A DNA stretch of 64,000 bases, taken from Deltaproteobacteria bacterium (GTDB taxonomy: Bacteria > SZUA-79 > Acidulodesulfobacterales > Acidulodesulfobacteraceae). Numbering within the stretch: the first letter of the stretch is position 1; the number at the start of each line of letters is the position of its first letter. Below, in pieces: positions 1 through 64,000 of this stretch. Both the position numbers and the translations under genes were made by a program. Under the pieces are notes generated by a model that saw only the letters and a list, made by a program, of their open reading frames with translations, was not told the DNA's origin and did not search any database. The stretch lies in NCBI GenBank assembly GCA_023489335.1, contig JAMDCP010000007.1:1-64000 (forward strand), given 5' to 3'.

Positions 1-93
1 CCCTCTTCTCGGTATTCTTTCGCCGTTAAATTCATTTATTAATTCGGTAAGCCCGATTCTTTCATCAAACCAATCTTGAATTTTTTTAAACAT
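1..93 (-). CDS. petB: Cytochrome b (bc complex), N-terminal fragment cut by window edge
   Basis: Only the first 31 codons are inside the window. Reading leftwards from the ATG at 93, the peptide begins MFKKIQDWFDERIGLTELI, which is the typical amphipathic N-terminus of cytochrome b/b6 of quinol-cytochrome c oxidoreductases. The ATG overlaps the stop of the Rieske gene (TAATG), so the two are translationally coupled, as usual for Rieske/cytochrome b operons. The heme-binding helices are outside the window. The call rests on the N-terminal peptide and on the neighbour. Confidence 0.8.
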   Translation of the reverse strand, partial: MFKKIQDWFDERIGLTELINEFNGERIPRRG

Positions 94-614
94 TAGATCC
101 CCCTCTCTTTTGGATTATTCAAAAACTCATTTTGAATAAATACGGTATCTTTTTCTATTTTATGAACCCATTCATATAACGGCCTGGGCGGAGGACCTCC
201 GACAACTTTACCCAGAACATTAAACATCCCGCCATGGCACGGGCAAAGGAACTTTTGTCTTGCAGGAATCCAGTGTAAAGGACACCCGAGATGGGTGCAC
301 TGATTTGAGAAGAAATAAAAATTACCGTTAATATCTTTAACTACGATAACCTGTCTCGGAAGAGTATTTACCGACCACCCTTCCTTAACCCTGAAATATA
401 CCGGAATAAACTTCGGCGTCAAGGGTGCAATGTTTTGCAAGTCGCTAATTTTACCAAGCTCAGTCCATACAATGTCTCTTTTTTTAAATAACGGGCTTAA
501 AACCGTTCCCAAAATAGGAACTGCCAGCGCAACACCTACTATGGCAGAAATTAAACCGATAACAACCGTCATAAAAGTCCGCCTTGAAGGCGACTCTTCT
601 GAACTTTTTGCCAT
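93..614 (-). CDS. petA: Rieske [2Fe-2S] iron-sulfur protein of a quinol-cytochrome c oxidoreductase
   Basis: This 173-residue protein carries both Rieske cluster-binding boxes, CTHLGCPLHW and CPCHGGMFN, and the two cysteines and two histidines expected to bind [2Fe-2S] are present. The N-terminus has an SRRTF twin-arginine-like motif followed by one hydrophobic segment (about residues 15-40), so it should be a membrane-anchored, periplasm-facing subunit that passes quinol electrons to a c-type cytochrome. A strong Shine-Dalgarno (AAGGGGGG) precedes the ATG. It overlaps the cytochrome b start by one base. Length and motif order are normal for bacterial bc/b6c complexes. Confidence 0.93.
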   Translation of the reverse strand: MAKSSEESPSRRTFMTVVIGLISAIVGVALAVPILGTVLSPLFKKRDIVWTELGKISDLQNIAPLTPKFIPVYFRVKEGWSVNTLPRQVIVVKDINGNFYFFSNQCTHLGCPLHWIPARQKFLCPCHGGMFNVLGKVVGGPPPRPLYEWVHKIEKDTVFIQNEFLNNPKERGI

Positions 615-897
615 TTTAACCCCCCTTTGTTTATTATTTAATTAAATTATTCGATTATTCGATTTTACTAATTTATAAAGCTGTTATCATGGCATATTTA
701 CTTTCTCGCGTTATATTATTTTATATGGTTTCTAAACCTTAGCTATTCGGTGAATCGGTAAAATTTTAAATACTAAATAAACTTTTTTATCACTATAATC
801 TCAAAAAGTCAATAATTTTTTTAATTAATTTTTTATAAAATTTTATGTCTGCGTAACAAAGACAACCCCGCTTCCGCCTTTGCAAACCGCATATTTA
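615..897. other. AT-rich intergenic region upstream of the Rieske operon
   Basis: About 280 bases lie between the uvrA stop and the Rieske start. The sequence is AT-rich and holds no convincing coding frame. It must contain the Rieske/cytochrome b promoter. I see no confident operator, hairpin or RNA gene in it. Confidence 0.5.
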
Positions 898-3738
898 TTA
901 AGATAATCTATTGTTCCAAACTCCGCTTATTGCGGTTTTTTTAATGGCGCCTGATAGATATTTGCCCGTTACTGAAGTCTCATTTAAAATTATATCTTCG
1001 GGAGCGCCGCATGATACAATATAGCCTCCTTCATCCCCGCCCTCGGGTCCCATGTCTATAATATAATCGGATGACTTAATAACATCGATATTATGTTCGA
1101 TAACAATAACGGTATTGCCCGAATCTACAAGTAAATTTAGGATATGAAGCAGTTTATTTATGTCGTCAAAATGCAGGCCTGTGGTTGGCTCGTCAAGTAT
1201 ATATAGGGTTTTAAACTGACCCGGCCTTGACAGCTCCCTTGAAAGCTTGATCCTTTGAGCCTCCCCGCCGGATAAGGTCGTTGCAAGCTGGCCTAAGTTT
1301 ATGTAATCAAGCCCCACATCGATTAAGAACTTAATTTTATGATTAAGCGCCGGTATATTGCTAAAAAATTCATAAGCCTCTCTGACCGTCATATTTAAAA
1401 CATCATAGATATTTTTATTTTTATAAGTTATCTCTAATGTTTGTCTATTATACCTCTTTCCCTTGCAAACATCGCATACGACATAAACATCCGGCATAAA
1501 CAGCATCTCTATTTTTTTTACGCCGTCGCCGCTGCATGCCTCGCATCTGCCTCCTTTTACATTAAAGCTGAATCTGCCCGGGTTATAGCCTCTTGCCCTA
1601 GCCTCTTTGGTTCCCGCAAAAATCTCCCTTATCAGCGTGAAAATACCTGTATATGTGGCAGGATTTGACCTCGGGGTTCTTCCGATAGGAGATTGGTCTA
1701 TATCGATAATTCTATCGATTAAATCAATATTTTCTATGTTTTCTATTTCAAACCTCTTAAAATCCTTCATGCCGTTTTTGTAATTGGAGACGGCGGCGTA
1801 AAGGGTATCGATTATAAGCGTGCTTTTCCCCGAACCGGAAACACCTGTTATGCAAACCAAATTTTCAAGCGGTACGAGGACATTTATATTTTTTAAATTA
1901 TTCTTTTTTGCGCCCTTTATTTCTAAAAAATTCTTATCCTGTTTTCTCCTTGCACCAGGAATATCGACTCCCGCTTTTCCGCTTAAATATTTGCCTGTCA
2001 GCGATGCCGGATTACTCATGATTTCCCGGGGAGTTCCCTGGGCCACCACATACCCACCGTTTTTACCAGCCCCTGGACCCATATCTATAATATAATCGGC
2101 TTCCAACATTGTAAGCGTATCATGTTCAACCACAATAAGACTATTCCCTTTATCCTTAAGGTCCATAATAGTTTTTAGCAGGCGCTCGTTATCCCTCATA
2201 TGAAGCCCGATACTCGGTTCGTCAAGAACATACAGCACACCCGTAAGGCCCGACCCTATTTGCGAGGCAAGCCGTATTCGCTGGGATTCGCCGCCGGAAA
2301 GCGTTTGGGCAGGGCGGGATAATGTAAGATAGTCAAGCCCGACATTCACGAGAAACTTCAGCCTGTCTTTGATTTCATTGATTAATCTGGCGGCCACATT
2401 TTGCTCATATTCATTTAAAAGGACATCTTTAAAAAATTTTGAGGCGTTTTTAATGCTTAAATTAGTAATATCCATAATCGACATATTATTGATTTTATAA
2501 CTTAAGGACTCTTTCTTTAATCTAAAACCGTGACATTCGGGACAGGCCTTTTCGTTCATAAATTCATAAGCGTTGATTATGTGGTTAGAACCGTTTAAGC
2601 TTGCCTCCAACATTGGAATTATCCCTTCCCATTTTTTTAACCTGAAAGAATTATTTTCTGCTAAGGCATCGTAAAATTTTATTTTATCGCCTGAACCATA
2701 CATAATCGCATGCCGGGCGTCATAAGGCAGATCTTCGTAAGGCATATCCGCCTTGAACCCGTAATGTTTCGACAACGCGTTTATTATCTGGTTTCTATAA
2801 ACGGGGCTTGAATTGTTTAAAACGGTTATCGATCCCTCTTTTAACGACAATCTTTTATCGGGAACTATGAGATCCTCGTCCAAATATTTCGTATATCCCA
2901 GGCCATCGCAAAAAGAACAGGCGCCCTGGGGGCTGTTAAAGGAAAATGCCGCAGGTTCGGGTTTTCCATAGCTTATACCGCAATCCAAACAGATAGAATT
3001 TTCGGTTAATATTTCTTCTTTATCTTCGAACTTTAATTTTAAAATGCCCTGCGATAACTTTAAAGCAAGCTCGATAGAATCTGCCAGCCTTTTTTTGTTT
3101 TCCTCTTTTATAAAAATTCTATCGATAACTAAATCGATATCATGTTTTTTATTTTTGTCTAAGGTTATAGCATCCTCGAGATTATATTCCTTTTTATCTA
3201 TATATACCCTGTAAAAGCCGTGCTTTAAATATTCCTCGAATTTTGCTTTAAATTCGCCCTTTCTATTAATCGCGATAGGCGACAATATAATTAATTTTTC
3301 ACCGGTTTTGTGTGAAAAAACCGCCTCCGTCATCTGGTCGATAGTCCTGGGTTCTATTTTTTTACCGCATTTATAACAATATGGAACCCCGATACGGGCA
3401 AAGAGAACTCTTAAATAGTCATATATCTCGGTAATAGTTCCTACTGTGGAACGGGGATTCTTACTAACCGATTTTTGCTCTATGGAAATGGTGGGAGACA
3501 ATCCCTCTATGGAATCGACATCGGGCTTATCCATCTGCTCCATAAACTGCCTTGCATAGGAAGAAAGGGATTCTAAATACCTTCTTTGCCCCTCCGCAAA
3601 TATAGTGTCAAATGCCAATGACGATTTTCCCGAACCGGAAAGTCCGGTTATGACGACAAGCCTGTCCTTCGGAATTTCTAAATTTATATTTTTTAAATTA
3701 TGCTGCCGCGCGCCCTTTATTATTATTTTTCTTTCCAT
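898..3738 (-). CDS. uvrA: Excinuclease ABC subunit A
   Basis: UvrA is the ATP-dependent damage-recognition subunit of nucleotide excision repair; it dimerises and loads UvrB on lesions. The 946-residue length is typical. Two ABC modules are visible: Walker [10 protein letters not shown] near residue 33 and GVSGSGKST near 640, and signatures [12 protein letters not shown] and [11 protein letters not shown]. The zinc-binding cysteine sets (CYKCGKK, CLDCG...CSFCDG and CEACSGDG...CDVCKGKR) are present. Its start overlaps the end of pdxA by 16 bases on the same strand. Another repair gene, mfd, lies a few genes upstream. No abnormal features were seen. Confidence 0.98.
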
Positions 3739-4751
3739 TTCAGTCTATTTTTCGAAATTTCATAAGCTAATTTTATAGATTCTTTCATACTATTATAATC
3801 CGCTAAATTTTTCCCTGCTATATTATAAGCCGTTCCATGCACGGGCGATGTCCTTACGATTTTAAGTCCTACGGTTACATTCACTCCCTTATTAAAGGAG
3901 AGCAGCTTAAAAGGTATTAACGCCTGGTCATGATACATTGAAACTATTAAGTCGTAATTTTTGTATATTTTAGCAAAGAAGCTGTCGGACGGGAAAGGCC
4001 CGCCCACAAAAAAGCCGTTATTTTTAAATTCCGTTATAACGGGGGATATAATATCTTTTTCTTCGGTGCCTATCTCCCCATTTTCTCCCGCATGCGGATT
4101 TAAACCTAAAACGGCAATTTTAGGCCTGCTTATGCCAAAATCGTTGAACATGGACGAGATGGATATTTTTATTATATTCCTTAAAGATTCTTTAGTAATG
4201 CTCTTCGAAACCATAAATAACGGGATATGAATTGTCGCAAGAACGGTTATCATTTTTTTTGAATAAAAAAGCATTGCATAGTCTTTCGAGGAAGTTAAAT
4301 ATCCTAAAAGCTCCGTATGTCCGCCAAACTTTGCGCCCCCTTTGAGCATCATTTCCTTATTTATTGGGGCTGTTGCAAACCCTGCAATTCTTCCGTCCAA
4401 TGAAAAATCCACTGCGGCAGAGATAAAGGATTCGGCATCTTTGGCATATTCGGGATTAATTTCGCCGTATTTCACAGATTGATACGATTTGGAAGACAAA
4501 TCTATTATATTGATATGGGTATCTTTGTAAGAATATTCAAGGGAAGAGCCTTGCCTGATTAAATTTATAGGGGTATCTTTTTTGATTATACTTTTTGAAA
4601 CATAATCAATATGTTCAAAAGACCCAAAGATAACCGGTTTAATTGGCGTGTTGATTTTTGTGAAGTATTCCGCAGATTTAACTGCTATTTCAGGACCGAT
4701 GCCGGCAGGATCCCCCATTGTAATGCCGATAAAGCTACTTTCCTTAAGCAA
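3723..4751 (-). CDS. pdxA: 4-hydroxythreonine-4-phosphate dehydrogenase
   Basis: PdxA oxidises 4-phosphohydroxy-L-threonine in the DXP-dependent pyridoxal phosphate pathway; its product condenses with 1-deoxyxylulose 5-phosphate via PdxJ. The 342 residues start with the family motif [14 protein letters not shown]. The three metal-binding histidine motifs are present: [17 protein letters not shown] and [11 protein letters not shown]. It overlaps uvrA by 16 bases and follows the surA-like gene by 17 bases, so it is probably cotranscribed. The surA-pdxA neighbourhood is also known in enterobacteria. Confidence 0.95.
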
Positions 4752-4768
4752 TTTTATTTATGTAATCG

Positions 4769-5794
4769 TTAAACCGGGATTTTGATTTTAATATAAGCAT
4801 TTTTTCTGGCTCTTTTTAAAAGCCTTGCAAGATATTCGTTTGTTTTGTGTTTTTCGAGAATCGAAAATATCTCCGGCTTTACCTGCTTAAAGGTTTTAAA
4901 TGCCCCCATTTTTTTCCCGACGGATTTAAGTATAGTATAACCGAATGGAGACTTTATAACCTTGCTTATCTGCCCTACCTTTAACCTGAAGGCTGTCTTA
5001 GAGAAATTAGGGGATAATTTATCTTTATAAACATAGCCGATTCTTCCTCCATTTTTTTCCGAAGGGTCTTCCGAATATTTTCTTGCTAAGGATGAGAACC
5101 CGGTATCGCCGCTTATGGCTAATTTTCTAATTTTTAACATTTTTTCATATATTTTTTTCTTTAACTCTTTATTTGCGTTACGAGGCACGGCTAAAAATAT
5201 AAGCTTCAAGTCTATCATAGGCATACCTCTAAATTCTTCTATGTTTTGCTTATAATAATCCTGCATTTCTTTTTGGGTTATAATCATCTTATTGCCGTAA
5301 ACCTTTCTTAGAAGTTCCATCTGGGTAAAGTGATTTCTAACCTGCTTAATGTATGCCTCTTTACTTATCCCCCTTTTTTTTAAAAAATCGAAAAATTGGC
5401 TTTCGGTAAAGTTATTTGCATGTGCGACATCCTTTATATAACCGTTCAATTGTTTTGGGGATATATAGATAGCCGCTTTTTCCTCTTCCTGTTTAAGCAA
5501 AATATTATCCACCAAAAAATTAATAACGCCTTTTGTTTTAGACATTATCAAGGAATCGGAACTTGTAAAAATACCCTGGGAGGCATTGTTTTGCATCTGC
5601 TCATATTCTTCGAACGCCGTCCTGTTAAATTTTGCAAAATCGTATAGCGTTATAGGGGTTTTATTCACAACGGCAATTACCTGGTCTATTATCACGGCGT
5701 TCGCATTTTTTGCGCTTATAGGAAATAAATTAATTAAGAAAATGGAAGCGGTTATAAATGCGAAAACCCTGCCTTTTTTTATTATATTTGCCAT
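4769..5794 (-). CDS. surA: SurA-like periplasmic peptidyl-prolyl isomerase/chaperone
   Basis: The 341-residue protein begins with a signal peptide (hydrophobic core AFITASIFLINLFPISA), followed by a SurA N-terminal chaperone-like region (VIIDQVIAVVNKTPITLYDF). It has one parvulin PPIC domain, with LIFLAVPRN...ARKYSEDPSEKNGGRIGYV...FGYTILKSVG in the second half. Classical SurA has two parvulin domains; this has one, as in many deltaproteobacteria. It should assist folding of outer-membrane proteins in the periplasm. It sits next to a second parvulin gene and directly before pdxA. Confidence 0.87.
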   Translation of the reverse strand: MANIIKKGRVFAFITASIFLINLFPISAKNANAVIIDQVIAVVNKTPITLYDFAKFNRTAFEEYEQMQNNASQGIFTSSDSLIMSKTKGVINFLVDNILLKQEEEKAAIYISPKQLNGYIKDVAHANNFTESQFFDFLKKRGISKEAYIKQVRNHFTQMELLRKVYGNKMIITQKEMQDYYKQNIEEFRGMPMIDLKLIFLAVPRNANKELKKKIYEKMLKIRKLAISGDTGFSSLARKYSEDPSEKNGGRIGYVYKDKLSPNFSKTAFRLKVGQISKVIKSPFGYTILKSVGKKMGAFKTFKQVKPEIFSILEKHKTNEYLARLLKRARKNAYIKIKIPV

Positions 5795-5821
5795 ATTTTA
5801 AAATTTTATCTCTTTTAAATC

Positions 5822-6781
5822 CTATTTTTTACCTGAAGCGGCAACATTCTTTCCTGGAGCTGGGGCAGTTTCAAAGGCCGGTAAATTATTGTAATAATAT
5901 TTAATTTTTGATTTAGCCCTTAACTTATCCACAAAGTTTTTAAGAATTTTAGACGCTTCTTTTTGCTTCATCATAACGATAATATCGTTCTTTACCTCGG
6001 AAAACGGTTTGGGTTTGCCTGTTATCATATTATTAAGCCTTATTATGTCGAAGTTGTTCCCGACCTTAACGATATTTGAGTACTCCCCTATTTTGCGAAG
6101 ACCAAAGGCGGCATTGTTAAATGCCGGCGTTGTTTCTTCGAATTTAATCCACCCTAAAGTTCCCCCCGATTTTGCATTTGGAGCTGTTGAGTACTTTTGC
6201 GCAACGGCGGCAAACGGTTTTCCGCTTTTAAGCAAATTGTAAGCAGCCTGAGCCTGTTTGAGCGAATTTAACTGAATATAACTGACATTAATCTTTGACG
6301 GCAGATTAAAACTTAAGAAATGTTTTTTATAGTAAGCCTTTGCATCTGCGGTTGTAACGATGACTTTATTCGATATCTCCTTGTGCAAAAGAAGCTGCAC
6401 CAAAAGACCCTTTTTAAAATCCGAAACTTGAGATTTATAACCCTTTGACTTATTAATCCCTTCTTTGACGGCTTCGTTAACCAATATTTGCCTATCGACA
6501 AGGCTTCTAATGAACCTCTTGGAACCCGCGGGGGTCTGGAGATAAGCTTGTAAATTTGGCGGAAATTTGGAGATTTCGGATTTAAATTTGCCAACCGTTA
6601 TAGGCTTTCCGTTAACCGTGGCAATAACCTTTGAAGATGGGGCGGGTTTTTTGGCGCAACCGTAAAGACTTATCGAAAGTATAACCGCAAATAATGCTAT
6701 AAATAAAACTTTACCCTTAATTTTAAAAAACCTTTGAGACCGGCCTACCCAGTCCTGCTGACCTCTGATTTTCGATTTCAT
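5822..6781 (-). CDS. Parvulin-type peptidyl-prolyl isomerase lipoprotein (PpiC/PrsA-like)
   Basis: The 319-residue protein has a long basic N-terminal region, then a hydrophobic stretch ending in the lipobox SLYGC, so it is likely lipid-anchored. A SurA_N-like region (VNGKPITVGKFKSEI) is followed by a parvulin domain with AAVAQKYSTAPNAKSGGTLGW and the closing NNFDIIRLN. It probably catalyses prolyl isomerisation or acts as a chaperone at the cell envelope. The ATG at 6781 follows a good ribosome binding site (AGAGGA). The gene lies between mfd and surA, in the same transcriptional direction with short gaps. Confidence 0.88.
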   Translation of the reverse strand: MKSKIRGQQDWVGRSQRFFKIKGKVLFIALFAVILSISLYGCAKKPAPSSKVIATVNGKPITVGKFKSEISKFPPNLQAYLQTPAGSKRFIRSLVDRQILVNEAVKEGINKSKGYKSQVSDFKKGLLVQLLLHKEISNKVIVTTADAKAYYKKHFLSFNLPSKINVSYIQLNSLKQAQAAYNLLKSGKPFAAVAQKYSTAPNAKSGGTLGWIKFEETTPAFNNAAFGLRKIGEYSNIVKVGNNFDIIRLNNMITGKPKPFSEVKNDIIVMMKQKEASKILKNFVDKLRAKSKIKYYYNNLPAFETAPAPGKNVAASGKK

Positions 6782-6823
6782 TTTTTCCTCTGAATATTTT
6801 AATATTGAATTTGATAATTATTT

Positions 6824-9800
6824 TTAAATATTAACATAGCTATATAACCGTTGCAAGATAATTTTAGAGGCACCCAGTTTATCAAGCGGCTTCAAGTCTT
6901 TTTTTGGCCTGAATTTAATTATAAATTCCCCGAGAAAGTTTATGGCATATTCCGATGAAATATTTCTGTCATTTACGAACCTGATTAAAACATCCGAAAG
7001 GGCTTCCGCCGAGCCGTGAAATTCTATTATAAATTCATTTTCTTTTATCTCGAGGAGTTTAACCCTTGCATTTTTCATATAAACCTTGAGTTCTTCTACC
7101 TGTAAAAGGTTATCTACTATAGGAGGGATTTTCCCAAACCTGTCGGCGAACTCTATCCGCACTGCGGAAACATCGTCTAAGCTGTTGCAATTCGCAAGTT
7201 TCCTATAAAAAGATAATTTTATTTTACTATCATTTATATAAGAATCGGGAATATATAAAGACAGGCTCGTCTTTACCTCTGGGTTAATTTGCGGAGGGAG
7301 TGTAATGCCCTGCATTTTTTCAACCTCTTCTTTAAGCATTTGCATGCACATTTCAAGCCCGACAGCGTCAATGTGCCCCGACTGGGCGCCTCCCAGAATA
7401 TTGCCTGCACCCCTTATTTCCAGATCTGCCATGGCAAGTTTAAAACCTGCCCCCAATTCGCTGTATTCCTTTACCTTATCCAGCCTCTTTCTTTGTTCCT
7501 CCGTTAAATTAGCCAGACCGCACCCGATTACAAGCAGGCAATAAGCCTGAAGATGGGACCTGCCTACCCGCCCCCTTAGCTGGTACAGCTGGCTTAAGCC
7601 AAGATTTTCCGCATTATTTATAATAATTGTGTTAACATTGGGGTTATCGAGCCCCGATTCGATAATCGATGTGCTAAGAAGCATGTCATACCCTTTATTG
7701 TAAAAAAGGTGCATTGCCTGCTCGATATCGTTAGCGCCGAGCCTCCCGTGAACGACGCCGATTCTTATATCCGGCATTATTTTTTTAATCTTTTTAAAGA
7801 TTCCGTCTAAGTGCGAAATCCTGTTATCGATAAAATAAACCTGCCCGCCCCTTGAAAGCTCCTTAAAAACGGCATCCTTAATAATTTCATCGTCATAATC
7901 CGCAATATCGGTTATAACATTCTTCCTGCCTGCGGGAGGGGTGTCTATAATACTTAAATCCCTGATGCCGGACATAGAAAGATACAATGTTCTTGGGATC
8001 GGGGTGGCGCTCATGGCAAGGACATCGATAGAAGAACGGATTTCTTTAATTCTTTCTTTTTGCAGCGCCCCAAACTTTTGTTCTTCATCGATAATTAGTA
8101 GCCCGATGTCGTGAAATTTAATTTTTTCGGATAAGAGTTTGTGCGTTCCTATTATTATGTCGATTTCTCCGCTTTTAATCTGATTTAAGATTTTTTTTTC
8201 CTCGCCTTTACCGACAAATCTTGAGATATAGGCCACTTTGAGCGGATATTTTTCAAATCTTTTTTTAAAATTATTGTAATGCTGCTCTACTAAAAGGGTA
8301 GTGGGAGCAATAAGCGCCACCTGCTTTCCGTCCATTGAAGCCTTAAATGCCGCTCTAATCGCCACTTCCGTCTTCCCGAATCCCACATCACCGCATATTA
8401 ACCTATCCATCGGTTTATTAAGATGCATATCCGAAAGGACATCTTTGATTGCCTTTGCCTGGTCCTCGGTTTCTTCAAACTCAAAACTTTCTTCAAATTC
8501 CCTGTAAACCTCATCTTCTTCCGAAAAAGCAAATCCCCTCTCCGTCATTCTTTTGGCATATAATACTTTTAAATCCTCGACAACTTCCTCGATTTTTTCT
8601 TTAGCCTTTATTTTTGCCCTTTCCCATGACTTATTTCCTAATCTGCTTAATTTTGGAGAATTTTCCTCCGAAGAGGCAATATATTTATGGATTAAATAAA
8701 TCTTGTCCGCAGGAACAAAAACCTTATCCCCGCCTTCGTATAGGAGTTCAAAATAGTCCGATGTGGTGCCGCTTACGGTAATCTTTTTTATCCCGGTAAA
8801 TCTTGCCACGCCGAATTCATCATGAACCGCAAAGTCGCCGGGATTAAGCTCGCTTATCTCGTTAAAAAAATCCGGTTTTGAACCCTTATGCAGCGGCTCT
8901 TCAATCAAATTAACATGTTCCCTGAAAAGTTCTTCGCCTGTAAATATCAGAAGCTTATGTTTTTTTGATATGATTCCCGCTGAAATTTCACCGATAACAA
9001 TATGAAACCTGCCTTCCGTTTTATCATTATCTAATTGAACGGAAGCAAAAATCTCCTTTAGTCTCTGGTGATGAATTTCGTTTTTGGAAACTAAAATTAT
9101 TAAATATTTTTTTAGGGTTAACCCGGAAAATACCTTTTTTATCAGCTTTAAATTTAGCTGCCCGTTTTTATATTTAAAATTTTTAATAAAATTTATATCG
9201 TTAAAACCTTCAATCTTAGTATAGGCGTTTTCGGAATTTTCAAAACTTCCGGAGCCAGTATATGCCTTTAATTCACCTATGTCATAATAGAATAATTTGC
9301 ACGCTTTTTTTGATGCTTCTTCATAAATAGTTCTATTACCTGCATCACGATTTAAAAAATTTTGAAGTTCCGTTTTTGGTTTTTCGATATATAAAACAGG
9401 GCTTGGGACAATATCCAATAAATTCAGTTTTTTTTCATAGACGCCTTCTTTAACGGGAAATACGGTAAAACCGTCTATATTTTTAAAGCTCCTCTGCGTA
9501 TTAATGTCGAAATACCTTATGTCTTCCACTATTTCATCGAAAAAATCTATCCTGACGGGGGGAGAATTTTCTGCGCCTGCAATATCGATTATTTCTCCTC
9601 TAACCGCAAACTCCTTTTGGTTTTCGATCTGGCTCGTCAACTCATAACCGTAAGATATAAGAGCTGAGATAAATTTATCCCTGGAAAATTTTAAACCCCT
9701 TTTGACATTAATGCAGGATTTTGAAAGGATATCTAATTCGGGAACTTTTGAGAAAAAAGATGCAGGGGTTAGAATTATAATAGCGTCTTTTTCCGTCTTT

Positions 9801-10078
9801 ATTTCATATAATAAACTTAGCGGGATAATCTCTTCGCAAAAAAAAACCTTTTTTTTCTTTAATAAAGAGCCTGCCAGGAATAATGCATTTTCAAAAAATG
9901 TTAAATTTTTATATAAATCCCTCGCCGATAAATAATTGTCGCACAAAAAGATAGATAAATTATTTTCTGAATCGAGCAAGAAGGCTTCTTCCAGCGCAAA
10001 AGCCGCTCCCGCCCCCTTTTTTAATCCCCGTCCTTCGCAAACATTATTTTTTAAATCCAAATTCAAATCTAAATTCAA
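6824..10078 (-). CDS. mfd: Transcription-repair coupling factor
   Basis: Mfd removes stalled RNA polymerase from DNA lesions and recruits UvrA. The 1084-residue protein contains the UvrB-like N-terminal module and the RNA polymerase-interacting domain (PGDFAVHDEFGVARFTGI). The RecG-like translocase follows: Walker A GDVGFGKTEVA, box LIIDEEQKFG, SATPIPRTLY, and the motif VI region RGRVGRS. A TRCF C-terminal domain follows (about residues 950-1050). It is slightly shorter than E. coli Mfd but complete. The start lies two bases after the stop of the preceding ppdK reading frame, so coupling is likely. Confidence 0.97.
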   Translation of the reverse strand: MNLDLNLDLKNNVCEGRGLKKGAGAAFALEEAFLLDSENNLSIFLCDNYLSARDLYKNLTFFENALFLAGSLLKKKKVFFCEEIIPLSLLYEIKTEKDAIIILTPASFFSKVPELDILSKSCINVKRGLKFSRDKFISALISYGYELTSQIENQKEFAVRGEIIDIAGAENSPPVRIDFFDEIVEDIRYFDINTQRSFKNIDGFTVFPVKEGVYEKKLNLLDIVPSPVLYIEKPKTELQNFLNRDAGNRTIYEEASKKACKLFYYDIGELKAYTGSGSFENSENAYTKIEGFNDINFIKNFKYKNGQLNLKLIKKVFSGLTLKKYLIILVSKNEIHHQRLKEIFASVQLDNDKTEGRFHIVIGEISAGIISKKHKLLIFTGEELFREHVNLIEEPLHKGSKPDFFNEISELNPGDFAVHDEFGVARFTGIKKITVSGTTSDYFELLYEGGDKVFVPADKIYLIHKYIASSEENSPKLSRLGNKSWERAKIKAKEKIEEVVEDLKVLYAKRMTERGFAFSEEDEVYREFEESFEFEETEDQAKAIKDVLSDMHLNKPMDRLICGDVGFGKTEVAIRAAFKASMDGKQVALIAPTTLLVEQHYNNFKKRFEKYPLKVAYISRFVGKGEEKKILNQIKSGEIDIIIGTHKLLSEKIKFHDIGLLIIDEEQKFGALQKERIKEIRSSIDVLAMSATPIPRTLYLSMSGIRDLSIIDTPPAGRKNVITDIADYDDEIIKDAVFKELSRGGQVYFIDNRISHLDGIFKKIKKIMPDIRIGVVHGRLGANDIEQAMHLFYNKGYDMLLSTSIIESGLDNPNVNTIIINNAENLGLSQLYQLRGRVGRSHLQAYCLLVIGCGLANLTEEQRKRLDKVKEYSELGAGFKLAMADLEIRGAGNILGGAQSGHIDAVGLEMCMQMLKEEVEKMQGITLPPQINPEVKTSLSLYIPDSYINDSKIKLSFYRKLANCNSLDDVSAVRIEFADRFGKIPPIVDNLLQVEELKVYMKNARVKLLEIKENEFIIEFHGSAEALSDVLIRFVNDRNISSEYAINFLGEFIIKFRPKKDLKPLDKLGASKIILQRLYSYVNI

Positions 10079-10080
10079 CT

Positions 10081-12747
10081 TTAAATCCTGACATCCCGGT
10101 TTTTAAGCGCTGCGTGAGAGGCGGAAATAATAGCAACGGGAACTCTATATGGAGAGCAGCTCACATAGTTAAGTCCTAAGCTATGGCAAAATTCGATGGA
10201 GTTAGGATCTCCGCCGTGTTCCCCGCATATCCCGAGTTTAATGTCCGGCCTTGCCCCTGTTCCCTTCTGCACCGCAATCTTCATAAGTTCGCCTACGCCA
10301 TTTCTATCAAGCTCGATAAACGGGTCGGTCTTTAAGATATTTTTATTTAAATAATCGGGTAAAAACGAACCTATATCGTCTCTCGAAAAGCCAAAAACGG
10401 TCTGCGTCAAGTCGTTTGTTCCAAACGAGAAAAACTCCGCCTCTTTTGCAATCTCATCCGCAACCATGCATGCCCTGGGGAGTTCGATCATGGTTCCCAC
10501 AAGAAAGTTAAGCCTGACTCCGTAACTTGACATAACATCATTGGCTTTTTTAACGACTAATTCCTTTAGCAATTTTATTTCTTCATAAATACCGACGACT
10601 GGAATCATAATTTCGGGTATTATAACATTTCCGACCTTGTGGAATTCGCACGCCGCTTCCATAATAGCCTGAACCTGCATTTCATAAATCTCGGGATAAC
10701 TAACCCCAAGCCTGCAACCCCTGTGTCCAAGCATAGGGTTAACCTCATGAAGCGATATAACCTTTGTTTTTAACCTTTCGTACGGCACATTCATAATATC
10801 TGCGAGCTCTTTTATCTCCTGTTCCGTTTTCGGCAAAAATTCATGGAGCGGCGGATCAAGCAAGCGGATGTTAACGGAATATCCTTTCATTTCATTGTAC
10901 AGCTCTATAAAATCAGACTTTTGCATAGGCAATAGCTTGCCTAAGGCTTTTTGCCTTTCTTCCACCGTACCCGCAAGTATCATTTCCCGAACGGCTTTTA
11001 TTCTATCGCCTTTAAAAAACATATGCTCCGTCCTGCAAAGCCCGATCCCTTCCGCCCCGTAATTTCTGGCAACTTTGGCATCTTCAGGGGTATCGGCATT
11101 TGCCCTTATTCTTAATTTTCTGAATTCATTTGCAAAATTCATTATAGTGATAAAATCCTCGTTTATCTCCGGCGTTACCATCTTTACGGATCCCGAATAA
11201 ACTTCTCCGCTTGAACCGTTTAGAGTTATAATATCGCCCTTTTTTACCGTTCTGCTTCCAACGATTATTTCACCCTTTTTTTCGTTTATTTCAAGAGAAG
11301 AACAGCCTGTTATGGCGCATTTCCCCATTCCCCTCGCAACGACGGCCGCATGGGAGGTCATCCCGCCTCTTGCCGTGAGAATTCCTTCCGCAACGCTCAT
11401 TCCGTGAATATCTTCGGGCGAGGTTTCCATCCTGACCAATATTACTTTTTTCCCTTTTTTTGTCTCCTCTTCCGCTTCTTCCGCCGAAAAGACAACTTCT
11501 CCGCTTGCGGCGCCCGGAGAGGCGGGCAGCCCTTTTGCCAAAACATCCTTTTTAGACTTTGCATCTACCGTGGGATACATTAATTGAGCAATGGAATTGG
11601 GGTCTATCCTCAGGACGGCGGTTTTTTTATCTATCATGCCCTCTTTTTCCATATCGACAGCTATCTTAACGGCAGCCCTGGCAGTTCTTTTACCTGTTCG
11701 AACCTGAAGCATGTAAAGGATGCCTTCCTGTATCGTAAATTCCAAATCAAGCATCTCTTTGTAATGTTTTTCCAAAAGCGCCGCATATTCCAAAAGCTCT
11801 TTAAACACCGAGGGCATGGCATGCTCAAGCGAAACATCGTCCGGATTTTTCTTCGAGATCTCGTTTATAGGCTGAGGAGTCCTGATTCCTGCAACAACAT
11901 CCTCCCCCTGGGCGTTTATAAGGTATTCTCCGTAAAACCCGTTTTCTCCCGTTGACGGGTTTCTTGTAAAAGCGACGCCGGTTGCCGATGAATTCCCCAT
12001 ATTTCCGTACACCATAGAAACGACATTTACGGCTGTCCCCCAATCCTCCGGAATTTTGTTAAGTTTTCTGTAAGTGATAGCCCTGGGCACATTCCATGAT
12101 TCAAATACCGCCGATATTCCCATCCATAGCTGTGTTTCGGGATCATCGGGAAAAGCTATGCCTTTTTCTTTTTTAACCACATCCTTGAACTCGTAAACAA
12201 GGTTTTTGAGGTCTCCCGCGCTAAGCTCGTTATCATTTTTAACATTCCTTTCTTTCTTTTTCTTTTCGAGAATGGATTCCATAATACTGGAATCTATGCC
12301 TAAAACCACATTCGAAAACATCTGGATAAATCTTCTGTATGTATCATAGGCGAATCTTTCGTTTCCCGATTTATTTATAAGCCCTTTAACCGTTTCATCG
12401 TTTAATCCTAAATTAAGAACCGTATCCATCATGCCCGGCATGGAAATCCTTGCGCCGCTTCTAACAGAGACCAAAAGAGGATTTAATGCATCGCCGAATC
12501 TTGCGCCCATAGCTTCCTCAATCATTTTGAGGCCGAGGGCAACTTCATTTCTTAACTCTTCCGGGTATTTTTTATTATGTTTATAATAATATGTGCAAAC
12601 CTCAGTGGTAATAGTAAAACCTGCCGGCACCCTTATGCCGATATTAGTCATCTCGGCAAGTCCCGCTCCTTTTCCTCCCAAAAGATTTTTCATCGAACCG
12701 TTGCCGTGGGCATTCTTATTCCCAAAAAAATAGACATACTTAGCCAT
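10081..12747 (-). CDS. ppdK: Pyruvate, phosphate dikinase
   Basis: PpdK interconverts pyruvate + ATP + Pi and phosphoenolpyruvate + AMP + PPi, often in the gluconeogenic direction in organisms growing on acetate. The N-terminal nucleotide-binding domain shows LGGKGAGLAEM and FTRNPSTGENGFYGEYL. The phosphohistidine domain has GGMTSHAAVVARGMGK with the catalytic histidine. The C-terminal PEP-binding domain includes SFGTNDLTQTVFGFSRDD and GICGEHGGDP. A longer reading frame begins at a TTG at 12759, but the GGAGG motif sits inside that extension and is spaced for the ATG at 12747, which gives the usual MAKYVYFFG start. Confidence 0.96.
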   Translation of the reverse strand: MAKYVYFFGNKNAHGNGSMKNLLGGKGAGLAEMTNIGIRVPAGFTITTEVCTYYYKHNKKYPEELRNEVALGLKMIEEAMGARFGDALNPLLVSVRSGARISMPGMMDTVLNLGLNDETVKGLINKSGNERFAYDTYRRFIQMFSNVVLGIDSSIMESILEKKKKERNVKNDNELSAGDLKNLVYEFKDVVKKEKGIAFPDDPETQLWMGISAVFESWNVPRAITYRKLNKIPEDWGTAVNVVSMVYGNMGNSSATGVAFTRNPSTGENGFYGEYLINAQGEDVVAGIRTPQPINEISKKNPDDVSLEHAMPSVFKELLEYAALLEKHYKEMLDLEFTIQEGILYMLQVRTGKRTARAAVKIAVDMEKEGMIDKKTAVLRIDPNSIAQLMYPTVDAKSKKDVLAKGLPASPGAASGEVVFSAEEAEEETKKGKKVILVRMETSPEDIHGMSVAEGILTARGGMTSHAAVVARGMGKCAITGCSSLEINEKKGEIIVGSRTVKKGDIITLNGSSGEVYSGSVKMVTPEINEDFITIMNFANEFRKLRIRANADTPEDAKVARNYGAEGIGLCRTEHMFFKGDRIKAVREMILAGTVEERQKALGKLLPMQKSDFIELYNEMKGYSVNIRLLDPPLHEFLPKTEQEIKELADIMNVPYERLKTKVISLHEVNPMLGHRGCRLGVSYPEIYEMQVQAIMEAACEFHKVGNVIIPEIMIPVVGIYEEIKLLKELVVKKANDVMSSYGVRLNFLVGTMIELPRACMVADEIAKEAEFFSFGTNDLTQTVFGFSRDDIGSFLPDYLNKNILKTDPFIELDRNGVGELMKIAVQKGTGARPDIKLGICGEHGGDPNSIEFCHSLGLNYVSCSPYRVPVAIISASHAALKNRDVRI

Positions 12748-12796
12748 AACATCCTCCAACCAAAATGTAATTTTTATAGTATAAAATAAATATAAA

Positions 12797-14941
12797 TTAG
12801 TAAGACAAACTTGAGAAATCGCAAAGATTTTTTAGCAAATTCAAAATGTTATTCAATAGTCCAAGCCTTGAGTTTCTAACGGCTGCATCATCGGTTAATA
12901 CCAGAACCCCGTCAAAAAAATCATTAATCGGCTTTACGAGGGTATAAAAATGATTCATAACCTTATAATAGTCATTCTTTTTCAAAAAAGAAACGGTATC
13001 CCGCTGAACAGCCTCAAATGTTTTATAAAGATGAATTTCGTCCGGCAAAGTAAGTTTGCCGATGTCAAAATCTAAAATATTGCCGTAATTTAAAGTAATA
13101 TTGTTAATTCGCTTATACGCCTGCGACAATTCGTAAAGCTCCTCATGCAGCTTATGTTTGGAAATGAAATCTATTTTTAAATATGATGTATAAAAATCGC
13201 AGGCGCCGTCTTCCCTGACCACGGATGCTATTACATCGGGTTTATACCCGGAAGGCAAAGATATAAGAAAATTTTTAAATCTTGTATTTGTAAAATTAAT
13301 AAAGGAGGCTTTTAATTCATTTAAATTAAGTTTCCTCTCCTTAAAAAAATTATCGAAGTAAAAATCAAAAACCTCTTCCATCCGAATAATATATTTTTTT
13401 TCCAGAATAATTTCTATTATTCCTATAGCGGCTCTTCTTAAATAAAATGGGTCGGATTCGCCGGTCGGAAGCCTTTTCAGCATTACAAACGAAAAAATGG
13501 TGTCGAACTTATCGGACAAAGAGCATAAAGCCGATAAATCGTTAGAAGGTAAAATCCTTTTTTTAGCTTTAACGAGCGGGTAATAATGCTCCTCTATCGC
13601 AAGGCATACGGCTTCCTCTTCTTTTGCCTTTTTTGCATAAATTTTACCCGCTATTCCCTGCATTTCCGGAAATTCATATACGACATGGGTTGCAAGGTCA
13701 AATTTTAGCAAGTTTGCCGCACGGTTAAATTGTAGTGCGTCCTGCCCGGTAAAATTGTATTTCTTAGCTATGAATAATCCTAATTTCTTTATTCTTTCCG
13801 TTTTATCCGCGTACGTTCCCAAACCTTCATAAAATAGAATATTCTTAGTCTTTTCTGTAAAATACGAAAGAGGATGTTTAATGTCTTCTTTATAAAAAAA
13901 GTCCGCATCGGCAAGCCTTGCTCCCAAAACCTTCGAATAACCGGAACGAATGTCCCGTTCTATTTCCTCTTTATTTTTATTTATTTGCCAGGCCGGAATA
14001 TTTGAAATGCCTATGAAAGAGGACGCCAAATTAGCCTCGTTTTTTACCAAACCATCCTTATTTTTTAAAGGGAAAAACCTCTGATGTTTGCGCATAACTA
14101 TAGATAAAAGCTCTTCGGGAATAGCCAGGAATTTTTTGTCAAAATTGCCTGCAATTGCATGCGGCGTTTCGGTCAGCCCGACGATTTCGTCCATAAAATC
14201 ATCTTCATATTCGGCTATGTCTAATTTTAATTTTTCGGCGATAGACCTGAGTTCTTTTTCTATAAATAACCTTCTGCGCTCATTTTCTAAAATAATCCCG
14301 CTTGAAGAAAGCAATTTAAAATAATCCTTTGAATTATTAACTTTCGTATATGATGTTTTATACGACCCCTTTCTTATAAGATATGTGTAATCAGCCGCCT
14401 TAACATCCCCGTAATAAAACCTGAGGGGCTTCCCGTCGAAAAGCGACAAAATCCATAAAACCGGCCTTGGGTAACGAACATCTTTATTCAGCCAAAACAT
14501 CGACTTTTTAAAGGGAAGATTTTTAATAATGTTTGGAATATTTTCGCTTAACAAATCTTTTAGCAATCCTCCTTTTATAATCTTTTTATAAGCTACATAA
14601 GGCCCTCTTTTTTGGTTAATTACATATAGCTTTTTATGGTTCAAAATCCCGTTTTTTTTCATGAATTGAATTAAGGGCAACGCCGGCATATCTCCCTGGT
14701 AAGATATGCTTAAAGGAGGGCCTATTATCTCGGTTTCTCTATCAAGCGTCCTTAAAGGCAGGCGCTTAATGAAAACAACGACCCGTCTCGGCGTCGAAAA
14801 CGACTGGATATCGGGCTTCTCGGGAAGCAACAAATCTTTTGCAAAAAAATCTTGAAGGCGGTCCGAAAGCGCGGCGGGGATAGCCTTTACCTCGCCGTAA
14901 GGGAGTTCTCCCGAACCAATTTCCAATAAATATTCGCTCAC
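12797..14941 (-). CDS. glyS: Glycine-tRNA ligase beta subunit
   Basis: The beta subunit of the bacterial alpha2beta2 glycyl-tRNA synthetase, which binds tRNA-Gly. The 714 residues match the usual length. Family hallmarks include the N-terminal LLEIGSGELPYGEV, FSTPRRVVVFI and the mid-region ATHVVYEFPEMQGIAG, with a degenerate HD-like region and an anticodon-binding-like C-terminus. The start codon appears to be GTG. It lies 59 bases after glyQ, the normal order in a glyQ-glyS operon. Confidence 0.96.
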   Translation of the reverse strand: MSEYLLEIGSGELPYGEVKAIPAALSDRLQDFFAKDLLLPEKPDIQSFSTPRRVVVFIKRLPLRTLDRETEIIGPPLSISYQGDMPALPLIQFMKKNGILNHKKLYVINQKRGPYVAYKKIIKGGLLKDLLSENIPNIIKNLPFKKSMFWLNKDVRYPRPVLWILSLFDGKPLRFYYGDVKAADYTYLIRKGSYKTSYTKVNNSKDYFKLLSSSGIILENERRRLFIEKELRSIAEKLKLDIAEYEDDFMDEIVGLTETPHAIAGNFDKKFLAIPEELLSIVMRKHQRFFPLKNKDGLVKNEANLASSFIGISNIPAWQINKNKEEIERDIRSGYSKVLGARLADADFFYKEDIKHPLSYFTEKTKNILFYEGLGTYADKTERIKKLGLFIAKKYNFTGQDALQFNRAANLLKFDLATHVVYEFPEMQGIAGKIYAKKAKEEEAVCLAIEEHYYPLVKAKKRILPSNDLSALCSLSDKFDTIFSFVMLKRLPTGESDPFYLRRAAIGIIEIILEKKYIIRMEEVFDFYFDNFFKERKLNLNELKASFINFTNTRFKNFLISLPSGYKPDVIASVVREDGACDFYTSYLKIDFISKHKLHEELYELSQAYKRINNITLNYGNILDFDIGKLTLPDEIHLYKTFEAVQRDTVSFLKKNDYYKVMNHFYTLVKPINDFFDGVLVLTDDAAVRNSRLGLLNNILNLLKNLCDFSSLSY

Positions 14942-15000
14942 GGTATCACAACCATTTAAATGTTACGGTTAAAAATAAAACTTGAAAATCCGAACCGGCT

Positions 15001-15873
15001 TTATAGGGCATCGTCTTTTTTTGTATAAAGTTTCGCGCAACCCTCGGCCAAACTTCTCACCCTTAATATGTAATTCATCCTTTCGGAAACGCTTATAAGT
15101 CCTCTTGCGTCTAATAAATTAAAAACATGGGAACACTTGAGGCAATATTCATAGGCGGGTTTAATGAGTTCCACATTTCCTAACGAAAGAAGCTCTTTCG
15201 ATTCCTTTTCGTAAATATCGAAGAGCGAAAACAATGTTTTTCCACCCGCAAATTCAAAGCTGTATGTAGAAAACTGAAGTTCGTCGTCTTTATGAATATC
15301 GCCGTATTTTAGATTTTCGTTCCACTGCAAATCAAAAACATTGTCTTTATCCTGAAGATACATTGCGATTCTTTCTAACCCATAGGTGATTTCGACTGCC
15401 GGTTTAATAAGAGAGACGCCGCCAATCTGCTGGAAATAAGTAAACTGGGTAATTTCCATGCCGTCAAGCCAGACCTCCCAGCCAAGACCCCATGCTCCCA
15501 AAGTCGGGGATTCCCAATCGTCCTCTACAAACCTTATATCGTGCATACCGGGATTAATCCCGACGCTTTCTAAACTTTTAAGGTAAATCTCTTGAATATT
15601 TTTTATGTAGGGCTGAATAATAACCTGAAACTGGTAGTACCTCCCAAGCCTATTGGGATTTTGGCCGTACCTTCCATCGGTGGGCCTTCTTGAAGGCTGA
15701 ACATAGGCGACTCTCCAGTCATCCCCCTTTAGGCACTTGAGAAAGGTATAAGGCGAAAAAGTAGCGGCTCCAACTTCCATATCGAGGGGTTGGAGAATAA
15801 CGCACCCAAAATCTGACCAAAAATTTTGGAGTTTAAATATTAAATGTTGAAAATCCGAGCTTTTAATTTTAAT
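15001..15873 (-). CDS. glyQ: Glycine-tRNA ligase alpha subunit, probably starting at an ATT codon
   Basis: The catalytic alpha subunit of glycyl-tRNA synthetase. Core motifs are intact: [51 protein letters not shown] and [15 protein letters not shown]. The first ATG (15780) would remove about 31 conserved residues. In frame upstream of it I read [16 protein letters not shown] then [12 protein letters not shown], which matches the conserved GlyQ N-terminus. No ATG, GTG or TTG occurs between an in-frame TAA at 15886-15888 and that region. An ATT at 15871-15873 lies 8 bases after an AAAGGG ribosome binding site and gives a 290-residue protein of normal size. Function is certain; the start codon is inferred. 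Confidence 0.9.
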
Positions 15874-15945
15874 ATATCGCGCCCTTTAAAATTAGTATGG
15901 GAAATTTTTACATGTCATAATGTTATATCAAAGGATAATATTATA

Positions 15946-16872
15946 CTAAAGGGCAAGCATATTTTCAATAGATTTTCTTGCTTGAATCCTGATATCCTCG
16001 GAAATTCTAATAATATTTTTCATATTTGACAAAGAATTTATAACATCTTCCAGATGTGTTCTTTTCATATTCGGACAGATAAGGCCTTTGTTCGACGAAA
16101 TAAAAACCTTACCGGGATTTTCCTTTCTCATTTTATACATTATGCCCTGTTCCGTCCCGATGATAAAATATTTTGCATTAGATTCGCGAACAAACTTATA
16201 CATGCCGGAGGTCGAAGAAACATGGTCCGCTACGTCTATGGTCTCGGGAATCGATTCGGGATGGGCTACAAACACGGCTCCGGGATATTTTTCTTTAAGA
16301 ATTTTAATATCTTCGGGTTTAGTTCTTCCGTGAGGCGGACAATATCCCGGCCAGTTTATTATTTCTTTATCGGTAAATCTTTGCACATAACTTCCCAGAT
16401 TTTTATCGGGAACCATTATAACCCTCCCTGCCGGCAAAGAATTCACGACCTTAACCGCATTGGCGGAGGTGCAGCATATATCGGAAACAGCTTTGCATTC
16501 GGCCGATGTATTCACATAGGCGACAACAGGGGCGCCGGGATAATCCTTTTTTAAATTAATAATATCTTTGGCGGTTATCATATCGACCATCGGGCATCCC
16601 GCATTTTCGTTCGGAAGAATAACAATCTTATCGGGATTCATAATAGCGGCGCTTTCCGCCATAAATCTGACGCCGCAAAATACGATAATATCCGCATCCG
16701 TTTTATTTGCCTTAATCGAAAGTTCCAATGAATCTCCTTGAAAATCGGCAATATCTTGGATCTCGCCCCTCTGGTAATTATGGGCCAGCAATATCGCCCG
16801 TTTTTTTTTCAACAGGTCTTTTATTATTTCCTGTTTTGCTTTTATATCGTTTTTGTCATTTACATCCGTCAT
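15946..16872 (-). CDS. nadA: Quinolinate synthase A
   Basis: NadA is a [4Fe-4S] enzyme condensing iminoaspartate with dihydroxyacetone phosphate to quinolinate in NAD synthesis. Visible motifs are LLAHNYQRGEIQDIADFQGD, ENAGCPMVDMI, YVNTSAECKAVSDICCTSAN, GYCPPHGRT, GTEQGIMYKM and CPNMKRT; the three cluster cysteines sit in the NAGCPM, YVNTSAEC/DICCTS and CPNM regions. A longer frame starts at 16908, but an AGGAAGG ribosome binding site precedes the ATG at 16872 and avoids overlap with acs, whose stop is 4 bases upstream. It is transcribed with acs. nadB and nadC are not in the window. Confidence 0.96.
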   Translation of the reverse strand: MTDVNDKNDIKAKQEIIKDLLKKKRAILLAHNYQRGEIQDIADFQGDSLELSIKANKTDADIIVFCGVRFMAESAAIMNPDKIVILPNENAGCPMVDMITAKDIINLKKDYPGAPVVAYVNTSAECKAVSDICCTSANAVKVVNSLPAGRVIMVPDKNLGSYVQRFTDKEIINWPGYCPPHGRTKPEDIKILKEKYPGAVFVAHPESIPETIDVADHVSSTSGMYKFVRESNAKYFIIGTEQGIMYKMRKENPGKVFISSNKGLICPNMKRTHLEDVINSLSNMKNIIRISEDIRIQARKSIENMLAL

Positions 16873-16876
16873 TTTT

Positions 16877-19006
16877 TTATCCTTCCTCTCCAAAATGTTC
16901 AAGATCACACGGTTTTTCCCGGGTTACGACGGGCGCTTCTCCCTGTACAAGCAATCTAATCTTTTCCACGACTTCGGGATTGGCAAGCGTCGTAATATCC
17001 CCGATATCAAATTTATTCGGTATGGCAGAAAGCACGCGGCGCATAATTTTACCCGAACGCGTTTTAGGCATATCGGGAACGACATAAACATACTTTGGCC
17101 TTGCTATCTTGCCAATCTCTTTCTCTATGGTTGAAATCACCTTTTTAATAACTTCCCGTTCCTTGTTTTCGAAACCAGGTTCGAGTGTTATGTAAACGGC
17201 GGGAGCCCTGCCTTTTGTTTCATCTATAACCGGAACGGCGGCGGCTTCAGCTACTTCAGGCACTGTTAAACATGCGGATTCCAGTTCCTTTGTTCCAAGA
17301 CGATGCCCCGCTACATTTATTACATCGTCTATCCTCCCTAAAATCCTGTAATATCCGTCTAAAGCCTCCATAGCGCCGTCGCCTGCAAAGTACGGCCAAT
17401 CATGCCAATCTTTACTGTCTTTGTTTTTATTATATTTTGAATAGTAAGTATTTACAAAGCGTTCGGGATCGCCCCATATTGTCTGCATAATGCCGGGCCA
17501 TGGATTCCTTATGCATATATTCCCCGCCTTTCCCGAACCGGCTTTAACCTCTTCCCCGTTTTCGTCATAAATAACCGGGTATATGCCCGGCAAACCTGGT
17601 CCCGCGCTCCCGGGTTTCATTAAATCGAGAGCAGGGATAGTGCTGCACAGGAAACCGCCGTTTTCCGTCTGCCACCATGTATCTACGATAACCGCCTCTT
17701 TCTTCCCGACAACTTCATAATACCATTTCCACACATCAGGCTCTATCGGCTCTCCCACCGTTGTCATATGCTTGAAACGGCAATTATACTTCGTTGGTTC
17801 ATCCGGACCGGTTTTTCGCAGCATACGGATGGCTGTGGGAGATGTGTGGAAGATATTCACATTAAGTCTTTCCGCAATCCTCCATACCCTGCCCGCATCT
17901 GGACAAGTCGGCACGCCTTCGTAAATTACGCTTGTCGCCGCCAACGCCAGCGGACCGTAAACAATATATGAATGGCCGGTAATCCAGCCTATATCCGCCA
18001 TACACCAGTACACATCTTCGGGGTGTATATCCTGTATATATTTTGATGTGCCGGTTACATAGGATAAATATCCGCCTACGCCGTGCTGCACGCCTTTAGG
18101 CTTACCCGTCGTCCCGCTGGTGTACATTATGAACAAAGGCGCTTCTGCCGGCAAAGGTAGAGGTTCGACGCGTTTGCCCCGAAAATCTTTAAGAACTTCG
18201 TCTATAAAAAAATCACGGCCTTTTACCATTGGAGACTTTGAAACATATCGGCCCGGGTACCGTCTCCATACAAGAACCTTATCTACGGGCTGGCCAAGCT
18301 CTTTCGCTCTTTCCACGGCTATATCGGCATTTACTTTGTGGTCTATCAGGCTGCCGGACCTGTAGTAACCGTCTATCGTCACGAGTACCCTGCTTCCCGA
18401 ATCGGCAATCCTGTCGCCGCATGCCTGACCGCTAAAACCGCCGTAAACTTCGGAATGGATAATGCCGAGCCTTGCGCTGGCGAGCATGCTGACGGGAAGT
18501 TCCGGAACCATTGGAAGATGGAAAGTTACCCTGTCACCTGTTTTAAGTCCCGCAAAACTCTGTAAGAGCGCCGAAAACTCGTTTATCCTTACGTAAAGCT
18601 CCTGATATGTAATTGCTATATGGGATTCCTCTTCCGGTTCCGGCACAAATACCAATGCGGCTTTATTTTTATACTTTGCCAAATGCCTATCGACGCAGTT
18701 ATAAGACGCGTTTAGCCTGCCGCCGACAAACCATTTCCAGAAAGGCGGATTGCTTGCATCAAGCGTCGTATGCCAATATTTATCCCAGGTAAGCATATCG
18801 GCGTATTCCCTAAAACATTCGGGAAAATTTTCCATCTTGAATCGTTCACGGATATTCGGGTCTGCCATGTTCGCCTGCGCAATAAATTTAACGGATGGGC
18901 TGAGCAGGGTTTCTTCTTTCCAGTGAACGGAGATTTGCGCCTCGGAAGCCTCAACGCCCTCTGAGACTGCGGCATTTTTCTTATTCTTAATCTTGGTATC
19001 ATTCAT
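16877..19006 (-). CDS. acs: Acetyl-CoA synthetase (AMP-forming)
   Basis: Acs activates acetate with ATP to acetyl-AMP and then acetyl-CoA. The adenylate-forming motifs are clear: YTSGTTGKPKGVQHG, the VDTWWQTENGG substrate region, GRIDDVINVAGHRLGT, and the C-terminal PKTRSGKIMRR with the acetylatable lysine that controls Acs in other bacteria. At 709 residues it has about 40 more residues at the N-terminus than the E. coli enzyme; the ATG at 19006 has a good AGGAGAA ribosome binding site, so the extension seems real. It lies just downstream of an acetate transporter gene, pointing to acetate assimilation. Confidence 0.96.
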   Translation of the reverse strand: MNDTKIKNKKNAAVSEGVEASEAQISVHWKEETLLSPSVKFIAQANMADPNIRERFKMENFPECFREYADMLTWDKYWHTTLDASNPPFWKWFVGGRLNASYNCVDRHLAKYKNKAALVFVPEPEEESHIAITYQELYVRINEFSALLQSFAGLKTGDRVTFHLPMVPELPVSMLASARLGIIHSEVYGGFSGQACGDRIADSGSRVLVTIDGYYRSGSLIDHKVNADIAVERAKELGQPVDKVLVWRRYPGRYVSKSPMVKGRDFFIDEVLKDFRGKRVEPLPLPAEAPLFIMYTSGTTGKPKGVQHGVGGYLSYVTGTSKYIQDIHPEDVYWCMADIGWITGHSYIVYGPLALAATSVIYEGVPTCPDAGRVWRIAERLNVNIFHTSPTAIRMLRKTGPDEPTKYNCRFKHMTTVGEPIEPDVWKWYYEVVGKKEAVIVDTWWQTENGGFLCSTIPALDLMKPGSAGPGLPGIYPVIYDENGEEVKAGSGKAGNICIRNPWPGIMQTIWGDPERFVNTYYSKYNKNKDSKDWHDWPYFAGDGAMEALDGYYRILGRIDDVINVAGHRLGTKELESACLTVPEVAEAAAVPVIDETKGRAPAVYITLEPGFENKEREVIKKVISTIEKEIGKIARPKYVYVVPDMPKTRSGKIMRRVLSAIPNKFDIGDITTLANPEVVEKIRLLVQGEAPVVTREKPCDLEHFGEEG

Positions 19007-19081
19007 GAATATTCTCCTTATATTTTTTGTTTTTTTATCCCTTTTTGCGGACTGCTCTTCTTCGGCATTGTTTATGCGATA

Positions 19082-19684
19082 TTATTTAGTTCCGAGCGGC
19101 CATACGGTTCTTCCGTAAATTTCATTCAAAACCTGGGCAAGTCCCGCATAAATAGCCGATAATCCGCAAATTATCCCTTCCCAGCCGGCAATAGTAAGAA
19201 TAGCAGGGCTACTTACTCCTTCACCAATAGCGAGAAGGAAGAATAAAATAAAAAGCGTGAAAAATACAACTTGCAATGCCCTATTAAGCCTGAGTGTTCC
19301 GATAAACATAATAAATGTAAAAATACCCCACATAATAAAATAGGCAACCATGCCGCCTTTGTCCGTCGCTGGTATCCAGCCCCATTTCGGAAAAAATATT
19401 AAAGCGACTAACGAAAGCCAGAAAGCCCCATAGGAAGTAAACGCGGTTGCGCCAAAGGTGTTTTTCTTTTTCCATTCTTCGATGCCTGCAATAATTTGCG
19501 CAAGTCCTCCGTAAAAAACGCCCATTGCGAGAATCATGCTTCCAAGACTATAAATTCCTGCATTTGCCAAGTTCAATAGCACCGTCGTCATACCAAACCC
19601 CATTAAGCCCAGCGGAGCTGGATTTCCGGTTGCATCCTGAATTGTAATCATGGTTGAAATAACTCCTTGTTTTTCTTCCGTCAT
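19082..19684 (-). CDS. satP: Acetate uptake transporter, AceTr (GPR1/FUN34/SatP) family
   Basis: The 200-residue protein has six hydrophobic segments and the family signature [19 protein letters not shown] near residue 22. Members of this family (SatP/YaaH) transport acetate and succinate with protons across the inner membrane. It is placed 75 bases upstream of acs in the same direction, an arrangement that strongly suggests an acetate uptake-activation unit. A strong AAGGGGG ribosome binding site precedes the ATG. The gene symbol is by family analogy. Confidence 0.9.
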
Positions 19685-19814
19685 AATTTACCCCCTTATT
19701 ATTTTTATTTTTGTGGAACTCGTGAAATTTATTTTATCCTTGTTTATATTATTATAACATATTATAATTTAACTTCCACATATAAAACCAATATCTAAAC
19801 AGGTATAAACAATA

Positions 19815-20858
19815 ATGGATTTAAAGACGGAAAACGCCGCAATAGCCGACGAATCTAAATTTAGATACAAAAGGATTTTAACGGGGGACAGGCCTACGGG
19901 ACCCCTTCATCTTGGGCACTATGTCGGTTCGTTAAGAAACAGGGTAAGGCTACAGAATAAATATGAAACTTTTATATTAATTGCAGATATTCAAGCACTT
20001 ACGACAAACTTTGAGCATCCGGAAAAACTTCAAGAAAATATTTTTCTTGCCGCCCTCGATTATCTTTCATGCGGCATAGACCCCAATTTGTCCACCATAA
20101 TCATCCAATCGATGATTCCCGAGATTTCGGAACTTACGACATTTTTTTCAATGCTCATATCCGTAAATCCATTAAAGCACAACCCGACTATTAAAACGGA
20201 AGCAAAAGAAAGGGGGTATAAGGAACTAACCTATGGTTTTTTAGGTTATCCCGTAAGCCAAACCGCCGATATCGCGATTTTTAAAGCCGATTTGGTACCC
20301 GTAGGTATAGACCAGTTGCCGCATATAGAACTTGCAAGAAAAATTGTTAGGAAATTCAATGAGTTATACAACGGAAAACTGATAGAACCCTTTGCTTTGA
20401 TAGATAAATTTCCAAAATTGGCCGGGCTTGACGGAAATCTTAAAATGAGCAAATCTTACGGAAATGCAATTAACCTTTCCGATGGATTCGATTTGATTAA
20501 ATCGAAAATAAGGTCGGCTTTAACGGATAAAAATAGAATTCACCCGACCGACAAAGGAAACCCCGAAATTTGCACGATTTATTCTTATCACAGGGCGTTT
20601 TCCGGCGAAACCCTTATTAAAGAAACCGAATATAACTGCAAAAACGGCAAAATAGGCTGCGTGAAATGCAAGGAAAACCTTTTTGGGGTGATCAAAAAAC
20701 TTCTCGAACCGATGAATGAAAGGCGGGCCTATTATTTAAACAACAAAGGCGAAATATGGGATATACTGCTGACAGGAACAGCTAAGGCCAAGGTTATCGC
20801 TTCGGAAACCATTAAGGAAGTAAAAGAAACAATGAAAATATTATATACCCTTCCGTAA
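19815..20858 (+). CDS. trpS: Tryptophan-tRNA ligase with a putative [4Fe-4S] cysteine motif
   Basis: Class I synthetase that charges tRNA-Trp. The HIGH-type motif appears as PTGPLHLGHYVGSLRN near residue 28 and the KMSKS motif as GNLKMSKSYGNA near 215. Length (347) is normal. Near residues 256-289 four cysteines are arranged C-x21-C-x6-C-x2-C. This is close to the C-x22-C-x6-C-x2-C motif that binds a [4Fe-4S] cluster near the anticodon site in Thermotoga maritima TrpRS, so this enzyme probably carries the same cluster. No convincing Shine-Dalgarno is visible, so the start is less certain. It is transcribed divergently from satP. Confidence 0.95.
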   Translation: MDLKTENAAIADESKFRYKRILTGDRPTGPLHLGHYVGSLRNRVRLQNKYETFILIADIQALTTNFEHPEKLQENIFLAALDYLSCGIDPNLSTIIIQSMIPEISELTTFFSMLISVNPLKHNPTIKTEAKERGYKELTYGFLGYPVSQTADIAIFKADLVPVGIDQLPHIELARKIVRKFNELYNGKLIEPFALIDKFPKLAGLDGNLKMSKSYGNAINLSDGFDLIKSKIRSALTDKNRIHPTDKGNPEICTIYSYHRAFSGETLIKETEYNCKNGKIGCVKCKENLFGVIKKLLEPMNERRAYYLNNKGEIWDILLTGTAKAKVIASETIKEVKETMKILYTLP

Positions 20859-20898
20859 CCTAAAATTGCAGATAGAAATTTTTGGCTTGATTTTGCTA

Positions 20899-20928
20899 TT
20901 GCAAACAGACGGTTTTTAATGCTATCAT
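20899..20928 (+). promoter_or_regulatory. Possible sigma-70 promoter for the DsrE-like gene
   Basis: A TTGCAA hexamer at 20899-20904 and TATCAT at 20923-20928 are separated by 18 bases, in the 134-base gap between trpS and the DsrE-like gene. The match to -35/-10 consensus is moderate, and the site lies about 65 bases before the start codon. It is a visual match only. Confidence 0.4.
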
Positions 20929-20992
20929 ATCATATTAAAAACTACTACTCATTTGCAATTATTTGCAAAAATTAAATGGAGGATTTATTGTA

Positions 20993-21370
20993 ATGGCAAA
21001 CAAACTTTTTATGATGCTGCAAAATACCACGCCTTCCAATCCCCATGCGCTCGGAGCGCCATTTTTCCAGGCTGCCGCAGCTGCAACGATGGACTATGAA
21101 GTGGAGGTCGTACTAACGGCTGATGCCGGTCTCTTAATGAAAAAAGGGGTGGCCGAAAACTTAAGGGTTAAAGAGGGAAGCCCAAAGTCTGTTTATGATT
21201 TTATCAAAGACGCTTATGATGCGGGAGTCGTGTTTAAGGTATGCACGCCGGCTCTTGAATTAAACAATTTCACAAAAGACGATCTTATAGAGGAATGCAG
21301 CGGGGTTGTCGGCGGGGCTTATGTCGTTGAAATGGTAATGGATGACGATGTTAAAACCCTTTCATACTAA
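20993..21370 (+). CDS. DsrE-like family protein
   Basis: A small soluble protein (125 residues from the chosen start) with the alternating strand/helix pattern of DsrE/DsrF-like proteins: MANKLFMMLQNTTPSNPH at the start, then VEVVLTADAGLLMKKGVAE and FKVCTPALELNNFTKDDLIE. One cysteine (VCTPAL) sits where DsrE-fold proteins often carry the functional residue, and a second is in EECSGV. DsrE-fold proteins act in sulfur relay, but this subgroup has no defined reaction. A GGAGG ribosome binding site 10 bases before the ATG at 20993 decides the start over an earlier in-frame ATG at 20963. It appears monocistronic, ending at a bidirectional terminator. Confidence 0.75.
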   Translation: MANKLFMMLQNTTPSNPHALGAPFFQAAAAATMDYEVEVVLTADAGLLMKKGVAENLRVKEGSPKSVYDFIKDAYDAGVVFKVCTPALELNNFTKDDLIEECSGVVGGAYVVEMVMDDDVKTLSY

Positions 21371-21398
21371 AGAGGTTTAACTTATATTTTTTTTAGAA

Positions 21399-21443
21399 AA
21401 AGGTATCCGATTTATTTATTTGTTTTTTTAATCGGATACCTTT
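21399..21443. terminator. Bidirectional terminator between the DsrE-like gene and the BadF-type ATPase
   Basis: A perfect 14-bp stem (AAAGGTATCCGATT at 21399-21412 pairing with 21430-21443) closes a 17-base T-rich loop. It lies between two convergent genes, with T-rich and A-rich flanks suitable for intrinsic termination in both directions. Confidence 0.85.
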
Positions 21444-21452
21444 CCTTTATTT

Positions 21453-22106
21453 TTATTTTGAAAGATTATTGAGCGCATATTCTTTTACCCCTTCCAATAA
21501 GGTAAACCTATCGAGGATTACGGTTTCACACGGCATTGACTTTACAAAGAGCTGATTATTTACAAGTCCGCCGGTCAAATATATTTTTTTAGGTTTTCTT
21601 GCAAACCTGTACATAGAGATGCACACGCCTTTTATTAACCTTGCGGCGGCTATCTCCGGTTCCACGCCTGCCGCCACGGAATCGAAAACATGCCCCATTC
21701 CAAGAAGTCCGCATGTGGCAGTTATGAATTCCTTTTGCGGCAGGGTTTTTGAATAATCTACATTCAGGTAATTGCCTAAAATTTCGATAGCCTGACCCGT
21801 AAAAGCGCCGCATTCGGTATTCCAGTCCGAATGTATAAAATTTCTATTCTCAAAAACAACATACTTTGCATCTCTCGAGCCGATATCAAGCAGGGTAAAA
21901 GAGTCCTCTTTTATAAGTTTTTTACCGGCATTAGCTAAGGCTATAATCTCATTAACCGAATGCTTTGCAAACCTGTTAATGTTATGTCCCGTGCCTACAT
22001 CGGCTTTAAATGTTTTTTCAAGATCCGATACTCTTTTTACTACCCTATCGTTCGTATCGGTATTTAATATTTTAGCGTAAGTCGTTCCTGCATCAAGTAA
22101 TACCAT
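21453..22106 (-). CDS. BadF/BadG/BcrA/BcrD-type ATPase, compact form
   Basis: At 217 residues this is a short member of the ASKHA ATPase family that activates 2-hydroxyacyl-CoA dehydratases and benzoyl-CoA reductases. The phosphate-1 motif is altered (LLDAGTTYAK). The phosphate-2 region is LDIGSRDAKY. The two cysteines that bind the bridging [4Fe-4S] cluster in the homodimeric activases are kept (NTECGAFTGQ and TATCGLLGMG), and the adenosine motif is KKIYLTGGLVNN. It could therefore be a reductive activator. It follows the 302-residue gene after about 50 bases, and the pair likely works together. The substrate is unknown. Confidence 0.75.
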   Translation of the reverse strand: MVLLDAGTTYAKILNTDTNDRVVKRVSDLEKTFKADVGTGHNINRFAKHSVNEIIALANAGKKLIKEDSFTLLDIGSRDAKYVVFENRNFIHSDWNTECGAFTGQAIEILGNYLNVDYSKTLPQKEFITATCGLLGMGHVFDSVAAGVEPEIAAARLIKGVCISMYRFARKPKKIYLTGGLVNNQLFVKSMPCETVILDRFTLLEGVKEYALNNLSK

Positions 22107-22157
22107 TTTATATTTATATCCCCGCTATACCGTCATTATTAAATTTTTAAGATAATT

Positions 22158-23066
22158 TTATATAACATTATTCAATTGCAAAAATGCGGTCAATTTGGCC
22201 ACCGTGCTTCTCGTAAGCCCGATGTCCATATCGATAAAAATTCCCCTTGGATGTTTGTTTGCAAGATAAGATGCAAGGCCTGCCTTTGGGCAAAAACTCT
22301 GGGAAAAAAACACGGTCGGCACATCGGGGTCAAATTCCAATTCTAATTTAAGATCGCCGGGGGTAAGGTTTTCGACACACCTTGTCCAACCATAAACATG
22401 GGTTTCAATCGGAAAATAATTTGCAATACTAAAATCCCCCCACGGCGGCGTCCCCCAGAAAGCGCATTTCGGCTTAATGTACTCCGGCCTGAACGGTTTT
22501 TTCTTCTCCATATCTCGATAAAAATAGCCGGCTATTTTGCCGAACTTTTCATCCAGCGGAATGCCGCTTTTACAAATAAAATCCCCTTTTCTTTCAATGT
22601 CTTTATTTTTTACGCGCCTTAACTTAATTTTAAGTTCATTTTCGATAAAATCGGCAACAAACCCCATTTCATTGCATCTGCAAATCTCGGAATCCTCGAT
22701 TATTATCTCCGAAATTGGATTTCTGCCGACCAAAACCGAATCCATCACATCTTCCGTCCAATAATCCGTAACCGACAAAATATTGGCAATTATTCTTTTT
22801 ATTTGAGCGCAATATGCTTTAGGAAGTATATTATCGGTCGGCTCCGTTATAAGCTGGTCCACTTTATACATATCGAGCGATAAAATTATGGCGCTTTTTT
22901 GTATTAATTCGTCCATAACTTCTTTAGGCGGAATACCTATAATGCCGACAAACGGCTTGTCCTTGGGATTCTGAAGAAAAGACTGTTCCTTTCCTTTAAT
23001 AAACCCGTGCCTCGTAAGCACCATATCCTGCATCGGATTGTAATTTTTATCATCCTTATCTTCCAA
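22158..23066 (-). CDS. Uncharacterised protein paired with a BadF-type activase
   Basis: The 302-residue protein was not recognised with confidence. It is soluble, with no signal peptide or membrane segment. Eight cysteines are present, several in short motifs (AYCAQIK, EICRCNEMG, FICKSG, KCAFWGTPPWGD, TRCVEN, SQSFCPKAG), which would suit an Fe-S cluster. The family partners of BadF-type activases are 2-hydroxyacyl-CoA dehydratase or benzoyl-CoA reductase BC subunits. This protein has the gene position of such a partner, but I cannot align the classical motifs. A role as the electron-accepting target of the downstream activase is inference from context. Confidence 0.5.
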   Translation of the reverse strand: MEDKDDKNYNPMQDMVLTRHGFIKGKEQSFLQNPKDKPFVGIIGIPPKEVMDELIQKSAIILSLDMYKVDQLITEPTDNILPKAYCAQIKRIIANILSVTDYWTEDVMDSVLVGRNPISEIIIEDSEICRCNEMGFVADFIENELKIKLRRVKNKDIERKGDFICKSGIPLDEKFGKIAGYFYRDMEKKKPFRPEYIKPKCAFWGTPPWGDFSIANYFPIETHVYGWTRCVENLTPGDLKLELEFDPDVPTVFFSQSFCPKAGLASYLANKHPRGIFIDMDIGLTRSTVAKLTAFLQLNNVI

Positions 23067-23196
23067 TATTATAATGCCCCCTGTTTAATTTATTTTAATT
23101 TAGCGGATAAAAATATCTTACAGGATTTTAAATCCCGGGTAAATGACTTTTGTCACGAAAATTGGTTTATTAAATGGCCGCCGTTCCCATTTTAAG

Positions 23197-24111
23197 CTAA
23201 CAAACGCCGCAAACAAACTCTATTGCAGATGTTGCGGCAAGAGCGCCTTCGCCGACCGCCGTTGCAACCTGGAGTAATTTTTTCGAATGGGCATCGCCTG
23301 CGCAAAATACGCCGGGCATCGATGTCATTAAGGTGTAATGGTCGGTTTTTATAAAACCGTTCTCATCTTTTTCTAAATTTTTTAAAAATGATGTCTGGGG
23401 TATTATTCCGATGAAAATAAAAACGCCTTTTACGGGAATAGTTGTTCTTTCTTTGGTTTTAACATGCTCAATCGTCACGGATTCCACGGTTTTTTTTCCA
23501 TTAATCGAAATGGGTATATGTTCTAATTTTAAGATGACATTTTCGGCATTATGAAGCCTTTCCTGGATTATTTTCTCAGCCCTTAATTCCTTTCTTCTGT
23601 GAATTAAAGTAGTCGATTTTACGATTTTTGTAAGATAATTAGCCTCTTTAACTGCCGTATCTCCGCCGCCGATAACGGCAATATCTTCGTCCTTAAAGAA
23701 AGGACCGTCGCAGGTTGCGCAATACGACACCCCTCTTCCCGTAAATTCCCTTTCCCCAGGTATATTAAGCCTTTTAGGAGATGCTCCGACCGTTATAATG
23801 GCGGTCTTTGCCTGATAAGTTCCGTCAACGCCTCTTATAATCTTATATTCTCCCGCATCGGTTATGTCTTTTATTTCATCGTAAATAATATTTAAGCCAA
23901 GTCCTTTGGCATGTTCCTCAAACTTTTGCATAAGATCTACACCCGAAAGGGATGGGAAACCCGGATAATTCTCTATATTATCGGAAAGGGCAATTTGCCC
24001 CCCGACAGCCATTTTTTCTATTAAAATAAGATTAAGGCGCGCTCTGAGACCGTATATTGCTGCGGATAGGCCGGCAGGCCCCCCGCCGATTATGACCAAG
24101 TCGTAAATCAT
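23197..24111 (-). CDS. trxB: Thioredoxin reductase with a C-terminal CGVC tail
   Basis: NADPH- and FAD-dependent flavoprotein that reduces thioredoxin. The FAD motif GGGPAGLSAAIYGLRA is at the N-terminus, the redox-active CATC lies near residue 134 (SYCATCDGPFF), the NADPH motif is GGGDTAVKEA, and the GVFCAGDAHSKKLLQVATA flavin motif is near the end. Length (304) is normal. Unusually, the protein ends with FVCGVC, adding a CxxC pair as its last four residues. Whether this tail is redox-active is unknown. The gene is transcribed divergently from the APC permease. Confidence 0.93.
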   Translation of the reverse strand: MIYDLVIIGGGPAGLSAAIYGLRARLNLILIEKMAVGGQIALSDNIENYPGFPSLSGVDLMQKFEEHAKGLGLNIIYDEIKDITDAGEYKIIRGVDGTYQAKTAIITVGASPKRLNIPGEREFTGRGVSYCATCDGPFFKDEDIAVIGGGDTAVKEANYLTKIVKSTTLIHRRKELRAEKIIQERLHNAENVILKLEHIPISINGKKTVESVTIEHVKTKERTTIPVKGVFIFIGIIPQTSFLKNLEKDENGFIKTDHYTLMTSMPGVFCAGDAHSKKLLQVATAVGEGALAATSAIEFVCGVC

Positions 24112-24285
24112 TTACCCTTACCCCCTTTATTTTAAAATTTATAATTTTTAAAATAAATAAACCCTTTTAGGTTTATTTTATGTTGTTTTATTTAAAGGCG
24201 ATTAATATAATACCATAATGTAAAAGATGTTATTATTTATATATATTTAATCATATATAATCTTTTTAATCAAATAAGTTAAATT

Positions 24286-25857
24286 ATGAAAAAATCTCTT
24301 AACCTATTACAATTAACATTTGCCTCGACAAGCGCGATTATCGGTTCAGGATGGCTTCTGGGCGTATATGTCAGCGCGAAATATGCAGGTCCTGCCTCGA
24401 TATTTTCATGGTTTATCAGCGGGCTTGCCATAATGCTGATAGCGCTGGTTTATAGCGAGCTTGGAAGCATGCTTCCCGCCGCAGGGGGACTTGCGAGATA
24501 CCCGAAATATACCCACGGAGCATTTTTGGGATTTATAACAAGCTGGATACTCATCATAGCCGGCGCGGCTGTCAGCACCATCGAGACGGAAGCAACCGTC
24601 CAGTACCTTAATTTTTATATACCCGGCCTTTTTGCGGGTCAAACGCTTACGCATTTAGGGCTGATTTTTGCTTTTTTTATCCTTATTTTTTTCTTTCTAC
24701 TTAACCTGTTCGGGGCGAAAATCTTTGCCAAAACCAATACTTTTCTTACTTATTTTAAAATTTCGATACTTATAATGGCCGCAATAGCGCTTATTTACGT
24801 TTCCGTTAAAAACGGCAATATCAAAAATCTTGCGGGTTATAATTTAATGCCTTACGGCTATGACGGTATTATGAAAAGCATATCCTTAGGAGGAGTGATA
24901 TTTTCGTATCTCGGCTTCAGGCAGGCTATCGACCTTTCTGGAGAAGCCAAGAATCCGGGAAGGGATGTCCCAATCGCAACTATATTATCGGTCATTATAG
25001 GAATTATGGCTTATACATTGCTTGCGTTCAGCTTTATAATATCGGTTCCGCAGGTAAAAAACAACTCATGGGATATGCTAAATTTTTCATCTCCTTTTGT
25101 AAATTTATTAAATCTTTACGGACTACCCGCATTTGCTTTGATAGTAGTATTTGGAGCTATAATATCCCCGTTTGCAACTGGACTCGTCTATATGGGAACC
25201 ACATCGAGGGTAACATTCGCCATGTCTAAGATGAAATTTCTGCCCAAAAGTTTTCATCTAAACTTTAACAGGTATGGAACGGCTTATATAGCCTTAATTT
25301 TCACCTTTTTCCTTTCCGCATTATACCTTCTTCCATTTCCGAGCTGGCAGTCTTTGGTTGGAATAATCACATCGGGAATGGTATTTACTTATATCTTAGG
25401 GCCTATCGGGCTTATGGCCTTTCGAAAATTAGACCCCCATAGAAAGAGGCCTTTTTACCTTCCGTTCGCAAATACTATTTCCTTACTGGCATTTATAGTC
25501 GGAACGTTAATAATTTACTGGTCGGGCTTCGATGTTTTATGGAAACTCGGCGTAGGAATATCGGCGGGGGTTTTACTGTTTCTTTTTACGAATTTTAATA
25601 AAATTAAAAAGAAATTAAAAGAAACGGTTATACCCGGACTCTGGTTTCTGTTTTACATAATTGCTATTTTAACGGCATCTTTTTTTGGCAGTAAAAGTTT
25701 TGGCGGGAATAATATGATTAAATCCCCTTACGACTTCTTCGCCGTGATTTTAATTGCCGTCCTGTTCTACTTCATCGCAATTAATACCTCGATAAAAAAG
25801 GAAGAGATGAAAATGATAATAGAGGAAGAATTCATCGGAGAAGAGTTCGAGATGTAA
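24286..25857 (+). CDS. APC-family amino acid permease
   Basis: The 523-residue protein has about 12-14 hydrophobic segments and the APC superfamily N-terminal signature (FASTSAIIGSGWLLGVYVSA), with the GSG unwound-helix motif used for substrate binding. A conserved mid-region, SLGGVIFSYLGFRQAIDLSG then EAKNPGRDVPIA, corresponds to the helix 6 and consensus region of amino acid permeases. It should import an amino acid or related compound with protons; the specificity cannot be read from sequence. It appears to be a single-gene unit closed by a strong terminator. Confidence 0.9.
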   Translation: MKKSLNLLQLTFASTSAIIGSGWLLGVYVSAKYAGPASIFSWFISGLAIMLIALVYSELGSMLPAAGGLARYPKYTHGAFLGFITSWILIIAGAAVSTIETEATVQYLNFYIPGLFAGQTLTHLGLIFAFFILIFFFLLNLFGAKIFAKTNTFLTYFKISILIMAAIALIYVSVKNGNIKNLAGYNLMPYGYDGIMKSISLGGVIFSYLGFRQAIDLSGEAKNPGRDVPIATILSVIIGIMAYTLLAFSFIISVPQVKNNSWDMLNFSSPFVNLLNLYGLPAFALIVVFGAIISPFATGLVYMGTTSRVTFAMSKMKFLPKSFHLNFNRYGTAYIALIFTFFLSALYLLPFPSWQSLVGIITSGMVFTYILGPIGLMAFRKLDPHRKRPFYLPFANTISLLAFIVGTLIIYWSGFDVLWKLGVGISAGVLLFLFTNFNKIKKKLKETVIPGLWFLFYIIAILTASFFGSKSFGGNNMIKSPYDFFAVILIAVLFYFIAINTSIKKEEMKMIIEEEFIGEEFEM

Positions 25858-25911
25858 AAATTACCGGCCCCTTACTGTTTCTTCACGATTCAGTAAGAGG
25901 CCGGTAATTTT
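25857..25911. terminator. Strong bidirectional terminator between the permease and the diheme cytochrome
   Basis: The arms 25857-25877 and 25891-25911 pair through 13 bp (AAAATTACCGGCC), a two-base mismatch and 6 more bp (TTACTG), around a 13-base loop. The outer A/T tracts supply U-runs on both strands. It separates convergent genes and also marks the end of the cytochrome/d1 regulon. Confidence 0.9.
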
Positions 25912-25954
25912 ATCATTTAATAGCCGCGTTATCCTGCCGGTTGCATCTCCGGGG

Positions 25955-26617
25955 CTATTTTAACGACTCAAGGTATCTTGCGATTGTGTTAAGCTGCGAT
26001 GCGGGAATATTTTTTAATTCGGGCATTATCACAAGATAAGTATGTCCATTAATGGTAGCCGGTATTCCGTAAGTAAAATGAACGCTCGGAGCGACTATTT
26101 GAGTTTCAATCCATGACAGGCTTTTTGTTTTTCCGATATGGGAAAGGTTGGGGCCGACAGTGCCGCCTACTCCATTTATTCTGTGGCAGGCAACACAGTT
26201 ATCCGCTCTGAAAAGCAAAAGCCCTTTAGGCGGTTTTTTGTAAGCCAAATTTGCTCTCTTATACGGAAAAGATTTAATGTATCCGGCTAATTTATTGACA
26301 ACCGAAGAGGGTATGGTTTTTGCAAATCCAGGCATCCTGGTTAAATAAATTTTCCCGTTAATTTCCTTTTTCTCCCCCAAAATAAAATGGCTATCGGGAT
26401 TTAGTATCTGGGCTTTAATCCAGGAAAAACTTTTTGTTTTTCCGACATAGGAAAGATCAGGCCCGACTGTTCCGCCCTGATGTCCCAAGGTGTGGCAATC
26501 GATGCAGTAATATTCCTTAAAAAGTTTAGGCCCCGAAGGCAATGCAAAAGCAAAATTCGAAATAAAAAAAATAGCCGCCATGCAAAATGCCATGACAAAA
26601 AAAATATACCTTTTCAT
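25955..26617 (-). CDS. Exported diheme cytochrome c made of two tandem small-cytochrome domains
   Basis: A signal peptide (IFFVMAFCMAAIFFISNFAFA) precedes two homologous class I cytochrome c domains with heme motifs CIDCH and CVACH. Each is followed by the same pattern GGTVGPxLSxxGKTKSxSWI and a later PxHF segment and methionine region, so it should be a periplasmic electron carrier. It ends in YLESLK like the small cytochromes at 37.4-38.7 kb, so the five domains are one paralogous family. It has its own upstream copy of the three-half-site regulatory element, so it is predicted to be coregulated with the d1 operon although it lies downstream of its response regulator. Confidence 0.92.
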   Translation of the reverse strand: MKRYIFFVMAFCMAAIFFISNFAFALPSGPKLFKEYYCIDCHTLGHQGGTVGPDLSYVGKTKSFSWIKAQILNPDSHFILGEKKEINGKIYLTRMPGFAKTIPSSVVNKLAGYIKSFPYKRANLAYKKPPKGLLLFRADNCVACHRINGVGGTVGPNLSHIGKTKSLSWIETQIVAPSVHFTYGIPATINGHTYLVIMPELKNIPASQLNTIARYLESLK

Positions 26618-26684
26618 TTTTTGTTCCTCCTTAATCTTGTTTGCAATAAAAAATCATTATTAATCTCATTATCTAAATCATCCT

Positions 26685-26746
26685 CTTTTTAAATTATCAC
26701 TCCCCGCCAAAGGGGGGCTTCGAAGGGGGAGTGATAATTTAAAAAG
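26685..26746. repeat. Perfect 21-bp inverted repeat (hairpin) in the cytochrome leader
   Basis: The arm 26685-26705 (CTTTTTAAATTATCACTCCCC, split here as CTTTTTAAATT + ATCACTCCCC) is perfectly complementary to 26726-26746, around a 20-base G-rich loop containing CTTCGAAG. It lies between the diheme cytochrome start and its upstream regulatory element. It may be a terminator/attenuator, an mRNA-stabilising hairpin or a small palindromic repeat unit. No clear U-run follows the stem on either strand beyond the A/T tract inside the arms. Confidence 0.8.
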
Positions 26747-26778
26747 CTATCAAGATGCACTCTTATTCTCTATTAAAA

Positions 26779-26870
26779 ATTATATTGCGCATTATCCTCA
26801 ATTTATGTAGGAAAAATGCTGATTTTTGTAGGATAAATTTTTAAAGAAAATGTAAGGAAAAAACTTATAA
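26779..26870 (-). promoter_or_regulatory. Regulatory element copy B with -10-like box, upstream of the diheme cytochrome
   Basis: Read on the plus strand, three half-sites start at 26808 (TAGGAAAAA), 26829 (TAGGATAAA) and 26853 (TAAGGAAAA), spaced 21 and 24 bp. The central core CTGATTTTTGTAGGATAAA is nearly identical to copies A and C. Downstream in the direction of transcription is ATTATA (plus strand 26779-26784), that is TATAAT on the minus strand. The element is predicted to bind the NarL-like regulators encoded in this region. Its distance to the start codon is about 190 bases, longer than in the other copies, because the 62-base hairpin lies between. Confidence 0.75.
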
Positions 26871-26880
26871 TAAAAATTCC

Positions 26881-27540
26881 TTATTGTTTTAAAATTTTAA
26901 GTTTTTCTACAATAAAATCTACAAGTTCGGATTTCTTCTCGAGACCCAATTTTTCCATTCCTCTTGAACGGTATGTTGTAATGGTTTTCTCGCTCAATAA
27001 GTGTTTTTCCGCAATTTCCTTATTTGTAAAACCATGCGCAATGCCTATCATAACCTCCTGTTCTCTTGGACTTAAACTATTCCAGAGAAATTCCCCCTTG
27101 CTTAATTTACCGTCCCGAATCTTGGATTGCGGGCCGCTTATAAATCCTTCTACCATGGAAGGATGAATATAGATTTCTCCTCTTGCCACCGTTCTGATTG
27201 CATAAATTAAATCGTAATCCATTGCCTTTTTTACTAAAAACCCCGACGCTCCCAAATCAAGAGCTTTCTTAAGATACTGCTTATCTTCATACATGGTTAA
27301 CACCAGTATTCTTGATTCCGGCGATACTTTTTTAAATTTTATAATCAGGTCCAGTCCGTTTGCGTCTGGTAAAGATATATCAAGCAGCACAATATCGGGG
27401 TTTTTTGACTTTATAAGTTGAACGGCGGATAACGCATCCGGCGCCATGCCGACCACTTTTATATCGTCCTGACCGTCAAGCAAAACCTTTAAGGCAGTGA
27501 GCAATATATAATGGTCGTCAACCATACATATTGTTATCAT
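26881..27540 (-). CDS. NarL/FixJ-type response regulator, paralogue 1
   Basis: The 219-residue protein has a receiver domain (acidic pocket VDDHYILL, phospho-acceptor aspartate in IVLLDISLPD, conserved lysine in SGFLVKKAMDYD). A LuxR/NarL helix-turn-helix follows, SPREQEVMIGIAHGFTNKEI then AEKHLLSEKTI. It closely resembles the regulator at 38837-39493. It is the last gene of the operon beginning with the d1 cytochrome, 42 bases after the molybdopterin subunit. No kinase adjoins it, so it may share the kinase at 39495-41003 or form a feedback loop. It is a likely DNA-binding candidate for the three repeated elements. Confidence 0.93.
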   Translation of the reverse strand: MITICMVDDHYILLTALKVLLDGQDDIKVVGMAPDALSAVQLIKSKNPDIVLLDISLPDANGLDLIIKFKKVSPESRILVLTMYEDKQYLKKALDLGASGFLVKKAMDYDLIYAIRTVARGEIYIHPSMVEGFISGPQSKIRDGKLSKGEFLWNSLSPREQEVMIGIAHGFTNKEIAEKHLLSEKTITTYRSRGMEKLGLEKKSELVDFIVEKLKILKQ

Positions 27541-27582
27541 TTTTCACTCCTTAAAGGTTTACATAAACATGTTAATTTTTTC

Positions 27583-30500
27583 TCACAGCTTTTCTATCCT
27601 GACCGGAGCGTAGTAGTAAACCATCGAGCCTCCCACCGGGTCAGTTAAGTTTGTCGCCCATCCGTCTTTGGCCGCAATGGAGTTGTCCAGAAGGAACAGG
27701 GCATTCGGATGAACTCCCTGATTCCTTGCGGGGTCTCCCGTATATTTTTTCCCGTCTATATACCACTCTCCCGAGCCGTAAAGCCACCTTCCGAAAGCAG
27801 TCGCCGCAGTGATGACGCCCGGCCTGACGGACGGCAAAATCCTTACCCTGTGGGTAATCCCTTTTGGATAGGTAGGCGATATTACCTTTATGGTATCTCC
27901 ATCGGACAAGCCAATCTTTTTGGCATCTATAGCGCCAATCTCCCAGAATGCATCGGGAAGCAGTTCCTGAAGCCACGGATCGGCCATAGTCCTGGATTTT
28001 GAATGTATCGGCTGTCTGTGGGTGGAAACCATTAAAGGATATTCTTTCCGCGAATATATTTTATCTAAAATTTCGCCTTTCATATTTCTGTGGGGCAACA
28101 ATATCGTCGTTCCGTTGAACCTTTCGCCCGAAATAGCATTATGTGTCGTAGCTACCTGTTCGTTATACAAATGAACCGGGGTATCGGGCGACCACAGATG
28201 CGTTACCCATTTCGGTTTTCCCCAGGGAAGATATCCCGTGTCGTAATCCTCGAACCTGCCGCCTCTTGCAATCACGTACGCCGTTTTTTTCCACTCCGCA
28301 GGTTTAAGAGCTTTCCCGTGTTTTCTTATGTAATTTTTTACATATTGCATTTCATCCGCATTTGCATCGGGAACGGGTCCCAAATGAACAAATCCGTTCC
28401 CCTTTTTCTTTAGAAAGGTTTTGCCGTCATAGGCTATATTGGCAGCCATTTTGAGATAATAATCCTCTCTTTCGTCAAGACTTCCGCCCTCAAGGAAGGC
28501 GTTTTCGCCGAATCCGGGAAGTTTAATAGATTTTGCGACATCTATTAAAAAATTCTCCACGCAAATGGGTCTTCCGTCCGGAGTCTTTTCGGTCATAGGC
28601 TCTGTAACGGGCTGCCTGATGGAAGTCCTTGCGGTGGGATATGTCGGAAGGTTGCCGAGGAATCCCCACCCTTCAAGATATGTCGTATCCGGAACTATAT
28701 AGTCCGCATAAGCGCTACTTTCCGAAATATAGGCATCCGATGCGATAAATAACGGTACTTTATCCGTATCTTTTATCATTCTCATCCACGGCTTTGATTC
28801 ATCGTTGATTCCGCCCATTGCAGGCATAGACCAGGCGGGATTCGCCATGTGCTGAAATAATATCTTTACGGGATAGGGGTACTGGAAATATGTTCCGCCC
28901 CAGATCTCCTGCCACATGCCGAAGCTGAAAGGAAACCAGGGCCTTTGCGCCGGATACGGGGAAATTCCCCTTGACGCTTTTTCTTTATATTCTAACGTAT
29001 CTTCGTAATATGAACCTTCTCTTGAAATCTTTACGCCCTTTGCGGGAACGAAGCCCGGCCACTTTCCAAGATTATAGGGATAGCCCTTGCCGCCCATTAT
29101 GTTTGCGCTTCCCCCTCCGTTAATATAACCCCCCTGCCAGTTTATATTGCCCACCATGACATTTAAAAGCTGGATAGCCCTGCCGTTATAAAACCCGTTC
29201 GTGTGCTTTACCGGACCCCTGTAATAATCCGCCACCGCCGTTTTGCCGTGGGAGGTAAACTCCTGCGCAAGCTCCGTTACCACCCTCGGTGCAAGTCCGG
29301 CTTCCCTGGCATATTCGTCTAAACTATGTCTGACGAGTTCGCTCCAGAGCATCTGCATGGATGTCATGCAGTTAACGCCGTTAACCAGAACTGGGCTTAA
29401 GGATAAAAACCCGGTAGGCCAGAGTTCGCCTTTTGTAGAAACAGAGGTAAGAACGGGCTTTTTGGTAAACTTATCCACGGCATAAAAAGAGCTTCCGCTC
29501 TTCAGGAACTTTGCAAAGTCCTTGTTCCCCTCATCGGCTACTACAAGGTAGGACGCATTGGAAAAGTTAGGTTCTCCGCTTGCGTTTGCGGAAGCGTGGT
29601 TTAAGTTTTCAAGGAAGTTCCCGTCGTATCTTTTGTTTTCTATTATCCATCTAAGCATGCCCATGGCTAAAGCCCCGTCGCCGCCGGGGACTATGGGGAT
29701 ATACTTATCCGCATGGGCAATCATATTGCCCGCCCTTACATCTATTACCGTTACTTTTAATCTGCCTGACGATGTAGCGGCTACCGTTCTTCTTGCCAGA
29801 GTCTGCATAGGAAAGTTGGCTTCAAGATAATTGGCTCCGAAAATCAGGAGATGCTCGCAGTTAGGCAGATCTGGCTTAAGCATATTGGTTCCGGGGAACG
29901 TCCTGAATGTCGATACGTGATGAGATAAGTCGCAGATAGAAACATGGGGCAGGGCGTTCACCGAACCAAGCGCATTGGCAAACCTTGCCATAAGATTGGA
30001 CACCCCACCCTCGCCCCTGCCCCAGTAAGAAACATACTGGTTGGTTCTGGGTCCGAAATCGGGGTATTTTGGGTTTGCGGGGATAAACCTGTTCCTGCCT
30101 TCGTTCCATAAGTGCTTAAAGCCTTCCACGAACCTTTTCTCCTCCCCCGGCACATCCTTAAAGAGATAACCGCCGTTTACCACTTCGTCTATTAACTGTT
30201 CGTAGGAAATTGCCCTGAACTTCTTGGAACCCCTTTCCCCGACCCTTTTTAAGGGCATGTATATGCGGTAGGGGTCGTAAACGGTCTGCCTTCCAGCCAC
30301 GCCCCTTGGGCATACGGAGTGTGCTCCGTCAACGAAAGGCCGTTCGCTCGGCGAATAATACGACCCGGTATAAATTATCGAATCCTTTGCGGGGGTCGAA
30401 TACCTGATATTGGGTTGCGTAGTCTGTATGTCATAGGGATTGCCGAAAATCGGCAATATCGTTCCGTTGAACTTTCTTACCATAATCCCGCAATCGCTAT

Positions 30501-30684
30501 GGCATTGCTTGCAGGTCGAATATATAACCTCTTCGCCGGGCCATGTCTCAGGCCTTGTCGGGAATGTATATTCCCCCTCGTAATAAAACATCCCTCCCGC
30601 CCACTGGCTTAAACCGGCTCCGGTTGCCACGGCAGACACTCCAAAAACCCCGTACTTAAGAAAATCTCTTCTATTCATAGACAT
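27583..30684 (-). CDS. Tat-exported molybdopterin oxidoreductase catalytic subunit (TtrA/ArrA/PsrA-like)
   Basis: A 1033-residue DMSO-reductase-family protein. The Tat signal is NRRDFLKYG at residues 4-12. A [4Fe-4S] site is visible as CKQCHSDC (58-65) plus SVCPRGV (C125); the long gap before the fourth cysteine recalls tetrathionate/arsenate reductase-like members. HVSICDLSHH places a candidate molybdenum-ligand cysteine at residue 251. The C-terminal molybdopterin-dinucleotide domain includes PIHSKSRTMADPW and GLSDGDTIKVISPTYPKG. With the Fe-S and NrfD subunits upstream it forms a CISM-type complex facing the periplasm. Size suits TtrA (about 1000 residues), but sulfur, polysulfide, arsenic and nitrogen substrates cannot be distinguished. 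Confidence 0.9.
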   Translation of the reverse strand: MSMNRRDFLKYGVFGVSAVATGAGLSQWAGGMFYYEGEYTFPTRPETWPGEEVIYSTCKQCHSDCGIMVRKFNGTILPIFGNPYDIQTTQPNIRYSTPAKDSIIYTGSYYSPSERPFVDGAHSVCPRGVAGRQTVYDPYRIYMPLKRVGERGSKKFRAISYEQLIDEVVNGGYLFKDVPGEEKRFVEGFKHLWNEGRNRFIPANPKYPDFGPRTNQYVSYWGRGEGGVSNLMARFANALGSVNALPHVSICDLSHHVSTFRTFPGTNMLKPDLPNCEHLLIFGANYLEANFPMQTLARRTVAATSSGRLKVTVIDVRAGNMIAHADKYIPIVPGGDGALAMGMLRWIIENKRYDGNFLENLNHASANASGEPNFSNASYLVVADEGNKDFAKFLKSGSSFYAVDKFTKKPVLTSVSTKGELWPTGFLSLSPVLVNGVNCMTSMQMLWSELVRHSLDEYAREAGLAPRVVTELAQEFTSHGKTAVADYYRGPVKHTNGFYNGRAIQLLNVMVGNINWQGGYINGGGSANIMGGKGYPYNLGKWPGFVPAKGVKISREGSYYEDTLEYKEKASRGISPYPAQRPWFPFSFGMWQEIWGGTYFQYPYPVKILFQHMANPAWSMPAMGGINDESKPWMRMIKDTDKVPLFIASDAYISESSAYADYIVPDTTYLEGWGFLGNLPTYPTARTSIRQPVTEPMTEKTPDGRPICVENFLIDVAKSIKLPGFGENAFLEGGSLDEREDYYLKMAANIAYDGKTFLKKKGNGFVHLGPVPDANADEMQYVKNYIRKHGKALKPAEWKKTAYVIARGGRFEDYDTGYLPWGKPKWVTHLWSPDTPVHLYNEQVATTHNAISGERFNGTTILLPHRNMKGEILDKIYSRKEYPLMVSTHRQPIHSKSRTMADPWLQELLPDAFWEIGAIDAKKIGLSDGDTIKVISPTYPKGITHRVRILPSVRPGVITAATAFGRWLYGSGEWYIDGKKYTGDPARNQGVHPNALFLLDNSIAAKDGWATNLTDPVGGSMVYYYAPVRIEKL

Positions 30685-30702
30685 TATAAAGCCTCCTTAT
30701 TT

Positions 30703-31950
30703 TTACCTCTTATTATTTTTACCTTCTATTTCTTCCTTTCCGTCCCATTCGAACTCGAATTTCGGTTTCGGCGGCAGGCTTAATTCTTCGGGGTCGTGTT
30801 CCCATCCTAAAAAATAGCCGAAAACGAATATTAAAAGAATACCCAATCCAAATAACCCTATGCCTGTCAAATATCCATCGTAACCCAAGAATGGAATATG
30901 TAAGTTAACAAGCCCCTGCCCTATCCTTGTTGGAAGCTGTCCGCCGATTACTGTATCGAACCTCATTTCGAAAACGCCTACCGTAACGATAAAATCTAAA
31001 ATTAATGTCCAGGCTAACGACCTCCTGACCTTTTCGAATACAAGGAATAAAAATGCCGGGATTATAAGTCCTAAGCCTATTTGCAACACATGATAATTAA
31101 ACCATAACGGACCGTGGCCTGCAAAACTATATACCGCATGCCAGTTATCATACACTGCTTTTGAATTATATCCGCGCACCGAATAGAGCCATTCGATTAA
31201 ATCGAAAAAAAGGTCCGCAAATATTGCATAGACTAAAGACTTATTAAGAACATCCAGAGTATCCGGTTCAACCTTATTTTTCTTCGAAAACAAAGGAAAA
31301 CCGATACCGTATAATAAGCCTACAAAAGCAATGCCCGAAACAACCGCCGATGCTATAAACATAGGGGGTATGACAGGGTCGGACCATAATGCCCGTGCCT
31401 TTATGGCGCCGAATAAAAATCCGACATAACCGTGAAATAAAATAGAAAGAATAATTCCGAGAATGGATATGATCCAGAGGGCTTTATGGTCCCTCGCAAT
31501 GCTTTCTTTAGATAAATCCGTGCTTCCCAATGTTAAAATTTTGGATACCTTGCCCCTTATTCCTTTATCCTTACTTGCCCTTTTAATATTGCTTTCCCTG
31601 AAGAGATAATAAAGTTCGAAAAGAAAGGCGATAACAAATATTGTCCATATTATAATGAACATGCCCAGAGGCGAATAGGGGAAATGGTCCCTGAAATATA
31701 ATTCCCATATAGCCCTCGAAGGCTGAAGCGCATCTGCTAAAGGCGCTATCGCCGCCAGTAAAAGCATTGCAAAACTTGCTATTAAGGAAAGCTGGGAAAT
31801 AGGCTTAAGCTTTTCTATGTGAAAAAGGTGGTACAATGCCCCAACGACGAAAGAACCTGCCAGCAAACCCGAAAGAAACGGATAAATCACTATGGGCAGC
31901 CCCCAGTAAATATTTTCCAAAGTACCGTAAGAACCGTTAATTGCAATCAT
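30703..31950 (-). CDS. NrfD/PsrC-type integral membrane subunit of the molybdopterin complex
   Basis: The 415-residue protein has about nine or ten hydrophobic helices and the NrfD-family pattern, including IVIYPFLSGLLAGSFVVGAL at the N-terminus and an acidic residue-rich loop (ELYFRDHFPYSPLG). This family exchanges electrons with membrane quinones and has no heme of its own. It lies between the Fe-S subunit (34 bases upstream) and the catalytic subunit (18 bases downstream), the typical three-subunit arrangement. The charged C-terminal tail is probably cytoplasmic. Confidence 0.9.
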   Translation of the reverse strand: MIAINGSYGTLENIYWGLPIVIYPFLSGLLAGSFVVGALYHLFHIEKLKPISQLSLIASFAMLLLAAIAPLADALQPSRAIWELYFRDHFPYSPLGMFIIIWTIFVIAFLFELYYLFRESNIKRASKDKGIRGKVSKILTLGSTDLSKESIARDHKALWIISILGIILSILFHGYVGFLFGAIKARALWSDPVIPPMFIASAVVSGIAFVGLLYGIGFPLFSKKNKVEPDTLDVLNKSLVYAIFADLFFDLIEWLYSVRGYNSKAVYDNWHAVYSFAGHGPLWFNYHVLQIGLGLIIPAFLFLVFEKVRRSLAWTLILDFIVTVGVFEMRFDTVIGGQLPTRIGQGLVNLHIPFLGYDGYLTGIGLFGLGILLIFVFGYFLGWEHDPEELSLPPKPKFEFEWDGKEEIEGKNNKR

Positions 31951-31984
31951 AATATTTGCTCCTTAAAATAAAATAAATTTAAAA

Positions 31985-33178
31985 TTAACCGGCGTAAGGG
32001 TGTTCCCTTTCTTCTATATATGGCAATACGGGTGTTCCGCCTAATTTTTCGTAAGCATTGGTTTTAAGACCCATCGTATATGTGTAAATCATCTTTACCT
32101 TTTCGGGATTAGTTGGGCCTGCAAAATTTTCGTCGAGTCCTATGTAGTAAACCTGAGGGTCTGTCCCATAGGATAGATTTAGCCTCGAGGTTTTATTGGT
32201 CGCTATTAATCTTGAAACCTCGCTCTCCGGATCGTTTGTGTCTCCAAACTTCATCGCCCTTCCAACGCATGAAGTAACACAAACCGGTAAAAGCGGAGTA
32301 TATGGCCTTTCATGGGAAACCGCCGCTCTGCTTGCACACATATTGCATTTGTCCGCGGTATGTTGTACCGGGTTTGCAAATCTCATGTTATACGGACATG
32401 CCTGAACGCAGGTAAGGCATCCGATACATAAATCGTAATCGATTTCAACCTGTCCCGTCTCCAGCTTATATGTGGCCTTTACGGGACACACCTCGACGCA
32501 CGGGGGGTGGTCGCAATGGTTACATGTTCTGGGAAGAAAAAATCTCTTGACATTAGGGGTATAATTCCCTTCTTCCGTAACAACTATGCCGTTCGCATCA
32601 GGAACCATTTCCCCTGTCTCCATAACATCCACAACTCTTCTAAAAACCCCGAGAGGGACGGAGTTTTCGCTTTTACAGGCGACAACGCAAGCCTGGCATC
32701 CGACGCATTTATTGACATCTATTACAAAGACAAAATGGTGTATTTTAGGTCTTATTTCCTTTATTCTATAAAATTTATCGTGAAAAATTCTGGCGTGAAG
32801 CGGATTCTGAATTGTATTCTGCCAGTGGTCCCACCCGTCTTTTATGTACTGCGACGGATTTTTCCAGTTCATCCATCTGTGGTTTTTTAAAGGTCCGGTT
32901 ATAACGCCCGTGCCTTTTTCCTGCGTATTTAAACCGCCGCCGCTTCCTTTAAGTTTTTTTAACGGAGCGGCTAAAACTTCTTTTGGGTTAGATAAGCCGA
33001 GTATTCCGAGAGCCGATGCCGCCAATCCTCCCAATCCGAGCATTTTGAGAAATTTTCTTCGACCGGAATTTTCTTCGTCTTTCACGATATTACCGGTTCC
33101 ATCCCTGACCCAGCTCTTTTCGATTTGTCTTTCATTTTCCGTTAGTTCTTCGTTTGACTTTTCTTTTTTCTTCTTCAT
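31985..33178 (-). CDS. Four-cluster ferredoxin-like electron transfer subunit with Tat-like signal
   Basis: The 397-residue protein has an internal twin-arginine motif (RRKFLKMLGLGG near residue 40) and then a DmsB/PsrB/TtrB-type domain with 16 cysteines in four sets: CVGCQACVVAC, CNHCDHPPCVEVCP, CIGCLTCVQACP and CNMCASR...CVTSCVGRA. These should bind four [4Fe-4S] clusters that wire the catalytic subunit to the NrfD-like subunit. The N-terminal region before the Tat motif is unusually long and lysine/glutamate-rich. Its own Tat motif, like that of TtrB-type proteins, supports a periplasmic complex. Confidence 0.92.
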   Translation of the reverse strand: MKKKKEKSNEELTENERQIEKSWVRDGTGNIVKDEENSGRRKFLKMLGLGGLAASALGILGLSNPKEVLAAPLKKLKGSGGGLNTQEKGTGVITGPLKNHRWMNWKNPSQYIKDGWDHWQNTIQNPLHARIFHDKFYRIKEIRPKIHHFVFVIDVNKCVGCQACVVACKSENSVPLGVFRRVVDVMETGEMVPDANGIVVTEEGNYTPNVKRFFLPRTCNHCDHPPCVEVCPVKATYKLETGQVEIDYDLCIGCLTCVQACPYNMRFANPVQHTADKCNMCASRAAVSHERPYTPLLPVCVTSCVGRAMKFGDTNDPESEVSRLIATNKTSRLNLSYGTDPQVYYIGLDENFAGPTNPEKVKMIYTYTMGLKTNAYEKLGGTPVLPYIEEREHPYAG

Positions 33179-33199
33179 TTAATTCCCCCTAATTAATTT

Positions 33200-34375
33200 T
33201 TATTGTTGTTTATATAATTTATCAGGAACCCTGAATATCCCCGAAGGACTTGGAACAGGTATCCTGTCAAGTTCTTTTCCCGTACGCGCATCGAAAACAT
33301 TTACGGAATTCCCGAAATAATCCGATGCGTAAATTAATCTGCCCTGTCCCGAAAAACTCATAAACATAATTCTTCTTCCCGCTTTTATGTTTTTTATAAC
33401 CTTCATATCTTTTGCATCTATAAGCGTCAAATAATCGTGCCTGCTTCCACTGTAATTTATTGCCATTACTTTACGGTCAGGGGAAAATATTATGAATATG
33501 GGATAGCCGATAAGATTTACGGAACCTATTTTCTTTCTGGTTTTTAAATTCATAACGACTAATTTTTTTTCTCCGGCGGCGGGTATGAAGGCTTTATTGT
33601 TCCATATCGAATAAATGCCGTAATGCGGTATTTGATGAGGAAAATTCTCTTTTCCCCCGTAGGTTACGATGTGATATTCCAGGGTATTTAGATTTAATAC
33701 CCCAAACTTTTCTCCCAAAAGAAAGGCGGCTATGTAATCATGGCCGGACACTAAGGCATCGATGGGGAGTTTCCCGATGTTTTTTATTTTCTTTACAACC
33801 TTAAAGCCTTTAGAGATATTAACCACCCAAATCTGGTCCTTGCCCATAAGCTCGAATATAAGATAATTTTTATAAAACTCCACGCCTATGTTTCTTGAAC
33901 CTGTTTTTATTGTTTTTATCGTCTTTAAATCCTTATTAAGTATGACGACATCATTCGGGTCGTAATTTGCAACAGCTATATAATTTTTCGATAAACAAAA
34001 ATCTACCGTATCAATGGATACCTTCTTTTGTTTTATTATCCTGTTCGTTTTTGTGTCTATTTTAGATAAATAGCCGTTTCTGCTGATTGCATAACCGTAA
34101 TGTCTCCCAAAATACACTATGACATGGGTCCCGTTTCCTATACGCTTTATTATGCCCGTCAGTTTGTTATGCGACACTATGCCTAACGAACTGTCCGCCC
34201 TTTCCACAACATAATACTTGTCCGCAAAAACGGGCTTACACGAAATAAAAATAACGACCGTTGCAATAAAGATTAAAATTACATAAAACAGGCGGGGTCT
34301 TCCTGAAAGTAGTCCCCGTAAACCGCATAAGCCCTTGCCCTCGAACCGCCGTTGCAGACTTCCAAATAATTGCAT
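33200..34375 (-). CDS. nirF: NirF-like heme d1 biosynthesis protein (beta-propeller lipoprotein)
   Basis: NirF acts in the periplasm late in heme d1 synthesis. The sequence is a propeller-like repeat protein with stretches that match NirF by eye: VERADSSLGIVSHNKLTGI, PIDALVSGHDYIAAFLLGE, IPHYGIYSIWNNKAFIPAAG and the C-terminal VPSPSGIF. A hydrophobic segment ends in FISC, a lipobox-like site, consistent with lipoprotein forms of NirF. The ATG at 34375 has a good GGAAGG ribosome binding site, but it lies inside nirJ (97-base overlap in another frame), giving an unusual 28-residue arginine-rich leader. The next possible start is a CTG near 34291. It follows nirJ and precedes the Fe-S subunit by 21 bases. 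Confidence 0.82.
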   Translation of the reverse strand: MQLFGSLQRRFEGKGLCGLRGLLSGRPRLFYVILIFIATVVIFISCKPVFADKYYVVERADSSLGIVSHNKLTGIIKRIGNGTHVIVYFGRHYGYAISRNGYLSKIDTKTNRIIKQKKVSIDTVDFCLSKNYIAVANYDPNDVVILNKDLKTIKTIKTGSRNIGVEFYKNYLIFELMGKDQIWVVNISKGFKVVKKIKNIGKLPIDALVSGHDYIAAFLLGEKFGVLNLNTLEYHIVTYGGKENFPHQIPHYGIYSIWNNKAFIPAAGEKKLVVMNLKTRKKIGSVNLIGYPIFIIFSPDRKVMAINYSGSRHDYLTLIDAKDMKVIKNIKAGRRIMFMSFSGQGRLIYASDYFGNSVNVFDARTGKELDRIPVPSPSGIFRVPDKLYKQQ

Positions 34376-35376
34376 TTTTCACACCTTCCTTTTAGTTTTC
34401 TTGGCATTTCTCTTAATTTAGAAAATAATTTGTCTTCGCTTATTATCTCGAAAAAATCTCTATCCTTTATGTTCCCCGCTTTATAATTAAAAAACGGGTC
34501 CGGTTTAACAAATCCCGAATAATCTATGTTTATTATTCTTTTGCCCGATTGATTCCCTCCCCATTCCAATATTTTTTCGCGCATATTGTCATAAAATTCA
34601 GGGCAACGGCTTTTAAACATTTCAAGCAGTAAAATCGCATCAGGCTCGTTGTTTCCCGTAACAATATCTACCAGAATGCCGTCTTTCACAAAATTAAAGG
34701 CTGTCTCTATAACATATGAAGATATTTTTTTACGAACTGTTTTGTCTATTTCGGATGTAATGCTTCCTCTTCCCGAATAGACAAGATGAGAGATATATAA
34801 CTTTTTTACATCTTCTTTCTTAGCCATTTCGAATATAAAGGCAATGTCTTTATAGTTATACGCGGTAAGCGAGGTTCTTAAACCAACATTAACGCTTTTA
34901 TTCTTAAGCAGTCTGAGGGCTTTTAGCGAAGCCTCATATGCCCCCTCCCGCTGCCTGAACCTATCGTGCGTTTTTTCCGTCCCGTCTATGCTTATGCCGA
35001 CATAATTGAAAAGGGATTTTATCCTGCCTATATTATTTTCATTTATCATCGTTCCGTTTGTGGAGAGGTGTACCTGAAAACCGTTATCTTTGAGGATTAC
35101 TGCTATGTCAAAAAGGAACGGGGACATAAGCGGCTCGCCGCCCGAAAGTATAACGGCCTTCACATCGGCCTTTTTTAAAGACTTTACCGTGGATAGCACG
35201 AGCTCCGGCGTGAGCTTTTGAGCTATTTCGCTTTTTCCGGAGGAAGAATAACAATGCTCGCAGGAAAGATTGCAGTCGTTAGTTATATTCCATATAAGCA
35301 GTCTTCCTTTGTGGGACTTACCGCTCTGCGAATCCGGTTCTAAAGATTTTTTTATATAATCCGTTACCCTGAGCAT
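34279..35376 (-). CDS. nirJ: NirJ-like radical SAM protein (heme d1 biosynthesis)
   Basis: A radical SAM/SPASM enzyme of 365 residues. The SAM-cluster motif is CNLSCEHC (residues 35-42), followed by SGGEPLMSP and the C-terminal cysteine set GRCEKCNYLEVCNGG plus a last cysteine two residues before the end, for an auxiliary cluster. In d1 synthesis NirJ removes propionate side chains from didecarboxysiroheme. Related enzymes are AhbC/AhbD of alternative heme synthesis and PqqE-type maturases. The adjacent NirF-like and d1-type proteins favour NirJ. Its start overlaps the stop of the d1 cytochrome gene (TAATG), so translation is coupled. Confidence 0.82.
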   Translation of the reverse strand: MLRVTDYIKKSLEPDSQSGKSHKGRLLIWNITNDCNLSCEHCYSSSGKSEIAQKLTPELVLSTVKSLKKADVKAVILSGGEPLMSPFLFDIAVILKDNGFQVHLSTNGTMINENNIGRIKSLFNYVGISIDGTEKTHDRFRQREGAYEASLKALRLLKNKSVNVGLRTSLTAYNYKDIAFIFEMAKKEDVKKLYISHLVYSGRGSITSEIDKTVRKKISSYVIETAFNFVKDGILVDIVTGNNEPDAILLLEMFKSRCPEFYDNMREKILEWGGNQSGKRIINIDYSGFVKPDPFFNYKAGNIKDRDFFEIISEDKLFSKLREMPRKLKGRCEKCNYLEVCNGGSRARAYAVYGDYFQEDPACFM

Positions 35377-37121
35377 TAGTTTCCATGCCTCCAGAAATTT
35401 CTATTGCCCGCATCTTTTATAAAATCTATTAGCGCTTTAAACTCTTCCTTAGTCAGCTTGAATTTCGGCATAGCGTTATATTTATACCCAAGCAGTCTGG
35501 AAACCCTGCCGGGGTTTGTTACCTGGGCTTTAATTCCTGCATCGTTCAAATGCTTTGCTATATAAGCAAATGAGGGACCTATAGACTGCATCGTCGGGTT
35601 ATGGCACCCCCAGCAGTATGTGAAATAAACCTCTCCCCCCAAAAGTGCGGCGTCGTTCATTCTTTGATAGTTTACATAGTTATATTTTCCTATAACACCG
35701 TTCGCGGATATGCTTTTAATAATTCTCAACGAGTTTGTATTCATAATTGCAAGCTCCCCGTTTCTGCCGTAGTCGCTCACATAGGCAAGCCTTTCGTTCC
35801 CCGAAAACTGCGTATGTATGACAAGTCCGCCCTTTTTTATGACAACCTTTTTCACTTTAAAGTCATGTTTATTTATAAGAATGACTGCGTCCGAGCTGTT
35901 GTCCACCCAGAGATATTTTGTATAAGGGTTGGTTTTTACAAAAAATCCGGGTCCGCCGGTAAATACATTTCTTATAAACTTCCAGTCATACATCTGCCAT
36001 ACGGAAACAAAAGGCTTTGTCAGATTGGTCAAGGCAAAGTAAAACCTGCCTTTTCTAAACCAGAAGGATGCTCCGGCAGGGTGGGGTATTCCGTATGATT
36101 TATGAGAGCAAGCAATCCTTTTTTTCCTAAGGCTGAAAACATAAATCCTGCCGCCTTTAAAGGAACCACCAACGGCATATTCGTCTAAAGGGTCGACGAA
36201 AAAGTCCTGAAAAGGCATTGGAAGAGCATAATAAGCCGTATTTAATGTTTTTGTGTTAAGTATTCCTATTTTGGATTTATGCATAAAGGAAAATACCGCC
36301 ATGTTGTTTCTAAACAAACCGTAGATTACGCTTATTCTGTGTTTTAAAGGTATTATCTTTCGGGGTTCCAAGTTTTTAGCATTTAAAATAACGATGGATT
36401 CTGGAAGCCAGCAGGCGGCTATAACATACTTTCCGCCTTCGGAGAGGGAAATATTCCTTAAATAACGGCAGGCTCTCACTTTATAGTCTAATCTTTTGGC
36501 ATAAAAGTCATACTTGCCCACATAGCCCGTGTTAGACGGAAGATATAAATACCTCCCGTTAGGGGAATACTTAAGTCCACCGTGAATATTACCGAAATCA
36601 AACTTATTTAATATCTTAGTTCCTTTCATTATCCAGACCTTGCCGGTTCCGCCTTCTACCACTGCCATAAGATTTTTAACATTAACGGGCTTAATATCGG
36701 AATTATCCTTATTTTCATATTCTATAAGGCTGTTTTCTATATCCCGTTTTGTCCAGCGGACCTTCTTTGACGGCATTCTTAGATAACTTATTAAATCCGA
36801 TAAATCTTCAGGCGATAACTCCTTGAAGGAAGGCATGGGTATCGGATATAATCCCTTCGTTATAATAGTTTCAAGTTTATTGCGGGAGTAATGCCCGATA
36901 AACCCGGGTATAAGCGGAGGAGCTGTTTTTCCGAGCCTGTTTGCGCCGTGGCAGGCGAAACAGCCGTTTTGGATATAAATTTTACGGCCGAGCTTCTGCC
37001 TTTCCTTAAGGTTAGGGATAGGAGTAGATTCGTTTTGGGCGTTCACAGGCGACGCAATGTACAACGGCAAGGAAACGACCGATAGAAGCAATATCAAAAT
37101 TGTATTTTTAAGGGTTTTCAT
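35376..37121 (-). CDS. Cytochrome c - d1 propeller - cytochrome c protein, NirS/NirN-like
   Basis: An exported protein of about 580 residues. A signal peptide precedes a class I cytochrome c domain (CFACH), then a d1-type propeller and a second, C-terminal cytochrome c domain (CWGCH). The propeller aligns by eye with NirS: NIHGGLKYSPNGRYLYLP keeps the proximal heme-d1 histidine, YVIAACWLPESIVILNAKNL matches, and IPHPAGASFW keeps one distal histidine. The other distal histidine position appears to be Phe. Standard NirS and NirN have only the N-terminal cytochrome. It could be a nitrite reductase with fused NirC-like domain, a NirN-like dehydrogenase or another d1 enzyme. The start at 37121 was chosen over a TTG at 37151 because of GAGAG spacing. 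Confidence 0.82.
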   Translation of the reverse strand: MKTLKNTILILLLSVVSLPLYIASPVNAQNESTPIPNLKERQKLGRKIYIQNGCFACHGANRLGKTAPPLIPGFIGHYSRNKLETIITKGLYPIPMPSFKELSPEDLSDLISYLRMPSKKVRWTKRDIENSLIEYENKDNSDIKPVNVKNLMAVVEGGTGKVWIMKGTKILNKFDFGNIHGGLKYSPNGRYLYLPSNTGYVGKYDFYAKRLDYKVRACRYLRNISLSEGGKYVIAACWLPESIVILNAKNLEPRKIIPLKHRISVIYGLFRNNMAVFSFMHKSKIGILNTKTLNTAYYALPMPFQDFFVDPLDEYAVGGSFKGGRIYVFSLRKKRIACSHKSYGIPHPAGASFWFRKGRFYFALTNLTKPFVSVWQMYDWKFIRNVFTGGPGFFVKTNPYTKYLWVDNSSDAVILINKHDFKVKKVVIKKGGLVIHTQFSGNERLAYVSDYGRNGELAIMNTNSLRIIKSISANGVIGKYNYVNYQRMNDAALLGGEVYFTYCWGCHNPTMQSIGPSFAYIAKHLNDAGIKAQVTNPGRVSRLLGYKYNAMPKFKLTKEEFKALIDFIKDAGNRNFWRHGN

Positions 37122-37176
37122 TATCATGCTCTCTTTATATGCCGATAACAAGTAATAACTTAATCTTGCATTTAAG

Positions 37177-37264
37177 TCTAATACGGCATCTAATGGTTTT
37201 AAATAGGGTAAAAACTGATTTTTGTAGGGTAAATTTGGAAATAAAATGTAGGGGAAAAACCTAT
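37177..37264 (-). promoter_or_regulatory. Regulatory element copy A with -10-like box, upstream of the d1 operon
   Basis: On the plus strand the half-sites start at 37204 (TAGGGTAAA), 37225 (TAGGGTAAA) and 37249 (TAGGGGAAA), spaced 21 and 24 bp, exactly as in copies B and C. The core CTGATTTTTGTAGGGTAAA is shared. Downstream in the minus direction, TATTAGA (plus strand 37177-37183) starts 24 bases after the beginning of the proximal half-site, the same offset as in copy C, and could be the -10 region. The element is about 80 bases from the start codon of the d1 cytochrome. Confidence 0.78.
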
Positions 37265-37330
37265 GTCCCGGTGAAGGTATATTTGTATTAGGTATATTAA
37301 TTGAGCAAGGGTATTTTAATCGCGCATTAA

Positions 37331-37368
37331 AAAAGCGGACTGCGCATTAGGCACGCGAGCCCGCTTTT
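37331..37368 (-). terminator. Intrinsic terminator after the three-cytochrome unit
   Basis: AAAAGCGG (37331-37338) pairs with CCGCTTTT (37361-37368); on the minus strand the stem is followed by a run of T. It lies just after the stop at 37391 and separates the cytochrome cluster from the d1 operon with its own regulatory element. Confidence 0.75.
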
Positions 37369-37390
37369 GTTTAATCGTTTTCGGTTATAT

Positions 37391-37747
37391 TTACTTTAAC
37401 GATTCCAGATAATTTGCAACCGCATTCAGCTCTGCCGTGGAAAGCATATTCTTAAATGAGGGCATCATAATTGTATATTTTTTTCCGTTAATAAAAGCGC
37501 TGCCTCCCGGATTAAAATAATTATTGGGATTTTTAACGAAGTCTTTTATCCATTCGAGACTTTTTCTCGAACCTACATTGCTAAGATTAGGACCCATATT
37601 ACCGCCGCTTCCATTAATGGTATGGCAGTTTATGCATCCCTTGGTTTCGAAAACAGTCCTGCCGGATGCGGCAAAAACCACATTAACACCATAAAAAATA
37701 AAGAAAAAAAATAAAAAAAGCCTTAAAATAATTTTGTTTTCTTTCAT
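37391..37747 (-). CDS. Small exported cytochrome c (CINCH)
   Basis: This protein of about 118 residues has a strong signal peptide (IILRLFLFFFFIFYGVNVVFA), one CINCH heme motif, the shared GGNMGPNLSNVGSRKSLEWI pattern and a candidate axial methionine in IMMPSFKNM. It ends in YLESLK. It is a soluble periplasmic electron carrier, likely a partner of the d1 or molybdopterin enzyme. A longer frame starts with GTG at 37765, but GGAGG is spaced for the ATG at 37747. It is third in a row of three related cytochromes on the same strand. Confidence 0.9.
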   Translation of the reverse strand: MKENKIILRLFLFFFFIFYGVNVVFAASGRTVFETKGCINCHTINGSGGNMGPNLSNVGSRKSLEWIKDFVKNPNNYFNPGGSAFINGKKYTIMMPSFKNMLSTAELNAVANYLESLK

Positions 37748-37857
37748 TTCTTCATGCCTCCACACCTCCGTAAATTTAATTATAGTTTTATAGCCTTGCC
37801 TTATTATAAATCATTACTCAAAAAATTGCCCGCGGCATTCAAAATAATGAATCTGAA

Positions 37858-38220
37858 TTATTTCAAGGATGCTAAATATTGTGTAAGCCTATTAAGACTT
37901 TTGGCATTTATTTTTTTATTTGCGGGCATAATCGACTCATACACCTTTCCATGAAAAATGACAAAAGAGTGGGGCGTAAAAAAATTTAAGCCGGGGTTCT
38001 TTATCTGCCTTCTAATCCAGGAATAGCTTCTGATTTTACCTATATCCGAAAGGTTTGGACCCCACGACCCGCCTTTTCCGTGAATGGCATGGCATAAAAT
38101 ACACCCCTCCTTTTTAAACAACTGTTTACCCGTCATGTTGCCTGCCATGGCATAACCCGCATTTAAATTTATTACAGTAAATCCTATTACAAAAACCGCT
38201 AATAAAAACATATTTTTCAT
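37858..38220 (-). CDS. Small exported cytochrome c (CILCH)
   Basis: This protein of about 120 residues has a signal peptide (MFLLAVFVIGFTVINLNAGY), one CILCH heme motif, then HGKGGSWGPNLSDIGKIRSY, SWIRRQIKNP and a candidate axial methionine in ESIMPANK. It ends in YLASLK. AGAGGAG before the ATG at 38220 decides the start over an upstream ATG at 38274. It is the most diverged copy of the local cytochrome family. It should be periplasmic and cotranscribed with its neighbours. Confidence 0.9.
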   Translation of the reverse strand: MKNMFLLAVFVIGFTVINLNAGYAMAGNMTGKQLFKKEGCILCHAIHGKGGSWGPNLSDIGKIRSYSWIRRQIKNPGLNFFTPHSFVIFHGKVYESIMPANKKINAKSLNRLTQYLASLK

Positions 38221-38347
38221 GATTTTAATCTCCTCTAAATAAGTATAGATTCCTGCTGAAGCGGGTTGGGACAAAAGTAAAATAGCATGAAATTTTCTAT
38301 ACTATCCTACCCTAAGACCCTGCAGAGAATACGCTTTTATTAAAACC

Positions 38348-38686
38348 CTATTTTAGCGATTCCAAATATTCAGCTACAGTTTCGAGCTGCGCAGGTTTTA
38401 AATGAAAATGGGGCATTATAGACGACGGATTATGGTCGCCCGGATTCTTAATTTGTACTTCGAGCCAGTGAATACTGTGCCCTTTTGCTCCTTCGGTAGA
38501 AAGAGCCGGCCCGATTGTCCCGCCGACGCCGTTTATCGTATGGCAGCTCAGGCATCCGTTCGCATTAATAATCTTCATAGCCCTTGCGGCATTTGATGTT
38601 TGCGCCTGAGCTTTGGCGGCGCCGTAAAGAAATAAAATTGATAAAAACATAGAAAAAACAACAATCATTATCCTATAACTTTTCAT
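38348..38686 (-). CDS. Small exported cytochrome c (CLSCH)
   Basis: A 112-residue cytochrome with signal peptide (IMIVVFSMFLSILFLYGAAKA), heme motif CLSCH, GVGGTIGPALSTEGAKGHSI, HWLEVQIKNPG, and a candidate axial methionine in SSIMPHFHL. It ends in YLESLK. It is the first gene downstream of regulatory element copy C, about 76 bases from the proximal half-site, and so probably leads a three-cytochrome transcription unit that stops at 37331-37368. Confidence 0.9.
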   Translation of the reverse strand: MKSYRIMIVVFSMFLSILFLYGAAKAQAQTSNAARAMKIINANGCLSCHTINGVGGTIGPALSTEGAKGHSIHWLEVQIKNPGDHNPSSIMPHFHLKPAQLETVAEYLESLK

Positions 38687-38734
38687 TTTTAATACCCCCT
38701 TGAATTTATCTTTTTGTTATTTTTATAATTTTAA

Positions 38735-38824
38735 TCTAATATATAATAAGGGGATTTAAAATAGGGTAAACGCTGATTTTTGTAAGATAAATTAGGAAAT
38801 TTTTTGTAGGCAATAAACTTACGC
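38735..38824 (-). promoter_or_regulatory. Regulatory element copy C with -10-like box, upstream of the three cytochromes
   Basis: Half-sites on the plus strand start at 38762 (TAGGGTAAA), 38783 (TAAGATAAA) and 38807 (TAGGCAATA), spaced 21 and 24 bp. The core CTGATTTTTGTAAGATAAA matches copies A and B with one or two changes. A TATTAGA box (plus strand 38735-38741) follows at the same offset as in copy A. The element lies immediately downstream of the response regulator gene at 38837-39493. Confidence 0.76.
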
Positions 38825-38836
38825 GAAAGGATTATA

Positions 38837-39493
38837 TTATTTTTTTAATATCTTAAGCTTAAAAAAAATTAAATCTATTAACTCCGATTTATTTTCGAAG
38901 CCCAATTTTTCCATGCCTCTTGAACGATATGTCGCAACGGTTTTCTCGCTCAAAAAGTGCTTCTCGGCAATTTCTTTATTGGTAAAACCCTTGGCAACCC
39001 CGGTCATAACCTCCTTTTCCCGATTACTTAAAGCATTCCATAAAGCCTCTTCCCTGCTAAGAACATCCTCCGATGCTTTATTCTTATTCGCCATAAAATC
39101 TTCAAGCAGCTGCGGATGTATATATATTTCCCCACGCGCTACCGTCCTTATCGCATAGACTAAATCATAGTCCATGGCTTTTTTTACCAAAAAACCGGAA
39201 GCGCCTGCATCGAGAACTTTTTGCATATACTGCTTATCTTCGAACATAGTTAAAATCAGTATTTTTGAGTTGGGCGAAACTTTTTTGATTTTTGGAATTA
39301 AATCGATTCCGCTTATCTTCGGCATGGATATGTCAAGCAAAACGACATCGGGGTTTTTCGTTTTTATAAGTTCGACGGCACGCAAAGCATCATTGGCTGT
39401 TCCCGCAACACTAATGCCTTCCTGGCTGTCTAAAAATATTTTTAAAGTCGTAAGCAATATAGAATGGTCGTCAACTAATACTATTGTTATCAT
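38837..39493 (-). CDS. NarL/FixJ-type response regulator, paralogue 2
   Basis: A 218-residue regulator with receiver domain (VDDHSILL, DVVLLDISMPKI, GFLVKKAMDYD) and a LuxR-type helix-turn-helix (SNREKEVMTGVAKGFTNKEI, AEKHFLSEKTVATYRSRG). It is one base downstream of the histidine kinase gene, so they form a cognate pair. It is very similar along its length to the regulator at 26881-27540, including the recognition helix, so both may bind the same sites. The repeated element copy C starts directly after this gene. Confidence 0.94.
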   Translation of the reverse strand: MITIVLVDDHSILLTTLKIFLDSQEGISVAGTANDALRAVELIKTKNPDVVLLDISMPKISGIDLIPKIKKVSPNSKILILTMFEDKQYMQKVLDAGASGFLVKKAMDYDLVYAIRTVARGEIYIHPQLLEDFMANKNKASEDVLSREEALWNALSNREKEVMTGVAKGFTNKEIAEKHFLSEKTVATYRSRGMEKLGFENKSELIDLIFFKLKILKK

Positions 39494-39494
39494 A

Positions 39495-41003
39495 TCAGGT
39501 ATTCTCCCTCTTATCTATAACAGGAATATAAAATTTGACCACTGTCCCTAAATTTTTTTCGGATTCGACGGTCAATTCGCCTCCAAATATTTTTGCCCTT
39601 TCTTTCATGCCGTTTATTCCCAAATAATCCTTATTTTCGTCGCAACATCCAAAGCCTTTTCCATCATCCTGAACGATACCCCTAATTTTTCCATCACGCA
39701 TTTCAAGAATTATGGTAACGGAATTGGCGCATGCATGGCGGATAGCATTTAATATTGCCTCCTGAACTATCCTGTATATATTTACTTCCATATTTTTATC
39801 CAGAATGTAATTCTCGATATTGATGGGATAAAAATCTATTTTCATATTAGGATTATTTTTAACAGCCGTCTCAATATATTGATTAATAGCATTAATCAAC
39901 CCTGCTTCATCGAGTATGCTGGGCCTTAAGTTTTTAGCTATATCATGTATGAGATTAAACCCTTCCGTTAAATCATCCCTTATTTGATGAATTTTAATTT
40001 TAACTTCACCCGGGTCATTTATATCGTCAAGTATTCTGAGCCTTATTTTTAAGGAAGAAAGAAATTGACCAAGCGTGTCATGCAGACTGCGGGAGATATT
40101 TTTTCTTTCTTCTTCCTGCGCATTAATGACCCCGCTTATAAAATTCTTCCTTAAGTCTTCATTTTTAATCTTCTCCAGTTCCGCTTCCTTTAAGCTTAAA
40201 GCCATTTCGTTAAAAGCTTTCGAAAGTTTTCCTATCTCATCACCACCTAAAGTATTAACATGAACATCGTAATCGCCATTTTTTATCCTTTCGGCAGCTT
40301 CCCAAAGCTTAACTATCGGGGTCGAAAACCGCCATGCAATAATCTCAAACATCAAATACAACAAAATAGCCGTAAATATTAAAATTAAGCCGATATTTTT
40401 ATAAAAAGAGGGGGCTTCGCGCGTAAAAAAGGAGTCTTTCAAATGTTTCAGGGATACGCCAATCCTTATAACCCCAAGTTTACCGTTAAATACGGGAACG
40501 GATGTATCCAAAATTTTTCCATATACGGCGCTTGCTAATTTAACGGTAGATAAATGATTTCGGGCACCCTTAACCTTTAATACATTATTAGCGATATCTA
40601 AATAAAAACCCTTCCGAAAAGCGGAGGCAATTATTACCCCTTTGTTATTACGGTAAAATATATACAGGATACTCTTATTATTTTTAATCTCGTTCCTTAG
40701 TAAATTATTCAGCCTGTTAACATTTCGATTAAGAATAAAATTTGCCGCATTTTCTTTGATATGCCTTTCAATAACTATACTCATAAACTTTGCATCATGA
40801 GAAATTTCCCCGTTATAAAAAGAAAACATAAAATATATAATCACGAACCCTAAAAAAAGCGTTATAAATATAGCAAGGCCGATTAACTTAATCCTTATGG
40901 AAACATTAAAAATTTTTTTCCAAATATTTAATATGGGGTAAGAAAGAAAACGAAATCCTCTCTCATGGGGCATATTTTTAATTTTTATCTTATTTGGCTT
41001 CAT
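39495..41003 (-). CDS. NarX-like membrane histidine kinase
   Basis: A 502-residue kinase. A first transmembrane helix (about residues 38-62) is followed by a periplasmic sensor region of about 130 residues, a second helix (IGLILIFTAILLYLMFEIIA) and a HAMP domain. The dimerisation/phospho-acceptor region is of the HisKA_3 type (ERKNISRSLHDTLGQFLSSL, histidine in SLHD), and the HATPase domain has N and G boxes (ILNAIRHACANS, VQDDGKGFG). It probably senses a respiratory substrate or redox cue in the periplasm; the ligand is unknown. It is paired with the regulator at 38837-39493. Confidence 0.93.
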   Translation of the reverse strand: MKPNKIKIKNMPHERGFRFLSYPILNIWKKIFNVSIRIKLIGLAIFITLFLGFVIIYFMFSFYNGEISHDAKFMSIVIERHIKENAANFILNRNVNRLNNLLRNEIKNNKSILYIFYRNNKGVIIASAFRKGFYLDIANNVLKVKGARNHLSTVKLASAVYGKILDTSVPVFNGKLGVIRIGVSLKHLKDSFFTREAPSFYKNIGLILIFTAILLYLMFEIIAWRFSTPIVKLWEAAERIKNGDYDVHVNTLGGDEIGKLSKAFNEMALSLKEAELEKIKNEDLRKNFISGVINAQEEERKNISRSLHDTLGQFLSSLKIRLRILDDINDPGEVKIKIHQIRDDLTEGFNLIHDIAKNLRPSILDEAGLINAINQYIETAVKNNPNMKIDFYPINIENYILDKNMEVNIYRIVQEAILNAIRHACANSVTIILEMRDGKIRGIVQDDGKGFGCCDENKDYLGINGMKERAKIFGGELTVESEKNLGTVVKFYIPVIDKRENT

Positions 41004-41045
41004 ATTTTTAACAATTAGTTAAATAAATATTAACCTCCAGGGAAT

Positions 41046-42203
41046 TTATTTTTTTACCCTCATTATCAAAAGATAACAAAATAACGACGAGATTATGAGT
41101 ATGGCCGGAATTAAACCGTAATAATTTTTAAACAATAGTCCCGCTATGCTTCCGCCAAAAAAACTTCCCGAAAATTGCAGCGTATTGTAAACCCCCATCG
41201 ATGTTCCAACTAAGGATTTATCCGATGACGACGAAACAAGCGAAGGCATTATAGGCTCGGTAATCGAAAAGCCCGTAAAAAAAAGAATACCCCCGATAAC
41301 TATAACCGGCAGCGCATAATTACCCGGGTCGGAAAACAAAAATATACTTGAAATGCCCATTAGTACAAAACTAAGTTTTAAAAGATGAACTTCGTATCCC
41401 ATATCGGCCTTTTTTGACGCCTTCATCATGGCAAAAAGCGAAAAAATTACCATCGGAATCAAAATCTTATAATAATAGCCCGTTCCAAGTTCATGCTTAA
41501 CGATGAACGGCAGACTGAAAAAGAAAATCGTCATAAAAAACGATAGCAAAAATCCCTGAATCGAGAGATTCGCCAGTGTTTTATTCTTAAAAATATTTAT
41601 CGCATCTTTAAGGGAAATCTCTATTTCTTTTAGCATTTCTTTACTTCTGGGCTCTTCCACCCAGGCAAGTATAAGAAATGCCGAAAGTATGCCCAATATG
41701 CCCGAAAAATAAAACAGGAAAGAATAGCCGAAATAAAACGACAGAAGCGGACCCAGAACGATGCCGACGACAAAACTGAAGCCTATCGGCATACCCAAAT
41801 ATGCCAGCGCCTTTGCCCTGTCGTTTTCCGAAACCGTATCGGACACCAATGCAAAGGCGACGGAGCTTTCGGCTGCAACCCCCTGCAAAAACCTCAGGGA
41901 AATTAATTCATAAATATTCGAAGTAAACCCGATTATAAATGTTAGGATGCCGAATAAAAGCATACCGGAGAATAGTACATTTTTTCTTCCGATTTTGTCC
42001 GATAGATAGCCGAAAGGTATCTGGAAAATTGCCCTTGATAATCCGTAAATGCCGAACGCAATTCCTATCAGTATAAGATTTGCGGTAAACTTTTCCGCAA
42101 AAAGGGCAAAAACCGGCAGCACAAGAAATACCGCCAGCATCCTTAAACCGACAACGGAACTCATCGCCATAAGCGTCTTTTTTTGCGTCTTATTAAAAGC
42201 CAT
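41046..42203 (-). CDS. MFS transporter (YajR-like N-terminal part, no extra C-terminal domain)
   Basis: A 385-residue major facilitator with about 12 helices. The N-terminal half resembles YajR-type drug/proton antiporters (RMLAVFLVLPVFALFAEKF) and has the loop 2-3 motif GYLSDKIGRKNVLF. YajR carries an additional cytoplasmic domain that is absent here. The substrate is unknown. The gene lies between uppS and the histidine kinase gene on the same strand; nothing links it to the d1 regulon, from which it is separated by 42 bases upstream of the kinase. Confidence 0.88.
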   Translation of the reverse strand: MAFNKTQKKTLMAMSSVVGLRMLAVFLVLPVFALFAEKFTANLILIGIAFGIYGLSRAIFQIPFGYLSDKIGRKNVLFSGMLLFGILTFIIGFTSNIYELISLRFLQGVAAESSVAFALVSDTVSENDRAKALAYLGMPIGFSFVVGIVLGPLLSFYFGYSFLFYFSGILGILSAFLILAWVEEPRSKEMLKEIEISLKDAINIFKNKTLANLSIQGFLLSFFMTIFFFSLPFIVKHELGTGYYYKILIPMVIFSLFAMMKASKKADMGYEVHLLKLSFVLMGISSIFLFSDPGNYALPVIVIGGILFFTGFSITEPIMPSLVSSSSDKSLVGTSMGVYNTLQFSGSFFGGSIAGLLFKNYYGLIPAILIISSLFCYLLIMRVKK

Positions 42204-42243
42204 GCCGCATCTCCCAAGATATTTAAATTATTTTAATCATAAA

Positions 42244-43113
42244 TCACTTTCCTGCACGGATATGGCGGGATTGATAGCTTCTTATAGCCCTTAAAAAATC
42301 AATCTCCCTGAACTCCGGCCAGTAGGCGTCGCAGAAATAAAACTCGCTATAAGCGCTTTGCCATAAAAGAAAACCCGATAGCCTGATTTCGCCGCTTGTC
42401 CTGATAATTAAATCCGGGTCGGGGGAGTCTTTTGCGTAAAGATATTTAGATATATTTTCGACGGTAATAATATTGGACAGATAATCATAATCGGTAAAAT
42501 CGGAAGGATGACGATTATTTACATCTAAAACATTTTTATCCGAATGTTTGCCGGTTACCATGAAAACTGGGTCCGGTTTATTTTTTATGTAAATGTTGCC
42601 TTCAATAAACTTTATGAGAGCATCGCATATCTCCTGCCTTCCCCCGTATCCTAAAGCGATATAAAGCCTGAGATTGGAATAATCTTTTGTTTTTTCCTCC
42701 AGCTTGTCTATTATGGCCGTCAAGTCGTTCGGGAGAAGATCCCTCTTCCCGATAACCGAAACCCTTATTTTATTTTCATTGATAAATTTTGAATCTATGT
42801 AACACTCAAGCTGAGACTTTATAATTTTAAATAAATGTTCTACTTCGGCTTTACTTCTTTTAAAATTATCGGTTGAAAGGGCCCAAACCGTTACCACTTT
42901 AATGTTTAATTCGATGCACCATGACAAAACCTCGTCAAGTTTATCCGCCCCCTTTTTGTGCCCCTTTGAAATATTATCAAGCCCGTATTTCTCCGCATAT
43001 CTTCTATTGCCGTCGAGAATAATCCCGATATGCCCGGGGATTTTTTTATGCGAAATATCCTTTTTAAGTCTTTTTTCGTAATAATAGTATATTAATTTTT
43101 TTATGAAACTCAT
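42244..43113 (-). CDS. uppS: Isoprenyl (undecaprenyl) diphosphate synthase
   Basis: A cis-prenyltransferase that builds the undecaprenyl carrier lipid for cell wall synthesis. Motifs: HIGIILDGNRRYAEKYGL (catalytic aspartate; Leu replaces the usual Met before Asp), VVTVWALSTDNFKRS, DLIIRTSGEIRLSGFLLWQS and SEFYFCDAYWPEF. At 289 residues it is about 35 longer than the E. coli enzyme, mainly an N-terminal extension and an insertion near residues 170-205. Product chain length cannot be read from sequence. It is divergent from the hydrolase gene at 43213. Confidence 0.93.
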   Translation of the reverse strand: MSFIKKLIYYYYEKRLKKDISHKKIPGHIGIILDGNRRYAEKYGLDNISKGHKKGADKLDEVLSWCIELNIKVVTVWALSTDNFKRSKAEVEHLFKIIKSQLECYIDSKFINENKIRVSVIGKRDLLPNDLTAIIDKLEEKTKDYSNLRLYIALGYGGRQEICDALIKFIEGNIYIKNKPDPVFMVTGKHSDKNVLDVNNRHPSDFTDYDYLSNIITVENISKYLYAKDSPDPDLIIRTSGEIRLSGFLLWQSAYSEFYFCDAYWPEFREIDFLRAIRSYQSRHIRAGK

Positions 43114-43212
43114 TATTTTCTTAATTTTCTTATGTTATAATAGAATCCGTTTAAATCTTTTAAGTATTATATGCCTTTTAATATACCATATTCGATAAAT
43201 TTTTAAAAATTA

Positions 43213-44046
43213 ATGCCGTATATCAAACTAAAAAATACAAGAATTTTTTATCTATTACATAAATGCAGGAATGAGGATAAAGCAGAAACCATTCTACTGC
43301 TCCATGGCGCCGGGGGCAACCACCTTTCGATGCTTTCCATTTTCGACTACATAAAAAAGAAATACTGTAAAAATTTTAACATTTTGGTTTTAGACCTGCC
43401 TTTTCATTTCAGGTCGATAACCGAAAAGAACCGCACAGATATAGATACAGGCAATATTCCTATAAATAATGGAATCGAATATTACGCTAAAGCTACCTTC
43501 GCTATCGCCTCAAATCTGTTTAACGAAAATGCCGGATTTATTTTAATCGGCCATTCGATGGGGGCGCAAATTGCCCTCAAGTATGCTTCTTTATATCCTT
43601 GCAAAACAAGCAGGGCAATGTTAATAGCCGGATGCCATAATACCCGCATAACGGACAGTTTTATAAAAAGTTTGGAAAAGTCCTTCGATAAAACGATTAT
43701 GATTTTTCTGAAAGACGCCTACGCCTCCTTTGATAAAAATATTTTAAAAAATGCTATGGATGATATAAAAAGAACGCCGTCCCAAATAGTAATAAACGAT
43801 TTTAAATATGTAAAATATTTCAATGAAGATTTTAAAAATGTCGCCCCTAATATTAACCGGCATAAAATCTTTTTTGATTTAGTATATTCAAAAAAAGACC
43901 GCATCATAAAAGAAGAATGCGTAAAAGAGCTTTACGAAAAACTTGAAAATTCTAAACTTAGCGAAATCAAATCGGAAAATCATATCGAATTATTATTTAA
44001 AAATTTTGAATTAGAAAAAGAAATCGATAAATTTTTATTGACATAA
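43213..44046 (+). CDS. Alpha/beta hydrolase
   Basis: A 277-residue alpha/beta-hydrolase-fold protein. The oxyanion segment is LLLHGAGGNHLSML, the nucleophile elbow is GHSMGA (Ser), and a late histidine is in KSENHIELLFK; an aspartate before it (DLVYSKKDRI) completes a plausible triad. No signal peptide, so it is cytoplasmic. It could be an esterase, thioesterase or C-C hydrolase. The nearest neighbour downstream is aspS after 93 bases, which gives no functional hint. Confidence 0.82.
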   Translation: MPYIKLKNTRIFYLLHKCRNEDKAETILLLHGAGGNHLSMLSIFDYIKKKYCKNFNILVLDLPFHFRSITEKNRTDIDTGNIPINNGIEYYAKATFAIASNLFNENAGFILIGHSMGAQIALKYASLYPCKTSRAMLIAGCHNTRITDSFIKSLEKSFDKTIMIFLKDAYASFDKNILKNAMDDIKRTPSQIVINDFKYVKYFNEDFKNVAPNINRHKIFFDLVYSKKDRIIKEECVKELYEKLENSKLSEIKSENHIELLFKNFELEKEIDKFLLT

Positions 44047-44139
44047 TACCATTCAAAGTTATAAACTTAAAAATTGAATTTTAATCCCGCCTGAATTTTT
44101 GATTTATATATTATCTGTTATCATAAAGTTGGAGAAATT

Positions 44140-45957
44140 TTGGAAACGGCTGCTACGGAAAATAAAAAAAATATATATAGAACATTATGCGAAGAAATTA
44201 CCGGACAAGATACGGGAAAAGAATTTACCCTTAAAGGCTGGGTCATGCGTTATAGGGACCATGGCGGGTTAGTATTTATAGATTTAAGGGATTATTCCGG
44301 GGTAATGCAGATAGTATTCGATGAAAATATTAAAGGCGAATCATTTAAAACCGCAAAAAAGTTAAAAAACGAATATGTAATATCCGTTACCGGCGCCGTA
44401 AGAAACAGGCCGGGCGGAACCGAAAATCCCCATCTAAAGACCGGAAAAATCGAAATTTTGGCGAATGCCCTTCAAATTCTTAACACCTGCGAAACTCTGC
44501 CGTTTCAGATCGAGGAAGAAACCGAGGTCAATGAGTTTACCAGACTTAAGTACAGGTATCTGGATTTAAGAAGCAAAAGGCTGAAAGATAATTTAATATT
44601 CAGGTCGAAATTTACTTACCTGATAAGAGAATTTTTAAACAACAGAGGCTTTTTCGATATAGAAACGCCTTTTTTAACAAAAAGCACTCCGGAGGGCTCA
44701 AGGGACTTTCTGGTTCCGTCAAGGCTAAACCACGGACATTTTTTTGCCCTTCCCCAATCGCCGCAGCTATTTAAACAAATCCTTATGGTTAGCGGATTCG
44801 AAAGATATTACCAGATTGTAAGATGCTTCAGGGACGAAGATTTAAGAGCCGACAGGCAGCCGGAGTTTACACAGCTCGATATGGAGATGTCTTTTGTGGA
44901 AATGCAAGACATTATATCGGTTACGGAAGAACTTTTCGCGGGTATATTCGAAAAACTGCTCAATATAAAAATAGGCCTGCCTTTTAAGGCGCTGGACTAT
45001 GAAGAGGCCTTTGATAAATATGGAAGCGATAAGCCGGATACCAGATTTGAATTAATCATTACCTGTTTATCCGATATTTTTACAAACTCCTCCCTGAATG
45101 TTTTTAAAAATGCCCTGTCCACGGGAGGAACCATAAAGGCAATATGCTTTCCAAACGGTTCAAACCTGCTCTCACGAAAGGATATAGACGACCTTCTATC
45201 CGCCGTAAAGGATTTTGGCGGAAAGGGCCTTGCCTGGACAAAGGTAGGCGAAAACAACTCGTTAGACGGCGGCATCTCCAAATTTATAAATGATGAGGAA
45301 AAAGCATCGCTGATTAAAAGGCTTGCCGCAAAAAACGGGGATATAATATTTTATCAAGCCGATACAAAAAAAACGGCAAATACCGTTCTTGGCAGGCTAA
45401 GACTTTATCTGGCAAAAAAATATAACCTTATTCCCGAAAACAGGTTCGATTTGTTATGGGTCGTTAATTTTCCTTTATTTGAGTATTCCGATGAGGAAAA
45501 AAAGCTCGTTTCGGTTCATCACCCTTTTACTTCGCCTGCCAAAAAAGACATAGCCATCCTCGAAACCGACCCCTTGTCGGTTAAATCGGATAGTTATGAC
45601 CTTGTTCTTAACGGAGAAGAGATTGGAGGGGGGAGCATAAGGATTCACAATCCTTTGCTGCAGGAAAAAATTTTTAAAATTCTTTCCATATCGCCTGAGG
45701 ATGCAAGGCTTAAGTTCGGTTTTTTACTTGACGCCTTAAGTTTTGGAGCGCCGCCCCACGGCGGCATAGCATTCGGCATCGACAGGATATTAATGCTTCT
45801 TAGAAATGAAAACTCGATAAGGGACGTAATAGCTTTTCCGAAAACGCAAAAAGCCTATTGCCCGTTATCGGACGCTCCTTCCCCCGTCAAAGACGCACAG
45901 CTTAAAGAGCTTGGAATCAGGTTATATGATACGGCTAATAAAAATATAAAAAAATAA
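44140..45957 (+). CDS. aspS: Aspartate-tRNA ligase
   Basis: Class II synthetase of bacterial type, 605 residues, with the N-terminal OB-fold anticodon-binding domain (GWVMRYRDHGGLVFIDLRD), catalytic motif 2 (YYQIVRCFRDEDLRADRQ, PEFTQLDMEMSF), the GAD insertion domain and motif 3 (GIAFGIDRILMLLR). The start is TTG at 44140, preceded by GGAG. Whether it is discriminating (Asp only) or non-discriminating (also Asn) cannot be decided here, as the presence of gatCAB and asnS elsewhere is unknown. Confidence 0.96.
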   Translation: METAATENKKNIYRTLCEEITGQDTGKEFTLKGWVMRYRDHGGLVFIDLRDYSGVMQIVFDENIKGESFKTAKKLKNEYVISVTGAVRNRPGGTENPHLKTGKIEILANALQILNTCETLPFQIEEETEVNEFTRLKYRYLDLRSKRLKDNLIFRSKFTYLIREFLNNRGFFDIETPFLTKSTPEGSRDFLVPSRLNHGHFFALPQSPQLFKQILMVSGFERYYQIVRCFRDEDLRADRQPEFTQLDMEMSFVEMQDIISVTEELFAGIFEKLLNIKIGLPFKALDYEEAFDKYGSDKPDTRFELIITCLSDIFTNSSLNVFKNALSTGGTIKAICFPNGSNLLSRKDIDDLLSAVKDFGGKGLAWTKVGENNSLDGGISKFINDEEKASLIKRLAAKNGDIIFYQADTKKTANTVLGRLRLYLAKKYNLIPENRFDLLWVVNFPLFEYSDEEKKLVSVHHPFTSPAKKDIAILETDPLSVKSDSYDLVLNGEEIGGGSIRIHNPLLQEKIFKILSISPEDARLKFGFLLDALSFGAPPHGGIAFGIDRILMLLRNENSIRDVIAFPKTQKAYCPLSDAPSPVKDAQLKELGIRLYDTANKNIKK

Positions 45958-45981
45958 TAATGAACAAAGGAGGATATTAAA

Positions 45982-47478
45982 TTGAACAAGGAATCAACAT
46001 TTCCTCATCCATATTTTTCTTCCCATCCAAATTGGAAATGGTTTATACTGTCAACTGTTTTGGTCGGCGCAACGATGTCAGCCCTCGATGTCAGTATAGT
46101 CAATGTTGCTATGCCGACTATGGAGCATAGTTTTGTCGTGCCAATGTCCACAATAGAATGGGTTGCAATGGCATACATGCTGACCCTCACCGTTTTTTTG
46201 CCGCTCTTTGGCAGACTTGCCGATATGTTTGGGCGAACTAAAATGTATAACATCGGTTTTATTGTTTTCACTGTCGGTTCCGCTCTTTGCGGCATAGCTC
46301 CAAATGCTAATTTCTTAATATTTTCCCGTGTGCTTCAAGCAATCGGCGCAGGCCTCCTTCAGGCTAACTCGGTCGCTATAATCACTCAGGCATTCCCGTC
46401 AAACGAGCTGGGAAAGGCAATCGGGCTTCAGGGCTCCGTTCAGGCTATCGCAATGTCCGTGGGCCCATTTGTCGGCGGTATGTTGATTGCATTGGTAAAC
46501 TGGCGTTTAATATTTTATGTGAATGTCCCTATCGGCATTATCGGAACATTTATGGCATTATTCATATTGCCGTCAAGCAAGGCAAACATAAAAAAGAAAA
46601 GGGAAAAGATCGACTACTTTGGCATATCGTTCTTTGCCGCAGGACTCGCCTTTCTTGTTTTAGCCGTAAACGAAGGAGCAAAATTAGGCTGGACATCTCC
46701 TATAATTCTTACCTATTTTCTTATCGCTATTATATTTTTACCGCTCTTTATTTACACCGAACTTAAAGTAGAACACCCGATGATAGACCTTAAGCTTTTC
46801 AAAAAGTGGGGGTTTTCGGCAGGCAATACGACAGGCATGCTGTCTTACTATGTTTTATTTGCCGTACTGTTTTTAATGCCGTTTTATCTGGAGGATTTGC
46901 TGCACTACAATGCGGTAGTCACAGGATCTATTTTAACCCCGATTCCCCTGTCTATGGCTATAATAGCCCCTTTTGCGGGAGCCATATCCGACAAAGTAGG
47001 TTCAAGAATTATGACGACCCTCGGGATGTTTATATGCGCTATCGCAACGCTTCTTTTATCATTTTTAGGTTCTTCCGTAAATTTATATTTCTTGATTTTC
47101 GAATTTATTATACTCGGCATCGGGATGGGTATATTTACCCCGCCGAATAATAGCGCCATCATGCTTTCGGCGCCCCCCGAAAGGCTCGGCGTAGCAGGAG
47201 GCATACTTAACATGATGAGGGCATTAGGGCTTATATTCGGCGTTGACATTTCGGGACTTATATTTACATCTTTACAACAAAAATATACGGCGGCGCATGG
47301 CTATAAAATCCCGTCGCATGCTCCGGCGTCCATCTTTAATGCCGCATTCATACGCGGTTTTGCGGTCGTTATGATTACACTCCTTGCTATAAATATTTTT
47401 GCCACAATCTTATCCGCCGCCAAAAAAAATGTCAAAATTAAAAAGATTGAAGGGGCTGAACCTATAGACCTTATGTGA
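45982..47478 (+). CDS. DHA2-family MFS multidrug exporter (EmrB/QacA type)
   Basis: A 498-residue transporter with about 14 helices. The N-terminal motif D1 is SALDVSIVNVAMPTM and motif A is LFGRLADMFGRTKMY; motif C-like glycine/proline pattern is SVGPFVGGMLIALVNWRLIF. It should export a toxic compound with proton antiport. No membrane-fusion partner (EmrA) gene is adjacent. The start is TTG at 45982 with a strong AAAGGAGG ribosome binding site. Confidence 0.92.
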   Translation: MNKESTFPHPYFSSHPNWKWFILSTVLVGATMSALDVSIVNVAMPTMEHSFVVPMSTIEWVAMAYMLTLTVFLPLFGRLADMFGRTKMYNIGFIVFTVGSALCGIAPNANFLIFSRVLQAIGAGLLQANSVAIITQAFPSNELGKAIGLQGSVQAIAMSVGPFVGGMLIALVNWRLIFYVNVPIGIIGTFMALFILPSSKANIKKKREKIDYFGISFFAAGLAFLVLAVNEGAKLGWTSPIILTYFLIAIIFLPLFIYTELKVEHPMIDLKLFKKWGFSAGNTTGMLSYYVLFAVLFLMPFYLEDLLHYNAVVTGSILTPIPLSMAIIAPFAGAISDKVGSRIMTTLGMFICAIATLLLSFLGSSVNLYFLIFEFIILGIGMGIFTPPNNSAIMLSAPPERLGVAGGILNMMRALGLIFGVDISGLIFTSLQQKYTAAHGYKIPSHAPASIFNAAFIRGFAVVMITLLAINIFATILSAAKKNVKIKKIEGAEPIDLM

Positions 47479-47505
47479 TTATTTTTATTTAATTATAGGA
47501 TTATT

Positions 47506-49254
47506 ATGGGAATCTTCAAGAAAAATACCGACAGCCTCCTTGAAAGGAAAAATTACGAACTTATAAGCGGTATGGAATTTTTGTTTAAGAGGGCATCCAA
47601 CAGCGGGATAAAGAATATCTTTCTCGATAATAGTTTAATCCCTCTTTTACCCGAAATATCAAAACCATCGTTTTTAAAAATATACTCTAATTCGGAACTT
47701 TTTTGGACTTCCGTTTATTCTTTGAGTATGACGCACCAGAGGATTATATCTTTAACTTATGACCAATCCTTTTTTAATTTTATTTTTTTGGAAAAATATT
47801 TCACGAATAACAGTAATTTAAACGGTGGAATAGTTATATTTCTTTTTAAAAAAAAGGGTATTAAAAATTTTTCTTTTGCGCTTAAAAGCATTTTCCCCGC
47901 ATATAACTACCATAAAATAGACGATTTTTTAGATTCTTTGCCTTATTATTTTGAACTTTCCGAGAAACTAAAACTTCCGGTATTAATATATCTTGACGAG
48001 GGGGCATTATACGAATTTAAACCGGATGAGTTTAAAGAATATACCGAGAGAACGGAAAAGAAACAGTTATTGCAATTAAACAATGATGGAGATGAAAAAA
48101 TATCGCCAGACTTAAATTTAAAACAAAATTTTCGTTATTTTAGGAATATCGGAAAATCCTTTGAATTATTTAAGGGGAAAAACAGAAACAATCTTATTTT
48201 TTGCGATGGCAAAAATTTTCACAGGATTATCGAAGATTTAGAATTATCGGAAAATTCGGATATTATCCTGTTTAATCTTTTAAATCCTTTAGAAACTGAA
48301 GGGCTAACGGATATTATTAAAGAGGGTTGCAATGATTATTATAAAAATATCTACATTTTTGACTATTATAATATTTTACGCTTTCAACTTTCGGAACTTA
48401 TTACAGGCGGCAAATTAAATTTAAAATATGAAAATTTAAAGGTTGCGGGAAGTTATAATAATCCCGGTTTTTGCATCGACGATTTTACGCCTTCAAATAT
48501 TAAAATAGAACCTTCCTTTTGTGTAGGATGTAATTTATTCACCTTTTTACATAAGCTAAAAGACAGGAAGACTTCGGCCGATGATATTTTAATCGGAGAC
48601 GATGAATGTTTTTCGTTAATAAAATCGAGCGCGCTAAAATATTCGTTCCCAAATTTATTAATAATCAAAGACCCGCTTTATTTTGCATCAAGTTTAAACC
48701 CGAAGGACTTAAATAAATCTTTATATGTTTTTATCTCCTCTTCAAAGTTTTCCGAACAGCTCGGTATTTTTATTAAAACAATGGACAATATGAGTTCAAA
48801 AGATAAAATAACATTTATTGTCTATAAGTCGATACGCGATTTTAATTGCAACATTAACGATGCCGTAATGAATCCGTTATTAAAATCTTTCAAAAAAGTT
48901 ATTTTAAAAGAGGGCATCCGCCTTAAAGATATAGACTATAAAAACGACTCAACCATTATATTTCTGGGCAATAATTGTGAAAATAATGCAAAAGCGGGCA
49001 GAAATTTAAACTACTTGAAATATCTTTACATTAATAATAATATCTGCAATAAATTTGAATGCAAGTTATGTTATCAACTGACTAAATGCCCTGCAATCAA
49101 GGTAAACGAAGATAAAGATATAATCATAGACGGGCAGGTATGCACCATTTGCAATCTATGCGTCGATATCTGTCCCCATAATTCCATAAAATTAAAAAAA
49201 AGAAAAAGGATTAAAATAAAAAAGCCTTTGGAGAGCAAAATAAACCTTAAATAA
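47506..49254 (+). CDS. Divergent indolepyruvate ferredoxin oxidoreductase alpha-like protein, likely lacking TPP binding
   Basis: The 582-residue protein has the IorA outline. There is an N-terminal pyrimidine-binding-like region. FCVGCNLFTFLHKL corresponds to the conserved CAGCPHRG segment. The C-terminal ferredoxin part has CKLCYQLTKCPAI and CTICNLCVDICPHNSI, enough for two [4Fe-4S] clusters. The expected GDG-type thiamine-diphosphate motif and following asparagine are not found; the region reads IGDDECFSLIKSSAL and then continues without the GDSTF block. Catalysis as a 2-oxoacid oxidoreductase is therefore doubtful. It is followed after 7 bases by a gamma-subunit-like gene. Confidence 0.65.
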   Translation: MGIFKKNTDSLLERKNYELISGMEFLFKRASNSGIKNIFLDNSLIPLLPEISKPSFLKIYSNSELFWTSVYSLSMTHQRIISLTYDQSFFNFIFLEKYFTNNSNLNGGIVIFLFKKKGIKNFSFALKSIFPAYNYHKIDDFLDSLPYYFELSEKLKLPVLIYLDEGALYEFKPDEFKEYTERTEKKQLLQLNNDGDEKISPDLNLKQNFRYFRNIGKSFELFKGKNRNNLIFCDGKNFHRIIEDLELSENSDIILFNLLNPLETEGLTDIIKEGCNDYYKNIYIFDYYNILRFQLSELITGGKLNLKYENLKVAGSYNNPGFCIDDFTPSNIKIEPSFCVGCNLFTFLHKLKDRKTSADDILIGDDECFSLIKSSALKYSFPNLLIIKDPLYFASSLNPKDLNKSLYVFISSSKFSEQLGIFIKTMDNMSSKDKITFIVYKSIRDFNCNINDAVMNPLLKSFKKVILKEGIRLKDIDYKNDSTIIFLGNNCENNAKAGRNLNYLKYLYINNNICNKFECKLCYQLTKCPAIKVNEDKDIIIDGQVCTICNLCVDICPHNSIKLKKRKRIKIKKPLESKINLK

Positions 49255-49261
49255 AAAAATA

Positions 49262-49867
49262 ATGGAAAATATAAATTATAGCCTGATATTAAACGGCGCT
49301 GATTTTAAGGAAATTAAAAATTTAAGCAAATTAATTTACACCGCGTTAAAAAAAGAAAATTTTAACGCATCGCTTTTAATTAAACCGTTGTCTAATATCT
49401 CAAATTACAGCCTTGCATACTCTCTTATTAAGATTGGACAATTTAAACCCACAAGCTGTTCTCTTAATATTAACGCTATAATAAGCTTAGACTTCCAATC
49501 GACATTGAATTATTTGCCGTTCATAAATAAAGGCACTCTGGTTTTTTCAAACTATTCGACATTTAATGTTTGCAGCTATTTTCTTGCGGACAACGATCTG
49601 GTAACCGGCAGGTTAAGAGAAAAAACCGATAATATATATAAAATTCCCGTAGAAAAGATAATCGATTTAGAAATAATGGGGAAGAATAAAGTAAGCCCTT
49701 ATATTACGTTAATCGGGGCATTTATTGCAAAAAGCGGGCTTCTCGACATTGACTCGGTATGCCTTGAAATTGCTTTATTTTCAAAAAATGACGCAGAAAA
49801 GAAAAATGGTATAAAAGCAATTTTGGCCGGCTACGATTATGTCATGGAAGAGAAAGCAGGTAATTAA
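49262..49867 (+). CDS. Gamma-domain protein like indolepyruvate ferredoxin oxidoreductase beta subunit
   Basis: The 201-residue protein resembles the gamma domain of 2-oxoacid:ferredoxin oxidoreductases (IorB). It shows a short ISLDFQSTLNYLPFINKGTLVF stretch, read as ISLDFQSTLN + YLPFINKGTLVF, similar to the SxEPLEALRxxxxLxxGGxxV block, followed by IPVEKIIDLEIMGKN. The typical glycine-rich GxGGQG motif at the N-terminus is not present. With the upstream gene it forms a degenerate pair. It overlaps the convergent Fur-family gene by four bases. Confidence 0.6.
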   Translation: MENINYSLILNGADFKEIKNLSKLIYTALKKENFNASLLIKPLSNISNYSLAYSLIKIGQFKPTSCSLNINAIISLDFQSTLNYLPFINKGTLVFSNYSTFNVCSYFLADNDLVTGRLREKTDNIYKIPVEKIIDLEIMGKNKVSPYITLIGAFIAKSGLLDIDSVCLEIALFSKNDAEKKNGIKAILAGYDYVMEEKAGN

Positions 49868-50334
49868 TTTTTATCCGCTTCATAACAATCGCGGCATAAA
49901 CCATAAAACTCGATACTATAACCCCTAATATGGTAATCCTCGTTGAGCGCATTGTTAATATCGGATTTTAAAAACTCGTTAAAGTCATCGGTATTTATCC
50001 CGATATCGGTTATTTTGCCGCAGTTTTCGCATATAATATGTCCGTGAGACGAGATGTCCCCGTCAAAATGAACCGCATTCTGCAAAGTTTTAATCTCTTT
50101 TACTTCCCGCATGGAGGTTAACATTGTCAGATTCTTATATATGGTATTGAGCGAAACCATGGGATAAACCAATTTAACCTTGTTATATATATCGGTTGCC
50201 GTCGGATGGTTTTTTGACTCGGACAGAATCTTGATTATTTCATATCTTTGCGGGGTAAGGCTATAGCCGACTTTTTTGATTTTTAGAATAATCTCTTCTA
50301 ATCTTGATACTGGATTCGAATTAACATTTTGCAT
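49864..50334 (-). CDS. Fur/PerR-family metal-dependent repressor
   Basis: A 156-residue regulator with winged-helix domain (YSLTPQRYEIIKILSESKNH, then TATDIYNKVKLVYPMVSLNT). The dimerisation domain has an HGHIICENCG zinc site and a second CRDC pair, the structural zinc cysteines of PerR/Fur proteins. The overall pattern fits PerR best. Upstream is a large AT-rich inverted repeat with a PerR-like box, suggesting self-regulation. It may control peroxide or iron responses. The 3' end overlaps the convergent gene by four bases. Confidence 0.92.
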   Translation of the reverse strand: MQNVNSNPVSRLEEIILKIKKVGYSLTPQRYEIIKILSESKNHPTATDIYNKVKLVYPMVSLNTIYKNLTMLTSMREVKEIKTLQNAVHFDGDISSHGHIICENCGKITDIGINTDDFNEFLKSDINNALNEDYHIRGYSIEFYGLCRDCYEADKN

Positions 50335-50367
50335 ATGGGTATAATCAACCTCTTTTAATAAAAATTT

Positions 50368-50417
50368 TTATAATTATTATACGATAATAATTATTACATA
50401 TATTATTATCGTATAAT
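50368..50417. promoter_or_regulatory. PerR-like box within a perfect 16-bp inverted repeat upstream of the Fur-family gene
   Basis: TTATAATTATTATAC at 50368-50382 matches the PerR box consensus TTATAATnATTATAA at 14 of 15 positions. Overlapping it, ATTATACGATAATAAT (50376-50391) is perfectly repeated in inverted form at 50402-50417, with 10 bases between. The region is the only space available for the regulator's promoter, so autoregulation is likely. Confidence 0.65.
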
Positions 50418-50455
50418 ATTAAACAATAGTCAAATTTAACTTAATTAAAGCCGGC

Positions 50456-53431
50456 CTAAACCCTTTCCGCTTCCATTTTAAATTCATTTATGCTGTCAAA
50501 AAATGCCTCGAGCCTTGTAACATACCCCGCATCCGCATTGTGTTCGTCAATCTCTATTTCCAAATACGCTTTATATTTCATATAATCGGCAAAAAAGGTT
50601 TTAATGAACGAATCGGGACCGCAGCCGTAATTAGTAACATAGACGGCATTTAGCTTAGGATTGGCCATTATTATTTTAGCCGCCGACAAAATCTTATGTC
50701 CGGAATGCCAGAACATATTGTCATGTTCGTCATATATGGAAACCTCGCTAAAATCAAGCAAATCCATCGGCATAACCGCTATGCCGAGCGCAGCTATTTT
50801 GTTGGAGATTGAAAGATTAATCCCTTCATCCTGCATATTGTAAGGTCTGCCGACCAATACCGTAATATCGTTATATTTCTCTAAAGCCTCCCTGCCTTTG
50901 ATTCTCAGCAATTCAAAAAATCTCTTTTGCTTTTCCACCGCCTCATTAAAAGCATCGATAATTTTATTTTTTGAAATATGAAAACCCCTTAGCTGTTTTA
51001 TCAGGCTGTCTATAGTAATATTATAATCGTGGCTGCTTTCGAATAGCCGCATTTTCGGCGATATAAGTTTTATTTTATTAAAGTCTAAAAGCGATCCCGT
51101 GGTAAAAGGAATACCCTGGATATACGGACATTGATATGTATTTGCCTGAAAACCATGATTTTTTTCCCTGTTTACTAAGGCAGGCAAAAACAGCGCGTCT
51201 ATTTTTTTTTCGAGAAGATTTTTAACATGCCCCGGCACTACCTTAACTGGAAAACATGTATCGGTGATGGACAGCATGTTAGACGAGTTTATAATCTGAC
51301 GATTTGTTTCATCGGAAAGGATAACGGTAAAGCCGATTTTATTAAAAAATTCATTGTAAAAAGGGAATAAATCGTATGTCTCTAAACATAAGGGAATGCC
51401 GACGCGAGGTCTTGAGAAATCATTTTCGTTTTCCTTGGAATACCCCTGGAGTAAAAGTTCTTTTCTAAATTTAAAAAGGTTTTCCCCTCTTTTCGCCTTC
51501 CCTTTGTCTATCTCAAATATATCACACCTTGCCCCGTAATAATGGGGCGCCTCCCGTTCCACCGTTACCTTATTTACATCGCATAAATTTGGACATTTTT
51601 GGCATTCAAACGACTCCCTGAAATATTTCCTATTCATTAAATCCCATCCGGCAAATTTTGAGGGTCCGTTATTTTTAAAAGCGAGAAGAGCGCTGCCGAT
51701 GGCGCCCGTAACCTCGTTATGTTCGGGAATAATAATTTTTTTATTCAGAATCGATTCAAAAGCGCTTACAACCGCCCGGTTTAATGCGACGCCTCCCTGA
51801 AAAAGAATATGCTCTCCGACAGGTTTTCCCAGAACAACTTTATTTAAATAATTTTCTACGATAGAATAGGACAGTCCTGCGATAAGCTGGTCTTTATCAG
51901 CCCCCTTTTGCTGGTGGGAAACAAGGTCAGATTCCATAAATACGGTGCATCTGTCGCCCAGATTACAGGAACTGCTTGCATTGAACGCCTTTTCCGAAAA
52001 TTCCTTAATAATATCGATGTTAAGTTTTTGCGCCTGTTCCTCTAAAAAAGACCCCGTGCCGGCGGCGCATGCTTTGTTCATTTCAAAGTCGATTACAACC
52101 CCGTTTTTAATCCTTATATATTTCGAATCCTGTCCGCCAATTTCAAAAACGGTATCGACATCCTTATCGATAAAAACCGAAGCAGTCGCCTGCGCCGTTA
52201 TTTCATTTTTTACGACATCGGCGCCGATATAATCCGCAATTAAATACCTTCCCGATCCTGTTGTACAAACGCCTTTCACCTCTGCATTTACATTATAATT
52301 TTCTAAATCCTTGGATATTTCATATAGCGTATCTCTGACGACCTCGATTGGCTTTCCGTTTGTTTTCTTATATTTTTTAATTAAAAGCCTTTTATTTTCG
52401 TCCAGCAAAACAATGTTTGTCGAAACAGAACCAGTGTCAACCCCTATATAGACAGGAACGGTAAGGTTGGAATATGCCCTTAGAGTATCGGCAGTATTTA
52501 GATTTACAATATTATCTTCGGACCGGCAACTTTTTAGCCTGTCTCTATACCGGCCTGTCAGCTTATTTTGTTTAATAAATTCTTCGAGAGAACTAAGCCC
52601 GTTAAATTTAAAATTCCTGTCGTTGCGGGATATTATCGCAATCCCTATAGCCGACATAACCGTGTGGTGTTCCGGTATTATAAGCTCGCCGTTTTTAAGC
52701 CCCAAAATATCCTCGAAGGCCCTCACCATCCCCAGGTTATATGCAACGCCGCCCTGAAAAATAACCGGCTTTTCAAATCTTTTCCCTCTGGCGATTGTTC
52801 CGATAAATGTCCTTGCAACCGCATAACATAGGCCTGCCACGATATCCGAAATCGGGGTTGAAACCTGCTGAAGATGAATCATATCCGATTTAGCAAAAAC
52901 AGTACATCTTCCCGCAATTTTTGCGGGATTTTTTGATTCTAAAGCAAGCCTGCCAAATTCATTTTCAATATCTATATGCAGCCTCTCGGCCTGCTGGTCA
53001 AGGAAAGAACCCGTCCCTGCCGCGCATAAATCGTTTAAACCAAAATCTTCAAGAAAAAGCTGCCCCGTCTCCTTATTATGATTTAAAATAAGAAATTTTG
53101 AATCCTGTCCGCCCATTTCGATAACTGTCCTGGCATCGGGATACAGGTGTTTCACTGCCTCGGTTTGGGCAACAAGTTCATTTATATTTGGAATACCCAG
53201 AACCTCGCCGACGGTTCTTGAACCGGAACCGGTCGCCCCGATAGAGCAAAATGATTCTTCCGAATATTTATCGAATATGTCTTTTAATATATTATATGTG
53301 GTCTTAAGAGACTCCCCGCCGGACCTGACATAATTTTTTTCAATTACATTAAGGTTTTTATCTAATATCGCAAATTTAACCGTAGTCGAACCGATATCTA
53401 TGCCCAGAGACAGCTCGTTCGTATATTTCAT
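50456..53431 (-). CDS. Double-domain 2-hydroxyacyl-CoA dehydratase activase-like protein
   Basis: The 991-residue protein holds two tandem BadF/BcrA-type ATPase modules. Each has a phosphate-1 motif (GIDIGSTTVKFAIL; GVDTGSVSTNIVLL), IEMGGQDSK/FEIGGQDSK, cluster cysteines (LNDLCAAGTGSF; MNKACAAGTGSF plus GRCTVFAKSD; DRCTVFMESD) and a TGG-like QGGVA motif. A DUF2229-type region with cysteines follows (ECQKCPNLCDV, TDTCFPVKV, TYQCPYIQG, NYGCGPDSF). Longer members also carry a dehydratase-like C-terminal part, which is absent here. It probably performs ATP-driven low-potential electron transfer, but no target gene adjoins it. A strong ribosome binding site (AAGGGG) precedes the ATG. Confidence 0.9.
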   Translation of the reverse strand: MKYTNELSLGIDIGSTTVKFAILDKNLNVIEKNYVRSGGESLKTTYNILKDIFDKYSEESFCSIGATGSGSRTVGEVLGIPNINELVAQTEAVKHLYPDARTVIEMGGQDSKFLILNHNKETGQLFLEDFGLNDLCAAGTGSFLDQQAERLHIDIENEFGRLALESKNPAKIAGRCTVFAKSDMIHLQQVSTPISDIVAGLCYAVARTFIGTIARGKRFEKPVIFQGGVAYNLGMVRAFEDILGLKNGELIIPEHHTVMSAIGIAIISRNDRNFKFNGLSSLEEFIKQNKLTGRYRDRLKSCRSEDNIVNLNTADTLRAYSNLTVPVYIGVDTGSVSTNIVLLDENKRLLIKKYKKTNGKPIEVVRDTLYEISKDLENYNVNAEVKGVCTTGSGRYLIADYIGADVVKNEITAQATASVFIDKDVDTVFEIGGQDSKYIRIKNGVVIDFEMNKACAAGTGSFLEEQAQKLNIDIIKEFSEKAFNASSSCNLGDRCTVFMESDLVSHQQKGADKDQLIAGLSYSIVENYLNKVVLGKPVGEHILFQGGVALNRAVVSAFESILNKKIIIPEHNEVTGAIGSALLAFKNNGPSKFAGWDLMNRKYFRESFECQKCPNLCDVNKVTVEREAPHYYGARCDIFEIDKGKAKRGENLFKFRKELLLQGYSKENENDFSRPRVGIPLCLETYDLFPFYNEFFNKIGFTVILSDETNRQIINSSNMLSITDTCFPVKVVPGHVKNLLEKKIDALFLPALVNREKNHGFQANTYQCPYIQGIPFTTGSLLDFNKIKLISPKMRLFESSHDYNITIDSLIKQLRGFHISKNKIIDAFNEAVEKQKRFFELLRIKGREALEKYNDITVLVGRPYNMQDEGINLSISNKIAALGIAVMPMDLLDFSEVSIYDEHDNMFWHSGHKILSAAKIIMANPKLNAVYVTNYGCGPDSFIKTFFADYMKYKAYLEIEIDEHNADAGYVTRLEAFFDSINEFKMEAERV

Positions 53432-53460
53432 ATATTTAACCCCTTTTTTTTACGATAATT

Positions 53461-54177
53461 TTAAATACGCTTCCATTTATCAAAACCTTCGAAAGTTTCC
53501 TTTTTCCATATCGGAACGGTTTCTTTTATATTATCTATTAGAAATTTAGAGGCAAGGTAAGAATCTTTTCTGTGGGGACTTGAAACCCCGATAGATATGG
53601 AAATACCACCTATATCTATTCTTCCGAGCCTGTGGATTATAGCGACTTTTGAAATCTCATAGTCTTCAAAAACCCTTTTTATCAATTTTTGCATCTCTTT
53701 TACGGCCATCTCCTCATAAGCCTCGTAAAATAAATATTTTACAGGTTTAGCATCCTCGTTATCCCTTACGGTTCCGTTAAACAAAAGAATTGAACCGGCA
53801 GAAGGATCCGACACAAAATCAAGCACCTTGTTGGGAGCGATTTCGCTTTCGGTGATTTCTATAAGGATTTTTTTATCTGCCTCAGGCGGCGCAGGCGAAG
53901 GCGGATTTTCGCTATTAATGCCGCCTGAGGCGCCTCCGCTAACCGGCATAATTATAGTTACCTCATCTCCGTTCGATAATCTCTTTTTAATGTCCTGGTA
54001 TTCCATATTGACGGCAAATTTCGAAATGCTAAGAATATTTTTTACTTCGGGATAAGACGCCCCGAGGGTTTTAACGACATCTTCCACCGATGAATTTTCC
54101 GGAACCGATAAATCGATTTGATTTTTCCCGATTAGCTCTTTAAGAGCGGCAAAAAGTCTAACTTTTACATTTATCAT
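53461..54177 (-). CDS. MoaD-MoaE fusion (molybdopterin synthase)
   Basis: Both subunits of molybdopterin synthase are in one 238-residue chain. Residues 1-82 are MoaD-like (VKVRLFAALKELIGKNQIDL, NGDEVTIIMPVSGG). A Pro/Glu-rich linker follows, and residues from about 105 are MoaE (ILLFNGTVRDNED, YEAYEEMAVKEM, IIHRLGRIDIGG, SSPHRKDSYLASKF, PIWKKETFEG). The MoaD GG that must be free for thiocarboxylation is internal (GGASGG at 81-86), so cleavage after it, as known for mycobacterial MoaX, would be needed. It supplies cofactor for enzymes such as the molybdopterin subunit at 27583-30684. Confidence 0.92.
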   Translation of the reverse strand: MINVKVRLFAALKELIGKNQIDLSVPENSSVEDVVKTLGASYPEVKNILSISKFAVNMEYQDIKKRLSNGDEVTIIMPVSGGASGGINSENPPSPAPPEADKKILIEITESEIAPNKVLDFVSDPSAGSILLFNGTVRDNEDAKPVKYLFYEAYEEMAVKEMQKLIKRVFEDYEISKVAIIHRLGRIDIGGISISIGVSSPHRKDSYLASKFLIDNIKETVPIWKKETFEGFDKWKRI

Positions 54178-54233
54178 ATATTAAACCAGCGGTATAATTA
54201 AAAATATAAGAAAATTTTAAAAATATGGGGTAA

Positions 54234-54761
54234 TTACGGGAGATGTTTTGAAATTTCATAATGAAGATGTCCTATTTCGCTGAGTATTATCTTGTCCATA
54301 GCTAATTTTACGGCGCTTAAAGAGCCCGGGATAGAAAAAATAATTTTATCGTTGTAAATCCCGGCAGACGCTCTTGACATTATAGCAGACGGCCCGATTT
54401 CATCATAGCTTAAGCTCCTGAATAATTCTCCAAAACCGTATAGCTCCTTATCATACAGGTCTCTTAAAGTTTCATAGGTTATATCTTTAAAAGAAACACC
54501 TGTTCCGCCGTTTATTATTACGGCATCTACCGCAGGTTTTGCATCTTCTTTACAAATTTCCACAATAAGGCTTTCTAACAAGTCTTTGTCATCTTTTAAA
54601 ACCTTATATCCGGAAACCTTGTGCGAAACCGATAAAAGTCTTTCTTTTATATAATCCCCGCTCTCGTCGTTACTTTCGAGCCTTGTATCGCTTAAGGTTA
54701 TGACATATACGTTTAGCAATTTTTTAGCTTTTATATTGTCTTTATGCTCCAGATGTCCCAT
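54234..54761 (-). CDS. moaB: MoaB/MogA-type molybdopterin adenylyltransferase
   Basis: A 175-residue MoCF-domain protein: YVITLSDTRLESNDESGDYI at the N-terminus, the nucleotide/cofactor-binding NGGTGVSFKDIT, LFRSLSYDEIGPSAIMSRAS and IFSIPGSLSAVKLAMDKIIL. It activates molybdopterin by adenylylation before metal insertion. It lies 56 bases upstream of the MoaD-MoaE fusion on the same strand, giving a small cofactor operon. MoaB and MogA are hard to separate by eye. Confidence 0.9.
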   Translation of the reverse strand: MGHLEHKDNIKAKKLLNVYVITLSDTRLESNDESGDYIKERLLSVSHKVSGYKVLKDDKDLLESLIVEICKEDAKPAVDAVIINGGTGVSFKDITYETLRDLYDKELYGFGELFRSLSYDEIGPSAIMSRASAGIYNDKIIFSIPGSLSAVKLAMDKIILSEIGHLHYEISKHLP

Positions 54762-54808
54762 AATTATTGAATTTTAAACTATTACGGAAAAAAAGTCAAT
54801 TAAACAAA

Positions 54809-54846
54809 AATGCCGAAAAGTGCGGATTTTCCCACTTTTCGGCATT
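54809..54846. terminator. Terminator of the groESL operon
   Basis: A perfect 14-bp stem, AATGCCGAAAAGTG (54809-54822) with 54833-54846, has a 10-base loop. On the minus strand it is followed by TTTTTG, as expected for termination after groEL. Confidence 0.9.
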
Positions 54847-54886
54847 CATAGTTATTTTAAGATTTCTTTGTATTCTATAGGGTCTA

Positions 54887-56545
<1,659 letters not shown>

Positions 56546-56584
56546 TTAAATTTTTAAATAATATTTTTAAATCATTAGTTATTT

Positions 56585-56875
56585 TTATTTTTCGACAATA
56601 GCTAAAACATCGTCTTCCTTCATAATAAGATAATCTTTGTCATCGATTCTTACCTCATTGCCGGAATATTTGGCAAATAAAACCACATCTCCAACCTTGA
56701 CATCCATCGGGATCTTTTTCCCGTCCTCGGTAATTCTGCCGCCGCCCGCAGCTACGACATGCCCCTGCATCGGCTTTTCCTTTGCGGAATCGGGAATTAT
56801 AATTCCCCCTTTTGTTTTTTCTTCTTCCTGAAGTCTTTCGACTAAAATTCTGTCCTGTAACGGTTTAACTTTCAT
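56585..56875 (-). CDS. groES: Co-chaperonin GroES
   Basis: The 96-residue lid protein of Gro[22 protein letters not shown] is the typical N-terminus, the mobile loop is [18 protein letters not shown], and the C-terminal [16 protein letters not shown] is conserved. It is the first gene of the groESL operon with a GGAGAGG ribosome binding site. Confidence 0.98.
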
Positions 56876-57254
56876 AAATGACCTCTCCTTATTAGTTTAT
56901 TGATTATTAAAATTAATTATTAAATTAAGAGTTGTTTACCGAATAATGAACTTCTTATAGATTTGAGCCTGCATATTAATCCGCATATTAATTTTAGCAC
57001 TTAACGAGTTTAAGTGCTAATTGTTTTAATAATACACTTATGCTTTTAAAAAAACAATATCATAAATTTATCAAATTTTATATACAATTTATCAGATTTT
57101 TAAAAATAAATCCATATAATTTTATTTTTTTTTAATTTTCTCCATATTTTTAAAAGTTATATTAAATTTTGATATTTTTAGCGCAAAGCAGAAAAGCGGA
57201 AAGGAATATTTATTAAAAAGCGCAAATATAGTATAATGCAAAAGAGGGTGGGTA
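56876..57254. other. Intergenic control region between groES and the ABC transporter genes
   Basis: About 380 AT-rich bases between divergent genes. It contains the CIRCE operator at 56994-57020 and must hold promoters for groESL (minus) and the ABC genes (plus). No coding frame, RNA gene or other repeat was identified in the remainder. Confidence 0.6.
56994..57020. promoter_or_regulatory. CIRCE operator (HrcA binding site) upstream of groESL
   Basis: TTAGCACTT (56994-57002), nine bases, AAGTGCTAA (57012-57020): the classical CIRCE structure (TTAGCACTC-N9-GAGTGCTAA) with one symmetrical change per arm. It lies about 120 bases before groES, so HrcA-type heat-shock repression is expected; hrcA is not in the window. 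Confidence 0.93.
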
Positions 57255-57977
57255 ATGCAAAATTCTATCGTAGAGGTAAAGAATCTAACCAAGGCTTTTA
57301 ATAATTTTATAGCGCTTAATAATATTACATTTAATATAAAATCCGGAGATTTTTTTGGGTTAATAGGCCCGAACGGCGCCGGAAAGTCAACCCTTTTAAA
57401 AATACTTTATAATCTCGTAATTCCCACTTCGGGCTCTGTCTATATTAAAGGCCTAAACCTTAAATATGACTATAAAAAAATTAAGTATAATCTTGGCATC
57501 GTTCCTCAAGATGATAATTTGGACGAGGATTTGAGCGTTTTTGAAAACCTGATTATATATTCCATGTATTTTGGCATTCCAAAAAAAGAGTCGATAAGGA
57601 GATCGGATGAACTTTTGAATTTTTTTAATTTAGCCGAAAAGAAATATTCAAAGGTGGCAAATTTATCGGGCGGGTTAAGAAGGCGTCTTATGATAGCAAG
57701 GGCTTTAATAAACAATCCGACTTTAATTATGCTGGATGAGCCTACAGCCGGCCTTGACCCTGAATACAGGCAGAACATATGGAACAAGCTGCAGCTTTTA
57801 AATAAAAATGGCGTTACGATACTAATGTCCACACATTATATGGAGGAAGCCGAAAGGCTTTTTAAAAATATGATTATCTTAAGCCATGGAAATATAGTTC
57901 TAAGCGGAGAAATAAGCGATATAACCTTAAATAAAAAATCTTTAGAGGAAATTTTTCTCGATATAGCCAAAAAATAA
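57255..57977 (+). CDS. ABC transporter ATP-binding protein (NodI/DrrA-like)
   Basis: A 240-residue ATPase with Walker A GPNGAGKST, Q-loop VPQDDN, signature LSGGLRRRLMIARAL, Walker B LIMLDEPTAGLDPEYRQ and switch histidine in STHYMEEAE. The EYRQ after the D-loop and the general sequence resemble NodI-type exporters. It is directly followed by its permease gene with no gap, and together they form an exporter whose substrate cannot be inferred. Confidence 0.93.
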   Translation: MQNSIVEVKNLTKAFNNFIALNNITFNIKSGDFFGLIGPNGAGKSTLLKILYNLVIPTSGSVYIKGLNLKYDYKKIKYNLGIVPQDDNLDEDLSVFENLIIYSMYFGIPKKESIRRSDELLNFFNLAEKKYSKVANLSGGLRRRLMIARALINNPTLIMLDEPTAGLDPEYRQNIWNKLQLLNKNGVTILMSTHYMEEAERLFKNMIILSHGNIVLSGEISDITLNKKSLEEIFLDIAKK

Positions 57978-58772
57978 GTGGAATTTATAAAAAAAATAAA
58001 GGATATAAATGCTAATTTAAGCCTGCGGTCGTTTACTGTTTTTTACAGGAACTTTATGGTTTGGCTCAGGTATTATAAGCCGGGTATAATAGGCGATGTG
58101 CTTGAGCCCCTTTTATATTTGGCGGCGCTCGGGTTTGGCGTGGGAAAGTTTATACATCGTATAGACGGCATTTCTTATGTCGAATATATCGTGCCGGGAA
58201 TAATTGCCTCATCGTCCATGTATGCGGCGGCATTCGAATCGACATTCGGGGCATATACGAGAATGGTTACCAATGGAATATATGAAGCTATCCTTCTCAC
58301 TCCGGTCGGCATCGAGGATATTGTTCTGGGCGAGATTTTTTGGGGAACCGCCAAGGCATTTATGAGCGGTATAGCAGTTTTAATGGTCGGGATAATTTTT
58401 GGCTGGATAATATCCCCTCTCGCTTTATTTATTCCGATTATAATATTGTTAAACGGCATTCTGTTTTCGTCTTTATCGCTTTTAATAACATCATTTTCAC
58501 CGTCTTACGACTTTTTTTCGTACTATTTTACGATTGCAATTTCAACAATGTTCCTTTTTTCAGGGGTATTTTATCCCGTTTCGTCCCTTCCTTATTTTGT
58601 AAAATATTTTGTTTATCTTATGCCGCTTTATTATACCGTCCACATAATGAGGTTGCTTGACGGGGGCAAACTTCACCCTGTAATTTTTGTTTATTTTGTA
58701 ATTATAATATTGTTTATACTTTTATTTTTTTACTCTTCCGTTTTTTTTATTAGAAAAAGGGTAATAAAATAG
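57978..58772 (+). CDS. ABC-2 type transporter permease (NodJ-like)
   Basis: A 264-residue membrane protein with six helices. Family landmarks are RNFMVWLRYYKPGIIGDVLE near the N-terminus, EPLLYLAALGFGVGKFI, and FLFSGVFYPVSSLPYFVKYF before the last helices, typical of ABC-2/NodJ permeases. The start is GTG at 57978, immediately after the stop of the ATPase gene, which indicates translational coupling. It would form a homodimeric export channel. Confidence 0.92.
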   Translation: MEFIKKIKDINANLSLRSFTVFYRNFMVWLRYYKPGIIGDVLEPLLYLAALGFGVGKFIHRIDGISYVEYIVPGIIASSSMYAAAFESTFGAYTRMVTNGIYEAILLTPVGIEDIVLGEIFWGTAKAFMSGIAVLMVGIIFGWIISPLALFIPIIILLNGILFSSLSLLITSFSPSYDFFSYYFTIAISTMFLFSGVFYPVSSLPYFVKYFVYLMPLYYTVHIMRLLDGGKLHPVIFVYFVIIILFILLFFYSSVFFIRKRVIK

Positions 58773-58781
58773 AAAGTAATT

Positions 58782-59330
58782 TTATAAACGGGGAAGGGTT
58801 ATGCCGACCTGCGCCTGGTATTTGCCTTTTTTGTCCTTATAAGATACCCGCGGCTCTTCTCCTTCAAAAAAAAGAACCTGGGCTATCCCCTCGTTGGCGT
58901 AAATCTTTGCGGGAAGGGGCGTGGTATTTGAAATTTCGAGGGTAACGTACCCCTCCCATTCAGGTTCGAACGGGGTAACATTAACCACTATTCCGCATCT
59001 TGCATAGGTTGATTTCCCGAGGCAAATAGTTACGACATTTCTCGGAATTTTAAAATATTCTACCGACCTCCCCAGAGCAAAGGAATTGGGCGGGATAATG
59101 CATATATCCGATACCAAATCGACGAAGGATTTTGTGTCGAATTGCTTGGGATCGACAACAGTGCTGTTTATGTTGGTAAATATCTTAAACTCATTCGATA
59201 TTCGCAAGTCATAGCCATATGAAGATACGCCGTAAGATATGACGCCATCCCTTATCTGAGAGTTTTCATAAGGGTTAATCATATCTGCTTCCTTAGCCAT
59301 TTTTTCTATCCACTTATCATTTTTAATCAT
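58782..59330 (-). CDS. dcd: dCTP deaminase
   Basis: Dcd converts dCTP to dUTP for thymidylate synthesis. The 182-residue protein contains [36 protein letters not shown] (with the catalytic Arg/Glu region, [20 protein letters not shown]) and [17 protein letters not shown]. Length is normal for the monofunctional or bifunctional forms; the presence of separate dUTPase is unknown. It follows the LOG-family gene by 11 bases. Confidence 0.96.
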
Positions 59331-59341
59331 TTTTAAAACCG

Positions 59342-60049
59342 TTATAAATTAAAAGATATTATATGTTTAACAATTTCATCGACATCGTCCAAAACCTTAA
59401 TTATCTCAAAATCCTTTTGGGAAATATAGGAATTGTGGAGCGTATTGCTTTTAATCCAGTCGATTAAGCCATTCCAGTAACTCGAACCGTACAAAATTAC
59501 GGGAAAGGGCTTTGTCTTATTAGTTTGAATTAATTCGACCGTTTCGAAAAGTTCATCGAGCGTTCCAAATCCTCCGGGCATCATAATATAAGCGGAGGCA
59601 TATCTTACAAGCATAACCTTTCTTACAAAAAAATACCTGAACTCAAGGGTGACATCCGCGAATCTGTTAACCGTTTGTTCTTTTGGAAGTTTGATATTAA
59701 GCCCGACCGAGCTTACATTTAAATTATGCTGTTCTTTCGCCTCCCTGCATCCCCTGTTTGCAGCCTCCATAACGCCGGGTCCGCCGCCGGAAATTACGGA
59801 AAAACCCCTCAATGCCAGGTTATAGGCAATTTCTTTTGTCTTCTGGTAAACATCGCTATTTTCTTCGACTCTGGCGCTTCCGTAAATAGTTACCGCCGGG
59901 GTCAGGGTCGGCAAAATATCGAATCCATCGACAAATTCCCCCATAATTCGAAATAAACGCCATGGTTCGGTTTTATTTAATGCGTTTAATTCATAATGAG
60001 ATTCATAGCCTTTAATATTTTCTCTTCCGATCGGCATAGTCGAAACCAC
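59342..60049 (-). CDS. LOG-family protein (TIGR00730, nucleoside 5'-monophosphate phosphoribohydrolase-like)
   Basis: A 235-residue Rossmann-fold protein with the two family motifs [18 protein letters not shown] and [20 protein letters not shown]. The PGGxGTxxE motif is the active site of LONELY GUY enzymes, which release free bases from nucleoside monophosphates. These proteins were formerly annotated as lysine decarboxylases. Its placement before dcd fits nucleotide metabolism. Confidence 0.92.
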
Positions 60050-60078
60050 ATAACCTTCAATATTTTAATTATAAAAAT

Positions 60079-60113
60079 GAATAAAGGGAAAGCATGAAGC
60101 CCTTTCCCTTTAT
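60079..60113. terminator. Terminator between ferredoxin and the LOG-family gene
   Basis: A perfect 13-bp stem, AATAAAGGGAAAG (60079-60091) with 60101-60113, and a 9-base loop. On the minus strand the stem is followed by a T-rich tract, suiting termination after the ferredoxin gene. Confidence 0.85.
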
Positions 60114-60120
60114 TAAAAAA

Positions 60121-60393
<273 letters not shown>

Positions 60394-60453
60394 CTAAGAT
60401 TTAGATTAGTTTTTGTTTATTTGAAATTAATTTGTAATTATATTTAACTTAAA

Positions 60454-61755
60454 TTAACTTAAACGGCTTCCCGCCCCTTTAAAAGCCTTAAGTCCTAAAT
60501 ATGAGGAATTTGGACCTAATTCTTCCTCTATCTGTAAAAGCCTGTTATACTTTGCCACCCTTTCCGAACGGGCGGGAGCGCCTGTTTTAATTAATCCCGA
60601 ATTTACGGCAACGGATAAATCGGCGATAAATGTATCTTCGGTCTCTCCCGAACGGTGAGATATCACGGCGCTCATATTATTTTTCTGGGTTAACTCGACG
60701 GCATCCAATGTCTGGGACAATGAACCTATTTGATTAAGTTTTATTAAAACGGAATTAATTGAATGCGAGCAGGCAGCTTGTATTATACGGTTTGGATTTG
60801 TAACAGTCAAATCGTCGCCGACTATCTGAACTTTGTCGCCAATTTCTTTGAGTAATAATGAAAAGCCGTTAAAATCATCCTGGGCCATACCGTCCTCTAT
60901 GGATATAATAGGAAATCTTTCTACATATCCCGCATACATTGCAACCATCTCGTCCGCTTTTAGGGTTGTCTTTTTCCCCGCCTCTTTAAGAACATACTTC
61001 CCATTGGCGTAGAATTCGCTTGCCGCAGGATCGAGGGCAATAAATATATCTTTTCCGGGTTGATACCGCGCCTTTTCTATTGCTTCCATTATTAAAACTA
61101 TCGCTTCCATATTATTTTGAAGGTGCGGCGCAAATCCGCCTTCATCGCCGACGCTTGTCGGCATATTTTTGTCGTCCAATACTTTCTTTAACTTTTGATA
61201 TACCTCCGCCCCCATCCTTAATGCTTCTTCAAAAGATTTTGCGCCGGCGGGAACAATCATAAATTCTTGAAAATCTAGCATATTGTTTGCATGTTTGCCG
61301 CCGTTTAATATATTCATCATGGGAACGGGTAAAACATGTGCGTTAACTCCGCCCAAATACCTGTAAATCGGAATTTCGAGCTCCGCCGCCGAGGCAACGG
61401 CGGTTGCCAGGGATACGGCTAAAATTGCATTGGCCCCCAGATTCGATTTATTTTGAGTGCCGTCCAGGTTTATCATTATATCATCCACGAGCCTCTGCGA
61501 ATAACTATCTATCCCATTTAAAGACTTGGCTATAATATCGTTAATTCCTTCTATCACGGAATTTACCGATTTTCCGCCATAAATCGAATTGTCGTTATCC
61601 CTTTTTTCATAAGCCTCGTATTCTCCGGTAGATGCCCCCGACGGCGCGCAAGCAACACCGCTTACGCCGCTCTCTAAGGAAACCTTTACGCTGATAGTCG
61701 GATTTCCTCTTGAATCCAAAATCTGCCTGCCTTTTACATCAACAATCTCGCTCAT
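60454..61755 (-). CDS. eno: Enolase
   Basis: Eno interconverts 2-phosphoglycerate and phosphoenolpyruvate. Signature regions are SEIVDVKGRQILDSRGNPTI, PSGASTGEYEAYEKRD, the metal ligands in SIEDGMAQDDF and VGDDLTVTN, the catalytic lysine in VLIKLNQIGSLSQT, and SHRSGETEDTFIADL. A TTG at 61764 gives a longer frame, but the ATG at 61755 starts the conserved MSEIVDVKG and has GAGG 10 bases upstream. It is consistent with gluconeogenic flow from PpdK. Confidence 0.98.
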   Translation of the reverse strand: MSEIVDVKGRQILDSRGNPTISVKVSLESGVSGVACAPSGASTGEYEAYEKRDNDNSIYGGKSVNSVIEGINDIIAKSLNGIDSYSQRLVDDIMINLDGTQNKSNLGANAILAVSLATAVASAAELEIPIYRYLGGVNAHVLPVPMMNILNGGKHANNMLDFQEFMIVPAGAKSFEEALRMGAEVYQKLKKVLDDKNMPTSVGDEGGFAPHLQNNMEAIVLIMEAIEKARYQPGKDIFIALDPAASEFYANGKYVLKEAGKKTTLKADEMVAMYAGYVERFPIISIEDGMAQDDFNGFSLLLKEIGDKVQIVGDDLTVTNPNRIIQAACSHSINSVLIKLNQIGSLSQTLDAVELTQKNNMSAVISHRSGETEDTFIADLSVAVNSGLIKTGAPARSERVAKYNRLLQIEEELGPNSSYLGLKAFKGAGSRLS

Positions 61756-61863
61756 TACCTTCAAACCTCAGATTTATTAGATTTAATTATCGGCTATAAT
61801 TTTAATAAATAGCCTCGGTATTATACCATTTTTTTGCATTTTAAAAAAAGAAATTTTTTTCCT

Positions 61864-63387
61864 TTAAAAATCGCCTATTCCCTCTTTTGTTTTATTTATC
61901 ATCATATCTGTTTTCTTCTTATCCCTGCTTTCGGCATAAATTCTCAGAAGGGGTTCCGTCCCCGACGGCCGCACTAAAAGCCATGAATCGTCCATGTATT
62001 CGAATTTGAATCCGTCTACACAATTAGTGGACACTATATCTTTTTCAAAGGGTATTTTAAAACTTCCGTTTTTTAAACTTTCGATTAAAAGTTCTTTCTT
62101 TCCATCCCTCAGATGTAAATCTTCCCTTTTATATGAGTATGGATAAGGTCCGTTAAAGATATCAGCCAGAAGTTCGTTTAAGTTTTTTTGGCGGACAAGC
62201 ATAATCTTGAGTATCATTAATGCGTTAAGTATTCCATCTCTTTCCGGCAGGTGCGAGGTTATTCCGATTCCTCCAGATTCCTCCCCGCCTATAAACACGC
62301 CTTTATCTTTTTCGAGCATAAGCGCGGCTATATTTTTGAACCCTATCGGCACCTCAAACAATTTCAAGTTATATTTTTTACAAATATTATCTATGGATTT
62401 AGATACGGAAACAGTTTTAACCACGCTTCCGGAATACCCTTCTTCGATAAGAAAATTTAAAATGACGGAAAAAATCTTATGGGAATCGATAAAATTCCCT
62501 TTAGAGTCAACAGCTCCAATTCTATCTGCATCCCCGTCGGTGGCAAAACCAACCGCAAATTTATTTTTAACACCCTCTTTTTTCAGAAAAGATTTTAATT
62601 CGAATAAGTTATTATCGATCGGTTCAGGATTTAACCCGGGAAATGAAGGGTTAATATTATCGTGTATTAAACGGTATTTAATTGAAAATCTTTTTAATAT
62701 CTCTGACAAATATCCGATTCCGGCGCCGAACATCGGGTCTATTATAATTTCCAATTTATCCAATAAATCTTTATCCGCATTGCTTATAACCGCATCGAAA
62801 CCCGTGAAGGCTATTATGTGTTCAATATAACCTTTTTTAAAATCGGCATATTCGAAATTATTATAGGAATTAAGGATATTTGGATTAATATAATAACTTT
62901 TTCCGGCGGTTTCTTCGCCAAAATTGAAACCGTTGGCAATCTTTTCTATTTTTTTGACTTCCTGCTCGAGCATAGAACTTCCAAAAGGGCTCTTAAATTT
63001 GATGCCGTTAAACATGTACGGGTTATGGCTTGCGGTTATCATTATGCCAAGGCAGCACCTCTTATTTTTGACAAAATAAGATAAAACAGGGGATGGACAA
63101 AAATTATCGCTCAATATGACATTTATACCCGCGGAAGCAAGGGCTTCAGCTGCCGTAATCGCAAATTCTTTCGATAAAAATCTTGTATCGTATCCTATCG
63201 CAACGGCGTTTAATGAACCATTACTCCGGGAAAATTCTTTTTTATCGCTGCTTACTATTAAATTTTCTTTTAGGTATTTACCCAGCGACAAACTTATATG
63301 GTTAACAACCTCGAATGTAAAGTTATCCCCTATAATACCCCTAAAGCCGTCTGTGCCAAAGTTAATCGATATTGGAACCGAAATCAT
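61864..63387 (-). CDS. Phosphoglucomutase/phosphomannomutase family protein
   Basis: A 507-residue alpha-D-phosphohexomutase. All four domain landmarks are present: the phosphoserine loop ITASHNPYMFNGIKFKSP, the metal loop TDGDADRIG, the sugar-binding GGEESGGIGI and the phosphate-binding RPSGTEPLLRIYAES. The N-terminus INFGTDGFRGIIGDNF is typical. It may make glucose-1-phosphate or mannose-1-phosphate; with the mannose-6-phosphate-isomerase-type cupin 84 bases upstream, nucleotide-sugar supply is likely. Confidence 0.94.
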   Translation of the reverse strand: MISVPISINFGTDGFRGIIGDNFTFEVVNHISLSLGKYLKENLIVSSDKKEFSRSNGSLNAVAIGYDTRFLSKEFAITAAEALASAGINVILSDNFCPSPVLSYFVKNKRCCLGIMITASHNPYMFNGIKFKSPFGSSMLEQEVKKIEKIANGFNFGEETAGKSYYINPNILNSYNNFEYADFKKGYIEHIIAFTGFDAVISNADKDLLDKLEIIIDPMFGAGIGYLSEILKRFSIKYRLIHDNINPSFPGLNPEPIDNNLFELKSFLKKEGVKNKFAVGFATDGDADRIGAVDSKGNFIDSHKIFSVILNFLIEEGYSGSVVKTVSVSKSIDNICKKYNLKLFEVPIGFKNIAALMLEKDKGVFIGGEESGGIGITSHLPERDGILNALMILKIMLVRQKNLNELLADIFNGPYPYSYKREDLHLRDGKKELLIESLKNGSFKIPFEKDIVSTNCVDGFKFEYMDDSWLLVRPSGTEPLLRIYAESRDKKKTDMMINKTKEGIGDF

Positions 63388-63470
63388 TTTGCTTAGAATA
63401 TTATCTTTAGAATATATGCTATTTTGTTTTGATAAAACCTGTAGAATAACATAGGGGAATTATTAATTAT

Positions 63471-63980
63471 TTATATTAAAGTATTATTTTCCGCAAGAAG
63501 AATATCGTCGTCACCCAAATATTCGCCGCTTTGTATCTCCAATAACACTAAATTGATAACCCCCTGGTTCTCGATACTGTGCAAAGAAAGTTTTGGAATG
63601 TTGATGAATTCGTTGGCAAGTAAATTTGATGCCCCCGATTCGGCAAAGATGATAGCGGCGCCGCTTAAAATATATATAAATTCATTTTTATGGAAGTGTT
63701 TATGAAGCTGCACCTTGTTTTTTGGCAATATCTCTATTTTGCAAATTTTATAATTTTTCCCTTCCCCCAAAAGAAAAATATTGTCTTGCGAAATTATCCC
63801 GTCTTTATTATTTTTTGTGCTTAAGAAAGGCTCTTCGGGAAGATATTGCGAATTCTTTATTTCAATGGTATAATCAGCATTATCGGTGTCTTTAGTGTAA
63901 AAATGGCCATTATTTCGAAGCGCTTCCGAAGATCTCATCTGGTCTATTTTGGAAATAAACTGGTCATCGTTTTGATTCAT
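63471..63980 (-). CDS. Cupin protein of the mannose-6-phosphate isomerase type II family
   Basis: The 169-residue protein has a cupin domain (LHKHFHKNEFIYILSGAAII) matching the C-terminal domain of bifunctional mannose-1-phosphate guanylyltransferase/mannose-6-phosphate isomerase. Metal ligands are present as HKHFHKNE and SLHSIENQG, and the usual ending IQSGEYLGDDDI is seen. The N-terminal 60 residues are not recognised. No ribosome binding site precedes the ATG and the frame is open to the window edge, so the protein could extend further upstream. Confidence 0.85.
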   Translation of the reverse strand: MNQNDDQFISKIDQMRSSEALRNNGHFYTKDTDNADYTIEIKNSQYLPEEPFLSTKNNKDGIISQDNIFLLGEGKNYKICKIEILPKNKVQLHKHFHKNEFIYILSGAAIIFAESGASNLLANEFINIPKLSLHSIENQGVINLVLLEIQSGEYLGDDDILLAENNTLI

Positions 63981-64000
63981 AATAAAAAATTTTAAATAAT

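Follow-up and report, generated by a model that had tools for sequence, protein, structure and literature searches.

Our preferred reading of this locus, to which we assign a probability of roughly 0.45, is that the late heme d1 pathway was recruited into a tetrathionate-reductase-type (ttr) regulon and that the heme d1 is retained on a NirN-NirC fusion protein, which would act as a periplasmic redox enzyme.

Gene order and the shared regulatory element

In the window (the whole 64,000-nt stretch of DNA that was analysed), the genes nirNC-nirJ-nirF-ttrB-ttrC-ttrA-RR2 run on the minus strand from 37151 to 26881 with all gaps ≤42 bp. The nirNC/nirJ junction is a 1-bp overlap and nirJ and nirF also overlap, while the remaining gaps are 21 bp (nirF/ttrB), 34 bp (ttrB/ttrC), 18 bp (ttrC/ttrA) and 42 bp (ttrA/RR2). 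The features of the locus are:

39495..41003, minus strand: sensor histidine kinase with HAMP and HisKA_3 domains; the stand-alone ttr copy has a paralogous kinase
38837..39493, minus strand: RR1, NarL/LuxR-type response regulator
38762..38791, minus strand: regulon element copy 1 (30 bp), 75 bp ahead of the small cytochrome genes
38348..38686, minus strand: small monoheme cytochrome c, 112 aa
37858..38274, minus strand: small monoheme cytochrome c, 138 aa as listed; a later ATG is the likely start
37391..37765, minus strand: small monoheme cytochrome c, 124 aa as listed
37204..37233, minus strand: regulon element copy 2 (30 bp), 82 bp ahead of the likely nirNC start
35376..37151, minus strand: NirN-NirC fusion (c-d1-c), 591 aa in the listed frame but probably starting near 37121; assigned by NirN clade, fold and residues
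34279..35376, minus strand: NirJ, radical SAM protein of heme d1 synthesis (TIGR04051)
33200..34375, minus strand: NirF, assigned by structure match and clade; true start probably downstream
31985..33178, minus strand: TtrB-like Fe-S subunit with twin-arginine signal (NF011569, 183 bits)
30703..31950, minus strand: TtrC/NrfD-like membrane subunit (PF03916, 4e-36)
27583..30684, minus strand: TtrA-like molybdopterin catalytic subunit with twin-arginine signal (NF011567, 551 bits; tree)
26881..27540, minus strand: RR2, second NarL/LuxR-type response regulator, closing the nirNC-ttrBCA unit
26808..26837, minus strand: regulon element copy 3 (30 bp), ahead of the diheme cytochrome
25955..26617, minus strand: diheme cytochrome c

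The 30-bp element has three copies in the entire 1.8-Mb genome (reversed-pattern control: 0), all of them at this locus: one precedes the small cytochromes, one the nirNC...ttrA run and one the diheme cytochrome, the same sites as in relatives. Because it is confined to these three places and recurs there in relatives, the three gene groups are assigned to one regulon on the basis of their sequence. Among family genomes in which nirNC was not detected, an intact element is present in G002 only, at the end of a contig and next to both RR2 and the diheme cytochrome gene. More weakly matching relatives of the element (3 mismatches) precede the stand-alone ttrB of the window's own genome and occur at the stand-alone regulator locus of G025.

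The three elements, together with a hairpin resembling a terminator behind the small cytochromes, indicate that the regulon probably comprises three transcription units, namely the small cytochromes, nirNC-nirJ-nirF-ttrBCA-RR2 and the diheme cytochrome. The hairpin (∼37330–37370) was read by eye and is absent from the list of a generic promoter/terminator scan, whose hits were no more numerous than in shuffles. The earlier note had placed the heme-d1 protein and the molybdopterin oxidoreductase in one operon and one regulon. The regulon stands, as does the operon from nirNC to RR2, including the nirF/Fe-S junction with its packed genes and 21-bp gap, but the flanking cytochromes probably form units of their own.

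Of the family's 30 species, 11 keep this gene order along with the two-component genes, the small cytochromes and the diheme cytochrome, which confirms conserved synteny of the d1 protein with the molybdopterin (CISM) genes, a check proposed in the earlier note. The carriers are uncultured bacteria known from metagenomes, and their genomes are draft assemblies. Both the linkage and the three-site regulon are kept across several genera, and dN/dS values of 0.05–0.24 indicate strong purifying selection, which rules out decay of the d1 genes. No such linkage to d1 genes was found in other TtrA-bearing genomes, and our literature search found no account of nirN, nirJ and nirF without nirS or joined to ttr genes.

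The c-d1-c protein and the supply of heme d1

The 591-aa c-d1-c protein is identified by tree, structure and residues as NirN fused to a NirC-like cytochrome. It matches Cytochrom_D1 (E 7e-42) and has an N-terminal cytochrome c followed by a d1 propeller, an architecture nearest to NirN structures. Against the PDB it scores 188 bits with NirN and 70 bits with NirS, and in fold comparison NirN is likewise best (Z 46.7, NirS ≤42.8). In the tree it groups with the proteobacterial NirN clade (SH-aLRT 94) and with NirN of Aquificota and Campylobacterota (100), while NirS forms a separate clade (100). The equivalents of NirN His147, His323, His417 and Tyr461 are retained, the three histidines being H190, H357 and H446 in the window and invariant in A1. 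These histidines are the residues that we take, from the 6RTE work, to be essential in NirN, and the distances between them in the alignment, 176 and 94 residues, agree with this. NirN is the last enzyme of heme d1 synthesis (dihydro-heme d1 dehydrogenase) and is normally biosynthetic. In the active site of NirS, His327 and His369 lie above heme d1 (PMC7278500). An equivalent of His369 is present here, but every aligned carrier has Q (one has K) in place of His327, and no gained catalytic residue was seen in the NirN-NirC pocket. Tree, fold and the missing His327 thus rule out NirS as the identity of this protein.

Nor was NirS found in any of the 11 carriers, which include assemblies of 96, 99, 99, and 100% estimated completeness. 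No further d1-domain proteins were found in them either, the remaining PF02239 matches being YVTN-type propellers that also occur in non-carriers. One of these, a 465-aa propeller on contig C2, was rejected as a d1 protein, since it has plain YVTN repeats, no cytochrome motif and similar counterparts in non-carriers. The claim that the c-d1-c protein is a respiratory d1 enzyme is not supported by the evidence first offered for it, as the protein is a normally biosynthetic NirN joined to NirC and its carriers have no NirS.

Genes resembling nirJ in genomes without nirS are a known trap, since they may belong to the alternative heme pathway as AhbC or AhbD. The NirJ of the window scores 373 bits with TIGR04051, short of the curated cut-off of 515, against 240 for AhbC and 184 for AhbD. 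As this model scores best and both AhbC and AhbD are separate genes elsewhere in the genome, NirJ is not merely one of them. NirF matches Cytochrom_D1 (3e-27) and the NirF structure 6tv2 (E 2.7e-35), falls in the NirF clade, and may carry a membrane anchor or lipoprotein signal at its N-terminus. No dedicated nirD/L/G/H or nirE lies beside the cluster. The d1 precursor genes sought elsewhere in the genome do exist: AhbA and AhbB fused into one siroheme decarboxylase, AhbC and AhbD, and a siroheme branch. The predicted decarboxylase, which the alternative heme pathway also uses, would provide the d1 precursor.

The TtrA-like complex and related systems

The subunits of the complex follow the order B-C-A, and the catalytic subunit (≈1000 aa) is nearest to the TtrA model NF011567, which it matches with 551 bits over residues 50–1032, below the equivalog cut-off of 1750 and hence as a relative rather than an equivalog. 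The same genome has a canonical stand-alone copy (PhnD-kinase-regulator-ttrBCA) without d1 genes, and the tree shows the TtrA body to be homogenised with it. The substrate is therefore most likely a sulfur oxyanion such as tetrathionate, a reading drawn from family resemblance (≈31% identity to annotated TtrA) and from the ttrSR-like layout of the paralogue. The earlier note had left nitrogen, sulfur and arsenic compounds open; sulfur is now favoured among the three by the TtrA model, the tree and the homogenised paralogue.

Other complete ttr copies of the CISM type in the family lack d1 genes, and some of them bring their own cytochromes, so the Ttr complex can be taken as independent of d1. 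The single chain suggested in the earlier note, carrying quinol electrons via the molybdopterin complex to d1, is a candidate only. One d1-less ttr cluster, in G004 and G015, is accompanied by a protein 73–74% identical to the diheme cytochrome of the window. The kinases of d1-linked and stand-alone ttr loci form separate clades, and the sensor kinase of the window is 43% identical to that of locus L057.

The annotated ttrSR-ttrBCA locus L077 resembles the window copy in its B-C-A order and nearby LuxR/NarL-type two-component regulation, and the twin-arginine signals on the Fe-S and molybdopterin subunits of the window fit this likeness. The window differs in its d1 genes and cytochromes and in a TtrA only about 31% identical. 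No PhnD-like sensor protein was seen with the window copy, unlike the stand-alone one. The nir operon of denitrifiers (nirS with nirC, F, D/L/G/H, J, E and N, as on the Pseudomonas mandelii plasmid L096) likewise has NirJ, NirF, NirN and a NirC-like cytochrome; the window differs in having no nirS, no adjoining nirD/L/G/H or nirE, a fused NirN and NirC, and a place inside a ttr operon. The closest relatives found of the fusion are in Hydrogenothermaceae (Aquificota, L024), where NirN and NirC are also fused (47% identity) but nirS lies upstream, and in Campylobacterota (L025; 36% identity; nirS-nirN ... nirC-nirJ-nirF), where nirS again lies upstream of nirN, nirC is separate and the nirC-nirJ-nirF order is as in the window. 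Neither has ttr genes on the stretches examined. The Chloroflexi C1-C2-NirS fusion (PMC8756737) also joins a d1 domain to a pair of cytochrome c domains in a single chain, but both cytochromes precede the NirS domain and the His327/His369 equivalents are kept, in contrast to the c-d1-c order and NirN domain found here.

Possible uses of heme d1 without NirS

In the reading that we prefer, an operon of the tetrathionate-reductase type (kinase, regulator, ttrB, ttrC and ttrA) would have been duplicated, and the late d1 pathway inserted into it under the same regulator. In the established chemistry NirJ acts on didecarboxysiroheme, NirF and a NirC-type cytochrome add the keto groups in the periplasm, and NirN forms the acrylate to give heme d1 (PMC13168839). 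Here NirJ would divert didecarboxysiroheme, also needed for ordinary heme, toward d1, and NirF with the NirC-type cytochrome, then NirN, would complete heme d1 in the periplasm. Because NirS is absent as a recipient, we infer that the heme d1 stays on NirN-NirC, which might then be a periplasmic c-d1-c oxidoreductase trading electrons with the small cytochromes of its regulon. Candidate substrates at d1 include nitrite and sulfur oxyanions, and the Ttr complex would be co-expressed since both serve the same anaerobic condition. The stronger version, in which NirN-NirC itself respires with heme d1 (as the first d1-using enzyme besides NirS) and is coupled to the Ttr-type complex through shared small cytochromes, is tentative.

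The two halves could instead be functionally independent modules that share a promoter and a regulator, both being needed without oxygen. The d1-less ttr copies are self-sufficient, and the two halves show no cofactor or subunit in common, but a linkage and a three-site regulon kept across genera under strong purifying selection, and absent from other TtrA-bearing genomes, make mere co-expression somewhat unlikely.

We regard it as unlikely that d1 is loaded into another, unrecognised protein, with NirN-NirC being the last biosynthetic enzyme as in denitrifiers. Every NirN catalytic residue is kept, as in a working dehydrogenase, and NirN and NirF of Pseudomonas interact with NirS while it matures, and Paracoccus NirN is able to transfer d1 to NirS in vitro (PMC3694632). 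However, the carriers offer no d1-domain protein beyond the YVTN-type propellers shared with non-carriers, and the remaining regulon genes are small cytochromes, regulators and Ttr parts, most of which have d1-less relatives.

A denitrification chain, in which the TtrA-like enzyme makes nitrite from nitrate, NirN-NirC reduces it, and NO reductase and NosZ finish, is a good deal less probable. The window's genome does encode a 759-aa protein with quinol NO reductase architecture (PF00115) and a NosZ operon, and 7 of 11 carriers have an NO-reductase-like gene. On a search covering nitrate reductase, NirS, NO reductase and NosZ the canonical set is nevertheless incomplete, with no NirS and no NarG/NapA among the molybdoenzymes found, and the NirS His327 is missing from NirN-NirC. 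NosZ is distributed independently of the operon (1 of 11 carriers, yet 3 non-carriers), and G006 (99% complete) has the operon with no full-length NO reductase match and no other molybdoenzyme match, which weakens denitrification as the common purpose. Homogenisation of the TtrA body with the stand-alone copy also argues against a nitrate-specific change. That these are ordinary denitrifiers whose NirS was lost in unassembled DNA is scarcely credible even for draft assemblies, with NirS missing in 11 of 11 carriers and four of them 96–100% complete by estimate.

Heme d1 is a rare pigment, described as occurring only in cytochrome cd1 (PMC6054029). As the carriers lack NirS, the only enzyme known to use d1, heme d1 probably has an undescribed role in these bacteria. 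A conserved and strongly selected d1 pathway without NirS points to a second use for heme d1, or to a second way to use NirN. The case also shows how the d1 pathway can leave the alternative heme pathway at didecarboxysiroheme with no nirD/L/G/H genes of its own, and NirN, NirF or NirJ in a metagenome is no proof of nitrite respiration.

A conserved cluster of d1 and ttr genes

The gene positions described for this minus-strand locus in the earlier note were borne out. The unit that begins with nirNC is preceded by a kinase/regulator pair and three small-cytochrome genes and followed by a diheme cytochrome gene, and its largest intergenic gap is 42 bp.

Genes of the unit 37151–26881 and copies of the 30-bp element (types from nirJ to RR2 are family matches)
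38762–38791, minus: element copy, 75 bp before the small cytochromes
37204–37233, minus: element copy, 82 bp before nirNC
in 37151–26881, minus: nirNC, 591-aa protein, Cytochrom_D1 domain flanked by two cytochrome c domains
after nirNC, minus: nirJ, NirJ-type radical SAM protein
after nirJ, minus: nirF, NirF-type d1 propeller
after nirF, minus: ttrB, TtrB-like Fe-S protein
after ttrB, minus: ttrC, NrfD-type membrane protein
27583–30684, after ttrC, minus: ttrA, TtrA-like molybdopterin protein
last gene of the unit, minus: RR2, LuxR/NarL-type regulator
26808–26837, minus: element copy, 190 bp before the diheme cytochrome

The window's genome (1.80 Mb, 92% complete) is one of 11 carriers of nirNC among 30 family genomes; in the others the 591-aa protein has a complete counterpart at 69–76% identity to the window's copy. 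The synteny that the earlier note proposed to look for is present, as the order kinase-regulator-small cytochromes-nirNC-nirJ-nirF-ttrB-ttrC-ttrA-regulator-diheme cytochrome recurs in carriers with enough flanking DNA. Neither RR2 nor the kinase was detected at the locus of carrier G025, and two genomes with locus fragments at contig ends (G002 and G020) are probably further carriers. dN/dS was 0.05–0.24 for nirNC, nirJ, nirF and ttrC; dS was high where the pairs were more distant. In carrier G003 a 368-aa radical SAM gene lies between the small cytochromes and nirNC (L123:14117–15223). Outside the family, the ttr-d1 linkage was absent from 23 other genomes that encode TtrA relatives. A NirN-like and a NirS-like protein occur together in one of these, neither on the contig that carries its ttrA, and one gave a weak cytochrome-domain match.

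Identity of the c-d1-c protein and heme d1 precursors

The 591-aa protein had been described as NirS/NirN-like, and of the two names NirN stands. It matches NirN in the PDB with 188 bits and NirS with 70, and its predicted fold (mean pLDDT 71.6) gives Z 46.7 for NirN, at most 42.8 for NirS and 37.3 for NirF, with Foldseek also favoring NirN. In the tree it groups with Hydrogenothermaceae and Campylobacterota NirN (support 100) and then with proteobacterial NirN (94), while NirS forms a clade apart (100). The essential residues of NirN, which we take to be His147, His323 and His417, correspond to the invariant H190, H357 and H446, an assignment consistent with the residue spacing in the PDB alignment, and Tyr461 corresponds to Y490; the position of NirS His327 is Q or K in the aligned carriers. 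The extra C-terminal cytochrome matches (44% over 80 residues) a cytochrome encoded separately before nirJ-nirF in a Campylobacterota locus (L025), and this match and the gene position are the basis of the label NirC. A Hydrogenothermaceae locus (L024) has the same fusion, but there the gene lies behind a nirS, which the carrier assemblies lack. Together these comparisons identify the protein, at the level of sequence and predicted structure, as a NirN-NirC fusion.

In carriers, a d1-domain search of the 30 family assemblies turned up NirN-NirC, NirF and no NirS; the remaining matches were YVTN-type propellers, which non-carriers have as well. The earlier note had asked about nirE and nirD/L/G/H elsewhere in the genome; precursor supply is encoded there by a fused siroheme decarboxylase AhbA-AhbB, which 26 of the family's 30 genomes encode, and a siroheme-type methyltransferase, whose gene adjoins AhbC and AhbD. 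The d1 pathway can thus branch at didecarboxysiroheme. The carriers are metagenome-assembled genomes. The alternative heme pathway, Cyc2-like proteins and a likeness to published descriptions (PMC6776010) make Candidatus Acidulodesulfobacterales, known from acid mine drainage, a tentative guess for the lineage. A word search of the main text of PMC6776010 found none of nitrite, tetrathionate and nirS.

A shared 30-bp element

The repeated sequence was spotted by reading the intergenic gaps of the locus. With up to three mismatches allowed, TTTAYCYTACAAAAATCAGNNTTTWYCCTA has three matches in the whole genome, all perfect and all within this cluster, and the reversed-pattern control has none. 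The element, found at the same places in relatives, contains a direct repeat TTTWYCCTA spaced by 21 bp, and its core is nearly invariant in an alignment of 24 copies. A slightly looser pattern finds it in 12 of 31 genomes, namely all 11 carriers and G002. The looser-pattern site of G025 is at the stand-alone regulator locus, and a weaker copy lies in the promoter of its cytochrome genes; in G003, G006 and G025 none was detected separately before nirNC. Upstream of the stand-alone ttrB in the window's genome lies a weaker relative (3 mismatches), which suggests that a ttr-type regulator took control of the d1 genes.

Two features were read by eye: a hairpin with a T run (about 37330–37370; not in the terminator scan list) between the small cytochromes and nirNC, and, in the interval from the third element to the diheme cytochrome gene, an inverted repeat with arms of about 21 bp (about 26685–26746). 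Two weaker copies of the element in G022 (L121:5151 and L121:16346, contig C1) lie at a c-type lipoprotein/Cyc2-like porin/Rieske-cytochrome b cluster; that species may have a wider regulon. In G025 (L122, contig C57) a PhnD-kinase-regulator set and an element relative are kept, with ttrBCA replaced by genes for a TorD-like protein and an exported protein of 538 aa.

The two Ttr complexes and a proposed role

The stand-alone set of the window's genome (L057) encodes a PhnD-like protein, kinase, regulator, TtrB, TtrC and TtrA without d1 genes, a layout like that of tetrathionate systems (compared with L077 and L078). Trees of the kinase, regulator and Fe-S subunit separate d1-linked from stand-alone copies, and the NrfD tree mixes them. 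For TtrA, stand-alone copies nest among d1-linked copies from the same or a near genome over residues 117–1033, whereas residues 37–116 group by operon type; the two copies of the window's genome (27583–30684 and L057:8872–11970) are 88% identical overall and 56% in residues 37–116. We read this as gene conversion that would have homogenised the copies while the region surrounding the proximal Fe-S cluster stayed distinct. Such conversion argues for a common or similar substrate of the two complexes, and a sulfur oxyanion is the likeliest. The small and diheme cytochromes are not d1-specific, since two family members have small cytochromes and a 73–74% identical diheme cytochrome beside a ttr cluster without d1 genes.

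That NirN-NirC acts as a nitrite reductase is possible but, judging by gene content, not favored. The window's genome has a quinol-NO-reductase-like gene and NosZ in one stretch (L081, G000:C8:205000–224900) with cytochrome bd, an Rrf2 regulator, a Cyc2-like porin-cytochrome and accessory NosL-, NosR-, NosD- and NosF-like genes. No NarG or NapA was among its molybdoenzymes found, and NosZ does not track the nirNC-ttr operon across genomes. G006 keeps the operon with no full-length NO reductase match and with TtrA as its sole molybdoenzyme match. Elsewhere, a formate-dehydrogenase-like gene of the window's genome (L090:6122–9154, contig C11) contains a single in-frame TGA that probably encodes selenocysteine, and in G020 (L092:7322–15330, contig C54) an NO-reductase-like gene directly precedes a PhnD-kinase-regulator-ttrB-ttrC set without d1 genes.

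NirC and NirF together make the keto groups of d1 (PMC13168839), and known chemistry predicts that the joint action of NirJ, NirF/NirC and NirN gives heme d1 in the periplasm. The heme would then stay on NirN-NirC, a putative redox enzyme of the periplasm that would exchange electrons with the small cytochromes and be co-expressed with a Ttr-type complex.

Follow-up and report, generated by a model that had tools for sequence, protein, structure and literature searches.

A probable NirN-type heme d1 protein with an added C-terminal cytochrome c, encoded next to Ttr-like genes in a bacterial family where no NirS was found

Heme d1 is a rare green cofactor. It is stated to be present only in cytochrome cd1 (PMC6054029), and NirS is its established user and the partner of NirN (PMC3694632). 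Work from 2026 showed that NirF and NirC together produce dihydro-heme d1, and NirN finishes the cofactor; the exact role of NirC in these last steps is still open (PMC13168839). NirC is similar to the cytochromes at the N-termini of NirS and NirN (PMC7137109). Two active-site histidines are essential in the NirS of P. aeruginosa, going by the title of Cutruzzola 2001 as cited in PMC10999283. An additional cytochrome domain fused to a d1 protein, such as we describe here, is also present in the C1-C2-NirS fusion of Chloroflexi, but there both cytochromes stand before the propeller and the fused protein is NirS, not NirN (PMC8756737).

We analyzed a stretch of 64,000 nucleotides (positions 1 to 64,000 of contig JAMDCP010000007.1, assembly GCA_023489335.1), which we call the window. 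One of its genes encodes a protein with a heme d1 propeller between two cytochrome c domains, and we call this the c-d1-c protein (Table 1). A preliminary description of the window had read this architecture by eye, along with a conserved proximal histidine, one conserved distal histidine and a Phe at the position of the other, and all of this holds. Pfam places Cytochrom_D1 at residues 147–484 (143.7 bits) along with two cytochrome c matches. The heme motifs are CFACH (C54–H58, with a conserved M96) and CWGCH (C503–H507). M551 is invariant in 28 homologues. We aligned the protein with NirS, NirN and NirF references taken from annotated plasmids. In this alignment H180 (NIHGG) is the proximal histidine and H347 (IPHPAG) is one of the distal histidines, and the column of the other NirS distal histidine (SHYRP) holds F270 (YGLFRNN), which is invariant in 10/10 aligned sequences from the window's family. 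Because the protein has homologues that are 70–76% identical in the family (ten proteins) and 36–47% identical over the full alignment in Aquificales (about 36–48% for the proteins of the loci described below), none of these features is due to chance.

Table 1. Positions in the window of the c-d1-c gene, the parts of its product and the surrounding genes.
Feature	Position	Strand	Basis or remark
Sensor histidine kinase, NarX/NarQ-type by best match	39495..41003	-	NarQ model 145 bits, below cut-off
Response regulator, upstream	38837..39493	-	
Small monoheme cytochrome c	38348..38686	-	
Small monoheme cytochrome c	37858..38274	-	
Small monoheme cytochrome c	37391..37765	-	
c-d1-c protein, NirN-type, 581 aa from ATG	35376..37121	-	Signal peptide residues ~1-28; Pfam, PDB match, tree
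N-terminal cytochrome c domain, residues 43-115	36777..36995	-	CFACH + M96; Pfam
Heme d1 propeller, residues 147-484	35670..36683	-	Pfam and alignment
Propeller residues H180; F270; H347; H436; Y480	36582-36584; 36312-36314; 36081-36083; 35814-35816; 35682-35684	-	
C-terminal cytochrome c domain, residues 485-581	35379..35669	-	CWGCH at 35601-35615, M551
nirJ, radical SAM	34279..35376	-	TIGR04051 373 bits (cut-off 515), above AhbC 240
nirF-like stand-alone d1 propeller	33200..34375	-	PDB NirF 6TV2, E 2.7e-35; start as listed tentative
TtrB-like 4Fe-4S protein, Tat-like signal	31985..33178	-	TtrB 183 bits, below cut-off 416
NrfD-like membrane subunit	30703..31950	-	PF03916 125.7 bits
TtrA-like molybdopterin oxidoreductase, Tat-like signal	27583..30684	-	TtrA 551 bits, below cut-off 1750
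Response regulator, LuxR-type by sequence	26881..27540	-	Paralogue of the one at 38837-39493
Diheme SoxX-like cytochrome c, downstream of operon	25955..26617	-	

In the 2019 NirN structure paper in J Mol Biol, His147 is reportedly the proximal and His323 the distal ligand of NirN, Tyr461 is said to be essential and His417 to lie near the reacting carbons. H180, H347, H436 and Y480 of the c-d1-c protein align with H147, H323, H417 and Y461, and the match is exact, with just one residue set in the 6RTD chain having this spacing. All four are invariant in the 28 homologues. The column of Tyr480 has Tyr in every NirN and c-d1-c protein that we aligned and Phe in every NirS and NirF.

The preliminary description had suggested a NirN-like step and had proposed structure prediction and a phylogeny as checks, and both point to NirN, as do the catalytic residues and the gene neighbors. 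The top PDB sequence match is NirN 6RTD with an E-value of 2.7e-54, against 1e-18 for NirS. An AlphaFold model of the protein (pLDDT 83.7) also has 6RTD as its top structure match (Z 47.2 over 442 residues, 29% identity), against Z 43.4 and 18% identity for NirS. In a maximum-likelihood tree of the propeller, the c-d1-c proteins form one clade (100/100), which is sister to NirN with good but not maximal branch support (95/84); NirS is set apart at 100/100, and NirF has 100/99. The missing distal histidine is not something peculiar to this protein. In NirN the same column is occupied by Pro or Gln, and the c-d1-c proteins of Aquificales have Tyr or Asn there, so the absence of the second distal histidine is a NirN trait. 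A cd1 protein on an Azospirillum plasmid has Met in this column.

Set beside the NirN of P. aeruginosa (PDB 6RTD/6RTE), the c-d1-c protein has the same cytochrome c and d1 propeller, keeps all four residues, has no second distal histidine and is encoded with nirJ and nirF. It is unlike that NirN in that the identity is 27–29%, that it has an extra C-terminal cytochrome c, that the window genome is without NirS, and that it is apparently co-transcribed with Ttr-like genes. The features that we would expect of a NirN are present, namely the cytochrome c and propeller fold, the catalytic residues, the position in the tree and the adjoining heme d1 synthesis genes; those of a NirS, two distal histidines and a position in the NirS clade, are absent. 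The one-cytochrome layout of proteobacterial NirN, with its propeller at the C-terminus, is not matched, as residues 485–581 form a second cytochrome. Because this second domain is common to the c-d1-c proteins of Aquificales, we file the protein as a NirN variant. Judging from its sequence, we think it likely to act in the periplasm as a dihydro-heme d1 dehydrogenase of the NirN type, extended by a cytochrome c at its C-terminus.

The architecture is not unique to the window genome, as the proposed look into other genomes showed. Our contig scan found ten c-d1-c proteins in the window's family and one fragment in Aquificaceae, and 47 of 112 Aquificales genomes encode a protein that matches from the first through the second cytochrome domain. 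We read 20 of the Aquificales loci (L128–L147). In 19 of these the order is nirS, a c-d1-c gene with two heme motifs, nirJ and nirF, and in the 20th the contig stops before the place of nirS; nirE and nirDL come next in most of the 19. Within a 386-genome sample there are further c-d1-c proteins in G268, G404, G344, G474 and G351, again with nirS adjoining. The Aquificales proteins are like the window protein in their two cytochromes, in their identity to it and in having nirJ and nirF next to them. They are unlike it in that nirS lies directly upstream and nirE/nirDL downstream, whereas the window has no nirS and has ttrB-nrfD-ttrA next. The two-cytochrome form of NirN is apparently undescribed in the literature that we searched.

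In the propeller tree the clade of the window protein nests inside the Aquificales c-d1-c proteins, closest to that of G093 (100/99). The window NirJ is likewise found among Aquificales NirJ (100/100), and the placement with G093 itself is weaker there (80/88). These trees suggest that the trio of c-d1-c, nirJ and nirF was acquired from Aquificales or from a source common to both. The NirS of G093 (L128:7010-8656), in the same genome as the c-d1-c protein closest to the window's, has Tyr in place of the second distal histidine.

The CWGCH domain had been likened to a fused NirC. As homology this is not supported; a NirC-like function may still be right. A phmmer search with the C-terminal domain lists no NirC, although domains of this kind are short and change quickly. 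The part of the c-d1-c protein that NirC does match is the cytochrome domain at the N-terminus, not the C-terminal one. The likeness is a functional parallel, in that both would be monoheme cytochromes c tied to heme d1 synthesis, NirC as the protein that works with NirF (PMC13168839). We consider a NirC-like function possible because no separate NirC match was found in the 20 Aquificales clusters and because a free version of the domain stands beside nirJ and nirE in a distant genome, G458. This free cytochrome (105 aa, L190:7519-7836) is 44% identical to the C-terminal domain and is encoded directly before nirJ and nirE, which supports a predicted role of the domain in heme d1 synthesis. The domain probably acts as a built-in electron acceptor, and it may replace NirC for NirF. 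G458 itself has a divergent cd1 protein that lacks the second distal histidine.

Downstream of the c-d1-c gene, the start codon of nirJ overlaps its stop codon (TAATG), and the gaps after nirF are about 20–35 bases, so an operon is likely. The nirF reading frame as listed shares 97 bases (34279-34375) with the end of nirJ, read in a different frame, and the relatives retain this overlap. We considered whether NirJ could be AhbC, but the ranking of the models (373 vs 240 bits) and a tree in which it groups with NirJ, apart from AhbC, rule this out. The nirF-like product groups with NirF (100/99), with H84 and H251 invariant. We call the complex encoded by the next three genes Ttr-like, after the tetrathionate reductase TtrABC, because the TtrA and TtrB matches do not reach their curated cut-offs. 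In most genomes of the family the operon lies between the two paralogous response regulators (26881-27540 and 38837-39493).

Eleven of the 30 genomes in the family encode the c-d1-c protein; these hosts are MAGs, and the order c-d1-c, nirJ, nirF, ttrB-like, nrfD-like, ttrA-like is the same in 11/11, with the contig of G016 stopping inside ttrA. G020 may be a twelfth case, as one of its contigs carries at its end a ttrB of the kind that goes with the trio. The genes are under purifying selection, with dN/dS of 0.09–0.13 for c-d1-c and 0.10–0.16 for nirJ. A PF02239 search found no NirS in any of the 30 genomes; the remaining matches are YVTN-type propellers, found with or without the trio. Loss of NirS to assembly gaps is not a workable explanation: multiplying (1 - completeness) across the 11 genomes gives ~7e-14, on the assumption of independent gaps.

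The trio lies between the cytochromes and ttrB of a locus that is otherwise the same in G004 and G015, where the two-component genes, the cytochromes and ttrB-nrfD-ttrA are all present and the trio is missing. The window genome also has a second Ttr-like locus without the trio (G000:C20:99493-104969, L153), whose TtrA is 88% identical. Since otherwise identical loci without the trio exist, we believe that the trio was inserted into an existing Ttr-like locus or was lost from the others. They also rule out a Ttr complex that depends on heme d1. The L153 locus has as its neighbors genes for a PhnD-like binding protein and for a two-component system.

All of the late heme d1 steps can be assigned, at the level of sequence, to genes in the window. 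For the earlier steps, the window genome encodes an AhbA-AhbB fused siroheme decarboxylase (242 and 238 bits, both above the cut-offs), AhbC (694 bits, above the cut-off), an AhbD-like protein (485 of 500) and a CobA/HemD fusion. As AhbA-AhbB is present, didecarboxysiroheme, the substrate of NirJ, should be available from heme b synthesis, and nirE and nirDLGH would not be needed. In the pathway that we propose, the AhbAB heme pathway would supply didecarboxysiroheme, NirJ would remove two propionates and the NirF-like propeller would install the keto groups. The c-d1-c protein would then hold the product between H180 and H347 and, beside Y480, take away two hydrogens so that the acrylate is formed. 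Its own cytochrome domains would receive the electrons and deliver them to soluble cytochromes. The C-terminal domain would be the one to accept electrons from the dehydrogenation, and it may serve NirF in the way that NirC does.

As the user of the heme d1, the c-d1-c protein itself is our leading candidate. The likeliest fate of the cofactor is that this protein also keeps it and does redox work with it, expressed jointly with the Ttr-like complex, because there is no NirS. Without NirS, a second role for the protein becomes more plausible. Put another way, the NirN-type enzyme would make heme d1 and probably keep it for want of a visible recipient. It is plausible, and we say this tentatively, that in this acid-mine lineage the protein has become a terminal enzyme that applies heme d1 to nitrite, NO, O2 or a sulfur compound, with the C-terminal cytochrome as its electron port, and that it is run together with the Ttr-like complex.

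One possible version, which we would not count on, is that the c-d1-c protein stands in for NirS as a terminal heme d1 reductase, turning nitrite into NO for qNOR and, in the window's species, NosZ, with dehydrogenation of the cofactor as a maturation step. The window genome encodes qNOR (PDB 3AYF, E 9e-173) and NosZ (757 bits, cut-off 625), and norB/nosZ were reported for Ca. Acidulodesulfobacterales (PMC6776010). In 1.58 Mb of the genome (about 88%, all but C19, most of C20 and the end of C16) we found no NirK, nothing for NapA above the level of distant Mo-enzymes, and no protein with at least 3 heme motifs. The extra cytochrome could be the point of electron entry. Over the 30 genomes, seven have both qNOR and the c-d1-c protein, four only c-d1-c, three only qNOR and 16 neither (Fisher p 0.015, uncorrected for relatedness). 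Against this version, the second distal histidine is Phe, Y480 and the entire pocket are NirN-type, and the four c-d1-c genomes above show no qNOR. NosZ does not work as a marker for the c-d1-c protein, as it is over the cut-off in 4 genomes and only one of these has both.

The qNOR and NosZ/NosR genes form a cluster outside the window (G000:C8:214085-219563, L075). With no NirS and, in the 88% of the genome covered, no NirK, the window bacterium is a partial denitrifier. Between qNOR and NosZ there is a 46-aa remnant that is 67% identical to the C-terminal end of the c-d1-c protein (G000:C8:217088-217225), as if it were the trace of a lost second copy.

It is unlikely, in our judgment, that the heme d1 of the c-d1-c protein acts on a sulfur compound, or as a redox relay, in concert with the Ttr-like complex and with the SoxX-like cytochromes belonging to the operon. 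The six-gene operon in 11/11 genomes and the place of the trio between the cytochromes and ttrB speak for such a link. However, the Ttr-like loci without the trio mean that the complex does not need heme d1, and the TtrA match, below its cut-off, does not identify the substrate of the Ttr-like enzyme itself. We also doubt that the locus serves biosynthesis only, with heme d1 passed to an unrecognised acceptor protein that has no detectable d1 propeller. NirN is biosynthetic elsewhere, and in Aquificales the c-d1-c gene always adjoins nirS where contigs allow, but we see no candidate acceptor, and the YVTN-type proteins that make up the other propeller matches are present in genomes without the trio too. 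A relic of a lost nir cluster with no present function is very improbable, since purifying selection (dN/dS near 0.1), invariant active sites and a complete operon in 11 genomes argue against it, even with the 46-aa remnant in its favor. Hardly credible at all is a divergent NirS nitrite reductase with one distal histidine replaced: the fold, the proximal histidine and one distal histidine are those of NirS, and the G093 NirS also deviates at the second, but the c-d1-c protein has Phe there and Tyr480 where NirS has Phe, falls outside the NirS clade (100/100) and ranks closer to NirN in structure.

We consider the NirS-less, Ttr-linked context to be the part that is worth the attention of specialists. 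A NirJ/NirF/NirN set that is kept without NirS in 11 genomes would mean either a second use of heme d1 or a NirN that serves as the end enzyme. Carrying the end of the heme d1 pathway without NirS makes the use of the cofactor in the window bacterium a testable question. There is also a risk for annotation, because such genes will be labelled as nitrite reductases and added to tallies of denitrification. With its two cytochromes, the NirN of Aquificales and others is a natural route for studying the exit of electrons from the final steps of heme d1 synthesis. Two of the other genomes with a c-d1-c protein, G404 (L185:4374-6743) and G268 (L186:2323-4692), have a 789-aa NirS with three CXXCH motifs, in which extra cytochrome domains precede the usual one.
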